Part shown: positions 1 to 64,000 of the stretch, piece after piece
Position numbering within the stretch: the first letter of the stretch is position 1
Layout of the letters: every line of letters starts with the position of its first letter
Source of the DNA: a virus
Strand: one strand, 5' to 3'
Virus record (IMG/VR): IMGVR_UViG_3300024520_000047
Coordinates: 1-64,000 of that record
DNA length: 64,000 nucleotides
The notes under the pieces: model-generated
Database searches by the model: none
Seen by the model: only the letters and a program-made list of their open reading frames with translations
What the model was told of the DNA's origin: nothing
Program-made: the position numbers and the translations under genes

Positions 1-64
1 TATTGTATCTTTCGGCAATATCAGACATTACTTCTCCTATATGTTTTGGTTCTCTTTTACTCAT
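1..64 (-). CDS. Partial small protein at left edge
   Basis: Only the first 21 codons lie in the window (MSKREPKHIGEVMSDIAE and onward); the gene runs off the left edge. The start is fixed by an exact junction element ending on its ATG (62-79) and by the typical ATGAGTAAA opening. The REPKxIGEV opening is faintly like the start of DUF721 proteins, but too little is visible to name it. Confidence 0.6.
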   Translation of the reverse strand, partial: MSKREPKHIGEVMSDIAERYN

Positions 65-143
65 CTTTGTTTTGGTTTAGTTAATACTATAGTAGCTATT
101 TATATAACTACTGATTACCTTTTGTTACTGGAGTAGCTATTGA

Positions 144-201
144 TTTTGTAAACATATAAGTATACTTTTTTAGTTTTTTGTAAACGTATATGTATACTTT
201 A
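144..201. repeat. Pair of 26-bp direct repeats (possible operator)
   Basis: Two near-identical 26-mers, TTTTGTAAAC(A/G)TATA(A/T)GTATACTTT and one further base, lie at 144-169 and 176-201, 32 bp apart start to start (about three helical turns). Each holds the palindrome GTATAC. They sit in the largest gap of this cassette, upstream of the edge gene on the minus strand. That position suits a regulator binding site, but this is inference. Confidence 0.5.
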
Positions 202-444
202 GTCTTCTTTGTTTTGGTTTAATAGTTTATTAAAATCTTCTACTATATTACTATAGGCTGTTTTTATTCCACCTTTTAATAACGAATCTCCTATCTGTTT
301 TATCTTAAAAACTTCTAAACAATTAATAACCATAGGAATGTTATTGTCTATTCTATATTGTATATCACCTTTATGTATTGGATCTTGATTAGGTTCCACA
401 TACAAACTTTCAGGATATTTTAATAAAAATTTATTTAATGTCAT
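199..444 (-). CDS. Hypothetical protein, 81 aa
   Basis: Not recognised. A soluble, mixed-charge protein with no membrane segment. Its ATG lies in a junction element (442-459) and overlaps the TGA of the upstream gene. Its own end, LLNQNKED, is translated from a worn junction copy in which the next gene's ATG has been lost, so a gene may once have followed here. Confidence 0.75.
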   Translation of the reverse strand: MTLNKFLLKYPESLYVEPNQDPIHKGDIQYRIDNNIPMVINCLEVFKIKQIGDSLLKGGIKTAYSNIVEDFNKLLNQNKED

Positions 445-620
445 CTTTGTTTTGGTTTAATAAAATTCCACAATTTCTTAAAGAAATCAAATATACGTCT
501 AAACAATGTTCTTTTTGGTGGTGTAACTAAATCATATGATAACAACGTATAATCAGTAATGTTACCATCCTTATCAATATTACCCATACCTCTACTTGCT
601 ATGTGTATTTTCTTACTCAT
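441..620 (-). CDS. Hypothetical protein, 59 aa
   Basis: Begins MSKKIHIASRGMGNIDKDGN and ends WNFIKPKQR; the last residues are the junction element read in its second frame, so the TGA overlaps the next ATG. The C-terminal third is basic and amphipathic (RRIFDFFKKLWNFIK), possibly membrane-associated. No family recognised. Both ends are set by junction elements, which supports a real gene. Confidence 0.7.
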   Translation of the reverse strand: MSKKIHIASRGMGNIDKDGNITDYTLLSYDLVTPPKRTLFRRIFDFFKKLWNFIKPKQR

Positions 621-820
621 CTTTGTTTTGGTTTAAATTCTTCTTTTGGATTTGATAAACAAATATCTGACCATCCACGTTTCAATACTCCATGGTACAA
701 ATACACTTGTCTGATAGTTATAGTTTCTAACCAATACCATCCACCATCAAATCTTTTTGGAAACCACAAGAACTTAGTCTTGTATCTATATTCTCCATCT
801 TTTGGTCTATTAATTTTCAT
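617..820 (-). CDS. Hypothetical protein, 67 aa
   Basis: Basic and rich in aromatic residues (RYKTKFLWFPKRFDGGWYWLETITIRQVYLY in two overlapping stretches), consistent with a small beta-rich fold. Starts in a junction element at 818-835 and ends EEFKPKQR with TGA overlapping the next start. No family recognised. Confidence 0.75.
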   Translation of the reverse strand: MKINRPKDGEYRYKTKFLWFPKRFDGGWYWLETITIRQVYLYHGVLKRGWSDICLSNPKEEFKPKQR

Positions 821-1094
821 CTTTGTTTTGGTTTATTTCTTTAATAGTTAAATTAAACTGTTCTTTTGCGTGATTTAACCCATCTAAATGTATTTGAAAC
901 TCATTCTCGTCCAGCAATTTAGGGTTTATACACTCCACTCTACTTTCACCTTTGATGGGTATAAAATAGGATAAATGTTCTTCCTTATCAGAACTCATTT
1001 TTTTTACTACTTCTTCTATAAAAGTTGGTATCTCACTGTTAATCAAATTACCAGTGTCTATATAATGTACTAAAATTAATTTATCTTTACTCAT
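810..1094 (-). CDS. Hypothetical protein, 94 aa
   Basis: Begins MSKDKLILVHYIDTGNL and ends KEINQNKDEN, so it reads through the junction element and terminates inside the following gene. The opening LILVHYIDTGNL suggests a beta strand at the core of a small alpha/beta fold. Unrecognised. The start is preceded by a junction-like A-rich run ending AAAGATG. Confidence 0.75.
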   Translation of the reverse strand: MSKDKLILVHYIDTGNLINSEIPTFIEEVVKKMSSDKEEHLSYFIPIKGESRVECINPKLLDENEFQIHLDGLNHAKEQFNLTIKEINQNKDEN

Positions 1095-1185
1095 CTTTTT
1101 TTTTCTTATTCTGTCTTTTTAAAAAAATCTCAAATCTATAATCCTCATCGGTTAGATATTTCCATATGTGTTTAATTACTCTCAT
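1087..1185 (-). CDS. Very small protein, 32 aa, ending KKKKDE
   Basis: Sequence starts MRVIKHIWKYLTDEDYRFEI and ends in a lysine run then KDE. The ATG overlaps the TGA of the T9SS-domain gene, and its TAA lies inside the ATGAGTAAA start of the next gene. That is the same coupling seen throughout the cassette. Short, so only moderately certain. Confidence 0.5.
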   Translation of the reverse strand: MRVIKHIWKYLTDEDYRFEIFLKRQNKKKKDE

Positions 1186-1583
1186 CTTATTAATGTTACT
1201 GTTCCTGATTGGGATGTTTTTTTATCTATTTTAAGTTGGTAAACATAGGTTCCAATTGGGCTCGGTTTACCCCTATACGTTCCATCCCAAACTTCATTTA
1301 AATTTGGAGCGGTGAATACTTGTTGACCCCATCGATTATAAATTTCTATTGTGATATGGTTTAACCCCCTACCTATAACTTGAAATGTATCATTTATCCC
1401 ATCATAGTCAGGTGAAAAAACGTTTGGAACAAAAATTGCGTGTTCTTGAGGTACTTTAATGGTATTTGAAATTGAATGGACATGCATTTCATTACTATGA
1501 GCCACTACTCTATAAATGTCATAGTTTTGTCCTAATAAGTTTAAAGATAATAAGGTTAATAGTAGTGTTAATTTATTTTTCAT
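1182..1583 (-). CDS. Secreted stand-alone T9SS type-B sorting domain
   Basis: The first 18 or so residues form a signal peptide (MKNKLTLLLTLLSLNLLGQ). The rest is almost entirely a gliding-motility-associated C-terminal domain (TIGR04131/CHU_C type): PNVFSPDYDGINDTF near residue 53, then IYNRWGQQVF, WDGTYRGKPSPIGTYVYQLKI and a terminal GTVTLIR. In Bacteroidota this domain ends large adhesins and directs them through the type IX secretion system after Sec export. Here no cargo is attached: 133 aa is signal plus about 90 aa of domain. It could occupy the T9SS, decorate the cell surface, or be a remnant of a captured host gene. It sits in a tight operon with thyA upstream. Confidence 0.88.
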   Translation of the reverse strand: MKNKLTLLLTLLSLNLLGQNYDIYRVVAHSNEMHVHSISNTIKVPQEHAIFVPNVFSPDYDGINDTFQVIGRGLNHITIEIYNRWGQQVFTAPNLNEVWDGTYRGKPSPIGTYVYQLKIDKKTSQSGTVTLIR

Positions 1584-1589
1584 TTTTGT

Positions 1590-2657
1590 TTAATTATTTA
1601 ATGGTGCTTTAATTGTTGGGTGTGATTGATAGTTTTCTATTTCAAACTGCTCAACCTCTAAATTTTTGAAACTCTCCATTCCTAAATCATCAACTAAATG
1701 AACAGTATATTTCAATGTTGGTAACTCCATAGGTTCTCTTGTCATCTGTTCCTTAGCTTGTTCAATATGATTCTTATATAAATGAACATCACCCAAAGTA
1801 CCAATCAACTCATCAGGAACCATATTAACTTCTTTAGCTATGATTTCAAGCAGTAAACCATAAGATGCTATGTTAAATGGTAAACCTAAGAATGTATCTA
1901 CTGAACGTTGATTCCACATTAGAGAGATTGCTCTGGTTGGGATGTTATGTTTATCACAATTTTCTTTATGTTTTTCTTCGCCATATCTTTCTATTGTTTG
2001 GGGTACAATGTTTTCTTTATACCCTAACAATTTTACCCTCTCTTCCAAACTCAACTCTCTTGTATAAAACTGAAAGAAGTTATGACAAGGTGGAAGTGTC
2101 ATTTGGTCTAACTCACCTACGTTCCAAGCTGATACAATATTTCTTCTAGAATCTGGGTCTGTTTTTAGTAGATTGATTGAGTTTTGGATTTGGTCTGTTT
2201 TTTCTATCCAAACAGCTGAATTGTCTTTTTTAAGCGTTTCCCAATCCCTCCATTGTTTACCATAGATAGGACCTAAATCACCCCACTTCTTAGCGAATTC
2301 ATCATCTGTTTTGATTTTTTCAATAAATGCCTCTTCCTTTGTTATAAATGGACCCCATTCAATTTCTCCGTTATGTTTTTCATAATTCTTTATGGCATCC
2401 CCATTCCAAATATGACAATTATTATCAACAAGGTATTTGATGTTTGTGTCACCACGTAAGAACCATAACAATTCTGTTACAATTCCCTTAAAATACATTT
2501 TCTTTGTTGTTAGTAGAGGATATCCTTCTGACATATCGTGTCTGATTTGTCTTCCAAACACAGATAATGTTCCAGTACCAGTTCGGTCTTGTTTCTCTAC
2601 TCCATTGTCAAGGATATCTTGTAATAGTTCTTGATATTGTTTATCTAGATTGTTCAT
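1590..2657 (-). CDS. thyA: Thymidylate synthase ThyA
   Basis: Converts dUMP to dTMP using methylene-tetrahydrofolate, feeding phage DNA synthesis. Visible signatures are the N-terminal RTGTGTLSVFG, the active-site region LPPCHNFFQFY (catalytic Cys), MWNQRSVDTFLGLPFNIASYG and the C-terminal GDVHLYKNHIEQ. At 355 aa it is longer than the usual 264, with extra residues before and just after the catalytic Cys region (about 205-245). The start overlaps the stop of the 67-aa gene upstream (LKPNKR-stop), at a junction-like AAACCAAATAAAAGATG. Confidence 0.96.
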   Translation of the reverse strand: MNNLDKQYQELLQDILDNGVEKQDRTGTGTLSVFGRQIRHDMSEGYPLLTTKKMYFKGIVTELLWFLRGDTNIKYLVDNNCHIWNGDAIKNYEKHNGEIEWGPFITKEEAFIEKIKTDDEFAKKWGDLGPIYGKQWRDWETLKKDNSAVWIEKTDQIQNSINLLKTDPDSRRNIVSAWNVGELDQMTLPPCHNFFQFYTRELSLEERVKLLGYKENIVPQTIERYGEEKHKENCDKHNIPTRAISLMWNQRSVDTFLGLPFNIASYGLLLEIIAKEVNMVPDELIGTLGDVHLYKNHIEQAKEQMTREPMELPTLKYTVHLVDDLGMESFKNLEVEQFEIENYQSHPTIKAPLNN

Positions 2658-2857
2658 CTTTTATTTGGTTTGAGGTTAGTTCTATAAATTTGCCATGCTA
2701 GTTGTGTTGGTTCTATCCCAAATTCTTTTAATTCTTCTTTAAAAGTTATTAAATAAAATTTTAATTCTATTAATTGCCTTTCCCCTTGGAATTGTTGGAG
2801 GATGGTTTTTATTTGGTCTTGATTTATAATTTCGTTTAACTCACTTCTATTTTCCAT
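2654..2857 (-). CDS. Hypothetical helical protein, 67 aa
   Basis: Predicted mostly helical with many Glu and Gln (LNEIINQDQIKTILQQFQ). Ends TNLKPNKR with TGA overlapping the thyA ATG, so the two are translationally coupled. No family recognised. Confidence 0.7.
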   Translation of the reverse strand: MENRSELNEIINQDQIKTILQQFQGERQLIELKFYLITFKEELKEFGIEPTQLAWQIYRTNLKPNKR

Positions 2858-2859
2858 AA

Positions 2860-3417
2860 TTATACTCTTTTAGAATGTCCAACTATTTGGTAAAAATCTC
2901 TTTTACCCCCACAATAATCTTTAACTAAACATAACAATCCTTTAAACATAAAAGCCCCTGTAGTTTGTTTTTCACATTTACTAAATAATTCTATCAATGT
3001 AGTTAACATTTTAATAGAATAATAACCTGAATTATCTAATTCTCCAAACATATCTACAGCTCGTGAAACATACGTTAAAGTATATGTTTGTCTTTCTTGT
3101 TGGGTCTGGAATGGTGTTATTACATCATACATATTTAATAAATATTCCATATAACTCTGTACTAACTCTTTATCGTATTCACATTTAACTAAAAGGTCTA
3201 CTATCCAATGTGTATGTGAAGGTGTTCTTAATCGTTTTCCTGGTGTTTTATATTTTACTATAAAATCTAAATCTGGTTTTTCCCCCCTATATCCTTGATA
3301 GATAGCTACAAGAGTATCGTCCTCCATTGTCCAATAACTTAGTGGGTAACTACGACGGTCTTCGTTTTTTATTTTATATGATAAATCCATAAAAGAAATA
3401 TAATAACTTTTTATCAA
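2860..3417 (-). CDS. Hypothetical protein, 185 aa
   Basis: Soluble, rich in aromatic residues and Cys. The N-terminal half (SYWTMEDDTLVAIYQGYRGEKPDLDFIVKY) looks like an alpha/beta fold and the C-terminal half is helical. A second start (MDLSYKIKN, at about 3390) is possible and better conserved-looking. First gene of the minus operon leading to thyA, transcribed away from the plus-strand gene at 3481. Not recognised. Confidence 0.75.
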   Translation of the reverse strand: MIKSYYISFMDLSYKIKNEDRRSYPLSYWTMEDDTLVAIYQGYRGEKPDLDFIVKYKTPGKRLRTPSHTHWIVDLLVKCEYDKELVQSYMEYLLNMYDVITPFQTQQERQTYTLTYVSRAVDMFGELDNSGYYSIKMLTTLIELFSKCEKQTTGAFMFKGLLCLVKDYCGGKRDFYQIVGHSKRV

Positions 3418-3426
3418 TAATTCAAA

Positions 3427-3458
3427 TTTGTTTATATAAAAAATTTTTATTATCTTTG
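3427..3458 (+). promoter_or_regulatory. Bacteroidota-type promoter (-33/-7)
   Basis: TTTG at 3427-3430, a 20-bp spacer, then TATCTTTG at 3451-3458, an exact match to TAnnTTTG. It drives the plus-strand gene at 3481 with a leader of about 20 nt. Confidence 0.75.
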
Positions 3459-3480
3459 TAATAAGATAATACCTTCAACT

Positions 3481-3801
3481 ATGAAAAAATTAAAAGGGGA
3501 AAGTTTTAAAACAACTAATATAATAATAAAAATTAGTGCACTTAAATTATTAGTATGGTCAAAAATTCCTACTAAACGTAAACCAAGTCAGGTAGATATT
3601 GGAAATAGGGTGTGGATAGCTGGTGACACTTCTACCAAAAAAACTAAACTTTTAAGAGTCCATAAAAAAGGAGAACCACAATGGCCTAGGTTTGGTGGTT
3701 ATACGGTAATAACCGAAACTGGACTAATGAGAGATTTACATCAACGAGCTGTTAGACTTCATCCTAGTAATTTTATCAAGAAAAGAAAATCTAAACGTTA
3801 A
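3481..3801 (+). CDS. Small basic hypothetical protein, 106 aa
   Basis: Highly basic (many Lys and Arg), with a central beta-rich stretch (VDIGNRVWIAGDTSTKKTKL, then KGEPQWPRFGGYTVI) that resembles a small SH3-like barrel. Nucleic-acid binding is plausible but inferred from charge only. It has its own promoter and is one of few plus-strand genes in the left 45 kb. Its 3' end overlaps the convergent membrane gene by 11 nt. Confidence 0.75.
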   Translation: MKKLKGESFKTTNIIIKISALKLLVWSKIPTKRKPSQVDIGNRVWIAGDTSTKKTKLLRVHKKGEPQWPRFGGYTVITETGLMRDLHQRAVRLHPSNFIKKRKSKR

Positions 3802-3988
3802 AATATTTTTTCTTGATAAAATCAAAAGTTCTTTTACTAGCAACCAATGGCCACAACATTGCACTAAAAAAAGTTTCTAACACATTATTGTATTTATTTT
3901 TAAAAAAATACACATCGGCCACTACCCACAATAGCCCTTTCACAATGTAAGCCACACATAAGAATAATACCATCATTAAGATATCCAC
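3791..3988 (-). CDS. Small membrane protein, 65 aa
   Basis: Starts with GTG (read as Met). One strong N-terminal membrane segment (ILMMVLFLCVAYIVKGLLWVV) and a second weaker one (ETFFSAMLWPLVAS), then a basic tail. Follows the 27-aa membrane ORF by 2 nt. Function unknown. Confidence 0.65.
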   Translation of the reverse strand: MDILMMVLFLCVAYIVKGLLWVVADVYFFKNKYNNVLETFFSAMLWPLVASKRTFDFIKKKYFNV

Positions 3989-3990
3989 AA

Positions 3991-4074
3991 TTAATCTTTA
4001 TTTATTCGTCTATTGACATACATAAGTAATAGGCCTACCCCAAACAAAACAATAATTACAATTATATTAACCAT
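3991..4074 (-). CDS. Single-span micro-protein, 27 aa
   Basis: MVNIIVIIVLFGVGLLLMYV followed by NRRINKD: one transmembrane helix plus a positively charged end. Its ATG overlaps the stop of the 58-aa gene upstream. The length makes it tentative, but the coupling and position match neighbouring real genes. Confidence 0.5.
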   Translation of the reverse strand: MVNIIVIIVLFGVGLLLMYVNRRINKD

Positions 4075-4243
4075 TTGATTTTAATATTCTACTATAGGCT
4101 TCTTCCCATTTATCCCTAATTTCTTTATGTGAAAATTCTTTTTCACTATCTAATTGTTTTAACATATTAAAAAATTCTTCCTTTTTATCTATACTATTAA
4201 TTTGTTCTGTAATTATAAAAAAAAAATCATCCCAATGTCCCAT
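4067..4243 (-). CDS. Hypothetical protein, 58 aa
   Basis: Begins MGHWDDFFFIITEQINSIDK and is helical and acidic. Its ATG shares bases with the TAA of the 80-aa gene upstream (TAATG), and its end overlaps the next small gene. No family recognised. Confidence 0.7.
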   Translation of the reverse strand: MGHWDDFFFIITEQINSIDKKEEFFNMLKQLDSEKEFSHKEIRDKWEEAYSRILKSNG

Positions 4244-4485
4244 TATTTTTTTTCTTTTTCACATTTTATTTCATAAGGATTTTTTAGTGGTTCTTGGGTT
4301 GGGATTGGGATTGATAAATCATGCATTCTTTTTACTACCGCCCCATCAAAAGGCTTTTCTACTTTTTTATCAAATTTAACCGTATTAAGTGTATCTTCTA
4401 TCATATCCCACGTTTTTTTGGTGGGTATGAATTGGGTGGAGTCTACTATTCCCTTTAACCAAAAAACAAATTCATTTGCCGTCAT
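4243..4485 (-). CDS. Conserved phage-type small protein, 80 aa
   Basis: The opening MTANEFVFWLKGIVDSTQ resembles a small protein common in tailed phages (MxANEFxxWLxG start) with no known function. The central part is helical and the C terminus is Lys/Glu rich. ATGA overlap with the 55-aa membrane gene upstream. Confidence 0.75.
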   Translation of the reverse strand: MTANEFVFWLKGIVDSTQFIPTKKTWDMIEDTLNTVKFDKKVEKPFDGAVVKRMHDLSIPIPTQEPLKNPYEIKCEKEKK

Positions 4486-4649
4486 ATCTTTAATTTTTTT
4501 AATAACGGTAACCCCATTATTGATTCATATAGTAATTGTATTGTTACCTTTATTATAATAAACGGTAATGAAATTCCTACAATAACTAAACATAAAACTA
4601 TCTGGATAAAAAAAGAAATTAATTCTAGTATAGCCTTTATTATTTTCAT
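4482..4649 (-). CDS. Membrane protein, 55 aa
   Basis: Begins MKIIKAILELISFF; hydrophobic across residues 6-40 (one long or two short membrane helices) with a basic end (LLKKLKI). Its ATG overlaps the TGA of the gene before it, and its TGA overlaps the next ATG. Being next to another membrane ORF with a ParB-like neighbour gives no clear function. Confidence 0.65.
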   Translation of the reverse strand: MKIIKAILELISFFIQIVLCLVIVGISLPFIIIKVTIQLLYESIMGLPLLKKLKI

Positions 4650-4861
4650 CGTGGCAATATTCTAGTCACTTCTTCATTTATTTGATTTAAAATCTTATTA
4701 TAGTAGTCTACTTTTTTTTGATTTTTACTATCATACTTTATAAGTGTTGCCGATTTGGATTGTTCCTCTAGGGATATTTGAGGTAGAGCCTTAATATGTT
4801 GGGTCACAGTGTCATGTTTTTTCATCAACCATGTATAATATTCTGCTTTAGTTTTTTTCAT
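4646..4861 (-). CDS. Hypothetical protein, 71 aa
   Basis: Lys-rich, helical (KKTKAEYYTWLMKKHDTVTQH; later VDYYNKILNQINEEVTRILPR), probably a small coiled coil. Stop overlaps the following ATG. No family recognised. Confidence 0.7.
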   Translation of the reverse strand: MKKTKAEYYTWLMKKHDTVTQHIKALPQISLEEQSKSATLIKYDSKNQKKVDYYNKILNQINEEVTRILPR

Positions 4862-5334
4862 TTGTTACTTTTTAATTTATTAAATGGTTTATTAATTTTT
4901 AATTCTTTTTTTAATGTTTGGTTTTTTTTATTTATTTTAGTGATATATTCTGATATCTCAAATTCTGTTTTAGTTCTTAGTCGTGAATAAACTTTTATGT
5001 GGTCTAACGGTGTAAGAGAGGTAGCTAAAAAATATAATCTATGTGTACCATCTCTAATAATATATTCACTTTCACCCCACTCATTAATATCGTGTGTCTG
5101 GATTACCCTTATCTCTCTTACAATTCCTATTCTTTTAATTCTGGATTCTAATCGTTCCCACTTATAACCTTTTTCTTTTTCTTTAATATAACGTTCTTTT
5201 AATTTTTTTTTATTAAAATTTTTAATTTGTCTTAATCTAATTTTTTTAATTTTATATTTAAAATTAAAAAACATGTAAATTTTATAAAAAAATGCCCCAA
5301 TAATTATTAAACTGTCTTTTAAATACTCTAACAT
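4858..5334 (-). CDS. Membrane-anchored ParB-like domain protein
   Basis: N-terminal hydrophobic segment (residues 8-25, LIIIGAFFYKIYMFF), then a very basic linker. A ParB/sulfiredoxin-like domain follows at about 35-125: RLRQIKNF, an Arg-rich helix, GIVREIRVI and YIIRDGTHRLYFLA, the last matching the GxHR signature of the family. ParB-like domains bind or cut nucleic acid or use NTP. A membrane-tethered form is unusual, and the function is not clear. A TATTTAGA box lies close upstream of the start. Confidence 0.6.
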   Translation of the reverse strand: MLEYLKDSLIIIGAFFYKIYMFFNFKYKIKKIRLRQIKNFNKKKLKERYIKEKEKGYKWERLESRIKRIGIVREIRVIQTHDINEWGESEYIIRDGTHRLYFLATSLTPLDHIKVYSRLRTKTEFEISEYITKINKKNQTLKKELKINKPFNKLKSNK

Positions 5335-5365
5335 TTTCTAAATATATAGAAGAAAAGAATTTTGT

Positions 5366-8300
5366 CTACTCTTCGTCCCATTCAATTTCGTCGGATTCTC
5401 TAGGCCAACTATAAGGAATATCGGTTCCCGGTCTAATATCCTGACTCCCATAAGAATCTTGTTGTCTTTTCCATGGATGTCCGGGGTCTCTATTAATAAC
5501 GGCATTCTCTAAACCAAATAATTTAGCTAATTCCTTCATTTCATCTTTTAGGGTATTAAATCTTTCTCTCCATGAAGTTTCATAAACCTTCCCATCTGGA
5601 TTAATATAATCCGAGTCTCTTCTATTATAGTCTTCAACTGCTTCAGGATGTAACTCTGCGAAGTCTTCCTCATACCTATAAAAGTCGGGCCATTTTGCAT
5701 GGTATCCTATATCTCTCATAGGTATTTCTTCCATGGAGTAAGGGTCATCCAACTTCCCCACTATATCATTCCCCCAATCATCATACTCCTCTTTTTTCTT
5801 ATAAAACTTTAAGATGTCCTTCCAAATATTATCCGCCGTTACACTATCGTCGAGTACTGGAACATAAACATCAATGCGTGCTTCGCCTGGCATATTCCCC
5901 GGCACCGTACTTAGATAATAATCAAACCCCAAAAAATTAAATGGAGAATTCTTCACCAAATAATTGTTCAATGCGGTCACTGGTTCCTGTGGTGTCGGGT
6001 CCACATTCATAGCATAATGTTGTTTACCTCTTCTAATGGACCATGGTGGTTCACCTTTGGGGTGGTCTAGTTCTTGCTTTTTGTTGTCTCTATTAAAGGG
6101 AAAATCCTGTTCATTCAATTCTTCTCTTCTAAAGGTGGGATTATAAATCCATGTATCAGTGGGGTATATTCTTTTCTCTCTTCCCATCCATTTGTTTACT
6201 GCTGTCCCAAACCTCTTATCTTCGTCGGTGAGGCCTATAGGTTCTATTTCATAATATTTTAAATCAGCATCAGGACCTTCCCAGTTTTCGGGTTGTCGAA
6301 ATTTAATAGCCGTAACCACATAAGGTTCATATAAGTCAGGTTTTCTTCCCCCTGTCGTATATTTTCTTCTCCACCCTATACTCTCTATTACCATTATCTC
6401 ATCTCCTATCATTAATTGTGGGTTTACTTTATCTTGAGATTGTTCATTTAATTCTTCTCCTCTAGAGTCTGGTCTTAACATCCATGTGTCGTTAGGATAA
6501 AGATGTGTCAATCTCCTCCATCCTCCACCCGCCCTTAAATCGGCTTGCATTTCTTCAGGGGTCAATTCTTTACGTTCTATTTCATAATGTACGTATTTGT
6601 CGTTAAAGGTATTGTTTTTTATTGATTCTTTGATTTTCACTACTACATAAGGGACATATATTTCTGGTGGGTTGAAACTTGCTCCTTCAGGTTGGTTGTG
6701 TTGAAGTACGAGTATCTCATCTCCTATCATTAATTGGGGATTAAGTTTATCTTTAGTATGTTCTTGTAATACTTCGGGGTCTTCTACTTTTACCCATTTA
6801 TCAAAATAGGGTGCAATCACTTTATAACCTACCCTTCTCCCTTCTGTGTATCTCAATAACTCGTCCTCATCTTTCTTATCCATTAACAACCATAATAGTT
6901 GGGTACCTTCATCTATGTCGAGACCAGACCCTTCATATCCTCTAGTCCAGCCATATCTGGGACTACCTCCACCTCTTCCCTCTGTACTCCACTTCATTTC
7001 CTCATTCTCATCTATTACAGTATAAGTGTGATATAACTTGGGGAATCTTTCAGAAGTAATAATCTGCATACCATTCATAAACTCCCGTCTTTGGTCACTA
7101 TCTTCATCTACATCTATAACCTTAATTTTATCACCCGGTTTTAAAGGAGGATTAACTTCTACTTTCTTACTATCTTGTTCTTGTAAAGATGGTGGTGTGG
7201 GGGACATAATGTACCTCACTTCATTAGGATACAACCAACGAAAATCGTACCCACCTTTTTTGTGTGACTTCTTCCACTTGTTAATTTCAGATAACGGTAA
7301 AAGAAGATATCTCTTCCCTCGTTCCTCCACTCTTTTTCCGTATGCCCGTTCCCTCCCGTGTTCCTCCGTTTCTGGCGTTTTTTGTATAATCCTATAAGGG
7401 ACGAATAAGTCTGGTTGTGTAGTATGGGTTTCTATGTCATCTCGATGGTACCAACCCCTTCCTTCGTGCCACTTAAACCCCATTAACTCTGCAGTCTCTT
7501 CATAATTATGCCAATCTCCTTGCAAGGTATCTTTGACTTCCTGATTCTCCATAAATTCCTTTATTTCGTCGTCCGTCATATATTCAACATCTGGGTCTTC
7601 ATATGCCACTACCGTTATCGTATCTCCCACATTTATGTAGGGATTAACTTTTTCTTGATGTTCTTGTAAAGATTTTGGGGTGGGGGGAGAAATGATGTAT
7701 TTTTCTTCCGAAGGGTACAGCCAACGATAATCTAATCCCTTCACTCGTCCAGAGGCCCATATCTCCCTCTTTTCGTCCTCATGTTCTTCCACTTCAGGTA
7801 GTGTTAAAAGAAGATATCTCATCACATCTCCTTCTTTCCATCCTATTTCTACTTTTTGTACAATCCTATAGGGTACGAATAAGTCTGGATTCTGGTCATT
7901 TAACTCCTTTTTATGATACCATCCCTTACCTGGCCATCGTGTATAGCCCATTAACTCTGCAGTCTCTTCAAAATTATGCCAATCTCCTTCCAATGTATCT
8001 TGGAGGTCCTGATTCTCCATAAATTCCTTTATTTCGTCGTCTGTCATATATTCAACATCTGGGTCTTCATGTGCAATTACAGTTACAGTGTCCCCTACAT
8101 CAATTGGGGGATTAACTTTTTCTTCCTGTTCTTGTAATATTTCTTCTTCCTTATTTACTATTATCCATTGGTAAGGGCCTGATGCCTTTAATTCTTCCTT
8201 TCCGTCCTTTTCCCACTCTTGCCTTCTCCCCCTCTTTCTTTCTTCTCTACTTATTCCATATCCCCATATATCTCCTTTTATTTCTCCTTTCCATGGGTCT

Positions 8301-11300
8301 CCTTGTATTCTCTTTCTTCCTGTTGGTGCCTCATTATTATATACTATATCCTCCACTACATAATTTACAAATAACTCTAACAATTCACCATCATTCAACA
8401 CATATCCATCATCATCCACTATCTGTTCATTCCTATTAGTCCAATAGGGTAGGACTTCACCAGATGCAGCGTTGTCTATAAGTTTTATTACATCCCCTAC
8501 CTTTAATGTAGGTCTACTTATCGGTTGGGATTCTTCATTTAAAATTTCTTCTTCCTCTCTTTTAAAACCAGGACGGAATATCCATTCATCTCCTACTTCA
8601 TAAATAATCTTAGTAGTCATTGTCCATAACCCCTTCCTTTTCCCTTTCTCATCCCAATTCTCCACTTCCCACCTTTCTTTCTCATCGTCCCAATAGGGAA
8701 ATCTACCACTCATAGGTTCAATGTGATAACTAAGTTTCCCTTTAGTGCGAGGTTCCCTAACTCTTTTTATTACCTTATAAGGTATAAAAGTCTCTGGTTC
8801 ATTCTCATGGGTACCATCTACATGTAAAACAATAATCTCATCTCCTTCTTCTAAGTCTGGACTAGGATTTTTTTGTCTTTCTTCCTGTAGGTGAGCAATG
8901 GATGGCTCGTACTTACCTATTTTTAACCACTTATGTCCATTTACTATCATATCCTGATGTAAATTGGCATCGTTAAAGTCTACAAGTAAATCGAGCCTCA
9001 TTACTACATACCCATATACTTGTCTCTTATCCCAGCCTTTATCCCCCTCACCTGTCACTATCCATCCTTCAGCACTTCCATCGTGCCATAATGGGGTTAA
9101 CACCACATACTCATCCCATAAGTTAAGATAACTATCCTTGTCTGTCTTCTCTATTATTTTAATCATATCTCCCGGTTCCAATGGGGGACTAATCTCTCGT
9201 TCCTCTTGTTCTTGTAATACATCACCCCTCAATTTACGTTTGGCGTTGTCTTTGTACTTCGCTCTTTCTTCATCAGATAATTCTACCTTTAACCATTGGT
9301 GGTCACGGTCACGACTTAAGACTTTTAAGTGACGATGGAGGTGACCTGGTAATCCTGGTGTGTCTTGGAACTTTTCCAAATACCCACTCTGTTGTAATTT
9401 ATACAGGTCCTCTATGGTAATAACAATATAATCTCCTTCTTTTTTTGGGGTCCCATATGAAGGATGCCATACCCAATACAATGCAAATGGTGTGGGCGTA
9501 CCGAAAGGCGTTTGTTCTTTTCTTTCTGGTATATCTATAGGTCGTATGATGTCTCCAGATTTTAAAACAGGACTCACTTCTTCTTCCCTTTGTTCCCGTA
9601 ATGTTTTCTTAATATCTTTATTTGTATCAGTTTTTACAATTTCTTTGAACTTATCCAAATAAACTATTCTATCCGAATCTACATTTATTAATTGAGTATT
9701 TGGGGTTAGGTATTTATCTTTAACTTTAATATAGTATACACCATCATCCTTTATACCCAAATCACTTATGAAACCATCAATATAATTTTCATCGTCTATG
9801 CTCTGAGACAATAACCCCTTTAACCCATTCTTAGTTAATTCAGTTGATGGGTCACCTTTGTTTTCATCAGGTTTTTCTTTTGTTGCCTCATACTTCTCTA
9901 AGTATTGGTCTAGTGCTTTAGTGGGCTCTCTCCAATCGGGGTCTTCTTTACCTACTTCATTTCTACCCACTATATTATTGATGAGCATATAGATGGGTGC
10001 ATGTAAAAGTATATTATGCTTAATATTTGGAACGTACTTCAAAATATCATTAGTGACATCATCAAAAATTACCTTATTCCACTTTCCAGTCTTAAACTCT
10101 TGTGCCATATACCAAGCAGCAGCGTTTGCATTAGGACCACCAACATACTCATTTTCTTTTGGGTTTGGTGGTACATCTTCGCCAGCTTTCCTATAGAGTC
10201 CAGATGTTATTCCAAAATCATGACCCTTTGCCCAATCCCTAATACTTGGTGGGTCAAACGCTAATCTTCTTTCTTCATTTTCAGGAGTGTAACCATTGAA
10301 ATCATCTGATGCAATAATAACCCATTGATTAGGGTCTGTAGCTTTATGAAAAGGTACCGCTTTTAATTCCTTACTTACCCATGATTTACCAGCAGATGAT
10401 GTTCCATCTATTAATATAGTAGATTTATCACTTAATCCTTGTTCTCTTTGTTCCCGTAATGTTTTCTTAATATCTACCCCATGCTTAGGTCCCAATGGTG
10501 GGTCCAATAAAAACTTCTGGTTAAGATAATCTCTTAACAAATTTTCCACAAACCAATCTGGAACTGGTTCATCATCTGGTTGGGCTGCAGCAACATCTGC
10601 AACATATCGTGCAAATTTAAGTTTGTATTTATCCCTAATCATTTCCAGTAATCCATCCGAGACAAAGAAAATTTTACTCAAGGGGTCATCACCCAATGCA
10701 ACATCAGGAATGTAATCCCCTTCAGCAATGTCCATGGCTTTGAGTACTACCTTCCCCCACCATCGTTTATATCCTTTGGTATCTTTAAGTGCTGGAGTAA
10801 CAATTTTATTTAATGCTCGGGTAGCGGTAATCCCCACCGCCGCAAATAAAACCTGAGGTAAAAAGAAAGGAATAATTCTCCATAATGATTTAAAAACCCC
10901 TCTACCGATATCGCTTGCTATTCTTTTATTGGTAGCTGCTTCCACCAATGCTTTAAGTTGACCAAAGGTAATAGGTCCTTGTGCTTTACAAAATCCTTTT
11001 ACATTACAAATATTTTCGGTTACGTCTCTTGATGGTGCAACAAAGCCTGATTCTGGGTCTGTCTCACTTCCTTCATATTCGTACTCATCTTCATAATCAG
11101 TTTCTTCATCGTCATCGGGAATCTCAATTTTTGCTACGTCTTCTTCCCATTCTTCTTCAGTATCATATGGTTGTAACTCTATTGGTTCTAATAGGCCTTG
11201 ACCAAACATATCGGCTGCTTCATGGATGTACTCCTTGGGTGGGAAGTGGTCTGGTCTAGTAGCGCCCTTTACGGTTACATAATTAACCCCTATACCTGTT

Positions 11301-14300
11301 GCATTTAAAAGGTCTGTTATATTCTCCTCTAAAACCTCCACTATCTCTTGTCGTACTTCCTCTTTCAACGCTTCATCTGGTTCATCACTAACGCGATTAG
11401 CACGTGTAAGGTCATCCTCTGACTCGTCCCGTACACTTCTACGTAAACCACATGTTCTACATTCTTCTTCATAGTCACCATCTGACCACCACTGGTGGTC
11501 ATGAAAAATGTCCCACAAAGTATAAGTGTCGTGTCCACCCAAAGCTAAATTGGCCATTCCACCACCATCTACTATTACAAATACCCCTATCTCATCCTCA
11601 ACACTCCACCCTCGTTCTTTCCGGACTTTCTTTTGGTCTACATTCCATGGTAGTTCTTTCTCATCAATAGAAGTAACTACATACTTAAAATCATATCCAC
11701 CATCCCAAACCTCCTGTATTCCTTTTAATTTTTCCTGAGCGACTTCGATGGCTTTCTCTCTCCCTCCATGCCATTCAACCAACCACTCATCTATTATCTT
11801 ATAAAGTCCTCTTTCTTTACGGGTATCTAATCCTAATAATTTAAGTATATGTGGGTCATTATGTGGTCCTTTATTATCCCAATAGTTAAAAAGTGATTCC
11901 TTAAAATGTGCATATATTTTTTTTAGCTGGTTGGGCGATTTCGCTGGGTTAATATTTGGAAAATCGGAGTCTTCATTAAACAACATTTTTTTATGCTCTT
12001 CTTCCTCTAATAATCCTTTAGTCAATGTTCTTTTTTTATCTTCATCAAGTCGGTCATTTTTTCCTGACGCCGTTATCTTACCTGCGTTACGTTTTTCTCT
12101 CCAAAAATTATCTACAACTATTTGGGCTTCATGCCATGTCAAACCCGCGATGTGGGTAATACTTCGTATTGCATCCGTGAACTGTCCTTCTCCAAAAGGA
12201 TAGTATTCATTAGGAACCACCGTAGGGAATTGGGTATCTAACCACTCATAAGCATTTTTAATATGTTCTTCCTTAGATAGGATATCCTCCAACAAGAGAT
12301 TTTGTACCCACTTAATGACAGTGGAATGCAAACTCATTCTTCCAAAAGGAGAACGGTCCCAGGGAATGTACCCATCTCCAGTATAGTCCCAGACATTAGA
12401 TTGACCTGTCCATTGGGGTATCCGCCTATTACTATATAAGATAAATTGAACTTCCTTTAGGAACTGTTTAATACTCGCATCACTAACTCCTCCCACCAGT
12501 TTTTCTCCATGTTCCTTTCCTAGAGTATAGAGGTTATATAATTTTAAAAATTTATCTTTGTAGTTATCATTTAAAAATTGAGTAATCTCTTCGTCAGTAC
12601 GTCTAGAAGAAGTGGATTCGGCTAAACCTTGATAGGTAACATCACTTATCTCACTATCTATTATCTCGTGTTCCCCGTAATCATAGGTATCCACTTCACC
12701 GTTCCAATCATAAAATTCATCACGACCTCTCTCATATGCATCATCTTCATCGAACGCCATAATCTCAACACTTCCTCTTCTATATTCAGTTTGGTCCACC
12801 GTTTCCTCATAGTCGACATTATACCATTTGGGTAACTCTTTGAAGGGAGCTTTTATTTTACTATAATCCCCTAAGTCTTCCGCGAAATCCCAATTATCAG
12901 AGGCCCATTTCGCATACTTGGAGGCGTCCACTCTCTGTTCCATCCCACGTGTACCGGGGCTGGTTTTGATACCAAATAATTTCATTAGGTCTACCCATCG
13001 TTTGGCTAACTGGTTACCCCCATAAGCAAAAGTATTAGTAGAAATATGGGATAACTCATTTCTGGTAAAGGTGGATTTAAGTGTATTTAATATTTTACTC
13101 TCTACGGGAGTAAAGGCACTTCTGTCCATTCCTTCTGCTTCTTCATCGGTCCAACTATCCTTATTTCTATCTTGTTCGGTAAGGGGTTGTTCTTTAATAA
13201 GTTTCTTAATCTCTTCTGCCAATCCTTTATACTCTGCACTGGTGGTCTCATGCTCAAATCTTTCAGAATCTCCATAATCATCTACATCAGTGTTACCACC
13301 CCAATCAAAGAATTCCCTGTTTCCTTTATTCAAGGCATCGTCTTCATCAAAGGCAATTAAATCTACATCTCCGCTTTTAAATTCTACTTGACTTACCGTT
13401 TCTTCATAATTTACATTATACCATTTGGGTAAGACTTTAATTGGTTTGGTTACCTTGGAATAATCCATTTCCCCATCCTCTCCTCTAATCTCCTCATCCC
13501 AATTGTCTAATGCCCATTTTGCGTATTTGGATGCTTCAGCTTTCGGTTCCATCTCTCCCCATCCCTCAGGCATCGTATGCCCGAATAACTTCATAGCATC
13601 TTTCCACCTCTTACCTATATTACCAGAATAAGGATATAAATCCGTACTTGTAGTTATTTGAATCAAGTCCTCTTTAGTAAAATTCTTTGCCAGAAAATTT
13701 AAAATAGCAATTTCTTTTTTGGTGAAAGGACTGTATGAAATGCCTTCGTCTTCTTCTTCCCATTGGTCATCTTCATGAACCTGTTCCTGCAGGGAAGTAC
13801 TTTCTTTACGTAGACTAAATGCTGTGGGGTCGGTTAAATTAGGCTCTTGTGGTTCGGGAATTTCTACATACCCACCAAATCCAACGAAAGCATCGGGTCT
13901 GTATTGTTGTGCAATATTTTCTAACCATTCATTTAATACATAAGGAACTGGTAATAAAACAGCATCTCTATTCCATTCTTTTCTATAATCTATTAATCCC
14001 AACTTAGTTAAACGATGGTCAAACTGAGTTAACTCGTGGTCAAATCCATCATACGGTGAACCGTGAGCATAAATCTCCTCATAGTCATCAGGGTCTTCTA
14101 TTCTTCCTGCCGCAATCTCCTCTGCTATTCCTTTGTAGAAAGATTCCAACTCTTCCAGATGGTTCTTGACGAATTTCTCCACTTCCGATTTTTCATGTCG
14201 GTCTAAATAGTGAATAAAAGTTTCTACAGGTACCTCCAATGCACGGTTGTTAGGTTCTGGGTTATGTTCGGGAGAATTTCTAAAGGATTGTGAATTGGGT

Positions 14301-14485
14301 TCTCTAGTAGGGAGGAGAGGTACCATTCCCTTCATGTGTTCCTTAAGGGTTGTTTTTGTTGGAGAATAGGTACGGTGGGGAAATAAGGGACCTATACTGT
14401 CTTCATATAAATGTAACTTTTTTCTTAAGTCAGTACCCATAAGACCTTGGTCTAATGCATCTTTTATTTCACTTAGTGTCGGCAT
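5366..14485 (-). CDS. Giant modular virion protein / candidate packaged polyprotein, 3039 aa
   Basis: Opens MPTLSEIKD (L-x-E). Two copies of an unknown FTxxE...MKLFG...SKYAKWA...DWGG domain lie at about 250-425 and 455-630. A Cys motif (CRTCGL) lies near 1010 and acidic stretches follow at 1080-1140. A membrane-like segment (IIPFFLPQVLFAAVGITA) is at about 1205. A P-loop kinase-like module with Walker A GTSSAGKS is at about 1355-1365, like chloramphenicol phosphotransferase-type kinases. Nine SH3-like repeats run from about 1635 to 2790 (pattern NPPLxxGDxIxVID, a Y.V strand, final W-I strand). A C-terminal domain follows. Nearly every module is preceded by LREQ, LQEQ, LQEE, LNEE, LQEH or LNEQ, matching the (L/I)-x-E site of T4-type prohead proteases. 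I infer a structural or internal head protein cut during maturation. No promoter seen; start abuts the M23 gene's stop. Confidence 0.85.
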   Translation of the reverse strand: MPTLSEIKDALDQGLMGTDLRKKLHLYEDSIGPLFPHRTYSPTKTTLKEHMKGMVPLLPTREPNSQSFRNSPEHNPEPNNRALEVPVETFIHYLDRHEKSEVEKFVKNHLEELESFYKGIAEEIAAGRIEDPDDYEEIYAHGSPYDGFDHELTQFDHRLTKLGLIDYRKEWNRDAVLLPVPYVLNEWLENIAQQYRPDAFVGFGGYVEIPEPQEPNLTDPTAFSLRKESTSLQEQVHEDDQWEEEDEGISYSPFTKKEIAILNFLAKNFTKEDLIQITTSTDLYPYSGNIGKRWKDAMKLFGHTMPEGWGEMEPKAEASKYAKWALDNWDEEIRGEDGEMDYSKVTKPIKVLPKWYNVNYEETVSQVEFKSGDVDLIAFDEDDALNKGNREFFDWGGNTDVDDYGDSERFEHETTSAEYKGLAEEIKKLIKEQPLTEQDRNKDSWTDEEAEGMDRSAFTPVESKILNTLKSTFTRNELSHISTNTFAYGGNQLAKRWVDLMKLFGIKTSPGTRGMEQRVDASKYAKWASDNWDFAEDLGDYSKIKAPFKELPKWYNVDYEETVDQTEYRRGSVEIMAFDEDDAYERGRDEFYDWNGEVDTYDYGEHEIIDSEISDVTYQGLAESTSSRRTDEEITQFLNDNYKDKFLKLYNLYTLGKEHGEKLVGGVSDASIKQFLKEVQFILYSNRRIPQWTGQSNVWDYTGDGYIPWDRSPFGRMSLHSTVIKWVQNLLLEDILSKEEHIKNAYEWLDTQFPTVVPNEYYPFGEGQFTDAIRSITHIAGLTWHEAQIVVDNFWREKRNAGKITASGKNDRLDEDKKRTLTKGLLEEEEHKKMLFNEDSDFPNINPAKSPNQLKKIYAHFKESLFNYWDNKGPHNDPHILKLLGLDTRKERGLYKIIDEWLVEWHGGREKAIEVAQEKLKGIQEVWDGGYDFKYVVTSIDEKELPWNVDQKKVRKERGWSVEDEIGVFVIVDGGGMANLALGGHDTYTLWDIFHDHQWWSDGDYEEECRTCGLRRSVRDESEDDLTRANRVSDEPDEALKEEVRQEIVEVLEENITDLLNATGIGVNYVTVKGATRPDHFPPKEYIHEAADMFGQGLLEPIELQPYDTEEEWEEDVAKIEIPDDDEETDYEDEYEYEGSETDPESGFVAPSRDVTENICNVKGFCKAQGPITFGQLKALVEAATNKRIASDIGRGVFKSLWRIIPFFLPQVLFAAVGITATRALNKIVTPALKDTKGYKRWWGKVVLKAMDIAEGDYIPDVALGDDPLSKIFFVSDGLLEMIRDKYKLKFARYVADVAAAQPDDEPVPDWFVENLLRDYLNQKFLLDPPLGPKHGVDIKKTLREQREQGLSDKSTILIDGTSSAGKSWVSKELKAVPFHKATDPNQWVIIASDDFNGYTPENEERRLAFDPPSIRDWAKGHDFGITSGLYRKAGEDVPPNPKENEYVGGPNANAAAWYMAQEFKTGKWNKVIFDDVTNDILKYVPNIKHNILLHAPIYMLINNIVGRNEVGKEDPDWREPTKALDQYLEKYEATKEKPDENKGDPSTELTKNGLKGLLSQSIDDENYIDGFISDLGIKDDGVYYIKVKDKYLTPNTQLINVDSDRIVYLDKFKEIVKTDTNKDIKKTLREQREEEVSPVLKSGDIIRPIDIPERKEQTPFGTPTPFALYWVWHPSYGTPKKEGDYIVITIEDLYKLQQSGYLEKFQDTPGLPGHLHRHLKVLSRDRDHQWLKVELSDEERAKYKDNAKRKLRGDVLQEQEEREISPPLEPGDMIKIIEKTDKDSYLNLWDEYVVLTPLWHDGSAEGWIVTGEGDKGWDKRQVYGYVVMRLDLLVDFNDANLHQDMIVNGHKWLKIGKYEPSIAHLQEERQKNPSPDLEEGDEIIVLHVDGTHENEPETFIPYKVIKRVREPRTKGKLSYHIEPMSGRFPYWDDEKERWEVENWDEKGKRKGLWTMTTKIIYEVGDEWIFRPGFKREEEEILNEESQPISRPTLKVGDVIKLIDNAASGEVLPYWTNRNEQIVDDDGYVLNDGELLELFVNYVVEDIVYNNEAPTGRKRIQGDPWKGEIKGDIWGYGISREERKRGRRQEWEKDGKEELKASGPYQWIIVNKEEEILQEQEEKVNPPIDVGDTVTVIAHEDPDVEYMTDDEIKEFMENQDLQDTLEGDWHNFEETAELMGYTRWPGKGWYHKKELNDQNPDLFVPYRIVQKVEIGWKEGDVMRYLLLTLPEVEEHEDEKREIWASGRVKGLDYRWLYPSEEKYIISPPTPKSLQEHQEKVNPYINVGDTITVVAYEDPDVEYMTDDEIKEFMENQEVKDTLQGDWHNYEETAELMGFKWHEGRGWYHRDDIETHTTQPDLFVPYRIIQKTPETEEHGRERAYGKRVEERGKRYLLLPLSEINKWKKSHKKGGYDFRWLYPNEVRYIMSPTPPSLQEQDSKKVEVNPPLKPGDKIKVIDVDEDSDQRREFMNGMQIITSERFPKLYHTYTVIDENEEMKWSTEGRGGGSPRYGWTRGYEGSGLDIDEGTQLLWLLMDKKDEDELLRYTEGRRVGYKVIAPYFDKWVKVEDPEVLQEHTKDKLNPQLMIGDEILVLQHNQPEGASFNPPEIYVPYVVVKIKESIKNNTFNDKYVHYEIERKELTPEEMQADLRAGGGWRRLTHLYPNDTWMLRPDSRGEELNEQSQDKVNPQLMIGDEIMVIESIGWRRKYTTGGRKPDLYEPYVVTAIKFRQPENWEGPDADLKYYEIEPIGLTDEDKRFGTAVNKWMGREKRIYPTDTWIYNPTFRREELNEQDFPFNRDNKKQELDHPKGEPPWSIRRGKQHYAMNVDPTPQEPVTALNNYLVKNSPFNFLGFDYYLSTVPGNMPGEARIDVYVPVLDDSVTADNIWKDILKFYKKKEEYDDWGNDIVGKLDDPYSMEEIPMRDIGYHAKWPDFYRYEEDFAELHPEAVEDYNRRDSDYINPDGKVYETSWRERFNTLKDEMKELAKLFGLENAVINRDPGHPWKRQQDSYGSQDIRPGTDIPYSWPRESDEIEWDEE
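7200..8120 (-). repeat. Recent tandem duplication of one SH3-like module
   Basis: Modules 5 and 6 of the giant protein are near-identical over long runs: EDPDVEYMTDDEIKEFMENQ occurs in both, then GDWHN(F/Y)EETAELMG and QPDLFVPYRI-type strands. The unit is about 155 codons. The other seven modules are far more diverged, so this copy arose recently. Confidence 0.75.
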
Positions 14486-15807
14486 TAAGAAGTATATTTA
14501 TCTAATGCCTCTTGTGCTTGACGGCCTCTTTTATTTTGGTTTACTCTACTTTGATTACTGGGTCTTTCAAAATTTACCATAAAAGAAGCGCCCGCATCTG
14601 ATGCATTGGTCGTTGTTAATAAAGCATTATATGCTTTTTTCTCTTTTCCTTGGAGTTCACTCCATAAATATTCTAATTGTGCGTCGGGGTCGGTAATAGG
14701 TTTTTGTTGTTTTTTCGCAAAGTCATTTAATCTATATAGTCTAGTGTCATGCCATTGTGCGAGCCCCATAGACGTTCCTCTGTCTCCAATAGTACCCGTC
14801 TTAAAATTAGACTCAGATTTCATATTACCCGCAATTCCCGCCGCTTGTTCGGGGGTCAAACCTTTATTAATAAAAAATTTAATGACGTGATTAGAATCTA
14901 TTTGTTGATTACCGGGGTATTTTTTCCCTTTCAAAGGTAATATAAAATTAGCGTCAGGTTCTATTACACCTTTTCTTTCTAATTTTTGTACTGTAGTGGG
15001 GTCATTTATCTCGGGATTGAGATTAATTTTCTTGGGGTCTTTCATCGCTCCCAACACATCAGGGGTTATCATATCAGTAATCTTAAAACCATAATCTTTC
15101 TGAAATGCATTCACCGCTGCTAAAGTTTCGGGACCAAATTTCCCATCTATGCCAAACTTAGGTAATATATAATTTCTCGCAATTAAATCTATTTGCATTT
15201 CTTTTACCTTATCCCTAACATTCCTTCTTCCCCTTCTCATTCCATCTGATAAAGTAAGATTACCTTGTGGTATATTTTGAATTTCTATTTTTTCTTTTGG
15301 TTTTCTTCCTATTCTTTTAATAGTTACACCATCTAAGTAAGGTACAGGGTCAGTAGTAGAACTCCCTTTAGCTTTATCATACACTTCATAATGTAGATGT
15401 GCTCCAGTAGATGAACCGGGACAGTAGTCTCTTTTTCCTCCTCCAGATAATCCAATAACTTGTCCTTTACTTACCGATTCACCTTTGTTAACCCGGATAT
15501 CTTTAATGTGACAATAACGTGTTTTCAATCCTGCACCATGGTCAATGTATATATTACCACCACACGCCCCCTTGGTACATTGAGCTTTAATAATCACACC
15601 ATCTGCTGGGGATAATACTTCGGTTCCACTTTTTGCGTTAATATCTACCCCATGGTGTTGTCTCGTTTTTTTAGTAATGGGATGCACTCTTATACCATAG
15701 GGACTGCTAATTTTAAGACGGCCAGCCAATGGTGGCCCTAAACTAACTTCTACCTCTTCATTTAATAGAATTCTATTTAATTGTTTTTCAGTTATTAATA
15801 TTTTCAT
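14485..15807 (-). CDS. Packaged peptidoglycan hydrolase: M23 peptidase + PG-binding + tail lysozyme, 440 aa
   Basis: N terminus MKILITEKQLNRILLNE carries two L/I-x-E sites, like a capsid-targeting propeptide. Residues about 30-155 are an M23 zinc endopeptidase (VHPITKKTRQHHGVD with H51/D55, and HLHYE near 140). About 195-255 is a peptidoglycan-binding-like domain (FGIDGKFGPETLAAVNAFQKDYG). About 305-435 is a phage tail-lysozyme domain (LTPEQAAGIAGNMKSESNF, GTSMGLAQWHDTR). It cuts cross-links and glycan chains, most likely at entry, as a virion component. Its stop overlaps the start of the giant protein gene. Confidence 0.9.
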   Translation of the reverse strand: MKILITEKQLNRILLNEEVEVSLGPPLAGRLKISSPYGIRVHPITKKTRQHHGVDINAKSGTEVLSPADGVIIKAQCTKGACGGNIYIDHGAGLKTRYCHIKDIRVNKGESVSKGQVIGLSGGGKRDYCPGSSTGAHLHYEVYDKAKGSSTTDPVPYLDGVTIKRIGRKPKEKIEIQNIPQGNLTLSDGMRRGRRNVRDKVKEMQIDLIARNYILPKFGIDGKFGPETLAAVNAFQKDYGFKITDMITPDVLGAMKDPKKINLNPEINDPTTVQKLERKGVIEPDANFILPLKGKKYPGNQQIDSNHVIKFFINKGLTPEQAAGIAGNMKSESNFKTGTIGDRGTSMGLAQWHDTRLYRLNDFAKKQQKPITDPDAQLEYLWSELQGKEKKAYNALLTTTNASDAGASFMVNFERPSNQSRVNQNKRGRQAQEALDKYTS

Positions 15808-15817
15808 CTATTTTTTT

Positions 15818-17125
15818 TTAACACTCTCGACGCCTGGGGTTATATCTGTCGTCATTATATTGAGTTCCTCTATGGTCACTCCATACTAATTTTCCGTCTA
15901 TCCTAATCTCATCCCATTCTTCATCACCTAAATAATCAGTATCCGTCGTCTCTATATATTCCGTTTCTGGGTCATATTCCCACCAATTAGTCTCTGCGTC
16001 ACATATTGCAGATTGGAAATTGGTGTCCTCTATATTTATGGTACTTACTTTTAATACCGTATCCCGTTCAGTAAAAGTTCTACTAACCTGATAGTCAATA
16101 ATAGGTGGTAAGGTTTGACCAATATATTCTTCAAAGTGTGTAGGAATATTGTTATCCCAAATAAATTGGACATATTGTTTAGCTAAGTTCTCCGCCTCTA
16201 CACCTGAGATACCAAATAGTTTTAAAATTACATCTAACTCTAGTTCATCTGGGTGTAGGTGTAACATCTCCCTAATGCTATCGGGAGAATATTCTCTGAC
16301 AATTTGTCTCATTACTCGGGCATCTAACTCAGTGAGGGTGTTGTCTTTCCCTATTTTTTTATCCACCTCACTTTCCCTTAACAACTTTTGTTCCTCTGAC
16401 ATTTTGTCACTCTCCTGTAAAAAATGAATTTGTTTTTCAATCATTTTCTTTGCTACCTCCAAAGATTTAATCTCTGACAAGTTGACAGGTATGTTAAAGG
16501 GTCCCTTATGTAACGCAGGTTTTAATACAGTTTTCTTTAATTTATTTTTGTCAGGGGAATTGTAGGTTTCTTCTTCGTCTGGACTTCTATCAGATAAATG
16601 CACATTTCCAAATTTATGTACAAGGTCAAATCCATCACCCTTGAATAGGTCAGTGGTTCCTAGATTCTCAGAGCCCGCTAAACAAAAGTATTCACCATCT
16701 TCTGGGTCTTCACAAAAAGTACGGTCTTCGTTTTCATATATTTCTCTTCTGTCATACCCAAATTTCTTTACTAATTGTCCTGCGACTGCATTTGCTTCAT
16801 CTTCAATTTCTCCCCCAATGTCTTTGGGTAAATTATTTATATCAATTCGTCCATCCTCTAACTGTTTATGATGAACTAATTCATGTGCAATACTTCTTAA
16901 AATATCAGCTACAGCTCTATTTTTTCCGTATACTTTTACTGAATTGTCTTTTAAATTATAAGATGCTAGGGTAGTGAGGTCATTTCTATTGTCCACCACT
17001 TCACAATTGGTAGGCATAGAATATCCAAGTTCTTGTTTACAAAAGTCAACAAAATCTTGGACTACTTCGTCTCTATTAATATCTTTTAATTGTTCTTGAA
17101 TAATATTTTTAAGATTAATTTCCAT
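15818..17125 (-). CDS. Zincin-like virion protein, 435 aa
   Basis: Begins MEINLKNIIQEQLKDINRDE, with a possible I-x-E processing site at residues 9-11. A metallopeptidase signature HELVHHKQ lies near residue 90, with downstream acidic residues (GGEIEDEANAVAGQLVKKFG) as the likely third zinc ligand. The middle is acidic and helical with a KLFGI mini-motif (ILKLFGISGVEAENLAKQYV, about 300). The end is beta-rich. Start supported by a TATTTATA box 4 nt upstream. Substrate unknown; it may act on peptidoglycan, on virion proteins, or be inactive. Confidence 0.78.
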   Translation of the reverse strand: MEINLKNIIQEQLKDINRDEVVQDFVDFCKQELGYSMPTNCEVVDNRNDLTTLASYNLKDNSVKVYGKNRAVADILRSIAHELVHHKQLEDGRIDINNLPKDIGGEIEDEANAVAGQLVKKFGYDRREIYENEDRTFCEDPEDGEYFCLAGSENLGTTDLFKGDGFDLVHKFGNVHLSDRSPDEEETYNSPDKNKLKKTVLKPALHKGPFNIPVNLSEIKSLEVAKKMIEKQIHFLQESDKMSEEQKLLRESEVDKKIGKDNTLTELDARVMRQIVREYSPDSIREMLHLHPDELELDVILKLFGISGVEAENLAKQYVQFIWDNNIPTHFEEYIGQTLPPIIDYQVSRTFTERDTVLKVSTINIEDTNFQSAICDAETNWWEYDPETEYIETTDTDYLGDEEWDEIRIDGKLVWSDHRGTQYNDDRYNPRRREC

Positions 17126-17129
17126 TATA

Positions 17130-17137
17130 TATAAATA
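17130..17137 (-). promoter_or_regulatory. Late-type promoter box TATTTATA
   Basis: Minus-strand TATTTATA separated by 4 nt (TATA) from the ATG of the zincin-like gene. Same geometry as the boxes before other virion genes, so the mRNA is predicted to start at or near the ATG. Confidence 0.6.
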
Positions 17138-17163
17138 CTATTCAATACAAGAATAGTGAAGTG

Positions 17164-17616
17164 TCATTTAACCTTATCATGAAACACTACCCCAATTTGA
17201 TTGTTTGGGTGTAGCATCATAAATGTAATATTCTCATCCATCATTATTACTATATCACTATGAGAAAAAATAGAATTATATTCGTACCTATATATTGTAC
17301 CTAAACTATCACTAATACTTTGGTGAGGGCCCTTTAATTTAAATACCCTATAACTAGATTCGTCAAAAAACTCTTGGTGTGAACTTGAAAACAATGTTAA
17401 GATTTTATCGTCTTGAGACGATATAATTAAAATACTGTCTAATAAAGTTATATGGGATTTAACATTCCATTTTTTTAAAGATTTTCCATCTATCGAGACC
17501 AGTTCCGCTACTTTCCACGTACGTTTTATTTGTGCGTTACTATCTAACGCACATAATAACGCTAACCCCATCATTAACATATACCAACACCAGATTTGCC
17601 ATTTAGGTCGCTCCAT
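17164..17616 (-). CDS. Secreted hypothetical protein, 150 aa
   Basis: Signal peptide over residues 9-30 (WCWYMLMMGLALLCALDSNAQ) with a Bacteroidota-like NAQ cleavage end. The mature part is beta-rich (WKVAELVSIDGKSLKKWN) and looks like a small lipocalin-like periplasmic or outer-membrane-facing domain. Preceded immediately by the stop of a 34-aa membrane ORF (TAG then ATG). Role unknown. Confidence 0.7.
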   Translation of the reverse strand: MERPKWQIWCWYMLMMGLALLCALDSNAQIKRTWKVAELVSIDGKSLKKWNVKSHITLLDSILIISSQDDKILTLFSSSHQEFFDESSYRVFKLKGPHQSISDSLGTIYRYEYNSIFSHSDIVIMMDENITFMMLHPNNQIGVVFHDKVK

Positions 17617-17721
17617 CTATTTCTTGTTTTTAGGTGTTTTAGACTGTGTGTCACCACCCAATAAAATATTTAATCCTATAAGAATTAATATACTTAATAT
17701 TATAAATTTAATTATTTTCAT
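17617..17721 (-). CDS. Single-span micro-protein, 34 aa
   Basis: MKIIKFIILSILILIGLNIL then LGGDTQSKTPKNKK: one N-terminal membrane helix and a basic tail. Its TAG directly abuts the ATG of the 150-aa secreted protein. Small, so tentative. Confidence 0.55.
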   Translation of the reverse strand: MKIIKFIILSILILIGLNILLGGDTQSKTPKNKK

Positions 17722-17736
17722 TTTTATTTTCTTATT

Positions 17737-17835
17737 TTATTCATCTTTATTTTGCCATTGTCGATTAACAATTATTGTTACAGTAAATGCAATGTAACAT
17801 AATAAAGTGATTTCTATTATTTCTATATTACTCAT
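17737..17835 (-). CDS. Single-span micro-protein, 32 aa, ending NKDE
   Basis: Starts MSNIEIIEITLLCYIAFTVT with one membrane helix and ends RQWQNKDE, the tail produced by a junction element. Its ATG lies in a GAAGATGAGTAA start that also stops the upstream gene. Both ends fit the cassette rule, which raises confidence despite the size. Confidence 0.55.
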   Translation of the reverse strand: MSNIEIIEITLLCYIAFTVTIIVNRQWQNKDE

Positions 17836-18103
17836 CTTCGGTCATATCTTCAATACTTGCTCCAAAATTTGGTAAATCTAAAACTTCACCTTTATCTTTG
17901 GATAGTATAGTTTTTATTTGTGTCGTTAGAGCCTTTATTTCATCTTCGTTTTGGTTTAATACCCATTCTTTTATATGAGTTCTTTTTGTTCTACAATATA
18001 TGTCTATGTGGTTATCCAATAGATACTTCTCAATAAGGTCTGTTTGTTTGTATTGTTCAACCGTAAGTTTTACTGTCAATTCACTTTTCTTTTCTTTACT
18101 CAT
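17828..18103 (-). CDS. Hypothetical protein, 91 aa
   Basis: I start it at MSKEKKSELTV rather than a Met 9 codons upstream, because that ATG is the one in the junction element at 18101-18117. It holds an internal copy of the junction sequence with one mismatch (17941-17958), read as VLNQNEDEIK. This suggests an old fusion of two small genes across a junction. It ends EDMTEDE with its TAA inside the next start. Helical and charged; unrecognised. Confidence 0.7.
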   Translation of the reverse strand: MSKEKKSELTVKLTVEQYKQTDLIEKYLLDNHIDIYCRTKRTHIKEWVLNQNEDEIKALTTQIKTILSKDKGEVLDLPNFGASIEDMTEDE

Positions 18104-18626
18104 CTTTGTTTTGGTTTTTAAATTCTTCAAACAAATATCTATCTTTAATAAAATCTTCTATATCTGTATTGTCAAACTTTTTCTTTGTCTCTTCTAATTC
18201 TTTAATCCTTTTTCTTTTAGGTGTCATACCTTCTTCATATTCATCTAACGTATTACTTTTTTCGTATTTCCACTTAATATGATTTTCTCTAAAATTAATT
18301 GTATTACTAATTGAATATATTTCATTTTCAATATTCTCTTTAATTGATTGGTAATCTTCTAACCTATGTTCTCTATGTTTCTTTAATTGTTTATTAATTA
18401 TTTCTTCAGCGTTGTCAGGTAAATTCCTATCATCTATAAGTTTAAATAATAAATCTCTAACGACACACAAATCTTCTTCCATAGATTGTACATCATCCTC
18501 CAATTCACATATAGTAATTTCGTTTTTAGATTTTCTAACGGGTGTGTGTTGTGATTCTAAGTTTCTATAATCTTCTTCTGTCATTAGTCCCACTCCAGTC
18601 CCTTTTCCGTCTGCTCTACAAGGCAT
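18096..18626 (-). CDS. Hypothetical coiled-coil protein, 176 aa
   Basis: Short Cys/Gly-containing opening (MPCRADGKGTGVGLMTEEDY), then long charged helices with coiled-coil character (ELEDDVQSMEEDLCVVRDLL; KRIKELEETKKKFD). Ends EEFKNQNKDE, the junction tail, with its TAA within the next gene's ATGAGTAAAG. Family not recognised. Confidence 0.75.
   Translation of the reverse strand: MPCRADGKGTGVGLMTEEDYRNLESQHTPVRKSKNEITICELEDDVQSMEEDLCVVRDLLFKLIDDRNLPDNAEEIINKQLKKHREHRLEDYQSIKENIENEIYSISNTINFRENHIKWKYEKSNTLDEYEEGMTPKRKRIKELEETKKKFDNTDIEDFIKDRYLFEEFKNQNKDE
18101..18117 (-). promoter_or_regulatory. Gene-junction element, single copy
   Basis: Minus-strand AAAACCAAAACAAAGATG with ATGAGTAAAG following. 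It stops the coiled-coil gene (NQNKDE-stop) and starts the 91-aa gene, fixing that gene's start. Confidence 0.75.
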
Positions 18627-18663
18627 AATTTGTGTTTTTTTAATTTATTAATCTTTATGTTGG

Positions 18664-18876
18664 TTAACTATCTGCTATACCAAACTTGGTCTTATACCAA
18701 ATTCTCTCATGAAAATAATAAAGTACCATTTTGGTTACTAATTCTGCTAACCCTACTTTTATTCCAATCATTGGGTTTCCACTAATTAACCAGCCTAATA
18801 ACATCGTATCCATAGTGCCCACTAATCTCCATGTGAGGGTCTTTGCAATGTGTCTTTTTCTTTTTACTATTGGCAT
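18664..18876 (-). CDS. DUF2061 membrane protein, 70 aa
   Basis: Matches the DUF2061 pattern across its length: RHIAKTLTWRLVGTMDTMLLGWLISG, then IGIKVGLAELVTKMVLYYFHERIW. Family members are small two-helix inner-membrane proteins, in Bacteroidota sometimes fused to or next to sulfate-assimilation genes. Function is unknown. Upstream, on the same strand, lie the structured RNA and the tRNA. Confidence 0.85.
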   Translation of the reverse strand: MPIVKRKRHIAKTLTWRLVGTMDTMLLGWLISGNPMIGIKVGLAELVTKMVLYYFHERIWYKTKFGIADS

Positions 18877-18902
18877 TCTTCTTTTTTAGAATTAATTTAA
18901 AT

Positions 18903-18989
18903 CTAGAGCCCCTACCTGACACAATATCAGGTAGGTTATCTAGTCAGGCCGAATAAGAATTCAGCTCCACCACCCTTTCGGGTTAATAG
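18903..18989 (-). ncRNA. Structured RNA tail after the tRNA: three successive hairpins
   Basis: Directly 3' of the tRNA-like gene the minus strand can fold three hairpins. The first is ACCC-GAAA-GGGT (about 18973-18983). The second is GCTGAAT-TCTT-ATTCGGC (about 18948-18965, one G-U pair). The third is a perfect 9-bp CCTACCTGA/TCAGGTAGG stem (18911-18935), enclosed by CTAGA/TCTAG. No T-run follows, so it is not a plain terminator. It could be a processed small RNA or a nuclease-resistant 3' end. Confidence 0.5.
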
Positions 18990-19062
18990 AGCGGAAGGAT
19001 AGGATTTGAACCTCCGTCCCCATACTGGTAGTATGGTGCTTTACCAATTAAGCTACTCCCGC
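18990..19062 (-). tRNA. tRNA-Gly-like gene, anticodon ACC (atypical)
   Basis: Acceptor GCGGGAG pairs with CTTCCGC (one G-U); T73 fits glycine identity. D-arm TAGCTTAATTGGTAAAGCA. Anticodon stem CCATA/TATGG with loop CTACCAG gives anticodon ACC, hence Gly (GGU). T-loop TTCAAAT is normal, but the T-stem GGAGG/CCTATC needs a bulged A. No CCA is encoded. Bacterial Gly tRNAs normally have GCC, UCC or CCC, so ACC is odd. The 5' end lies 4 nt after the stop of the 80-aa gene, so it is cotranscribed. Confidence 0.75.
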
Positions 19063-19066
19063 TTAT

Positions 19067-19309
19067 TTAATGATGTGTGACAGTCCATGTTCTATAGGTA
19101 CTATCCTGAAAATCGGTATATGTTTTCATGGCCTGAAGAATATCCACCGCATCAATACCTAATAATTTTATAGCATCTTTCTCACTAAGTCCATACTTCT
19201 GTATAATCGAAAATTTCTTTTCTCCGATTTGAGTTCGAAGGAAATGCATCGTCTGGTCCCAATGAAGGAATGCCCCCGTGTAAACACTATCTCTATTTTC
19301 ATTTTTCAT
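19067..19309 (-). CDS. Small KLLGI-motif protein, 80 aa
   Basis: Contains KYGLSEKDAIKLLGIDAVDI near residue 45, the short helical motif that recurs in the giant virion proteins and other small ORFs here. The remainder is helical. A Bacteroidota promoter ends 4 nt before its ATG, so the mRNA should be leaderless. The tRNA follows in the same transcript. Confidence 0.75.
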   Translation of the reverse strand: MKNENRDSVYTGAFLHWDQTMHFLRTQIGEKKFSIIQKYGLSEKDAIKLLGIDAVDILQAMKTYTDFQDSTYRTWTVTHH

Positions 19310-19313
19310 AAGG

Positions 19314-19344
19314 CAAAGATAAGAAAAAAATATTAATAAACAAA
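19314..19344 (-). promoter_or_regulatory. Early-type leaderless promoter
   Basis: Minus strand TTTG (19341-19344), 19-bp spacer, TATCTTTG (19314-19321), then CCTT and ATG. Exact match to TTTG/TAnnTTTG, with the start codon where +1 is expected. Confidence 0.75.
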
Positions 19345-19430
19345 ATTTAAATTGATAAAATATTAATGGGGTAATTTATTTATTCCCCCTAATTTTATCT
19401 TATTATAAGAGTAGATAATAGTTCTTCTTA

Positions 19431-20000
19431 ATGAATCCCAACCGTATAAAATCTATCCGCCGCACCTATATTATATTTTCTATAATAGTAGGAATTGTTG
19501 CTCCTATTTTATGCTATTGGTTAATTCCTCATTTTGACATAAAACACGACCCTTTATCTAAATTTGGTATCTCCGAACCCACTTCCCATATCTGGTTAGT
19601 CTCATTAATGTTTATTGCCATTGGATTATGGTTAAATGGGGAATATCGGATTGGGGAAATGATTAAGAAAAAAAAATGGCGTCCTTTATTGAAGTGGTTA
19701 CTGAGAATTTCTACTTTTTCATTATTATTAATGGCAGTAATAGATATGAGTTGGCACTGGACACATAAAACTTTAGCTTTACTTTTTTTCTGTGGATATA
19801 ATGTTTTTGTGTTTGCCTTTGGTATTGTGCGTTCTTTAACTTATGTTAGAAGAGGAATGTTTTCAGTAATAATGGCTACGCTTATGTTATCCACATCTTT
19901 ATTAATTCTTCCATTTCCAAGTTATGGTGTTGCTGAAATATCATATATATTTCTGATAGTGCTGTGGAACACTAAAGTCTTATTTAGGAAAAAATTATAA
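19431..20000 (+). CDS. Multi-span membrane protein, DUF998-like, 189 aa
   Basis: About six membrane segments: YIIFSIIVGIVAPILCYWLI, IWLVSLMFIAIGLWL, a pair around 75-125, then FSVIMATLMLSTSLLILPF and ISYIFLIVLWN. The DPLSKFGISEP loop after the first helix is typical of DUF998. Role in the phage unknown; membrane remodelling or superinfection exclusion are guesses. It is isolated on the plus strand and its end overlaps the end of the giant gene by 6 nt. Confidence 0.75.
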   Translation: MNPNRIKSIRRTYIIFSIIVGIVAPILCYWLIPHFDIKHDPLSKFGISEPTSHIWLVSLMFIAIGLWLNGEYRIGEMIKKKKWRPLLKWLLRISTFSLLLMAVIDMSWHWTHKTLALLFFCGYNVFVFAFGIVRSLTYVRRGMFSVIMATLMLSTSLLILPFPSYGVAEISYIFLIVLWNTKVLFRKKL

Positions 20001-23000
20001 GGTTTCTTTCCATAAATTTATTAATCGGTTAGCAGTTGGTATTATGTTGCGTTTGGCTTCTCTAAGAGTTACTTCTTTATTTTTATTTTTAAGAGAATGG
20101 ATGGTGGTATCCCAGATAAGGTTTTTAATTTTATCACCATCTTCACTTAAGAGTCCACTATCCTTTTTTAATACAGTAGAATAGGTATCAATCCAGTCTT
20201 TTCCACCAATTAAAAAGTGGGAATAAAAATTCTCATTTGTCATCTCTTTATTTTTAACTTCACTTAAAAAATCAAAAATTAGTTTTCTTTTTTCAACTAG
20301 TTGGGCTGTGGTTACGTGTTGGGAACGTACTTTAATAAAAGCAGTTAAATCCATTTTATCAAACGACTCAAAGAACCTCCTTTTTATTAAAAAATCCTTT
20401 TGGGCTGCTTGTAAATGTCTGTTAACCTCTTCTGTCATATCTCCACGCAACTTTCCTCCCATTGTAAGGGTGTAGTCCGACTTTTTCTCAAAGTCTCTTA
20501 AATCGAAGATATTAATTGTATCTCCAATTTGAAATGGGATATTACTTAGGTTACCACTCTTTGCAATATCAACTATTTTCCCAGTTGGTGTCATATAAAG
20601 TAAAAAGGTCTGAGAGTTTTTACCCCAACCACCTTTGTATTCAAATCTTCCAATGATTAATAATCGTCTAATATAATTAGGAATGTTAGGTCTTTCTTCT
20701 TCTGGTAATTGTGGAATAATGGCTTCCGTTAACGGAGTGTTCCTGATGATAATCCATTTATCTCTCCCTCCTCCATCATCAGCATAATAATCATAGTCTT
20801 CTACTCCTTGATATAATCCCAAGTGTCCATCGTAAGTATCTATCTCGTATTTAATTCCTCCTCTAAACATATCACCTCTCGGTTCTTCGGATGCATTGCC
20901 TTCATATACATGTACCACGATTCCTACAGTAGTATTGGGTATCGTCAGTGTTGTAGTTCCGGGAGGTGCGGGGTCCATTTCTAAGTCCCAAATAAAAATT
21001 TTATCTCCTACTTTAAGTGGTGGACTTATTTCCTCTTTGGGTATTTTGGTGGTATCGATTTTTTGTTCCTTTAAAGTATTGAAATGATAGGCATCCGTAA
21101 TCTCCCAATCATCCGATTCATAATCTCCATGCTCATAGGTATGCATTTCTCCGCCCCACCCATAAAAATCTTCCCTCGATTTCTCTTCCGCATCCGTTGC
21201 TCCAAACGCGGTGACGTTTGCGCTACCCCTTTTAAATACTTGTTCCCAACCACTTTCTTCTGCCTCTACTTCATATTCGGAGGGGTATTCTTTTCTTGCA
21301 TTTTTAATTTGTCCATAATCTCCATCGTCTGCTTCGTGTCTATTCTCTAGTGCCCAGCGTGCATATTTGCTTATTATTGTCCAGATTTGAGCACTTCCCT
21401 CTCCACTGTTGGGTTCACCAAATAGTTTCATTACATCCTCATATCTAGAAGTAACTTGCCGTTGTATATCAGTTTTAAAAGTTCTGGTGGCAATTGCTTT
21501 TAATTCATCGAACGTAAATTCTCTAACAATAGTATTTAATATTTTAACTTCGAGTGCGGTAAAAGGACCATACTCTACATATAAGTCATCATCCTCTAAT
21601 CCACTCTCGGCATCTTGTTCGTTCAATCTTCTGGATGTAATATTCTTGCCACTAGCATCAATTTCTTTTTGTCGTGCCTCTATCTCTTGGGGTATATTGG
21701 ATACATGTTTTTTCACCATAATCCACTTATCGTTAGTCGTAAGGATTCTATTTCCCCTATCCCATTCAATATTTTCTCCTGTTATTGGTAACATGTTCCA
21801 ATACAAATTACGGAAGGTGGGTTCATTTCCAAAAGTTATTTGTTCTGTATTCACGGGTTCGGGAGAAGTAACATAATAAGTCTCCATGATAGTAGGAAAA
21901 GTATCTTCCCCATGTAATTCACCTCTACTTCGCGTTCTATACATGCCAGAACCTGCAGATTGTTTATATCTGGTATCTTTATCTACATCTACCACTCTAA
22001 TAACGTCTCCAATATTTAAAGATGGATTAAGTTTTTCTTTCTGTTCAGTAATCGGTTTTTTATGAACCTTAATCCATTGGTATATCCAAGGGTATAATAG
22101 TTTTGCGGTACCTCTACCTACCATATAGTCCCCATTTAAATAATCTTGATGTTTGTCTGCTGGAAGAAGTGTATATCTCCAAGGCCACTGTGCTTTGTGC
22201 CCAGCAGACTCTTTTTCTACTACTATGTATGGTGTTAATATCTCAGGTCTTTCCGCTTCTCCTCGCCCTTTCATCCTCTCCCTCTCCCTGTCTATATCTA
22301 TTACTCGTATACTATCACCCACTTCTAACTCTGGACTTAATTGGGTTTCTTTTTGTTCTCTTAAAATATATGGTGTGTCACCACCCCATATTTCTACTTC
22401 CTTGCCTACCCCTTTATCATTTCCTTCCCACTCGCCTGTCAGTGCAACCAATTCCATGTTGTCTATCCTCTCTATTATTTGACGTGCCCAAGCTTTTACA
22501 ACAGGGTTGGGGGTTAATCCTCTTAAACGATTATAAGATATGAAATCTCTTTCATCTGGTGGACCAATATTCGTAGTATCAATTAATCCTAATTTATATA
22601 AATCTTCATTGATGGTACCCCATAAATCATATAATTCCATTTGAGCCGTTTCAATTTTATCCGCCAAAAGGCCTATCTCACCTCTTCCTCCTTCTCCTCC
22701 ACCGAATCCACCGTATTTAAAATTTCTTACTCCACCTTCAGTATATGAGTCCTCATAACTGGTGAGTAAAAGTTTAGCTGCTAGAGCTAATTTCTTATAT
22801 ATTCTGAAAACCTCTTGTGTATAATTCTGGTGTAAAAACTTCTTTAGGGGTAAATTCTCACTCTGTTCTTTTATGGTTTCCCGATGTGTAGTACTTTCTA
22901 TCTCCCACCCATCAGATTCCCAATCTCCATAATCATAGGTCTCCATCTCACCACCCCAGTCGTACCAATCAGCTGTAGCCCTATCAGTCACATCCTGTGA

Positions 23001-26000
23001 ACTAAATCCGGGTATATCAACAGAACCGTGTTTGAATATTTTTTCCCATCCGCTTTCTTCCGCCTCTACTTCAAAGTAAGAGGGATAAATTTTAACTGGA
23101 GTTTTAACCTGTGCATAATCTCTTTTTTCATCGACCTCACCTGCAGCTTCACCCCAGTTATCCACCGCCCATCTTGCATATTTGCTCGCTATTACCCAAT
23201 CCTCCATGGTACGAGCGGGTATCGAAAATAATTTCATTATATCATTATATCTCTCTTCTAAGGCACGGGGTAAATTAGCGGCATCACTCTCCCCAATCAT
23301 CTCTAAGTCCTCTGAGGTAAACTCTTGGGCTAACTTATTCAATAACTTGACTTCCATGTTGGTGAAGGGAGTAAAGTCATAGTATTGGTCGTCATCATAG
23401 AATCCTTTATCTTTACCAAATTCCATTTTTTCTTCGTCTAACTGTAAACCTCCACGGTCTATCTTGCTCAATGCATCTAAATTCCCAAAGGAAGGATGGT
23501 CGGTTATCTTATCTTTTTTACTTTGTCTCATTACATCCCATACTCTAGGCTTCATCTTCATGTGATTACTCACCATATACCCTATCTCTTCTGGGTCACC
23601 ACCTAAACTCTCAATGAATTCACTATACTCATTCACTAACTGGGTGGAAACTTTTTCATGACCATGTGCGGTAGGTTGTCCTGTTTTAGGATTTACACCT
23701 AATGTGGCTAACTTACCTAGGTCATGAAAATATGCTGACAAAATTAAATTTATATTCTCAGGTTGTTCAGCAAACGCTCGGTTGGTTACCGTAATAATAT
23801 GTTTAAGTACATTTCCTTCTGGATGCCATTCAGGATTTTGTTTGGCCTTCCATTGGTCCATTAATATTTGTTGTAATGGTCTGGGTGAAGCATTGTATAA
23901 TTCTTTAAAGTTAGTCACTGATTCCCCTAATAAATCGATGTCATCATCCCACATCCCTTTATTTTTCTCCACCAGAATCCATGTATCGGTGTCGGGCATT
24001 AGATATCTCATGATTGCCTTATTTGAAAGAACACCGGGGCGGTCGGGGTAAGACACATCTTTCATGGGTCTATTAATACCATACCAATATTGGTCCCGCT
24101 TGGGTGTAGTGGTAACCCTATAAGGGACAAACAGTTCAGGAACTTGGTCGGGTATTTCTCCTTCTTTATCTTTAACATCTATTACTATTATCTCATCTCC
24201 ACTTTCTAAGGGTGGGTTTACTTTTTGTTGGTCTATGTTCTCGGTGAGACTTGCTGGGTCTGTAGGTTTTGGTGGGCCGAAATTTCCCTCATCATCTTTT
24301 GCCGATGGTTCTTTACTTTGAGGGACCAATTCATACAAGTCATCATATAAGATGTCATTAAAATATTCTTCACTAATATCTGGGTACCAATAACCATCAA
24401 AGTATTTTCCATCTACCTCTAAGTGGTCTCCCCGTTTACCCTCATTATAGTCATCTCCTCGTCCAAACTCTTCTATCATAATCTCCCCAAAAAGTTGGTC
24501 TGGAGTAAGACGTGCCATGTCTCTCATTACATCTTCCAAAGGTCGACTAGCATAATCTTCATGAAACTGAAAGAAATCTGTATTATCCCAATCGTCATCA
24601 CTTATCCACCTTTTTAAGTCACTTTCTATTATCCACGAATAACTTCCATTATTATTATCTCTTACCCATTTTCCTGTTCCGTCGAACCAGTCCTCTATCT
24701 TATCCCGAATATCGTCAAAGATGGCACGTTTGGTTGCATCTTCCTGTTCTATACTATAGGCGCGGGTAATCTTATTTCTAATTTCATCTATCTCACTCTC
24801 TTTTTCGGCAGCAATATCATCCTCAAAATCATTGTCTACATGACCCTCCAATAGTCTGCCGGCCACTTCTTTATCTTTAATCCCAAGAATTTCCATAATC
24901 ATTTTCCAACTTCCATCATCGAGATTATCTAACATCCCCTCATAAAATTCGTTATGGTCATACCATCCATCCCAATCCCATGCGTCCTCACCACACAGAT
25001 ATTTCCGTATGAGTTCTTCATGATTGTCATCATCAAATAATCGAGCTAAATCATCACAATCCCATAATGATGTTACCGGAATGGGTGCTTGAGTATTCAT
25101 TATGTATCTTTTGAGTAACATGGTGACACCATCTCCTTGGATGCCTTGCATCCCTAACAGTTTAAGGTCTTCCCAACTTACCCCATCTTGGTCCCATTTT
25201 TTATAAAGATATTTAACTGCATTTTCAGGATAATCTTTCATTATCCATTCTTTGTCTTCATCTTCCATTACTGAATCAAAAGGCCATCCTCCATGAAATA
25301 AATCTAATTGTTGTTCTTCTTTAATAACTTCTACCGAAGTAGTATCGTTGAGGGTATCTCTGTCTGGATAAAGAGCATCATTAAGGAGTTCTAAGTGATA
25401 TTCCACCTCCGCATCGTGGTCTGCCCAATTAATAACCATACCCTCTTCATCAAAATCAAAATCACCTTCTAATTGGTACTCGGTGGTATCATAATATTGA
25501 CTCATTAATTCTACTGTCTCCTCATTTGCGTTCACGGTATCAGTTAACTCATCAATGGTATTAAGATATTCCAGTTCTACAGTACTCAAATATTCTGCTT
25601 GTAACTCTTCATAATAATACTGGTCTACATATTTATCTTCCATTTGGTCACAGTCACACTTTCCTTCATCTTTTTCATCCTCCGTACATTCCCTATACTC
25701 ATCTTTTTCATCATCATAAAACTCAGTCCACTGTATACATTCACAGTCCTCCTCACTTAATTCACCATAAAAATGACCCCCACTTTGGAGACACTCTTCT
25801 AATATTTCTTCTGACTCAGCCTCTTCAGCATAAAACTCTACAGTATAGTAATAGATATTCGGTAGAGGTTCCCATAATAAATTCGTTATATTCCAATCAC
25901 TAAAGCCCCCACCTTCTTTAATTATCAACCATAAGGTCGCAGCTATCTGTTTTCCATCACTACTACTAAAAATTCCCCCCACATCTAGATATTTCCGTAA

Positions 26001-27368
26001 AGTATTGTAAAAACTATCGAAGTGGTATAAACTTTCATTTAAACGATGAGCGGTTCTTATTAGAGAAATTATCTTTGGGGTTATCTCTCCCCCATCATTG
26101 TGAAATTCGTATTCTTCCTTTAAATATCTTTTAGGTGTGGTGTCTTTGGAATAAACCCATGTATAATTGCCGGGATACAAACTTTTGGGGTCTACATTTA
26201 ATTCGTAAAGAGTATCTAAAGTTATGTCATCCCAATTTTCAATTTTAATCCTTTCCTTCCCTACATCCTCATATTCTGTGGGGGTAAGAAGAGTATAGTA
26301 GGTGTTACGGTTTTCATCGACACTTACATTAACCACCATATAAGGGGTAAGTAATTCTGGTACGTCTTGCCACTCGATATCATCATCTCTATTATACCAT
26401 CCCATCTGACCTGCGTCCCACCTATATCCAGCATTCGCAGCGAGTTCCTCTAGACCACCACCTACTACATAACCCTGTGTTTCTAATACATCAGTTAGTT
26501 CTTCATCCGACAGGTAATGACTACGAAACCCTTTACGGTCAATAACCACTATCTTATCCCCTACTTCTAGTTTAGGGTTATGTCTCCATAATTGGTGTTG
26601 GTTTCTAATATTTTCTTCCTTTAGGGTTGGTGGTAGGGGGTCATTCGTTCCTAGGTCCAATAAAGCGTAATGACCATTCTTCATTCCCAAATTACTAATT
26701 CCTATATCCAACCATCGTCTTCCAGTTGCTTCAATTTCTTTACGAATATTAACAATGTCGTCATACACTTGTCGGCATTCGGGAGACCCATCTACTGGTG
26801 GGTGAATAAGAGCTTTTCCTGTAGGGTCCGAATAAAAATCTACATAAATAGGATTGTCTTCTCTACAACAACATCTAGTGAACATCTTTTCTTCAGGTGT
26901 GGTTGGGTGGGTTAGGAGTTCTAAAACAATAATATACGCTTGACTACTATCTGATGTATAATAAGGAGTCTTAAAAGGGGCGGTAGCAAATACATTTGCT
27001 ACATATTCATTTTGTTTACCTTTTAAACTTTGTGCTTGACGGTGTTCAGCTTCATCTCCAGTAATTTTAATTACTTTATCATCATCAAGAAGTGCAGCAA
27101 TACCATTTCCACCACTAATAATATCAATAACGTCACCTAAATTATTATCAGTAATGTAATCCTTTAAAACCTTCTTAGGGTCAGCACTAAATTTAACTTT
27201 TCCGTGTTCAGCGTCTATTATATATTCTTCCGTATCCGGTACATCAATAGACTGATAAATGTCTTTACGTAACTCAGGGTCATTTCTAAAAGACTGGTCT
27301 ATCGCAACCTGTAATCCCGGGTCTAATTGTTTGGGTGATTCTTGTAATATATTAGGAGATTGTCTCAT
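19995..27368 (-). CDS. Giant modular virion protein / candidate packaged polyprotein with kinase-like N-terminal module, 2457 aa
   Basis: N terminus MRQSPNILQE ends at a likely L-x-E cut. Residues 11-250 form a protein-kinase-fold module: Gly-rich loop near 85-92, VIK with Lys101, LDIGISNLGMKNGH with Asp221/Asn226 as catalytic loop, and LLDLG with Asp238 at the DFG position. Next come an SH3-like repeat (about 264), acidic and Cys-rich regions, repeat 2 (about 1054), and an HD hydrolase (AYFHDLGK near 1209, with HGHEK and NHMKM). Then FT-type domain 1 (about 1333-1496), SH3-like repeats 3 and 4 (1681, 1782), FT-type domain 2 (1931-2100), and repeats 5 and 6 (2116, 2282). Linkers TLKEE, SLTEN, IKEQ, ILREQ, PITEQ and TLKEQ bracket the modules. 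It shares this grammar with the 3039-aa protein. A TATTTATG box sits 4 nt before the ATG. Confidence 0.85.
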   Translation of the reverse strand: MRQSPNILQESPKQLDPGLQVAIDQSFRNDPELRKDIYQSIDVPDTEEYIIDAEHGKVKFSADPKKVLKDYITDNNLGDVIDIISGGNGIAALLDDDKVIKITGDEAEHRQAQSLKGKQNEYVANVFATAPFKTPYYTSDSSQAYIIVLELLTHPTTPEEKMFTRCCCREDNPIYVDFYSDPTGKALIHPPVDGSPECRQVYDDIVNIRKEIEATGRRWLDIGISNLGMKNGHYALLDLGTNDPLPPTLKEENIRNQHQLWRHNPKLEVGDKIVVIDRKGFRSHYLSDEELTDVLETQGYVVGGGLEELAANAGYRWDAGQMGWYNRDDDIEWQDVPELLTPYMVVNVSVDENRNTYYTLLTPTEYEDVGKERIKIENWDDITLDTLYELNVDPKSLYPGNYTWVYSKDTTPKRYLKEEYEFHNDGGEITPKIISLIRTAHRLNESLYHFDSFYNTLRKYLDVGGIFSSSDGKQIAATLWLIIKEGGGFSDWNITNLLWEPLPNIYYYTVEFYAEEAESEEILEECLQSGGHFYGELSEEDCECIQWTEFYDDEKDEYRECTEDEKDEGKCDCDQMEDKYVDQYYYEELQAEYLSTVELEYLNTIDELTDTVNANEETVELMSQYYDTTEYQLEGDFDFDEEGMVINWADHDAEVEYHLELLNDALYPDRDTLNDTTSVEVIKEEQQLDLFHGGWPFDSVMEDEDKEWIMKDYPENAVKYLYKKWDQDGVSWEDLKLLGMQGIQGDGVTMLLKRYIMNTQAPIPVTSLWDCDDLARLFDDDNHEELIRKYLCGEDAWDWDGWYDHNEFYEGMLDNLDDGSWKMIMEILGIKDKEVAGRLLEGHVDNDFEDDIAAEKESEIDEIRNKITRAYSIEQEDATKRAIFDDIRDKIEDWFDGTGKWVRDNNNGSYSWIIESDLKRWISDDDWDNTDFFQFHEDYASRPLEDVMRDMARLTPDQLFGEIMIEEFGRGDDYNEGKRGDHLEVDGKYFDGYWYPDISEEYFNDILYDDLYELVPQSKEPSAKDDEGNFGPPKPTDPASLTENIDQQKVNPPLESGDEIIVIDVKDKEGEIPDQVPELFVPYRVTTTPKRDQYWYGINRPMKDVSYPDRPGVLSNKAIMRYLMPDTDTWILVEKNKGMWDDDIDLLGESVTNFKELYNASPRPLQQILMDQWKAKQNPEWHPEGNVLKHIITVTNRAFAEQPENINLILSAYFHDLGKLATLGVNPKTGQPTAHGHEKVSTQLVNEYSEFIESLGGDPEEIGYMVSNHMKMKPRVWDVMRQSKKDKITDHPSFGNLDALSKIDRGGLQLDEEKMEFGKDKGFYDDDQYYDFTPFTNMEVKLLNKLAQEFTSEDLEMIGESDAANLPRALEERYNDIMKLFSIPARTMEDWVIASKYARWAVDNWGEAAGEVDEKRDYAQVKTPVKIYPSYFEVEAEESGWEKIFKHGSVDIPGFSSQDVTDRATADWYDWGGEMETYDYGDWESDGWEIESTTHRETIKEQSENLPLKKFLHQNYTQEVFRIYKKLALAAKLLLTSYEDSYTEGGVRNFKYGGFGGGEGGRGEIGLLADKIETAQMELYDLWGTINEDLYKLGLIDTTNIGPPDERDFISYNRLRGLTPNPVVKAWARQIIERIDNMELVALTGEWEGNDKGVGKEVEIWGGDTPYILREQKETQLSPELEVGDSIRVIDIDRERERMKGRGEAERPEILTPYIVVEKESAGHKAQWPWRYTLLPADKHQDYLNGDYMVGRGTAKLLYPWIYQWIKVHKKPITEQKEKLNPSLNIGDVIRVVDVDKDTRYKQSAGSGMYRTRSRGELHGEDTFPTIMETYYVTSPEPVNTEQITFGNEPTFRNLYWNMLPITGENIEWDRGNRILTTNDKWIMVKKHVSNIPQEIEARQKEIDASGKNITSRRLNEQDAESGLEDDDLYVEYGPFTALEVKILNTIVREFTFDELKAIATRTFKTDIQRQVTSRYEDVMKLFGEPNSGEGSAQIWTIISKYARWALENRHEADDGDYGQIKNARKEYPSEYEVEAEESGWEQVFKRGSANVTAFGATDAEEKSREDFYGWGGEMHTYEHGDYESDDWEITDAYHFNTLKEQKIDTTKIPKEEISPPLKVGDKIFIWDLEMDPAPPGTTTLTIPNTTVGIVVHVYEGNASEEPRGDMFRGGIKYEIDTYDGHLGLYQGVEDYDYYADDGGGRDKWIIIRNTPLTEAIIPQLPEEERPNIPNYIRRLLIIGRFEYKGGWGKNSQTFLLYMTPTGKIVDIAKSGNLSNIPFQIGDTINIFDLRDFEKKSDYTLTMGGKLRGDMTEEVNRHLQAAQKDFLIKRRFFESFDKMDLTAFIKVRSQHVTTAQLVEKRKLIFDFLSEVKNKEMTNENFYSHFLIGGKDWIDTYSTVLKKDSGLLSEDGDKIKNLIWDTTIHSLKNKNKEVTLREAKRNIIPTANRLINLWKETL

Positions 27369-27372
27369 TATC

Positions 27373-27380
27373 CATAAATA
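27373..27380 (-). promoter_or_regulatory. Late-type promoter box TATTTATG
   Basis: Seven of eight bases match TATTTATA; followed by GATA and the ATG of the 2457-aa gene (4-nt spacer). Confidence 0.5.
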
Positions 27381-27387
27381 TCTGAGA

Positions 27388-27606
27388 CTACAGAAGATTT
27401 GCTCTATGGAAAAATTGTATTATTTTGTGTTTGTCGTTTTTGTTTTGGGTTTTTAAAATCTTTTCTTCAAATACTTCCCATAGAATTTCTTTTTGTAAGT
27501 GTGCATCAGTAATTCCAAATAATTTTAAATCATTCTTGCATTTAATTTTCTGGTGTGTAATACATTCATAAATTTTATCGATAATTTTATCATCAGCATT
27601 TTTCAT
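27388..27606 (-). CDS. Small KLFGI-motif protein, 72 aa
   Basis: KCKNDLKLFGITDAHLQKEI near residue 25 is the same helical mini-motif found in the giant proteins and in the genes at 19067 and 36904. The C terminus is basic. Follows the 44-aa gene after 2 nt. Function unknown. Confidence 0.7.
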   Translation of the reverse strand: MKNADDKIIDKIYECITHQKIKCKNDLKLFGITDAHLQKEILWEVFEEKILKTQNKNDKHKIIQFFHRANLL

Positions 27607-27608
27607 GA

Positions 27609-27743
27609 TTAATAATACCCCTTTCTTTCCATGGAAAAAAAATATTCATCTATTCGCATAACACGTTTTTCTCCTGAAGGAAAACAAACCAGTACTCTCC
27701 CATTTGGGAATCTTTTAGCTATACGTGGTATGTCGGTTTTCAT
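27609..27743 (-). CDS. Small protein, 44 aa
   Basis: Begins MKTDIPRIAKRFPNGRVLVC and continues FPSGEKRVMRIDEYF; looks like a small beta hairpin-rich basic protein. A TATTTATT box lies 3 nt before the start and the next gene follows within 2 nt, supporting expression. Confidence 0.6.
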   Translation of the reverse strand: MKTDIPRIAKRFPNGRVLVCFPSGEKRVMRIDEYFFSMERKGYY

Positions 27744-27746
27744 AAT

Positions 27747-27754
27747 AATAAATA
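27747..27754 (-). promoter_or_regulatory. Late-type promoter box TATTTATT
   Basis: TATTTATT, 3-nt spacer (ATT), then the ATG of the 44-aa gene. Confidence 0.5.
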
Positions 27755-27755
27755 T

Positions 27756-27929
27756 CTAATATAATTTATTATAATACGTAGTTAATAAATTTTGTATTGT
27801 AATTGCTTCAACATTCCATTTTTTTAAAAACAAAAAAATATATTTAGAGATATATCTTACATGTTTTTTTTTATTACGTGAATGAGATAATACTTTTTCT
27901 AATTTTAATAAATCTGAAGTTATACACAT
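27756..27929 (-). CDS. Small basic protein, 57 aa
   Basis: Starts MCITSDLLKLEKVLSHSRNK; basic centre (NKKKHVRYISKYIF) and helical throughout. Fills the gap before the glutaredoxin gene on the same strand. Unrecognised and moderately certain. Confidence 0.5.
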   Translation of the reverse strand: MCITSDLLKLEKVLSHSRNKKKHVRYISKYIFLFLKKWNVEAITIQNLLTTYYNKLY

Positions 27930-27941
27930 CTAATTGGTGAG

Positions 27942-28496
27942 TTATTTTTCTAATCGTTGTTTAACAAAAGCCTCATTATTAAGTATGTTTTCCTTTTGCA
28001 GTTTCTTTAGGTCTTCTAGTTTACTTTTTCTATTTTCTTCTCCTTTTTTTAATTCTACAGCTTGACGTTTTTGTCGTTCAATAATTCCTTTTCTAATTTT
28101 TTCACGGTCTTGGTGTTGTAATATCTTATCAAATTGAGTTTCTAATTTATATATTTTGTCGCCTAAACTCTTTAACATAAACATACTATTCTTTATTAAC
28201 TCCACAATCTCTATTAAACTGGTTTCTTGGCTTGGGAGGGATTCAATGTATTTTATGTAATTAACCCCCTCTTCTGGACTGTTAAAGTCTCTATTAGGTA
28301 TAATATATTCTTTTCCAATAACAAAAGTGGGAAATACACCACTTCTAGTTAAAGATTTAATTATATCCCATTCTTCAGAATACTCTTTATAATCCCGTTC
28401 AATATATTGTATCTTTTCTTTATCCAGTTCTTCTTTCATTTTTTTACAATATGCACAACTAGTCATAGTGTACATTAATATTTGTTGTTTTTCCAT
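27942..28496 (-). CDS. Glutaredoxin with coiled-coil tail, 184 aa
   Basis: Residues 1-90 are a glutaredoxin/thioredoxin fold: ILMYTMTSCAYCKKMKEEL with a dithiol CxxC (CAYC), and GVFPTFVI with the cis-proline. The rest is a long charged helix (KLETQFDKILQHQDREKIRK and onward) likely to form a coiled coil. It reduces disulfides, for example of ribonucleotide reductase; the tail may tether it to a partner. One of three glutaredoxins in the window. Confidence 0.85.
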   Translation of the reverse strand: MEKQQILMYTMTSCAYCKKMKEELDKEKIQYIERDYKEYSEEWDIIKSLTRSGVFPTFVIGKEYIIPNRDFNSPEEGVNYIKYIESLPSQETSLIEIVELIKNSMFMLKSLGDKIYKLETQFDKILQHQDREKIRKGIIERQKRQAVELKKGEENRKSKLEDLKKLQKENILNNEAFVKQRLEK

Positions 28497-28499
28497 AAT

Positions 28500-28925
28500 T
28501 TATTCTTTTATAATAGAAAATTTATTTCCTTGTTTTATTTTATTAATTATATCTACCCCCTCCGTTATGTGTCCAAAACATGTATGTTTACCATCCAAAT
28601 GTTTTGTGTGGTGTCTATTATAACATATAAAAAACTGTGACCCACCAGTATTTTTACCTGCATGTGCCATCGATAAGACACCGGTATTGTGGTATTGATT
28701 ATTACCATCCACCTCACAATCAATGCTATAACCTGGTCCCCCACTACCATCCCCATTAGGGCATCCACCTTGTATTACAAATTGGGGTATTACCCTATGG
28801 AATATTAAGTTAGTGTAGAACCCGTCATCCACCAATTTATTAAAATTCTTAGTGGTGCTGGGGGCACCCTCATTATACAAAGTCACATTCATTTCTCCAT
28901 GTTCAGTTATTATTTTTATTCCCAT
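28500..28925 (-). CDS. Cyclophilin-type peptidyl-prolyl isomerase, 141 aa
   Basis: Full cyclophilin domain without signal peptide: NFNKLVDDGFYTNLIFHRVIPQFVIQGGCP, GSGGPGYSI, LSMAHAGKNTGGSQFFI and LDGKHTCFGHITEGVDII, with catalytic Arg in FHRV. Cytoplasmic folding helper, possibly for phage structural proteins. Three nt upstream of the glutaredoxin gene, in one operon with the ClpP genes. Confidence 0.95.
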   Translation of the reverse strand: MGIKIITEHGEMNVTLYNEGAPSTTKNFNKLVDDGFYTNLIFHRVIPQFVIQGGCPNGDGSGGPGYSIDCEVDGNNQYHNTGVLSMAHAGKNTGGSQFFICYNRHHTKHLDGKHTCFGHITEGVDIINKIKQGNKFSIIKE

Positions 28926-28932
28926 TATTAAC

Positions 28933-29394
28933 TTATTTAAATTTATTTACTGAATATGTGTATATTTTTTTAATAATAAATTTATACAATTTATAAAAAA
29001 TGTAAAAAATGGATATAAATAATATTCCTTGGAATATACCCATTATGAGTGGAATTACCAAATCTTTAAAATAAACAGTAGTGAAAACATTTGTATACGG
29101 TACATAGTGTTTATTTTTATAAAATTCTGCTAGTTCTTCTATAGTATCAATATACTCCGGTAAATTATTTGCCTTGACATCATCACAATTTACAAAATGT
29201 CCTCTATCCCATACGCCATACATAGTAAGTAAAGAAATAACCAATAGATATACCAAAATTAATTTACCTTTATTATTTGTAATGTAATTAACTATTCCTT
29301 TTGTCATTAATAAATTACCTAAAAATTCAGATACCCTATCTAAAGCTGAAACATATTCATCTATAATCCTATTATCTTTTGTAGATTTTGACAT
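28933..29394 (-). CDS. Membrane protein, 153 aa
   Basis: Two clear membrane segments: LILVYLLVISLLTMYGVW (about 47-64) and IPLIMGIFQGILFISIFYIFYKLY (about 113-136), with a loop of about 45 aa between them containing one Cys. Starts MSKSTKDN. Lies between ClpP and cyclophilin genes. Not recognised. Confidence 0.75.
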   Translation of the reverse strand: MSKSTKDNRIIDEYVSALDRVSEFLGNLLMTKGIVNYITNNKGKLILVYLLVISLLTMYGVWDRGHFVNCDDVKANNLPEYIDTIEELAEFYKNKHYVPYTNVFTTVYFKDLVIPLIMGIFQGILFISIFYIFYKLYKFIIKKIYTYSVNKFK

Positions 29395-29410
29395 TAATAT
29401 ATTATTTTTT

Positions 29411-30019
29411 TTAATCTAAAATTTTATCCACCAACCCATATTCTAAACATTTTTCAGCATTCCACCATAAATCATGTTTTAAAATTTCCTCTAATTTAGA
29501 AACAGGAACTTTAGTATATTCTTTATATAACTTATTAATCATTTCCATTAACTTTTTATTATTTTCCATATCATCTACTAATTCACTATATTTTCCCCAT
29601 GACGAAGAGCTTAACTGATGTATTAACATATAGGAATGTCGATGTATCCACCTTTCCTTGCCCACTACACTAATCATTGTTCCTGCACTAGCCGCACACC
29701 CCTCAATAATTGTAATGACCTCACAAGAGGTATTTCTAATTGTGTCCAGTGTGGATAAACCCGCAAAAATACTTCCACCATATGAGTTAATGTGTAAATA
29801 AATATATGGTAATGGTATCCCCATAGAAAGAGAATGTTTTTGTAAGTGAATGTCTAACTCTCTAATTGCTTTATTAAGTTCCAACATTTTAGACCGTTCC
29901 ACTTCAGAATAAAAATATATATGGTTATCTATTGCTGTAATTTGATTGTTGTCATTATTAGAATCTAAATTATCAGATTTTGTTTTTTCTTTTGTTTTGC
30001 CCCAATATGGTTCTCTCAT
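29411..30019 (-). CDS. ClpP-like serine protease (second copy), 202 aa
   Basis: ClpP fold with NSYGGSIFAGLSTLDTIR, the catalytic Ser in EGCAASAGTMIS, the His in YMLIHQLSS, and an Asp in LWWNAEKCLEYGLVD, so the triad looks intact. The Ser motif (AASAG) departs from the usual ASMG. The N terminus is hydrophilic. With the copy at 30255 it could form a two-subunit barrel like ClpP1P2. No Clp ATPase in the window, so it would rely on the host unfoldase or act alone. Confidence 0.9.
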   Translation of the reverse strand: MREPYWGKTKEKTKSDNLDSNNDNNQITAIDNHIYFYSEVERSKMLELNKAIRELDIHLQKHSLSMGIPLPYIYLHINSYGGSIFAGLSTLDTIRNTSCEVITIIEGCAASAGTMISVVGKERWIHRHSYMLIHQLSSSSWGKYSELVDDMENNKKLMEMINKLYKEYTKVPVSKLEEILKHDLWWNAEKCLEYGLVDKILD

Positions 30020-30258
30020 AAATTTTCTAATTTAATTGTATATTCATTTATTGTTTGTAGCTTAACTGATGGGTAACAAACTTGCCCATAATTATAATGT
30101 GGTATTGTAATTGTTGTGGTATCATAATCTATAAAGCTATATTGTGGACATTGGTTACATGGTTTTGCTTTTTTAGTTGTAGAACACGAACCAAGTACCA
30201 TGGATAATACACACATAATAGTTCCTAAAATTAATAAAAATTTTAATAAATCTTTCAT
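30016..30258 (-). CDS. Small lipoprotein, 80 aa
   Basis: Signal peptide ending in lipobox LGSC (MKDLLKFLLILGTIMCVLSMVLGSC), then a short mature part with CNQCPQYSF. It sits between two clpP genes with overlapping stops and starts. Possibly a lysis or exclusion lipoprotein (spanin-like), but the mature region is short and this is a guess. Confidence 0.75.
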   Translation of the reverse strand: MKDLLKFLLILGTIMCVLSMVLGSCSTTKKAKPCNQCPQYSFIDYDTTTITIPHYNYGQVCYPSVKLQTINEYTIKLENL

Positions 30259-30917
30259 TTTCTTTTTCCTATAATTTCATCTATTACACCATAGTCTAAT
30301 GCCGCTTCTGCGTCTAACCATAAATCTCTCTGGGCATCTTTCTCCACTCTTTTTGGTGTTTTACCACAACACTTTCCTAATATTTCAAAAAGAAGTTTAT
30401 TAGTTTTTTCCCATTCCTCCATAGTTATTCTAGCATCTTGTATATTTCCGATTGCCCCACCACTAGATTGGTGTAACATGGTCTGACTATACCTTAAAGA
30501 ATTTCTTTTACCCTTAGTACCTGCAGCCAATAATACGGACCCCATGGAAGCCGCCATACCGGTATTGACTGTTCTAATGTCACATTTAATATAATCCATA
30601 ACATCTATTATACCTAACCCCGCTTTAACAGAACCTCCCGGTGAATCAATATATAAAGTAATATCATCGTTATTTACAGTATCTAAAAACATAAGTTGGG
30701 ATTGTAAAACATGTCCAGTCATGGATGTAATCGGTCCAGCTACCCAAATAATTCTTTCCATCATCAATCTAGAAAAAATATCCATTTGTGTTACTCTCAA
30801 TTCTCTTTCTTCCAATATATAAGGTGTCATGCTATTTTCATACCCCTGTAAATCTCCCTTATTAACACCATAATGTTGGGTAGCATATTTCTGAAATTCT
30901 TTATAATCTATATTCAT
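30255..30917 (-). CDS. clpP: ClpP protease, 220 aa
   Basis: Closer to canonical ClpP: YIDSPGGSVKAGLGIIDVMDYI, catalytic Ser in GMAASMGSVLLAAG, His in QTMLHQSSGG, Asp in LWLDAEAALDYGVIDEIIG. Length is typical. Serine peptidase forming a heptameric ring; likely to modulate host proteolysis or help phage protein turnover or maturation. Start is separated by one gene from the second ClpP. Confidence 0.94.
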   Translation of the reverse strand: MNIDYKEFQKYATQHYGVNKGDLQGYENSMTPYILEERELRVTQMDIFSRLMMERIIWVAGPITSMTGHVLQSQLMFLDTVNNDDITLYIDSPGGSVKAGLGIIDVMDYIKCDIRTVNTGMAASMGSVLLAAGTKGKRNSLRYSQTMLHQSSGGAIGNIQDARITMEEWEKTNKLLFEILGKCCGKTPKRVEKDAQRDLWLDAEAALDYGVIDEIIGKRK

Positions 30918-31177
30918 CTATTTTTTTTTAATTTATTAGTAATTTTCCCCCACCAAGATATTTTTTTCTTCCCATAAGTCGTCTCGGGGACAATCGGTAA
31001 GACATCGTCTAAAAATTGTTTATACCTTTCTGGTTGTATCAAATTCATTATATAAGTATGGGTCCTCCCTAAGCTACGTAAGCTTCGATAAAAATTTCTA
31101 TTAATTTTAGTAGATGGTGAAGTTATTTTTATTTTCATTGGGGGTAAATTATGTCTACTGTAATATGGTATTTTCAC
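30914..31177 (-). CDS. Small basic protein, 87 aa
   Basis: Strongly basic (NFYRSLRSLGRTHTYIMNL; KKKISWWGKITNKLKKNR). No domain recognised. Overlaps the start region of clpP, so probably coupled to it. Confidence 0.7.
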   Translation of the reverse strand: MKIPYYSRHNLPPMKIKITSPSTKINRNFYRSLRSLGRTHTYIMNLIQPERYKQFLDDVLPIVPETTYGKKKISWWGKITNKLKKNR

Positions 31178-31179
31178 AA

Positions 31180-31509
31180 TTAATTATTTATATATTGTTT
31201 ATGATATTTTGTTCCTATAGTTACCAAGGAATCATGTTTTTGATAATATTCTTCTAAAGTTTCAAATCCGTAAATTTCTTTTACATCTTCTAATAAAATA
31301 CTGTCTTTGAAAGCCTTTCTTTCTGCATCTAAAATAGAATCACACGCATCATCTTCATATGTTGATTCCTTTACATGTTGTATTTCTATAACTTCTTTTT
31401 CTATTGGGGTTCCTGAGTCAAAAAAATATATATAACATATGACATATATAATTCCTACCCACCCAAAAAAATAAAATATTAACGAATCTTTACGTTGGTG
31501 TTTTTTCAT
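31180..31509 (-). CDS. Single-span membrane protein, 109 aa
   Basis: One membrane segment near the N terminus (LIFYFFGWVGIIYVICYIYF) followed by an acidic soluble domain, which puts the bulk in the periplasm. Head of the clpP operon. No family recognised. Confidence 0.7.
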   Translation of the reverse strand: MKKHQRKDSLIFYFFGWVGIIYVICYIYFFDSGTPIEKEVIEIQHVKESTYEDDACDSILDAERKAFKDSILLEDVKEIYGFETLEEYYQKHDSLVTIGTKYHKQYINN

Positions 31510-31585
31510 AAATAAAAAATAAGAAAATTTAAGAAAGAAGACAAGAGTATTTTATTAAAACTATATTAATCTTAGGTAGTTAGTA

Positions 31586-32365
31586 TTACCTTGGGGTTCT
31601 CTTAGTTGGTTTGTGAAAATTTGTAGTGGTTGGTTTACTACGAGAAGGTGTGTAATTTGTTCTTACATTATTTGCTTTATAATGTGTTTGTTTTGTAGGT
31701 TTATATGAATGTGTTTTTACTGGTGGTCGTGAAACATTATTCCTAACAATCGGTTTGGGTTTAGAGTAATTGTACGTTTTAACTACGTTATTACTTGGTT
31801 TTGGTCTTTGGTATGTGGTTATTGCCTTTACGGGTTTATTACGATTTACATCTTTTTTTATGTAATCTTTTCCTTTCTCTATTGGTTTAGGTTTGATATT
31901 GATGTTTGAAGTTTGTGTAGTTTTTCTATTATTGGAGGACATACTTTTTCTATGTCCGTAATAATAGTTATTTGGGTAATAATTACTATAACAATAATAG
32001 TTTGAATAGTAACTGGGCCATGAGTACCAATAAGCGTAGTTATTATAGGGATACCCGTACCAACCATAATAACTGTTATATCCCCAATAAAATGAAAAAT
32101 TATTATAATAACTATAAGAATACCAGTAGGGATTATAATATGACCAATAAGATGCGTAATATGACCTCCTATGAAATCTATTAATTCTTGAACTATAATT
32201 AGTGTAATAATTATTAGTCACATATACCGATTTCTCTAATGTATCAGATTCTAAAGTATCTAAAAGTTCATAATCATCTACGGTATAATATACATCATCA
32301 TAATATTCTTGTGAATAAGTAGATAATGTAATTACAATAAAAAAAATCCCTAATAATTTTTTCAT
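31586..32365 (-). CDS. Secreted Tyr/Asn-rich protein, 259 aa
   Basis: I choose the start MKKLLGIFFIVITLSTYSQ, a clean signal peptide ending YSQ; a longer frame upstream would overlap the preceding gene. Mature N-terminal half is low-complexity with runs of Tyr, Trp, Asn and Ser (YWSYYNPYWYSYSYYN). The C-terminal half is basic and Pro/Thr/Lys rich (KPKPIEKGKDYIKKD; RSKPTTTNFHKPTKR). Likely exported to the envelope or cell surface; function unknown. The start codon lies in the loop of a terminator-like hairpin. Confidence 0.75.
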   Translation of the reverse strand: MKKLLGIFFIVITLSTYSQEYYDDVYYTVDDYELLDTLESDTLEKSVYVTNNYYTNYSSRINRFHRRSYYASYWSYYNPYWYSYSYYNNFSFYWGYNSYYGWYGYPYNNYAYWYSWPSYYSNYYCYSNYYPNNYYYGHRKSMSSNNRKTTQTSNINIKPKPIEKGKDYIKKDVNRNKPVKAITTYQRPKPSNNVVKTYNYSKPKPIVRNNVSRPPVKTHSYKPTKQTHYKANNVRTNYTPSRSKPTTTNFHKPTKRTPR

Positions 32366-32378
32366 ACTATTAGGGATT
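32345..32378 (-). terminator. Intrinsic terminator enclosing a start codon
   Basis: Minus strand AATCCCTAATA, loop GTATGAAAAAAT, TATTAGGGATT: an 11-bp perfect stem whose 3' arm runs into eight Ts. It lies 18 nt past the stop of the 86-aa gene and so would end that operon. Its loop carries the ATG and its 3' arm encodes LLGIF of the next gene's signal peptide. A TATAAT (32376-32381) overlaps its upstream arm and may be that gene's own -10. Confidence 0.7.
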
Positions 32379-32396
32379 ATACAATAATCGTACCAC

Positions 32397-32657
32397 TTAT
32401 TCTTCGTACTCTCTTTCTCTTTCGTATTCACAAATATCTTCTTCCCATAAAGGAAGGATACTGTCACAACATTCAAAAATAAAATCAGTAATGTCTACAT
32501 CTTTTCCATCATTACAAATTAAGACTTTTTCTATCTCTATTTCAGTATGTGGGGGAGTACCACTGCCATCTGGATGATACCGCACACCCGGGTCATAGTC
32601 ATAACTATACTCTATAGTTACTGTATTGTCCCCATAATCTTTTTCTAATATTCCCAT
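32397..32657 (-). CDS. Acidic protein, 86 aa
   Basis: Very acidic, especially the end (PLWEEDICEYEREREYEE), with three Cys in the centre (VLICNDGKDVDITDFIFECC). No family recognised. Last gene before the terminator hairpin at 32345-32378. Confidence 0.7.
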   Translation of the reverse strand: MGILEKDYGDNTVTIEYSYDYDPGVRYHPDGSGTPPHTEIEIEKVLICNDGKDVDITDFIFECCDSILPLWEEDICEYEREREYEE

Positions 32658-32660
32658 TTT

Positions 32661-33023
32661 TTATAGTTTTATATACTCATCTTTGTTTTGGTTTATATAT
32701 GTTAGATATAATTCCCATAGGCTATATCGTTCACCTTTCTTACCCATATCATATGAAAGTTCCATTAATCTACAAACATCATCTTTACCTAATAGTGGAT
32801 ATTTATTTTTTTCTTTATACAATATCTTTTTGACGTTTTCCATTTTCATCAGATGTTCATCGTACCAATTAAGTGATAACGAAGCCCATATAGTTGTAAT
32901 TACAGTTACCGATAATGGACATACTAAATTTAGGTACCAACTTTCAGATATTTCATATACACCAACACCTAAAATTACCATAAGTGGGATATAAATTAAT
33001 GTTGTTATTAAAATCTTATTCAT
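32661..33023 (-). CDS. Two-span membrane protein, 120 aa
   Basis: Membrane segments at about 4-24 (ILITTLIYIPLMVILGVGVY) and 33-52 (LVCPLSVTVITTIWASLSLN), then a cytoplasmic helical part. Reads through a junction element as INQNKDE and adds YIKL. The ATG in that junction copy opens only a 3-codon frame (MSI-stop), so the next real gene starts 23 nt further on. Confidence 0.75.
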   Translation of the reverse strand: MNKILITTLIYIPLMVILGVGVYEISESWYLNLVCPLSVTVITTIWASLSLNWYDEHLMKMENVKKILYKEKNKYPLLGKDDVCRLMELSYDMGKKGERYSLWELYLTYINQNKDEYIKL

Positions 33024-33160
33024 CTTTGTTTTGGTTTAATAAATGGTTAAACGCAGTCTGTCTTCTGGTGTTTTCATCGGTACGACTACGTGAGTTAATC
33101 CGATGGTTTTAATTTTTCCGCACAACCATTTTTATAGCTTTATCTACTTTTTTTACCATA

Positions 33161-33319
33161 TTAAATATTCCATACATTGTTGGTCTCTTTGTCCCTACAT
33201 CTGATTCTTTTGACAGAATCTAGAATACTCAAAATGAAGTTATCCATTTCTTGTTCGGTGGCAAACTCTCGTGAGTTTAATTTACCATCTTGGTTTATAT
33301 ATGCTACTCGGTATCTCAT
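33161..33319 (-). CDS. Small protein, 52 aa, on a leaderless promoter
   Basis: Starts MRYRVAYINQDGKLNSREFA and ends TNNVWNI; looks like a small beta-beta-alpha fold. A perfect Bacteroidota promoter ends 4 nt before the ATG, which is the best support for this short gene. Downstream to 33024 only a 16-codon and a 13-codon frame and a weak CATCGG/CCGATG hairpin are visible. Confidence 0.7.
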   Translation of the reverse strand: MRYRVAYINQDGKLNSREFATEQEMDNFILSILDSVKRIRCRDKETNNVWNI

Positions 33320-33323
33320 AATA

Positions 33324-33354
33324 CAAATATAGGTATTTTTTTTAGTTTTACAAA
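33324..33354 (-). promoter_or_regulatory. Early-type leaderless promoter
   Basis: TTTG (33351-33354), 19-bp spacer, TATATTTG (33324-33331), TATT, ATG of the 52-aa gene. Confidence 0.75.
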
Positions 33355-33360
33355 ATTAAT

Positions 33361-33750
33361 TTAAATTTTTTTCCATCTACCATCGGTAAGAAGTATAAAA
33401 GTCCCAACATAAGTTTGAGTCCATTGAGTAGGTCCAATTAAACTCAGAAAAAAAGTAGTAGAAGTTCTTTCATATAAATAATAAGGTTCATTAATCAAAG
33501 GATGAAAATTATAATCTGCATTGTAAATTATTTGAGTCCAGTGATATTCTTCCAATAAAGATTCATACTCCTTTTTAAATTCCGCAAACTTCCCCTCAAA
33601 AAAATTATGTGCTTTATAACTACCTTCCCTTCCCTTTGTTAAAGGAACAAAAGGAGGGGACCCTAAAGAAGTGGGGTAAGGTTTGGTGTGGCTGTCAAAA
33701 CAGTCTTCTTTAGCATTATAAACTACATTATCTGGAATTTCTTTACCCAT
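33361..33750 (-). CDS. Hypothetical protein, 129 aa
   Basis: Pro- and aromatic-rich N terminus (SHTKPYPTSLGSPPFVPLTK), then a helical middle and a beta-rich end (STTFFLSLIGPTQWTQTYVG). Stop of the upstream 76-aa gene abuts its start. No family recognised. Confidence 0.7.
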   Translation of the reverse strand: MGKEIPDNVVYNAKEDCFDSHTKPYPTSLGSPPFVPLTKGREGSYKAHNFFEGKFAEFKKEYESLLEEYHWTQIIYNADYNFHPLINEPYYLYERTSTTFFLSLIGPTQWTQTYVGTFILLTDGRWKKI

Positions 33751-33981
33751 TTATTCAAAAATTAATGTTAACAAATGGGTGTAGGAACTATATGGTGTTT
33801 CATCATAAAACCCATCCGAGAAATAACTTTGGGTGTGTGTTACATTTAATTCATATTTATGGTGTATGTATTGTCCAAATCTTAAATGATGTTTATCTCT
33901 TCCATTACCATATTCGTGAATCCAGAATAAATATTCCTTTTCTAACCTCTTTAATGTAAGTTTATTTTCCGCTTTACTCAT
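33751..33981 (-). CDS. Hypothetical protein, 76 aa
   Basis: Begins MSKAENKLTLKRLEKEYLFW; His/Tyr-rich middle (HEYGNG-like, HHLRFGQYIHHKYELN). Start is a junction-type ATGAGTAAAG that stops the gene upstream (KKDE-stop). Unrecognised. Confidence 0.7.
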   Translation of the reverse strand: MSKAENKLTLKRLEKEYLFWIHEYGNGRDKHHLRFGQYIHHKYELNVTHTQSYFSDGFYDETPYSSYTHLLTLIFE

Positions 33982-34264
33982 CTTTTTTTCTATTTCTTAT
34001 TATTAAATTTCCATCCATTATCACTCTAATTTGAGAATAGGGGTATTCACATTGAAGCCAATCACCACATCCGTATTCATGTTTTAAAGAAATACAAAAC
34101 CTTAATCCTCTTTCATATAAGGGTAACGCTTCTTTATATTTTCTTTGGTAGAAGAGTGTGTCTGCAACATTTATTATTCTGGTGTATTGTTTCACCTCAT
34201 CTAATGATTGTGCAGATGTATTAAATATACCCACCAAAAATAATATAAAACTAATTTTTTTCAT
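33974..34264 (-). CDS. Secreted protein, 96 aa, TPR-like
   Basis: Signal peptide MKKISFILFLVGIFNTSAQ, then helices (TRIINVADTLFYQRKYKEALPLYERGL) that resemble a single tetratricopeptide hairpin, with two Cys after it. Ends RNRKKDE at a junction. Exact junction element at its start (34262-34279). Confidence 0.72.
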   Translation of the reverse strand: MKKISFILFLVGIFNTSAQSLDEVKQYTRIINVADTLFYQRKYKEALPLYERGLRFCISLKHEYGCGDWLQCEYPYSQIRVIMDGNLIIRNRKKDE

Positions 34265-34276
34265 CTTTGTTTTGGT

Positions 34277-34444
34277 TTAATTGAGTCTTTCTTTAGTTAT
34301 TGTTGTTATAAATCTTATAAAGTCACTAGCTAACCATAAATCTAATCTATTCTCCCCACATATCCTCATTGAAGTTTTAGTTCGTTTTAAAAACCGTTCA
34401 CCTCTAGTATTCTTTACAAATGTTTCAAATTCTTCTTTACTCAT
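34277..34444 (-). CDS. Small basic protein, 55 aa
   Basis: Starts MSKEEFETFVKNTRGERFLK; ends ITKERLN with TAA formed by the first bases of the junction element. Arg/Lys rich and helical. Its start overlaps the tail of the 83-aa gene. Not recognised. Confidence 0.68.
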   Translation of the reverse strand: MSKEEFETFVKNTRGERFLKRTKTSMRICGENRLDLWLASDFIRFITTITKERLN

Positions 34445-34688
34445 CTTCTTTTTGGTTTAATTCTAATTCTCTGAATCTAAATTGTTTACTTGGGTAATCA
34501 TCTAATTCTACCCAATTAAATCTACCATTAAAATACAACCATCCTTTCTTACCAATATACTGTTCATCATGTTCGGTTACATCATCGTTAATGGTTACAC
34601 GTTTTCTCATTTTGTATATTGGTTTCATCACAACATCAAGGACTTCCCATCCGTTTTGTGTTATATCACCTTTTTTGTAATTACTCAT
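34437..34688 (-). CDS. Hypothetical protein, 83 aa
   Basis: MSNYKKGDITQNGWEVLDVV then EQYIGKKGWLYFNGRFNWVE: beta-rich, resembling a small SH3-like barrel. Ends LNQKEDE at a variant junction. No family named. Confidence 0.72.
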   Translation of the reverse strand: MSNYKKGDITQNGWEVLDVVMKPIYKMRKRVTINDDVTEHDEQYIGKKGWLYFNGRFNWVELDDYPSKQFRFRELELNQKEDE

Positions 34689-34860
34689 CTTTGTTTTGGT
34701 TTAATTCTTCTACAACTTTATTATAGAATTCATTATCTGATTCTATTTTCTGTTTGAACTCATCAAATGAATGTAAGTAAGTTCCTGGTGGTGTTGCTGG
34801 TAACCAATTGAATCCCCATTTCATTAATGCCTGTTCATATAGTTTTTCTAATTTACTCAT
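34681..34860 (-). CDS. Small protein, 59 aa, ending NQNKDE
   Basis: Starts MSKLEKLYEQALMKWGFNWL, helical, Trp-rich near the N terminus. Ends VVEELNQNKDE with its TAA inside the next gene's ATGAGTAA. Both termini fit the junction rule. Confidence 0.7.
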   Translation of the reverse strand: MSKLEKLYEQALMKWGFNWLPATPPGTYLHSFDEFKQKIESDNEFYNKVVEELNQNKDE

Positions 34861-34880
34861 CTTCTTTTGGTTTTAATGGT

Positions 34881-35447
34881 TTAACATTCTAGAATATATT
34901 TAAACTTACCGAATGCGTTTTTAATGTGGGATTTAGGTACCCAAAACTCTAGTTCCCCAATTTCATCAATCTTTTCTTTAAGGTGTTTGTTGAACTCTGC
35001 GATGTCTGCTTGAGTAGTTGGTCTTTTGATTCCCATATATTTTGCACATACAGGGCCAATTCCACTGGCTTTGGAAACCCAATCAGTTAGGTCTTTACCA
35101 CAACACCTACAACATCCCACATCTGTGAATGTCATCTTACCTTTTACTTTTACTGCTCTTTGAGTCAGTCCCACCACTTGGTGGATAGTAACAGTAATAG
35201 GGGTTATCTTTTCCAACCCATACTCTTCCGAGATTCCACGTGCCACATATCTTTTTAACACCACATCTATATTAACAGTGATGGGTTTGAAGACATCTTT
35301 TTTCTTTGGGGTGAAGAATTTCTTAATGGCATCCATTTGTCTAGGAGTTAAACTTCCCCATTTAGTGTAACCTGCTTTAACAGAATTAACAAATCCGTTA
35401 GGTCCTTCGTAGGAAGTCAATTTTTGTATGGTTTGTTGGTCAGTCAT
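34881..35447 (-). CDS. DUF6011-type zinc-binding protein, 188 aa
   Basis: C-terminal half has CCRCCGKDLTDWVSKASGIGP then VCAKYMGI, a zinc-binding motif like DUF6011 (CxxCGRxL...GIGPxC). N-terminal half carries KWGSLTPRQMDAIKKFF, a helical motif often found with it in phage proteins. Probably nucleic-acid or protein binding; precise role unknown. It has its own promoter with a 33-nt leader. Confidence 0.78.
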   Translation of the reverse strand: MTDQQTIQKLTSYEGPNGFVNSVKAGYTKWGSLTPRQMDAIKKFFTPKKKDVFKPITVNIDVVLKRYVARGISEEYGLEKITPITVTIHQVVGLTQRAVKVKGKMTFTDVGCCRCCGKDLTDWVSKASGIGPVCAKYMGIKRPTTQADIAEFNKHLKEKIDEIGELEFWVPKSHIKNAFGKFKYILEC

Positions 35448-35479
35448 GATTATCTATTTTTAAGTGTTATTGTATAATA

Positions 35480-35511
35480 CAAAGATAAGTAAAAATAATT
35501 GAAACTACAAA
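35480..35511 (-). promoter_or_regulatory. Bacteroidota-type promoter
   Basis: TTTG (35508-35511), 20-bp spacer, TATCTTTG (35480-35487); leader of about 28-33 nt before the DUF6011 gene. This one is not leaderless. Confidence 0.75.
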
Positions 35512-35516
35512 CTTAA

Positions 35517-35900
35517 TTAAACATTTTTTACTTTAGAAAATGTTAACCTCTTAATAAAAATTTTCTGCTTAGAAATCCCCAATAATTTGATTTCGTGGTG
35601 TAGAATATTACGGGCGATACTCCACTTAAACTGATTCTTTTTTTTATTTTGTTCGTAAAGAGTATCGTAATGACTTCTTAACTCCTCATCTAAAGTTCTG
35701 TCATAAAATCTGCCATCCCCTACAATACTTATATTAATGTATATAGACCCCCACGTCTTAACTTGTAATGAAGTAACTTTCAAGGTAACTTTATTATCTT
35801 TAAAATGTGGCGACTCTATGTTTTCTCTCCATTCTAAGATAGTTCCTTTTCCTATCAGACTTTCTATTAATGTATTATATTTGGGATGGTCTCTATTCAT
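35517..35900 (-). CDS. Hypothetical protein, 127 aa
   Basis: Beta-rich centre (VTLKVTSLQVKTWGSIYINI) and a C-terminal HEIKLLGISKQKIF segment that resembles the KLLGI mini-motif. Leaderless-type promoter directly upstream. No family recognised. Confidence 0.72.
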   Translation of the reverse strand: MNRDHPKYNTLIESLIGKGTILEWRENIESPHFKDNKVTLKVTSLQVKTWGSIYINISIVGDGRFYDRTLDEELRSHYDTLYEQNKKKNQFKWSIARNILHHEIKLLGISKQKIFIKRLTFSKVKNV

Positions 35901-35904
35901 AATA

Positions 35905-35936
35905 CAAAGATAATAAAATTATTATTAACCACCAAA
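35905..35936 (-). promoter_or_regulatory. Early-type leaderless promoter
   Basis: TTTG (35933-35936), 20-bp spacer, TATCTTTG (35905-35912), TATT, ATG of the 127-aa gene. The -33 box lies inside the end of the DUF456 gene. Confidence 0.75.
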
Positions 35937-36407
35937 ATAAATTAGATTTATTAAATAATAAATCATATAAATAGAAAATACTAATTTAAGAAAAGTTCCC
36001 AAAATAAACCCTAAAAATGCACCTATAGCAATTTTCAAAGCTTTACTGTCTTCACCAACCTCAGTACGAGCACCTATAAAAGCACCTATAAAAGCACCAA
36101 GTAAAATACCTATAGGGGTAAAAAATATCCCAATTAAAATACCAACAATTGTACCTTTAATAGCCGCCTTACCACCCCCCATTTTTTTAACACCCCATAT
36201 TTGGATATAATAATCCAATAAAAATATGGTTACGGTAATACCACCCATAACCCACATATCTGTAGGTAAAAATGGTGTATCTGTCATCCAGTAAAGTACT
36301 AATGCTCCACAATATGTTAAAAGTGGACCCGGAATAATGGGTATAAGGGAACCAATTACCCCACCCAATAATAAAATAGCTGATAATATATATGCAATTT
36401 CATCCAT
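35925..36407 (-). CDS. DUF456 membrane protein, 160 aa
   Basis: Multiple membrane helices with Gly-rich packing: ILLLGGVIGSLIPIIPGPLL, the DUF456 signature KKMGGGKAAIKGTIVGILIG, and the glycine-zipper-like GAFIGAFIGARTEVGED. Family function is unknown; it is common in free-living bacteria and rare in phages. Confidence 0.88.
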   Translation of the reverse strand: MDEIAYILSAILLLGGVIGSLIPIIPGPLLTYCGALVLYWMTDTPFLPTDMWVMGGITVTIFLLDYYIQIWGVKKMGGGKAAIKGTIVGILIGIFFTPIGILLGAFIGAFIGARTEVGEDSKALKIAIGAFLGFILGTFLKLVFSIYMIYYLINLIYFGG

Positions 36408-36467
36408 ACCCTAATGTAAGAAATATTTATTAATAAAAAAAGTAAAGAAAAAAATATATTTTACAAT

Positions 36468-36917
36468 ATGCGAAAGTTAATCTATAATATTAAAATGTTA
36501 AAAATAATACAAGAAATGGTAGAACTAGAAGAAAAACAATATGCTGGAGTACTAATAAAAGTAAAAAATAAATTTCTATTATGTAAAAGGTCCCCAAATG
36601 CTGGAAAATACCCGAACATCTGGTCTATACCTTCAGGACATGTAGACTCAGGTGAAAGAACTAAAGAAGCCGCAATAAGAGAATTAGCGGAAGAAACCGA
36701 AATAAAAATAAAAGATTGTACACTATTAAGTATTGCAAGAGATGCTGGTAGAAAAAATGGTAAACCCGGAAATATGTTTATTTATCTGAAAGAATTGAAT
36801 AGTGAGGTGGAACCAGTAATAGACCAAGAACATAGTGAATGGGGTTACTTCACTAAAAATAACCTTCCATCACCTATGTGGGATGAAATTTCTAAATTAG
36901 TAATTAATTTAAGTTAG
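36468..36917 (+). CDS. Nudix hydrolase, 149 aa
   Basis: Complete Nudix box GHVDSGERTKEAAIRELAEE plus TEI (Gx5Ex7REUxEExGU pattern). It hydrolyses a nucleoside diphosphate linked to another group; the substrate cannot be read from sequence. An alternative start at 36495 (MLKIIQEMVELEE) would give a more usual N terminus. Isolated plus-strand gene, convergent with 36904 and overlapping it by 14 nt. Confidence 0.93.
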   Translation: MRKLIYNIKMLKIIQEMVELEEKQYAGVLIKVKNKFLLCKRSPNAGKYPNIWSIPSGHVDSGERTKEAAIRELAEETEIKIKDCTLLSIARDAGRKNGKPGNMFIYLKELNSEVEPVIDQEHSEWGYFTKNNLPSPMWDEISKLVINLS

Positions 36918-37389
36918 CGTATAAATCTATAAGTAAATTTAAAGTATGGTTATATACCCACGATTGATTGTGGTTACTGCTACTAAAACTATGTGCTGTA
37001 TCAAATCCAACTACCCAGTATTTACCACTAGGTAAGTCCCATTCATTTACCCCTAATTCATTTGCCCATTGACTGTATGTAACCCCACCCGGCACTGCAC
37101 CAGTATCACTCAACTGTATATCATTATATGGAATACCATATAAAGGATGATTGTCAGTTAAAAATACATACCCATTTCCCCACCCATGAGTATCACCCGA
37201 TGGTAACCACGTATTCTTTACTAAAGAAATGGGAAGTTCTACAATTCCTTCGGATTCAGCTTTTTTTAATATGCTTTTAATTTGAATATTATCGGTGATT
37301 CCCAATAATTTGAAATATGCGAGTCCATTAATTCCTTTCTCTTTAAGAAAAGAGAATGCTTTTTCTATTGTAGAGTTATACTTCTTCAT
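36904..37389 (-). CDS. KLLGI-motif protein, 161 aa
   Basis: N-terminal helices with GLAYFKLLGITDNIQIKSIL (about 20-40), then a Gly/Trp/Asn-rich region (GDTHGWGNGYVFLTDNHPLY). The mini-motif is shared with the giant virion proteins and with genes at 19067 and 27388. Start overlaps the stop of the 121-aa gene. Confidence 0.72.
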   Translation of the reverse strand: MKKYNSTIEKAFSFLKEKGINGLAYFKLLGITDNIQIKSILKKAESEGIVELPISLVKNTWLPSGDTHGWGNGYVFLTDNHPLYGIPYNDIQLSDTGAVPGGVTYSQWANELGVNEWDLPSGKYWVVGFDTAHSFSSSNHNQSWVYNHTLNLLIDLYANLN

Positions 37390-37741
37390 TACGTGGCACT
37401 AAATAAATAGTCTTTAGTTGGAGATTTTTTCTTCCATTAATTCCCCACAGTTTTACCCATGATTCTACTTCCTGTCGAATACCTGTATTTCCTCTACGTA
37501 AAAAATTACGAATGGCACGTGGTCCGTATTCATGTAGGTCTAACCAAACCCCATCTCTAGATTGGACTTCTGATTTAACCCTAATGACTACATCATACTC
37601 TGCCATCCACCCTGCTCGTTCTCGACTTGGTGGGGTTACTCTCATTACTCTCACTTCTGTATTCCTAATAAAATTTTCTTCTCTATCTTTAGGTTTAAGG
37701 ACTCGTGCTTTTAATTTTTTATTTAGTTCTCTGTTTGTCAT
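37376..37741 (-). CDS. Basic hypothetical protein, 121 aa
   Basis: Arg/Lys-rich alpha-beta protein (EYDVVIRVKSEVQSRDGVWL; GPRAIRNFLRRGNTG). Possibly nucleic-acid binding by charge. Leaderless-type promoter upstream. No family recognised. Confidence 0.72.
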   Translation of the reverse strand: MTNRELNKKLKARVLKPKDREENFIRNTEVRVMRVTPPSRERAGWMAEYDVVIRVKSEVQSRDGVWLDLHEYGPRAIRNFLRRGNTGIRQEVESWVKLWGINGRKNLQLKTIYLVPRNEEV

Positions 37742-37745
37742 AGTA

Positions 37746-37777
37746 CAAAGATAATAAAAAATATTAAGTTTACCAAA
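37746..37777 (-). promoter_or_regulatory. Early-type leaderless promoter
   Basis: TTTG (37774-37777), 20-bp spacer, TATCTTTG (37746-37753), TACT, ATG of the 121-aa gene. Confidence 0.75.
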
Positions 37778-38533
37778 TTATTTTTCAGCTCTTTTTGGGT
37801 AGGGTTTTATTAAATGACTAATTTGTTTCTCTAAATATTTCTTGTTAGTTTTACTTCCACGGAAATAAAAATATCTGTGTTTATTATATTGGGGTATAAA
37901 CTCCGCTTCAGGAAAAGCTTTTAAAATGTCTTCCTTTTTCTGAGACCCTAATTTACTTCTCATCGCGCGAGCACCATATATCTTCCCATTAATCTTAACA
38001 CCAAACCTGTCTTTAGGTTTACTTTTAACTTTAGGGTTGGACTCCCTCATACTACCAATATAAGTAAAATTACATGACTGGTATATTGTTCCAATCTCTC
38101 CTGCCGCTGGGTCAATTGTGGCAGTTATAACATCATAGTGGAATGGAAGTTGTTTAATGCTTTCCATAATTAATTTACTACCACTATGTGGATGTGCCCA
38201 ATGAACACAGACACCTCTACTAAGAAGTATAATTCTTCCAGTATAGTTATATTTGTCCCATTTACCCAAATTCTCAATGTAGTCTTTGGAAAATACAGTT
38301 ACTCCCGCACACACCCCATCATAAAAAATACCAAAAAAATAAAGAGAAATAGCAGGCATACAACCCAACCATTCATACTCTTCTACTATCTGAGTAGCTA
38401 ATTTTCTATCTATAGGTTTAACAATAGCATTAGAGATGTCTCTATTAATTGGTGGTATTTCCCCCTCTAATTCTTTCTGCTCCCTAATCTTTCGTTGGTG
38501 GGCTTTTCCTATGGGCAATATAATATTAGACAT
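37778..38533 (-). CDS. Mom/GNAT-like protein, 251 aa
   Basis: Pattern resembling the Mom family and related GNAT-fold phage enzymes: EYEWLGCMPAISLYFFGIFY then AGVTVF, an LSRGVCVHWAHPHSGSKLIM stretch, and ATIDPAAGEIGTIYQSCNFTYIG near 130-155. Mom modifies adenine in phage Mu DNA to evade restriction. Here the similarity is by motif order only, so a generic acyltransferase is the main alternative. Coupled to the 126-aa gene upstream. Confidence 0.55.
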   Translation of the reverse strand: MSNIILPIGKAHQRKIREQKELEGEIPPINRDISNAIVKPIDRKLATQIVEEYEWLGCMPAISLYFFGIFYDGVCAGVTVFSKDYIENLGKWDKYNYTGRIILLSRGVCVHWAHPHSGSKLIMESIKQLPFHYDVITATIDPAAGEIGTIYQSCNFTYIGSMRESNPKVKSKPKDRFGVKINGKIYGARAMRSKLGSQKKEDILKAFPEAEFIPQYNKHRYFYFRGSKTNKKYLEKQISHLIKPYPKRAEK

Positions 38534-38906
38534 TGTTTTTACTGAGAACTTTTTTAAGGTACTTATGTTTACCTACAAATTTAATATAAGGAATTTTCCA
38601 TTCGTTACTAGTGTCACATCTACAAACATTTTCCCATATACTCCGCACTATACTACTCCTTCTATCATCCAACCCCCAGATATTTTTCATTTGTAATAAA
38701 TGATTCATTCCTTCTTGGTACAAATAACTCCCCCCATCTTTCCATATTACATCCTTGGATGGTTCCTTATCCTTCAGTTGGTAAAGTTTATTGGTGACAT
38801 AATTGAAAAGGATTTCATTACGGTGAAACGTATCATAGTTAGCGGTATCATATTCACCACCCTGATTAGGATAATTTTTATAGGGATTAAGGATTTTTAA
38901 TTGCAT
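38526..38906 (-). CDS. Hypothetical protein, 126 aa
   Basis: Soluble alpha/beta protein (NYDTFHRNEILFNYVTNKLY; GGSYLYQEGMNHLLQMKNIW) ending in a basic helix. Directly upstream of the Mom-like gene with an 8-nt overlap, so perhaps its partner. A TATAAT 7 nt before the ATG could give a leaderless transcript. Confidence 0.7.
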   Translation of the reverse strand: MQLKILNPYKNYPNQGGEYDTANYDTFHRNEILFNYVTNKLYQLKDKEPSKDVIWKDGGSYLYQEGMNHLLQMKNIWGLDDRRSSIVRSIWENVCRCDTSNEWKIPYIKFVGKHKYLKKVLSKNNV

Positions 38907-38939
38907 AATACCAATTATACGAAATTTTAAGTAATAAAA

Positions 38940-38965
38940 AAACCCCTAACCGAAATTAGGGGTTT
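38940..38965 (-). terminator. Intrinsic terminator
   Basis: Perfect 10-bp stem AAACCCCTAA/TTAGGGGTTT with a 6-nt loop; the minus strand continues into TTTTTT. It ends the Ro60-like gene and the noncoding stretch after it. Confidence 0.85.
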
Positions 38966-39221
38966 AAGACTGGAAGGGGGTCGTTTTACATTTGATTGTT
39001 TGTATAAAGAGTGCTGTAGCCTTCCATTTTCTTTCAATATAATAAGTATCGGAATCAATGTTCCATCCTTTTATTTACTTAGAGGTGGGAACTAAGAAGT
39101 TTTTTACTAGTCCTTACGCTAGAAGTCTCTCAATTTTATTTGTTCATAAAGGTGTTTTAACTCCGTGTTTCACCTCTCTCTTTTATATAAAGAGTGCCGT
39201 AACGATTCCTTGGTTACTTAA
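38966..39221 (-). ncRNA. Candidate structured RNA downstream of Ro60-like gene
   Basis: 256 nt with no credible gene between the DUF2828/Ro60-like stop and a strong terminator. It contains short hairpins: CTTAG(AGGTGGGAA)CTAAG, CTAG(TCCTTACG)CTAG and AGGTG...CACCT. It also holds a possible long-range AGAGGTG/CACCTCT pairing, and two direct repeats, TATAAAGAGTGC(T/C)GTA(G/A)C.. at 39003-39025 and 39186-39209 (plus-strand reading). Bacterial and phage Ro60 genes often sit beside Y RNA genes, so a Y-like RNA is the leading idea. I do not see an obvious Y RNA consensus. Confidence 0.5.
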
Positions 39222-40655
39222 TTATATTGTGATGGCTTCATATCGAGGTGAGTCGATAGTCTCCATCATTACTTCATAAGGTGTAATATTCTTACAACTT
39301 AAAATGCTCCTCATGATTGAAGGGGAGAAACCTGACACAAGTGCCGTTCCGCTCTCGTCGAAACGAGTTGGACAATTATCGTTCCTACTCTGGATATTCC
39401 AGTAAACGATATCGGGTATTGTGTACCCAGCTTTCTCATACATTCCTTTAATCATTTGTTGTGCAGTTGGGTTCCACTCAGAGACAGAGTCCCAGTGAGA
39501 GGAGGTTGCTTCGTCAAACTCCATGTCCGAAAGAATAAGAAGTTTGGTAGGCATTTCATCCACAGGAACGTCATGTTTAACTGCTTGGTCTAGAATGAGT
39601 TTAAAGGCCTTTTGAAGGTCAGTACTCATTGCCCAGTCTGCACTTTTCAGTTGACTTAACCTGTCAACTAGAGGTCCGTTTAATACCTGTAGACTAGGAT
39701 TACTGGAGAAAGTAAGGAACGTATCTTTAAATACACCTTCATTTCTTTCAGAAATATACAGTCCCAAAGAGACTGCTACATCCATACAAGTAAGATTGGG
39801 GTTGTTCCCCGCACTACATCCCATGGACCCAGATACATCTACTATAGGTAGTATACGGTCGGTTGAATCTTCCATATAATTAGGAAGAGACTCCCACTGT
39901 GCTTGTGACACAGTATTATCACCATTGAACTGAAGAGATTTAACCACATCATAAGGGTAGAGAGCTCCAGCGTTAACTGTAGTTTCTCCGTTCTCAAGAG
40001 CTAGTTTGAATTCCTCATACCTTTTGGTATCATTCTTTAAGAATGCTCGTTGGTACCTAGATGAGGCCAAGGATGGTAGTTTCGAATAATCGATACTAGA
40101 CCAATCCTTAGAACACATAGGTGTTTCCACCACATTGGTTAACCTAACCAATAACTTTCGATATTGTTTAGGTGTAACCCCTAAGTACTTACGAATGATA
40201 TTAGCTTTCACACCTTTACGTGGCATCCATTTTGCACATAACCCATCTTCGTTAAGAAGAGCGAGACGTACACATTCTAAAGCTACTTCCCAGCAGGTTG
40301 TAGACTTTGCTAATGTCAGAATATCATCCCATCTCCCATATTCACTAATTAAGTGAACATTTTTTTTCAGGGTGGTAGGATGTGTTTCTGCTAACCATGT
40401 AATGATATCCCTAAAGATTTGTCTTTCCCCGGCACCTCCACGGACATCACGTGCCCAGAAGAGAATTTTCATAGCGGTAAGACTATCTTCAGTGAAAGCC
40501 TTGGAAAACTTGGAAATTAATCTTTGTTTATCCTGTCCTCGTAATGCTCCAACTTGGAAAAACAGATTAACACACTCATTCAATGTAGTAGAATTTGTGG
40601 TCATTCCGTTCTCGGTTAGAGTATCTTGGGTTTGTATGGCTTCAACTAAATTCAT
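39222..40655 (-). CDS. DUF2828 / TROVE-vWA protein (Ro60-like), 477 aa
   Basis: N-terminal helical-repeat region with ILFWARDVRGGAGERQIF and LISEYGRWDDILTL, typical of DUF2828 and related to the TROVE domain of Ro60. C-terminal von Willebrand A domain with MIDAS motif DVSGSMG (near 273), LILSDMEFDEA and SADWAMSTDLQKAF. Ro60-type proteins form rings that bind Y RNAs and misfolded RNAs and guide RNA decay. Strong sigma70-like promoter upstream, noncoding RNA-like region and terminator downstream. Confidence 0.85.
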   Translation of the reverse strand: MNLVEAIQTQDTLTENGMTTNSTTLNECVNLFFQVGALRGQDKQRLISKFSKAFTEDSLTAMKILFWARDVRGGAGERQIFRDIITWLAETHPTTLKKNVHLISEYGRWDDILTLAKSTTCWEVALECVRLALLNEDGLCAKWMPRKGVKANIIRKYLGVTPKQYRKLLVRLTNVVETPMCSKDWSSIDYSKLPSLASSRYQRAFLKNDTKRYEEFKLALENGETTVNAGALYPYDVVKSLQFNGDNTVSQAQWESLPNYMEDSTDRILPIVDVSGSMGCSAGNNPNLTCMDVAVSLGLYISERNEGVFKDTFLTFSSNPSLQVLNGPLVDRLSQLKSADWAMSTDLQKAFKLILDQAVKHDVPVDEMPTKLLILSDMEFDEATSSHWDSVSEWNPTAQQMIKGMYEKAGYTIPDIVYWNIQSRNDNCPTRFDESGTALVSGFSPSIMRSILSCKNITPYEVMMETIDSPRYEAITI

Positions 40656-40701
40656 AGGTAATAATATTTTTAATTTCTTTTAATTTTTAAAACGTTCTTA
40701 A

Positions 40702-48735: not shown

Positions 48736-49317
48736 ATGAAATTAATGGACCAGTTATCATATCTAATAGAAGATGTTAGTGGTACGGAAGAAACTCCCAC
48801 TACCTATTCTGATAAACTTATTACTTTTTTAACTGATGATGAGGGTGTGGGTGGTGAACCACTTCTATACACCTATGATGACGGTTACTATAATGACCCC
48901 CCTATAAAATATGATAGTAGTAGATATAAAGGTGGTAAACCTAAAGGCACATTAACAATAGGTTATGGTCATACAGGTAAAGAAGCTTATGAGGGTAATG
49001 TAATTAAAAAAGAAAAAGCTTTAGAATTACTCAAAGAGGATTTAGTGTGGTTTGTGGATGGGATGAATACAATATTATCTTCCTGGTCTAAAGCAGAATT
49101 ATCGGGAGCAAAACTAAATCAATGCCAGTATGATGCATTAGTTTCATTAATGTTTAATGGTGGAAGACAAGCTTTACGTATGTCGAACTGGATTCAAGAT
49201 ATTAAATATGGAAGATTCGATAAAGCCTCTGAAAAAATTAAGTCTTGGAATTGTCCTCTAGGTGTATGTAATAGAAGAATAAGAGAATCCAATCTATTTT
49301 CTAATTGTGTATATTGA
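48736..49317 (+). CDS. GH24 lysozyme with packaging-type N terminus, 193 aa
   Basis: N terminus MKLMDQLSYLIEDVSG has the propeptide shape with L-I-E at residues 10-12. The body is a T4-type lysozyme: TLTIGYGHTGKEA, LNQCQYDALVSLMFNGG and NRRIRESNLF. Cleaves the glycan backbone. The N terminus suggests it is loaded into the virion rather than used only for lysis; a free endolysin is the alternative. Confidence 0.88.
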   Translation: MKLMDQLSYLIEDVSGTEETPTTYSDKLITFLTDDEGVGGEPLLYTYDDGYYNDPPIKYDSSRYKGGKPKGTLTIGYGHTGKEAYEGNVIKKEKALELLKEDLVWFVDGMNTILSSWSKAELSGAKLNQCQYDALVSLMFNGGRQALRMSNWIQDIKYGRFDKASEKIKSWNCPLGVCNRRIRESNLFSNCVY

Positions 49318-49320
49318 CAC

Positions 49321-49328
49321 TATTTATA
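49321..49328 (+). promoter_or_regulatory. Late-type promoter box TATTTATA
   Basis: TATTTATA, TTAA spacer (4 nt), ATG of the 175-aa packaged protein. Confidence 0.6.
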
Positions 49329-49332
49329 TTAA

Positions 49333-49860
49333 ATGAAATTACTTAAACATTTATCTAATATTATTTCTGAATACGCTATAAGCGATACTTTGGGGGATTT
49401 AGGTGCCGCAGCAATTGGTGCTACCGGATTTGTAGGAATGCCAGCAATGGTAGCATTAATCGCGAAGAATGTAAATGAAATTACAAATGGTTCTGATATT
49501 TTACAATCTGAAATGGATAAATTTATAAATGAACCAACGATAGAAAGTTTTAAAACTATTAAAAATAATATGGATACAGTCACAACCGATTTATTAGATT
49601 TAAGTTCTCGTTTAGTTCAATTAGTTCCAGACCCGACTGCTTTATCTGATATGGGTGCTTTTGCTGGTGAACAACTTTTACAATTAGGGTTAACTGAAGA
49701 ATTACCAGCAATACTCGACAAAACACATAAGATTATTGATGCCGTTCCATTTGTGGGAAAAACTGAGGTTGTAAAAGCAATGGATATAGTTGGGTCCGCA
49801 CATGAACTACTACAGACAGTAGGTGAAGCTTTTGAAGATTTTAAAGAATCTACACAATAG
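49333..49860 (+). CDS. Candidate packaged helical protein, 175 aa
   Basis: N terminus MKLLKHLSNIISEYAI (I-S-E at 11-13) like the other packaging signals. Then a Gly/Ala-rich hydrophobic stretch (LGAAAIGATGFVGMPAMVAL) and long helices with no Cys. The hydrophobic part could insert into membranes during entry. Unrecognised. Confidence 0.72.
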   Translation: MKLLKHLSNIISEYAISDTLGDLGAAAIGATGFVGMPAMVALIAKNVNEITNGSDILQSEMDKFINEPTIESFKTIKNNMDTVTTDLLDLSSRLVQLVPDPTALSDMGAFAGEQLLQLGLTEELPAILDKTHKIIDAVPFVGKTEVVKAMDIVGSAHELLQTVGEAFEDFKESTQ

Positions 49861-50188
49861 ATACTTCATCACCAATATTAAGCCCTATTCTATCTACCAT
49901 TCCACTTTTTAACTCTAATACCTTATTTCCTATACCCGTATAACGTTCACACTCACTTAAACAAGGCACAGCGTTCTTCACAATATTAGTTACTGTATTA
50001 TTTTGGATAAAAATTATATCTAAGGGAATTAAACAATTTTTCATCCAAAAAGATAGTTCCTGTACATCCGGAAATATAAATAACATGCCACCATTTAAAT
50101 TTTTTCTACCCATCATTCCTTGAGAACGTTTATTTGGGGTATCCATAACCTCCAAAGGAATTTCATGTCGTTTATATTGTAATTTCAT
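49850..50188 (-). CDS. DUF192 family protein, 112 aa
   Basis: Covers the whole DUF192 domain: TPNKRSQGMMGRKNLNGGML, FWMKNCLIPLDIIFI, then VLELKSGMVDRIGLNIGDEV. Usually exported in bacteria, but no signal peptide here. Function unknown. Embedded on the minus strand among plus-strand virion genes, with a late-type box. Confidence 0.92.
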   Translation of the reverse strand: MKLQYKRHEIPLEVMDTPNKRSQGMMGRKNLNGGMLFIFPDVQELSFWMKNCLIPLDIIFIQNNTVTNIVKNAVPCLSECERYTGIGNKVLELKSGMVDRIGLNIGDEVSIV

Positions 50189-50191
50189 ACC

Positions 50192-50199
50192 TATAAATA
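50192..50199 (-). promoter_or_regulatory. Late-type promoter box TATTTATA
   Basis: TATTTATA, GGT spacer (3 nt), ATG of DUF192. Lies back to back with the plus-strand box at 50212. Confidence 0.6.
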
Positions 50200-50211
50200 C
50201 CTTCTACATTA

Positions 50212-50219
50212 TATTTATT
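50212..50219 (+). promoter_or_regulatory. Late-type promoter box TATTTATT
   Basis: TATTTATT, ATAA spacer (4 nt), ATG of the 735-aa gene. Confidence 0.55.
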
Positions 50220-50223
50220 ATAA

Positions 50224-52431
50224 ATGACAACTCAATCTTACCTAATAAATGAAACTACCCAATATCAGGGAACTACTTCTCAGATAGTAAAAGATATCTT
50301 TAAAGTAATAAAACAAAATATTACTGAAGAGGAACAGAAAACTTACTACCTTCCTGAGGAGTTAGATTTAGATAAAATGTTTTATGATGCATCATATGGG
50401 AGTGGAGTAAGTGTGGAATTAACCATCAAACGTGATACGGAAATGACAGAACCGTTTTTAGTGGATGCCATGTATGTTCCTGAAGAAGAAATACTAGAAA
50501 TAACAATTCAACTTAATCCTTTTGAGGAACCTAAAAGTTACGCTCCTCTATACCAGTACTTAATTGAATATGTAAGACATGAATTGGAACACTTTGACCA
50601 AGAATATAAAGGAACTTTACCAGATGCAGAAGAAGGTCTTAGTACAATGGAATATTATTCCCAACCTCATGAGGTACAAGCACAAAGTGCTGGATTAAAT
50701 CTTAAGGCCAAAAAAACCAGACAAGGATATGAAAAAGTTGTGGGTGATTCCATTGAACTTACCAAACAACGATATGGTTTAAGTGATGAAGAAGGTAATG
50801 ACCTTTATAACCTAATTGTGGGAGATATAGAAGAAAGATATGGAAAGAAAGAATTAAATAAAGAGAGGAGATTTCCGGGAACATTCTTAACGGAACAGGA
50901 TGAGTCTTTTACCCCTAGGGGCCATACTATCTTCGATGATGATGAATACAAAGTATGGGCAGCCTTAGATAAGAAATCTTTTTGTGAATTTGCAAAAGGT
51001 ACTAAATGGTGTGTAGAAAAATCACATATGTGGGATAGACTGGGGTATAGTAAGGGTGGTGGGGGTGGCACCTATTACTTTGTCAAAGATAAAAAAACGG
51101 GTGACTTAAATCTAGTATCCGATTATAGTAGAATACCATTACTTAGAGACGGAGATATCCGTCAGGTATTTAATGAAGATGGGATACCAATGGACAAATT
51201 TAAGTTTTTCTCACAGAAGACCGAACTCCGAAAACTATTTGATATTAAGTATACTTTACCACAACGCATTAGGTTGGATATGCCCTTTACTCCTGAAGAA
51301 CAGGACAAGTGGTATAAAGAAAATATCACCCCTCTGAGTACAGTTGTATATGCCTTAGCCCAAGGAAAAGAGGTGGAGAAAAATATGGCCCTACTCGAGG
51401 ACCTAGTAGGGCCCGACCTTACGGTTATCGATGGGTATCGCTATCGTTCTCCCATCCGAGGGGATGATTATGGTCAGATTGAGATAATGAAGGATGGAAT
51501 TCTGGTATATCTGGAGGAAGATAAATATACTCAGGATATTCTATGTATTCATGAAGATGACATATATTATTATAATCGTGCATATGATTCTTACGGTGAC
51601 GATTACGAGGAGATGGATTCCGACGAATTAAATTACATGGCTTGTTGGTTTAGTGGTGAAGTAATGCAACGAGTGTATGGGTTAATGGAAAAATTAGATG
51701 CAGATTTTGATAAAGCAGCCTGTAGTGATTTTGATGATGGGGAGTTTACTGAATTTTTTGAAGGGCATTTCCCCCGACTGTGGGATGTTGTTACTGATGA
51801 ATTACTTAATCATCTAGGCTATGGTATAGGTGAGAGTAGACGGGTAGAGATGCGAGAATTTTTAGAGGCGGAAATTATTATTCCTTTTACTTCTGAAGGT
51901 AGTGGTGAGGTAAGTATTTTTATTCCTTATGTTCAATTACTCTTCCATGTTACTAACCATAATATGAAAACCCTTTCCCCTCTTTTATCAGATGAGACTT
52001 GTATAGGAGAAGTAGATGGGGGTCTTTCCGATATATGGTATGATGCGTGGGATTGGCCCCAACATACTCATGAAGAAATGGATTATACTATGAATGACTT
52101 TTTAGATAAGATAGACGAAGCAGATGTATCGGTAGCAGATAGAAAAGCGGGGGTGGATAAATATAAAAAAACTATGAAAGATTTAAACTTTAAACCAATA
52201 AATTCATGGGGTACACAATATGAATTTAAACAACCTTGGGAGGGTGGTAACACTATTAAAGTAAGACATTATAATGTAGAAGATGATACGGTAGACCTCT
52301 ATATTAACACTCCTGAGATGATATATAGAAATATACCAGTTCCTGGTATACCACTCGATGAGTTGGTTAAGTTTACACAACCTACATTATTTGATGATGT
52401 ATGGAAAGAAATAGGAAAAGGGTATAATTAA
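50224..52431 (+). CDS. Candidate packaged zincin-like protein with WC motif, 735 aa
   Basis: N terminus MTTQSYLINETTQ (I-N-E at 8-10). Near 120 is a metallopeptidase signature RHELEHFDQE, with a later PHEVQAQSAG that may give the third ligand. Near 250-265 is FAKGTKWCVEKSHMWD, the GxGTxWC motif shared with the 588- and 965-aa proteins. The C-terminal half is very acidic with beta-rich parts. Probably a virion protein; protease activity not certain. Confidence 0.75.
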   Translation: MTTQSYLINETTQYQGTTSQIVKDIFKVIKQNITEEEQKTYYLPEELDLDKMFYDASYGSGVSVELTIKRDTEMTEPFLVDAMYVPEEEILEITIQLNPFEEPKSYAPLYQYLIEYVRHELEHFDQEYKGTLPDAEEGLSTMEYYSQPHEVQAQSAGLNLKAKKTRQGYEKVVGDSIELTKQRYGLSDEEGNDLYNLIVGDIEERYGKKELNKERRFPGTFLTEQDESFTPRGHTIFDDDEYKVWAALDKKSFCEFAKGTKWCVEKSHMWDRLGYSKGGGGGTYYFVKDKKTGDLNLVSDYSRIPLLRDGDIRQVFNEDGIPMDKFKFFSQKTELRKLFDIKYTLPQRIRLDMPFTPEEQDKWYKENITPLSTVVYALAQGKEVEKNMALLEDLVGPDLTVIDGYRYRSPIRGDDYGQIEIMKDGILVYLEEDKYTQDILCIHEDDIYYYNRAYDSYGDDYEEMDSDELNYMACWFSGEVMQRVYGLMEKLDADFDKAACSDFDDGEFTEFFEGHFPRLWDVVTDELLNHLGYGIGESRRVEMREFLEAEIIIPFTSEGSGEVSIFIPYVQLLFHVTNHNMKTLSPLLSDETCIGEVDGGLSDIWYDAWDWPQHTHEEMDYTMNDFLDKIDEADVSVADRKAGVDKYKKTMKDLNFKPINSWGTQYEFKQPWEGGNTIKVRHYNVEDDTVDLYINTPEMIYRNIPVPGIPLDELVKFTQPTLFDDVWKEIGKGYN

Positions 52432-52619
52432 TACTCCTCTTCATCCTTTTTTTTCTGGACGTATTCAGCTTTAAGGATTTCCTCTCTTCTTTTAACTGAT
52501 GGTTTGGTGAATTGTTTGTTGTCTCTTAATTGTTTAATAAGTTGGGTATTAATAACTTTTCTACGTAACTCTTTAATAGCACGTTCAATATTATCTTTTT
52601 TAACTTCAACTTTTAACAT
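52428..52619 (-). CDS. rpsU: Ribosomal protein bS21
   Basis: Full-length bS21, 63 aa: MLKVEVKKDNIERAIKELRR, then FTKPSVKRREEILKAEYVQK and a charged end. Small-subunit protein near the anti-Shine-Dalgarno of 16S rRNA. In Bacteroidota it is reported to help mask the anti-SD, with a Tyr near position 54 involved; Tyr53 here aligns with it. It has its own Bacteroidota promoter, so expression can be independent of the virion genes. Confidence 0.93.
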   Translation of the reverse strand: MLKVEVKKDNIERAIKELRRKVINTQLIKQLRDNKQFTKPSVKRREEILKAEYVQKKKDEEEY

Positions 52620-52646
52620 TTATATTTTTATTTGTTTTTAGATAAA

Positions 52647-52677
52647 CAAAGATAAAACAATTATTTACAAAAACAAA
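52647..52677 (-). promoter_or_regulatory. Bacteroidota-type promoter for bS21
   Basis: TTTG (52674-52677), 19-bp spacer, TATCTTTG (52647-52654), then a leader of about 24-28 nt. Confidence 0.75.
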
Positions 52678-52688
52678 TAGATTTTCAT

Positions 52689-52913
52689 TTATGTTTCCAA
52701 CCATTCTTTAATTTCTGATGGGGAAGGAATTCCTTTAAGTGCTCCACATTCTACACAAAACCATCGTGGAAACCCATTAGAGTGGGAACTATTTTGGTCT
52801 ACAAATTTAATGCTTTTCTTTTTATGTAAACAACTATTTCTAATATCGTTTACCTCTTTTTCTAATTTTTTTATCTGAAAAAGTAGAGACTCAATACGTT
52901 TTTTTGTTTCCAT
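52689..52913 (-). CDS. Small zinc-ribbon-like coiled-coil protein, 74 aa
   Basis: N-terminal coiled coil (ESLLFQIKKLEKEVNDIRNS), then CLHKKK...WFCVECGAL, a possible four-ligand zinc site (C, H, CxxC). Overlaps the 62-aa gene upstream by 1 nt. Nucleic-acid binding is a guess. Confidence 0.72.
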   Translation of the reverse strand: METKKRIESLLFQIKKLEKEVNDIRNSCLHKKKSIKFVDQNSSHSNGFPRWFCVECGALKGIPSPSEIKEWLET

Positions 52914-53101
52914 TAAACATCTCTCAGTCGTATATAAATATCGTATGGTATTCTAACTTCTACTGTTTCTCTAATTATATTTGTAGCGGGTGGTTGTGTT
53001 AAGGTATATGTAAACCCCTCTATAAGTTCCTCTTCTTCCAGAGTAAACTTATGAAAATTCTCTAAAAATTTATTTTCAATCCAAATGGTAATATACATCA
53101 A
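52913..53101 (-). CDS. Hypothetical protein, 62 aa
   Basis: Beta-rich: MMYITIWIENKFLENFHKFT and TVEVRIPYDIYIRLRDV, with a Glu-rich turn between. Not recognised; shares an operon with the zinc-ribbon gene. Confidence 0.7.
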   Translation of the reverse strand: MMYITIWIENKFLENFHKFTLEEEELIEGFTYTLTQPPATNIIRETVEVRIPYDIYIRLRDV

Positions 53102-53117
53102 TAATCTATATTTTTAA

Positions 53118-53297
53118 CTAATTGTCATCTAACCTAAACCCATCTTTTTTTGCGTTCTCAATCATTTTATCCTTATTTTCATTCCACAATTCATTCATTT
53201 CTCTTAAATATTGGTTAATTAATTTTTTATTACCTTCTTCTTGTGCATTTTTAAGATTATAGAGTATGTGGTCTAATTCTTCTAATATTTTACTCAT
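53118..53297 (-). CDS. Small helical protein, 59 aa
   Basis: Begins MSKILEELDHILYNLKNAQE and ends KKDGFRLDDN; a single long helical hairpin. ATGAGTAAA start, like the cassette genes. Lies between two annotated neighbours on the same strand with 1-16 nt gaps. Confidence 0.68.
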   Translation of the reverse strand: MSKILEELDHILYNLKNAQEEGNKKLINQYLREMNELWNENKDKMIENAKKDGFRLDDN

Positions 53298-53298
53298 A

Positions 53299-53505
53299 TT
53301 ATTCTACTATTGAGAAGCCTGTGTTATGTATAACTAAGGGTGTTTTATGTTTTATGGAAAGTGCGGTGGATACTTTAATCTTATCTTCATTATCTGAAGC
53401 TAAATGGCTCTCTAGGGGTGCTCCGGTATCATCTATTAAATTTACCAGATAAATCATCTCTCCAGTTCTTTTTTTAAATTTGTGTGTAACTATCTTCATC
53501 ATCAA
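53299..53505 (-). CDS. Hypothetical protein, 68 aa
   Basis: Three in-frame Met at the start (MMMKIVTHKF); the third is as likely as the first. Beta-rich (EMIYLVNLIDDTGAPLESHL; HKTPLVIHNTGFSIVE). Unrecognised. Confidence 0.7.
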   Translation of the reverse strand: MMMKIVTHKFKKRTGEMIYLVNLIDDTGAPLESHLASDNEDKIKVSTALSIKHKTPLVIHNTGFSIVE

Positions 53506-53545
53506 TTTTTTATAAATTTACAAAATTGATTACTAAGCGTAAACC

Positions 53546-54382
53546 TTATAAGGTGCTTAACATTTCCACCAATTTCGGTTGTGGTGATAAATCATATTTA
53601 TCTTTTCTCACATTAGTGTGTGTCCACACCCCCTCTGCACCAACTAAGGCTTGTTTATTAACTAAAAAGGCGTTACCATCACTATCTTCATTAAAAGAAT
53701 CTATAGCGTAATCAGTATTGCCACCAACTAGACCATCTTCTACTAATTTTTTTCCATTACTGCCTAAATAACCATGTAAATTTAACCATTGTTGTTTACC
53801 TAATGTATCTAAATTTATAGGTATCTTTAAAGATTTATTAATAATGCGTTTCATCCCTTTTGCTAAATCTATATCAAATTTTTCACCTAAACTTCTTATA
53901 AGTTGTTTAGTAGATTCTATTTGGGAGTCCGTATAAGTATGATAATAACGGTACCCTTTATATTCAAATCCTAAATCCACTACATCGGTGGAGGGTACCT
54001 TACTGTTAACATAATTGTAATAGGTGTCACCTTTCTTATGGAGAGGACCGTAATTACAAATCTCAATCCCAATACTTTCTTGATTTAATTTTTTATTGTT
54101 ACGAGCCTTTATGCCTAAATGGTGAGCCCATTTTTCAGGGGGGTGACATTCTACTACCACACCATCCCAATCAATATTACCGTCTCTGGTGGATTTACCA
54201 CCAATAATATAAGATGTAGCTATATGTCTTACACCACCCGATTTAGTTTTATCTCTGTCCCAACTCGCTACAGTCCAATCTGCACGATGACTACCAGCAG
54301 TGTGGTGAAGGTAAATTGTCTTTTTAGGTATGATGTCGTGATAGTACTCATCTTCTTCTAGGTAAATTTTTTTTAGTATCAT
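53546..54382 (-). CDS. N-acetylmuramoyl-L-alanine amidase (Amidase_2), 278 aa
   Basis: KTIYLHHTAGSHRADWTVAS with zinc His, then VVVECHPPEKWAHHLG and SIGIEICNYG, the PGRP/Amidase_2 pattern. C-terminal part may bind cell wall (QQWLNLHGYLGSNGKKLVED). I start at MILKKIYLEEDEYYHD (54382): a longer frame would overlap the upstream gene by 68 nt, and a TATTTATA box sits 17 nt before this ATG. Cuts the peptide from the glycan chain; probable lysis or entry enzyme. Confidence 0.85.
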   Translation of the reverse strand: MILKKIYLEEDEYYHDIIPKKTIYLHHTAGSHRADWTVASWDRDKTKSGGVRHIATSYIIGGKSTRDGNIDWDGVVVECHPPEKWAHHLGIKARNNKKLNQESIGIEICNYGPLHKKGDTYYNYVNSKVPSTDVVDLGFEYKGYRYYHTYTDSQIESTKQLIRSLGEKFDIDLAKGMKRIINKSLKIPINLDTLGKQQWLNLHGYLGSNGKKLVEDGLVGGNTDYAIDSFNEDSDGNAFLVNKQALVGAEGVWTHTNVRKDKYDLSPQPKLVEMLSTL

Positions 54383-54398
54383 GTTAATAGATTTTTCT

Positions 54399-55541
54399 TT
54401 ATAAATAGTCTTGAAGACGTTCATTAAATAGTTCAGTAACTTCATCATCATCGTGTGGGTATTCATCTACATTAGGACATAATGGAAAAGTAGAATCACT
54501 GTGTTTCATTATCTCAGCAAAATTACTATTGTCTATGTCACCGGTCTGGTCAATATATTGTAAGAGAGTACGTTCAGCGTGTGGGGTCACATCATAAAAA
54601 GACACTTTCACATCTATGGGTCTATATTTAGCCTCGCTTGAATTATATACGAATTTCTTTACTGTTCCCCTGCCCATAGATGTCCCCACATTCTCATAAA
54701 ACTCATCGTAATATGTGGTATAATAATTATCCATAATGCCTTGATTCCACGCATCTCCCCATGCCCACTTTATTTCATTTTTAACATCGTCTAATTCGTC
54801 TGCACTCTCCAATAGGACTGCGAGATTATATGGGTCTAGTCGTCTCACTCTCTCGGGATAAAGGAAAAAAGCATTATCATCTTCTCCAATCTGGTCTTCT
54901 TCTTTATAACCGTTGAATTCTTCTCTAAAGGTGCTTACCACTGCATTGGTATATTCATTCACCAAAAGATGTTTCAAGGCCTCTATGTTTTCCTCTGTCA
55001 TTTCATTTTCTAGAAGGTAGTCCAACTCGACATTAGTGTCATAGGGTTCCCAACTCAGTCCTTCCTCACCCCAAATCTCTTCCGCTACTGCATGACAATC
55101 TACATCATTACGGGTACTGTCATCATAAAAATCTGCTTCCTCACCGGGTTCCAAGCTCAGTATATATTTTCCATCTTTATAAGTGAGATTAGTTATTAGG
55201 TCTAGAGCCTCTGGTATTATGTACTTATGAAGTAAGTCTTTATCAGGATTATATGCCCCACCAATTGCATCTAAAACAACAGATAACGGATTCGCACTTT
55301 CATCCCAATGGGTTATAATATTAGTTAAAAATTTGTCACCAAGACCTTTATGTTCTAAAGCTTGATATAATTGTTGTAAGGAATTAAAATGGCCCTCTCC
55401 TCTATGACCCCATATATCTCCTCCTCCACCAAAGAGCTTTAAAAGGTCTGCTAAATCTTCCATGTCTTCCGAAGCCAAAGCAACTTCATACCATGGACGG
55501 CTATCTTCTACTAATATGGATAATTGGGTAATGAGTCTCAT
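54399..55541 (-). CDS. Candidate packaged acidic protein, 380 aa
   Basis: N terminus MRLITQLSILVEDSRPW with L-V-E at 10-12. Soon after comes DLADLLKLFGGGGDIWG, a KLFG-type motif as in the giant proteins. The rest is strongly acidic, helical, without recognised domain. Late-type box 4 nt upstream. Confidence 0.75.
   Translation of the reverse strand: MRLITQLSILVEDSRPWYEVALASEDMEDLADLLKLFGGGGDIWGHRGEGHFNSLQQLYQALEHKGLGDKFLTNIITHWDESANPLSVVLDAIGGAYNPDKDLLHKYIIPEALDLITNLTYKDGKYILSLEPGEEADFYDDSTRNDVDCHAVAEEIWGEEGLSWEPYDTNVELDYLLENEMTEENIEALKHLLVNEYTNAVVSTFREEFNGYKEEDQIGEDDNAFFLYPERVRRLDPYNLAVLLESADELDDVKNEIKWAWGDAWNQGIMDNYYTTYYDEFYENVGTSMGRGTVKKFVYNSSEAKYRPIDVKVSFYDVTPHAERTLLQYIDQTGDIDNSNFAEIMKHSDSTFPLCPNVDEYPHDDDEVTELFNERLQDYL
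54400..54407 (-). promoter_or_regulatory. Late-type promoter box TATTTATA
   Basis: TATTTATA 17 nt before the amidase ATG, inside the last codons of the 380-aa gene; a longer leader than the other late boxes. Confidence 0.45.
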
Positions 55542-55545
55542 TCCC

Positions 55546-55553
55546 TATAAATA
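55546..55553 (-). promoter_or_regulatory. Late-type promoter box TATTTATA
   Basis: TATTTATA, GGGA spacer (4 nt), ATG of the 380-aa gene. Confidence 0.6.
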
Positions 55554-55554
55554 C

Positions 55555-55704
55555 TTACTGGGGTGTCTTTGGCGGAGTGGTTCCCTTTTGAATTTGTTCT
55601 ACGATTTTTTGACGAATAAGAGCCTGCATATCTTTACTATTAAAATCAGTAGAGGATTTTTTTTCTTTCTCTTTACTACCTTTTTTTTTACATCCACACG
55701 CCAT
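55555..55704 (-). CDS. Small Cys/Lys-rich protein, 49 aa
   Basis: Begins MACGCKKKGSKEKEKKSSTD and ends GTTPPKTPQ; the MACGCK opening is typical of tiny phage proteins of unknown role. Its ATG comes directly after the stop of the 73-aa gene. Confidence 0.7.
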   Translation of the reverse strand: MACGCKKKGSKEKEKKSSTDFNSKDMQALIRQKIVEQIQKGTTPPKTPQ

Positions 55705-55926
55705 CTACTTTAAATATTTATCAAATGTGCCGGCTTTTATTTCTTCCATTAAAAGAAAAAACTGTTCTTTAGTAAATGTGGTATAACCTTCTTCTTTACC
55801 ACCTAGTACCACGTGTTCACTCTCAGTATCGATATCTACGGAAGGACATTTACAGCTTCCTTTTCCACATAAGGTAATTTCTAGATGGTTATTAGTTTCA
55901 ATAAAAGGTAAATGGGTATTAAGCAT
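55705..55926 (-). CDS. Hypothetical protein, 73 aa
   Basis: CGKGSCKCPSVDIDTESEHV then GYTTFTKEQFFLLMEEIKAG: three Cys and a helical end, perhaps a small metal-binding fold. Not recognised. Confidence 0.72.
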   Translation of the reverse strand: MLNTHLPFIETNNHLEITLCGKGSCKCPSVDIDTESEHVVLGGKEEGYTTFTKEQFFLLMEEIKAGTFDKYLK

Positions 55927-55975
55927 ATTAATGTATTTTTTTATAATATAATGGTGTTCTACTAATTAATAAATA

Positions 55976-56572
55976 TTAATTTTTAGAAACTTTTGTAATA
56001 ATATATGGATATGGGTCAATTTTTTTTTCACCCACACTTATCTCATAATGTAAATGTTGGCCTGTACTGGACCCAGTATTACCTACAGTTCCAATCGCTT
56101 GCCCATCACATATGGTGTCTTCTTCTTTTACAAATACCTTATTAAGGTGCGCATAAGTACTTTGGTATTCCCATCCATGATATATCTCAATGCACCTCCC
56201 ATATCCTCCACACCATCCTGAATGTAAAACTACACCATCCCCTGTCGCGTATACCGTATCTAAGTAAGTACCCTTTAAATCTATTCCTTGATGACGTTGC
56301 CATCGTTTACTGATGGGGTTACGCCTTACTCCAAAGGGGCTACTTACCTTTACACTATCAAGAGGTGCTCCCAAAGGAATAGCTTGTAATGGATTGGTAG
56401 ATTCAAATGTTTTTACATGGAGAGTATGAAGAAGAGAATCAATATATACTTCTTTATTCTTTATCTCTTTTTGATGCCTACTATTCACTACCCCAATAAT
56501 AATAATAGATAAAATTAAGAGAAGAAAAAAATAGACTATGATAAGTTTACAGTTCTCCATAACATACTTCAT
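55976..56572 (-). CDS. Membrane-anchored M23 endopeptidase, 198 aa
   Basis: Start at MKYVMENCK (56572); a longer frame would run back across the divergent promoter region into the next gene. Membrane anchor LIIVYFFLLLILSIIIIGVV, then full M23 domain: FGVRRNPISKRWQRHQGIDL, GGYGRCIEIYHG, TGSSTGQHLHYEIS. Cuts peptide cross-links in the periplasm, likely for lysis. Lacks the packaging-type N terminus of the other M23 protein. Confidence 0.9.
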   Translation of the reverse strand: MKYVMENCKLIIVYFFLLLILSIIIIGVVNSRHQKEIKNKEVYIDSLLHTLHVKTFESTNPLQAIPLGAPLDSVKVSSPFGVRRNPISKRWQRHQGIDLKGTYLDTVYATGDGVVLHSGWCGGYGRCIEIYHGWEYQSTYAHLNKVFVKEEDTICDGQAIGTVGNTGSSTGQHLHYEISVGEKKIDPYPYIITKVSKN

Positions 56573-56601
56573 CTTATAAGTATTTATTGTAAAACTAATA
56601 G

Positions 56602-64000: not shown

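Follow-up and report, generated by a model that had tools for sequence, protein, structure and literature searches.

Two giant phage proteins with prohead-protease-type sites at their module joints are probable head-targeted polyproteins

A large T4-like phage, represented by the 245,874-bp virus record IMGVR_UViG_3300024520_000047, encodes two giant proteins that are strings of modules, and the question raised by this locus is whether each string works as one long chain or is a precursor cut into many small head proteins. The window, which is the whole stretch of DNA analyzed here, comprises bases 1–64,000 of the record. Both giants are present in it at the coordinates and lengths originally predicted.

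5366..14485, minus strand: P0001, a 3039-aa module string and polyprotein candidate; single ORF, ATG to stop; 17 inferred joints after residues 49, 234, 437, 623, 836, 1089, 1345, 1631, 1759, 1868, 1984, 2119, 2275, 2436, 2575, 2681 and 2792
19995..27368, minus strand: P0002, a 2457-aa module string and polyprotein candidate; single ORF, ATG to stop; 13 inferred joints after residues 10, 251, 418, 684, 1043, 1149, 1312, 1501, 1671, 1775, 1917, 2101 and 2215

A lone tRNA-Gly (acc) gene lies between the two at 18991–19063.

P0001 contains about 17 modules and P0002 about 13. After its leader and N-terminal module, P0001 has two FT modules, two unassigned modules, the hydrophobic module A, the P-loop module and a run of nine SH3-like modules, and it ends in a C-terminal module. 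In P0002 a 10-residue leader precedes, in this order, one kinase-like and one SH3-like module, two long modules without a recognized kind, another SH3-like module and an HD module; after the HD module come an FT module, an unrecognized module, two SH3-like modules, an FT module, an SH3-like module and a C-terminal module. The individual modules are as follows, with an arrow marking the candidate cut after the motif.

14339..14485, minus strand: N-terminal leader of P0001 with LYE28 and LKE49, putatively for targeting
12617..13783, minus strand: FT modules 1 and 2 of P0001, the second beginning LTE↓QDRNKDSW
10451..11218, minus strand: module A of P0001 (GPITFGQL; hydrophobic), bounded by IHE↓A and LRE↓Q
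9593..10450, minus strand: P-loop (GTSSAGKS) kinase-like module of P0001, between two copies of DIKKTLRE↓QRE
6110..9592, minus strand: nine tandem SH3-like modules of P0001, with [LI]xE at every joint; small beta-barrel model
5369..6109, minus strand: C-terminal module of P0001 (QHYAMNVD), beginning LNE↓QDFPFN
27339..27368, minus strand: N-terminal propeptide of P0002, MRQSPNILQE↓S
26616..27338, minus strand: kinase-like module of P0002, by sequence pattern only
23433..23921, minus strand: HD-domain module of P0002 (PF01966, E 4.8e-4, just under the Pfam cut-off; phrog_6931, E 2e-6)
22866..23432, minus strand: FT module 3, in P0002
21066..21617, minus strand: FT module 4, in P0002

The module inventory of the original prediction stands for the four FT modules (two in each protein), the HD module and the P-loop; its SH3-like count of about 15 becomes 14, and its kinase-like module is recognized by eye only. 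An AlphaFold model of an SH3-like module gives a small beta barrel (pLDDT 79) with weak chromo-barrel, Tudor and SH3 matches, and its confidence is lowest at the last residues, which fits the expectation for an exposed linker. The FT module returned no PDB match in a fold search, the P-loop module no match to Pfam or, by sequence search, to the PDB, and the kinase-like module no PDB match by sequence search. Weak Pfam matches to DED, Catalase and CFAP91 were taken as chance. Used as a query, P0002 found no close relatives among viral contigs and, among phages, HD-type matches only; the second part of P0001 found no match among phages. Each chain combines several distinct effector-like domains (HD, P-loop, SH3-like, FT and others), which is the criterion for a polyvalent protein, and relatives of the strings add PAP2 and nucleotidyltransferase domains. 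Known polyvalent effector domains (ART, MuF, DdrB-ParB and the like) gave no Pfam matches in either protein at E 0.1.

The claim that nearly every junction carries [LI]xE is borne out. All linkers quoted in the original prediction (LREQ, LQEQ, LNEQ, LQEH, ITEQ and LKEQ) are found, and [LI]xEQ occurs 10 times in P0001, where shuffles average 1.4 (7-fold; 0 of 2000 shuffles reach 10), and 5 times in P0002, where they average 1.2 (4-fold; p = 0.0065), with these sites located at module joints; elsewhere in the genome the rate is 1.5 per 3000 aa. Total counts of plain [LI]xE are not enriched over shuffles (53 versus 45 in P0001, 40 versus 37 in P0002), and the signal therefore lies in the position of the motif and in the residue that follows it. 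Because the modules had first been cut at the motif, the joint test was repeated in a motif-blind manner, using the conserved NPxLxxGDxI anchor of the SH3-like modules in five proteins and scoring [LI]xE within 15 aa upstream. The motif is present at 22 of 25 joints (background 0.20, binomial p about 5e-13), and at 11 of the 12 in the window's own proteins; the control motifs LxD, [LI]Ex, LxS, [VA]xE and [FY]xE are found at none of the 25, and LxK at 3. Less clean joints in P0001 and P0002 are FNE836, LGE1149 and LDE1312. Across 1,059 homology-start boundaries from about 1,080 ORFs of the loci, the density of [LI]xE is 54 per 1000 at the boundary and about 13 away from it, related sequences in the set inflating these counts, and LxD, LxK and LxQ are flat with no peak. 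What defines a polyprotein at the sequence level, specific protease sites between functional units, is found in both proteins, as sites and not as cleavage itself.

The original prediction called for locating the prohead protease outside the window, and one of T4 type is encoded there, in the same record.

213471-214181: prohead protease, Peptidase_S77 (T4 gp21 family), PF03420, E 3.6e-24, above the cut-off

It sits in a T4-like head gene order of portal-like gene, prohead protease, scaffold and capsid protein, where portal, scaffold and capsid were assigned by position, sequence character and this order, and the capsid also by its relatives. Seven aligned capsid protein sequences share a conserved N-terminal LINE↓A or LVTE↓A, and the capsid protein would be cut at LINE↓A, which occupies the place of FLTE↓A in T4 gp23. 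The scaffold has two LNEQ sites (ESLNEQ and QSLNEQ). Since both the capsid and scaffold sites are of the form [LI]xE, the protease motif derived from the head genes agrees with the joints of P0001 and P0002. Of the 24 records that carry the modules, many of them fragments, 16 have S77; the L025 and L026 records, which may also be fragments, gave no S77 match. The L039 record (G007, 268,739 bases) has two S77 proteases and two capsid genes, at about 31–34 kb and 233–236 kb, reflecting either two head sets or a chimeric assembly.

Propeptide-like N-termini ending in this motif are also found on stand-alone genes of the same phage.

14485..15807, minus strand: M23/PG-binding/tail-lysozyme protein (Pfam), propeptide-like N-terminus MKILITEKQLNRILLNE↓E
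15818..17125, minus strand: stand-alone module gene, propeptide-like N-terminus MEINLKNIIQE↓Q, with a homologous stretch inside the L024 giant
48736..49317, plus strand: phage lysozyme (PF00959, E 2.9e-20), CTS-like N-terminus MKLMDQLSYLIE↓D
49333..49860, plus strand: protein without assigned function, CTS-like N-terminus MKLLKHLSNIISE↓Y
54399..55541, minus strand: protein without assigned function, CTS-like N-terminus MRLITQLSILVE↓D

The two peptidoglycan hydrolases among them (14485–15807 and 48736–49317) hint at head-packaged lysozymes. Over the phage's whole genome the excess of N-terminal [LI]xE is modest (1.6x). Two leader types, LxEQINRIxEMMGxxxE and KLxDILxE, recur in the relatives L017, L037 and L035 and in this genome (73349–74557, 152115–152777), and could become search profiles for packaged proteins. 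A TATTTAT-type motif, possibly a late promoter, lies close upstream of many head and propeptide genes (15818–17125, 48736, 49333, 54399–55541 and others). Upstream ATTTAT is found for 14 of 24 chosen genes versus 62 of 211, a modest enrichment (p 0.006–0.011) on a hand-picked gene list, and we therefore left the motif out as evidence.

The modules of P0001 and P0002 recur in other phages as separate genes or in different orders, and the point at which the context changes falls at [LI]xE, which ends either a T4-like N-terminal propeptide or an internal linker. The P-loop module, which has [LI]xE at both ends inside P0001, is a separate gene in L012, L014–L017 and others, with unrelated N-termini that mostly end in [LI]xE: KILNE↓DS (L012), GLLTE↓QT (L014), WRLYE↓SV (L015 and L016) and DILKE↓IA (L019), with NILFKE↓DT of L017 as a near match only. 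Relatives of the FT modules led to four more giants, L024 (3602 aa), L025 (2007), L026 (938) and L027 (1319), which have other module orders and [LI]xE at most joints. The FT boundary is the same in two contexts, being an N-terminal propeptide in L025 (NIQE↓QDRNEDSW) and internal in P0001 (PLTE↓QDRNKDSW). Module A has different neighbors in P0001, L024, L025 and L026 and [LI]xE at both ends in all four, the C-terminal NLQE of L026 lying one residue beyond the alignment cut. The kinase-like module is N-terminal in P0002 (ILQE↓S) and internal in L027 (IIE↓N), and the C-terminal module starts after LNE in both P0001 (LNE↓QDFPFN) and L025 (LNE↓QQFPFN).

A further module, D (DPKKGTGKKPKGSGRRLYTDE), connects L013, where it stands alone (KITE↓G), with L025, where it is internal (LNE↓S). 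In the contigs found with module D (51 distinct after thinning, related sequences among them inflating the counts), about two thirds have L/I/V/M at −4, and about two thirds E at −2, N-terminal and internal alike, and [LI]xE falls in the last 8 aa before the module in 16 of 19 N-terminal and 18 of 29 internal cases, against an internal background of 5%. The strings around it contain nucleotidyltransferase-like modules by Pfam, and HAD-like and HExxH modules by eye.

In L013, L017, L037 and L082 a whole propeptide recurs inside one protein, between modules, which is the trace that fusion of two propeptide-bearing genes leaves; the start Met is kept in L082 and L017, and in L013 the P-loop module is the first of two modules, each preceded by KIKLTEEQYRKLVLE↓N. 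Most stand-alone homologs have an N-terminal leader ending in the protease motif, as does P0002, and the leader of P0001 is less clear. The strings of L024, L045, L072 and immuto gp088 lack a clear N-terminal propeptide, so that either targeting differs there or the model is incomplete; the IMG/VR records of relatives may be fragments.

Similar arrangements are found in cultured and very large phages. In Flavobacterium phage immuto, gp088 is a 907-aa string with joints LLE↓Q, LAE↓A, LPE↓G and MAE↓G that lies near terminase and gp20, in a genome that encodes S77. The cultured cyanophage S-SRM01 also has S77, and its cytidyltransferase starts MKNFHQFITE↓A, close to the T4 IPIII leader. In the 635–735 kb phages LR756501, LR756502 and LR745206 (L134–L136), module A has a gene of its own, whose CTS-like N-terminus reads MDYMKSYKDKLNE↓E, MKNIIKYNHFLILE↓K or NTIKKYDEFLIQE↓K, and S77 matches are weak, below the cut-off. 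HTVC033P, a single case, has no S77 match and a D-like protein that starts MAKKREPKKGTGK, without a leader.

Taken together, P0001 and P0002 are probably effector polyproteins targeted to the head, which arose when genes with their own propeptides fused and which the prohead protease still cuts; the comparisons with other phages lend this reading strong support. While the parts and the sites are firm, packaging and cutting of the two proteins are likely, as judged from sequence. The two chains would be precursors of many small internal head proteins, each chain being brought into the prohead core by its N-terminal capsid-targeting propeptide. There the S77 protease, while processing the scaffold and capsid protein, would also cut the chain after [LI]xE at flexible joints, freeing some 17 and 13 mature modules, among them SH3-like, FT, P-loop, HD and membrane-like ones. 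These would remain in the head and go into the host along with the DNA, where they may act as effectors. The strings would have arisen by fusion of genes each bearing its own propeptide, with mostly the cleavage core alone retained inside them.

The original prediction had offered packaged precursors or relics of fused genes, and both ideas gain support. Module ends retain [LI]xE in linkers that have otherwise diverged, which suggests continued selection, and complete propeptides are embedded between modules in relatives; the two ideas are not mutually exclusive. It is unlikely, however, that the [LI]xE cores are only scars of fusion in long proteins that now work uncut. The fusions visible in four relatives would suit this reading, as would the P0001 and P0002 linkers, most of which no longer have the propeptide's amphipathic part, but the motif is kept at SH3-like joints whose linkers are otherwise divergent and on either side of module A in all four of its contexts. 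Neutral scars should moreover decay to LxD, LxK and the like, and such variants do not accumulate at the joints. Less probable again are intact polyvalent proteins, that is, injected or cytoplasmic multidomain effectors unprocessed at these sites, with [LI]xE as a linker preference. Polyvalent proteins with 2–15 domains have been described, and the prevailing view is that they mostly act intact (PMC5512222), but the same sites end the leaders of stand-alone genes and equal the capsid cleavage site, and a linker preference would not pick L/I at P3 plus E at P1 while excluding LxD. That one linker was copied many times by tandem duplication, with the other matches due to chance, is highly improbable, as the sites likewise flank the FT, P-loop, A and C-terminal modules, and unrelated proteins from many phages have them too, although fourteen modules are SH3-like repeats and part of the repetition is therefore by descent.

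Beyond this phage, we lean towards a widespread class of aquatic phages that make injected effectors as capsid polyproteins, in which the capsid maturation protease doubles as polyprotein protease and genes join the virion load by fusing to the string at an [LI]xE joint. If this is true, DNA phages use a polyprotein strategy, with processing inside the capsid, to bring many proteins into the host, and a large multidomain phage protein should be taken for a set of separate ones. In uncultured phages the [LI]xE boundary would serve as a sequence-readable tag of virion-packaged effectors, many "hypothetical" proteins included, and would define mature effector ends for structure work. CTS, S77 protease, injected effectors and multidomain polyvalent proteins are already known; the literature searched, with subscription papers outside its scope, contained no multi-product capsid or head precursor and no phage polyprotein.

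The proposed arrangement resembles RNA virus polyproteins in that a single chain has specific viral protease sites separating functional units; however, there is no relation, and here only accessory proteins would be released, by a capsid maturation enzyme. Closer to phages, polyvalent proteins are long effector strings of 2–15 domains for which packaging and injection have been predicted (Iyer et al. 2017; PMC5512222), and these large proteins of many effector-like domains are not described as cut by a prohead protease at each domain joint. SPN3US and phiKZ (gp245-type protease) likewise have large genomes and many packaged proteins matured by a prohead protease. In those phages, however, the motif is AxE rather than [LI]xE, and in SPN3US cleavage after it removes end propeptides, at N-termini and at the protease's own C-terminus (PMC10052503), with multi-product precursors not reported. 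The nearest likeness is to the T4 internal proteins and Alt (CTS, gp21, Peptidase_S77), with which this phage shares short leaders ending in [LI]xE, T4-like head genes, S77 and a matching capsid site. T4 internal proteins have a 10-residue CTS in which residues 8 and 10 govern processing, and in IPIII an E-to-D change stops processing but leaves targeting intact (PMC9026906); Alt is cut at both ends, at ITE-6 and LTE-619 (PMC5694885). Cleavage in known S77-type systems either takes off end propeptides or shreds the scaffold, and each T4 precursor gives one mature protein, whereas here a precursor would yield about 13–17 products.

Follow-up and report, generated by a model that had tools for sequence, protein, structure and literature searches.

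A bS21 gene without a strong Shine-Dalgarno sequence in a virus with a probable host of Bacteroidota type, and its possible role as a ribosomal protein supply outside host feedback

We analyzed a 64,000-nucleotide stretch of viral DNA (positions 1 to 64,000 of IMG/VR record IMGVR_UViG_3300024520_000047; hereafter, the window). A complete 63-amino-acid open reading frame with an ATG start and a bS21 translation was found on its minus strand. The protein matched PF01165 with 43.7 bits against a curated cut-off of 27 (E value of 2.2e-11, profile positions 1 to 54 of 55), which bears out the full bS21 gene proposed in a sequence-only reading of this DNA, and the 245,874-bp virus record from which the window is taken contains no other PF01165 copy. 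The features of the locus are as follows, with L numbers denoting fetched loci.

48736-49317, lysozyme, near bS21
50224..52431, plus strand, 735-aa convergent neighbor with HExxH...HE, a putative zinc peptidase and conserved partner of bS21 in this lineage
52428..52431, no strand, TTAA common to both convergent stop codons (4-nt overlap), kept in L199, L201, L205 and L070
52428..52619, minus strand, bS21 coding sequence (PF01165; closest to 7jil; Tyr53 equivalent to Tyr54 of Flavobacterium johnsoniae)
52620..52646, minus strand, predicted A-rich leader region without Shine-Dalgarno (SD) sequence, pairing with the 16S tail at +0.7 kcal/mol, with a putative transcription start inside it
52647..52654, minus strand, -7 type box TATCTTTG (Bacteroidota TAnnTTTG), 27 nt before the ATG, assigned from sequence and genome-wide motif statistics
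52674..52677, minus strand, -33 type box TTTG, 19 nt from the -7 box, the full motif being enriched in intergenic DNA
53546-54466, Amidase_2 endolysin, near bS21
55976-56629, M23 peptidase, near bS21

The best solved relative of the protein was the bS21 of 7jil (E value of 9e-10, 41.4 bits compared to about 20 for the next group), which comes from F. johnsoniae (PMC9723584); identity was 41 to 43% with the two solved relatives that were compared. KAEYVQ of the phage protein aligned with KAAYIQ of 7jil, and thus Tyr53, which the sequence-only reading had singled out for comparison, corresponds to Tyr54 of F. johnsoniae, the residue that stacks on the anti-SD sequence. An aromatic residue is therefore present at this position, as in the anti-SD-sequestering Bacteroidota type, and the window gene is a phage-encoded bS21 of that type. 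The promoter type, the bS21 type and the SD-less starts described below together point to a Bacteroidota-type host.

The gene sits among lysis genes, and the genes for the major capsid protein, portal and large terminase are located at 209.8 to 219.6 kb of the record. Using the amidase as a query, we retrieved seven IMG/VR contigs, all of which carried bS21 with 63 to 65% identity and unchanged spacing to the amidase; the gene order was common to the three relatives compared gene by gene. Among annotated phage records there was no nucleotide match, and by protein only six uncultured records were matched. The dN/dS of bS21 within the lineage was 0.07 to 0.21 where computable, with synonymous sites near saturation in several pairs, and to judge from these ratios the gene is under purifying selection. 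Action mainly outside the ribosome, or packaging in virions and delivery at infection, seems to us highly improbable for this protein. Virion packaging has been raised as possible (PMC9723584) and the sequence is compatible with such roles, but the ribosome-binding C-terminal region and the Tyr54 equivalent are conserved, no targeting signal is apparent, and the gene is located beside lysis genes.

The 735-aa neighbor has an invariant HExxH...HE motif (residues 119 to 123 and 149 to 150) and gave no Pfam or PHROG match. A direct scan for its relatives returned none; they were found once the amidase served as the query, and are proteins of 904 to 1025 aa with an extra N-terminal part containing hydrophobic stretches. 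The more distant L070 also shows the 4-nt convergent overlap, with a neighbor 33% identical. The predicted structure of the neighbor had a mean pLDDT of 49, too poor for a fold search, and no homology was detected between it and the 238-aa convergent gene of head-cluster phages. The two genes might form a ribosome-remodeling module, in which the putative HExxH peptidase would help to clear host bS21 or speed its turnover, and the phage bS21, made without an SD, would refill the site outside the host autoregulatory loop. PMC9976891 raised, as speculation, a phage protease directed at host bS21, and the conserved pairing of bS21 with the HExxH gene is compatible with it; however, the lysis-region context and the low-confidence model of the neighbor lend no direct support to this module, to which we give very little credence. 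Across the phage loci with both neighbors read (L002-L118, L231-L263), the downstream gene converged on bS21 in 90 of 107, often with a 4-nt overlap, and the partner gene varied between lineages.

Ahead of bS21 lies a promoter-like TTTG-N19-TATCTTTG arrangement of Bacteroidota type. In the whole record, 14 of the 21 TTTG-N18-21-TAnnTTTG sites are intergenic, although intergenic DNA makes up only 5.7% of it, so that a promoter of its own, as claimed from the sequence alone, is likely for bS21. Since the box lies 27 nt from the ATG, the mRNA should be leadered, which places the gene outside the leaderless class, with TAnnTTTG 4 nt before the start. L003-L006, L008, L011, L013 and L017-L023 have in common a TATATATCAA(A)TATA element about 20 to 35 nt before the bS21 start; it is perhaps a phage promoter.

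The starts of the whole record were then compared, with genes called by a simple codon-usage caller that was the same for all genomes; the counts of exact boxes (5 or 6) shift slightly with its settings. An SD core preceded 9 of 232 genes, and the pairing energies equaled those of shuffled sequence. The A fraction in the 13 nt before starts was 0.54, compared to 0.35 before internal ATG codons. The SD-less, A-rich nature of the starts noted earlier is thus confirmed. The TAnnTTTG box stood exactly 4 nt before the start at 5 of the 232 genes (0.2 expected) and at 14 genes with one mismatch allowed; these leaderless-spaced boxes, at about 2 to 6% of genes, are a real but small class. The five exact cases are listed below.

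window 37376-37741, minus strand, leaderless-type gene with TAnnTTTG 4 nt before the start
window 43910-45760, minus strand, leaderless-type gene with the same spacing
record 232263-233084, minus strand, leaderless-type gene with the same spacing
record 244091-244408, minus strand, leaderless-type gene with the same spacing
record 244829-245284, plus strand, leaderless-type gene with the same spacing

The sequence-only reading held that leaderless and A-rich junction starts dominate in this genome and that phage bS21 could tune initiation toward them. Dominance of leaderless starts does not agree with exact spacing at 5 of 232 genes and a bS21 box 27 nt from its ATG, and no separate junction element was found, the A fraction being 0.557 at junction genes and 0.528 at the others. 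As a control, we used 48- to 50-kb stretches of each of four Bacteroidota phages without detected bS21, together with host loci; the four phages were not among the matches listed in a tblastn search of the whole phage collection with bS21. The A fraction before their starts was 0.59 in P12002L, 0.53 in phi14:2, 0.62 in phiST and 0.49 in crAss001, and exact leaderless-spaced boxes occurred twice in P12002L, a Polaribacter phage, and 10 times in the host loci. A-rich, SD-less and occasionally leaderless starts therefore track the host type and not bS21, since phages without bS21 and host loci show them. Leaderless-spaced boxes do exist in this genome above expectation, but they are confined to a few percent of genes, recur in host loci and in a phage without bS21, and accompany an A-richness just as high where bS21 is absent, while the bS21 gene itself is leadered. 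The link to leaderless and A-rich starts thus falls away, and we regard tuning toward such starts as very unlikely. The retained Tyr53 implies instead that the protein should preserve the normal SD-blind state of the host and not create a new start preference.

A clearer contrast was found between phage and chromosomal genes. For each gene, we calculated the pairing energy between the 16S tail and the 22 nt immediately upstream of the start, counting values under -13 kcal/mol as a strong SD. The chromosomal set comprised 79 rpsU loci drawn with Bacteroidota-like patterns, nearly all from Bacteroidota and mostly from Flavobacteriaceae. Their median pairing energy was -18.1 kcal/mol, with 57 of 79 under -13, compared to a median of -2.0 kcal/mol for the phage bS21 genes, where none of 74 distinct genes was under -13 (Mann-Whitney p = 4e-16, which overstates independence because the sequences are related). 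The window gene, at +0.7 kcal/mol, lacks the strong SD of autoregulated rpsU. GGAGG was present within 25 nt of the start in 56 of 79 chromosomal genes and 1 of 74 phage genes. Widening the phage window to 45 nt changed little (median of -2.3), and the phage values were near those of shuffled sequence (-1.9 and -1.7 on average, respectively). The literature searched contained no mention of this contrast. Some bacterial rpsU genes also lack a strong SD, namely those of Saprospiria and Bacteroidales and second paralogs. Several Flavobacteriaceae (Gelidibacter, Winogradskyella, Flavivirga, Algibacter, Yeosuana and Tenacibaculum) have two rpsU genes per genome, and in the pairs (L119, L122, L125, L134, L137, L173, L214; second copies L219-L225) one has a strong SD of -17 to -19 kcal/mol and the other has none.

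An SD core was present in only two phage bS21 genes, those of L043 and L110 (a viral bS21 at 5001-5198 of a 152,665-bp contig). Of the 57 phage rows in a tree of 130 proteins, 55, including the window protein, lay on one side of a branch, apart from the bacterial proteins, with support of 95/83 in an alignment of 64 columns whose bootstrap had not settled. The two phage rows that grouped with bacteria were L043 and L110. These two may be recent host captures that keep the host signal, with the old phage clade being without it.

Compared with bacterial sequences, the phage clade diverges chiefly in its N-terminal half: most members lack Gly9, and Leu19 (85%), Val23 (98%) and Gln28 (87%) prevail, in agreement with the N-terminal divergence described by Chen et al. 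(PMC9723584). The window protein has the Leu19 and Val23 equivalents, and position 28 is Leu, not Gln. From KxSV to position 54, the sequence is largely kept in the clade, with Tyr (96%) or His (4%) at position 54; in the C-terminal region, whose comparison with the host bS21 the sequence-only reading had put forward, all contacts appear kept. The divergent N-terminal half counts in favor of a published hypothesis in which phage bS21 replaces host bS21 and, through its N-terminal helix, gives specialized ribosomes that prefer phage over host mRNAs. In related systems, expression is late and accompanies that of structural genes (PMC9723584), which also favors it. However, most host mRNAs likewise lack an SD and are A-rich, so there is no known sequence feature by which phage mRNA could be told from host mRNA, and the window protein departs from the clade at position 28. 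We consider specialized ribosomes a real but distinctly less probable explanation than the supply role described below, to which the N-terminal helix might possibly add some selectivity for phage mRNAs.

In F. johnsoniae, rpsU is autoregulated: ribosomes lacking bS21, in which the anti-SD is free, read the strong-SD rpsU mRNA (PMC9976891). When bS21 or its C-terminus is missing, ribosomes are poor at initiating on SD-less mRNAs but efficient on rpsU mRNA (PMC9976891). Taken with the SD contrast, this biochemistry suggests that phage bS21 could be a supply free of autoregulation, keeping ribosomes filled and favoring SD-less phage mRNAs. During infection, phage bS21 would be made from an SD-less mRNA by ordinary, bS21-replete host ribosomes, and for that reason the host negative feedback, which acts on a strong-SD mRNA read best by bS21-lacking ribosomes, would not limit it. 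The phage protein would fill or refill the bS21 site so that the anti-SD tail stays sequestered, and initiation would be maintained on SD-less, A-rich mRNAs, which are nearly all of the phage mRNAs. The same supply would keep host rpsU synthesis low.

The supply role fits the presence of a strong SD in 57 of 79 host genes and in no phage gene, the grouping of the only SD-core phage genes with bacteria, the aromatic or His residue at position 54 throughout the phage clade, the published failure of bS21-lacking ribosomes on SD-less mRNAs, the SD-less state of all but a few genes of this phage, and retention of the gene in seven relatives under low dN/dS. On the other side, the genome is SD-less throughout, so the missing SD at bS21 may be an unselected default; the host is inferred, and some bacterial rpsU genes are likewise without a strong SD. 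In addition, E. coli ribosomes carrying a pelagiphage bS21 were almost inactive in vitro (PMC6375957), at odds with plain supply, although the hosts differ. On balance, we give the supply role an even chance. Whether default or selected, the missing SD would leave the gene free of SD-based autoregulation, provided that the published model is valid for the inferred host.

The pelagiphage experiment, with about 5% in vitro activity remaining (PMC6375957), could also indicate host shut-off, in which phage bS21 would make ribosomes defective and lower host translation. E. coli was a mismatched host in that experiment, a phage that needs late structural proteins would harm itself, and all C-terminal contacts appear kept; shut-off is accordingly improbable in our estimate.

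Phage bS21 genes and their substitution into ribosomes are already known, and the present gene is one more, located beside lysis and not capsid genes. The bS21 of pelagiphage HTVC008M, likewise phage encoded, enters ribosomes when expressed in E. coli (PMC6375957); it was acquired from the alphaproteobacterial Pelagibacter host according to that study, as opposed to the Bacteroidota type here. Entry of a phage bS21 into host ribosomes, with an effect on initiation, is a published hypothesis (PMC9723584), and it is plausible for the window protein. The Bacteroidetes phages of Chen et al. 2022 (PMC9723584) resemble the present one in being large, in encoding a Bacteroidota-type bS21 with an aromatic residue at position 54 and a diverged N-terminal half, and in placing it on the strand opposite a convergent neighbor. 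However, in those phages (clades a to e) the genes around bS21 encode terminase, portal, prohead protease and capsid proteins, in place of which lysozyme, amidase and M23 peptidase genes are found here. The convergent neighbor here, the HExxH protein, is unrelated to theirs and larger, and two tRNA genes were found compared to 5 to 25. A head or packaging context was seen in some of the fetched loci, such as L008 with portal and head maturation protease genes.

Chromosomal rpsU of Flavobacteriia (PMC9976891) shares the protein family, length class and Tyr54 equivalent with the window gene but carries a strong SD (set median as above), which is missing here. The second Flavobacteriaceae paralogs (L119, L122, L125, L134, L137, L173) are similarly without a strong SD, and in most of them a normal rpsU is present elsewhere in the genome; these copies are chromosomal, group with bacteria in the tree and have His or Tyr at position 23, where the phage clade has Val.

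Genes for bS21 are common in aquatic viruses. That the phage copies almost entirely lack the host autoregulatory SD suggests that these viruses may supply bS21 outside the host feedback loop. The question of why phages carry bS21 thereby becomes directly testable in the existing F. johnsoniae system.
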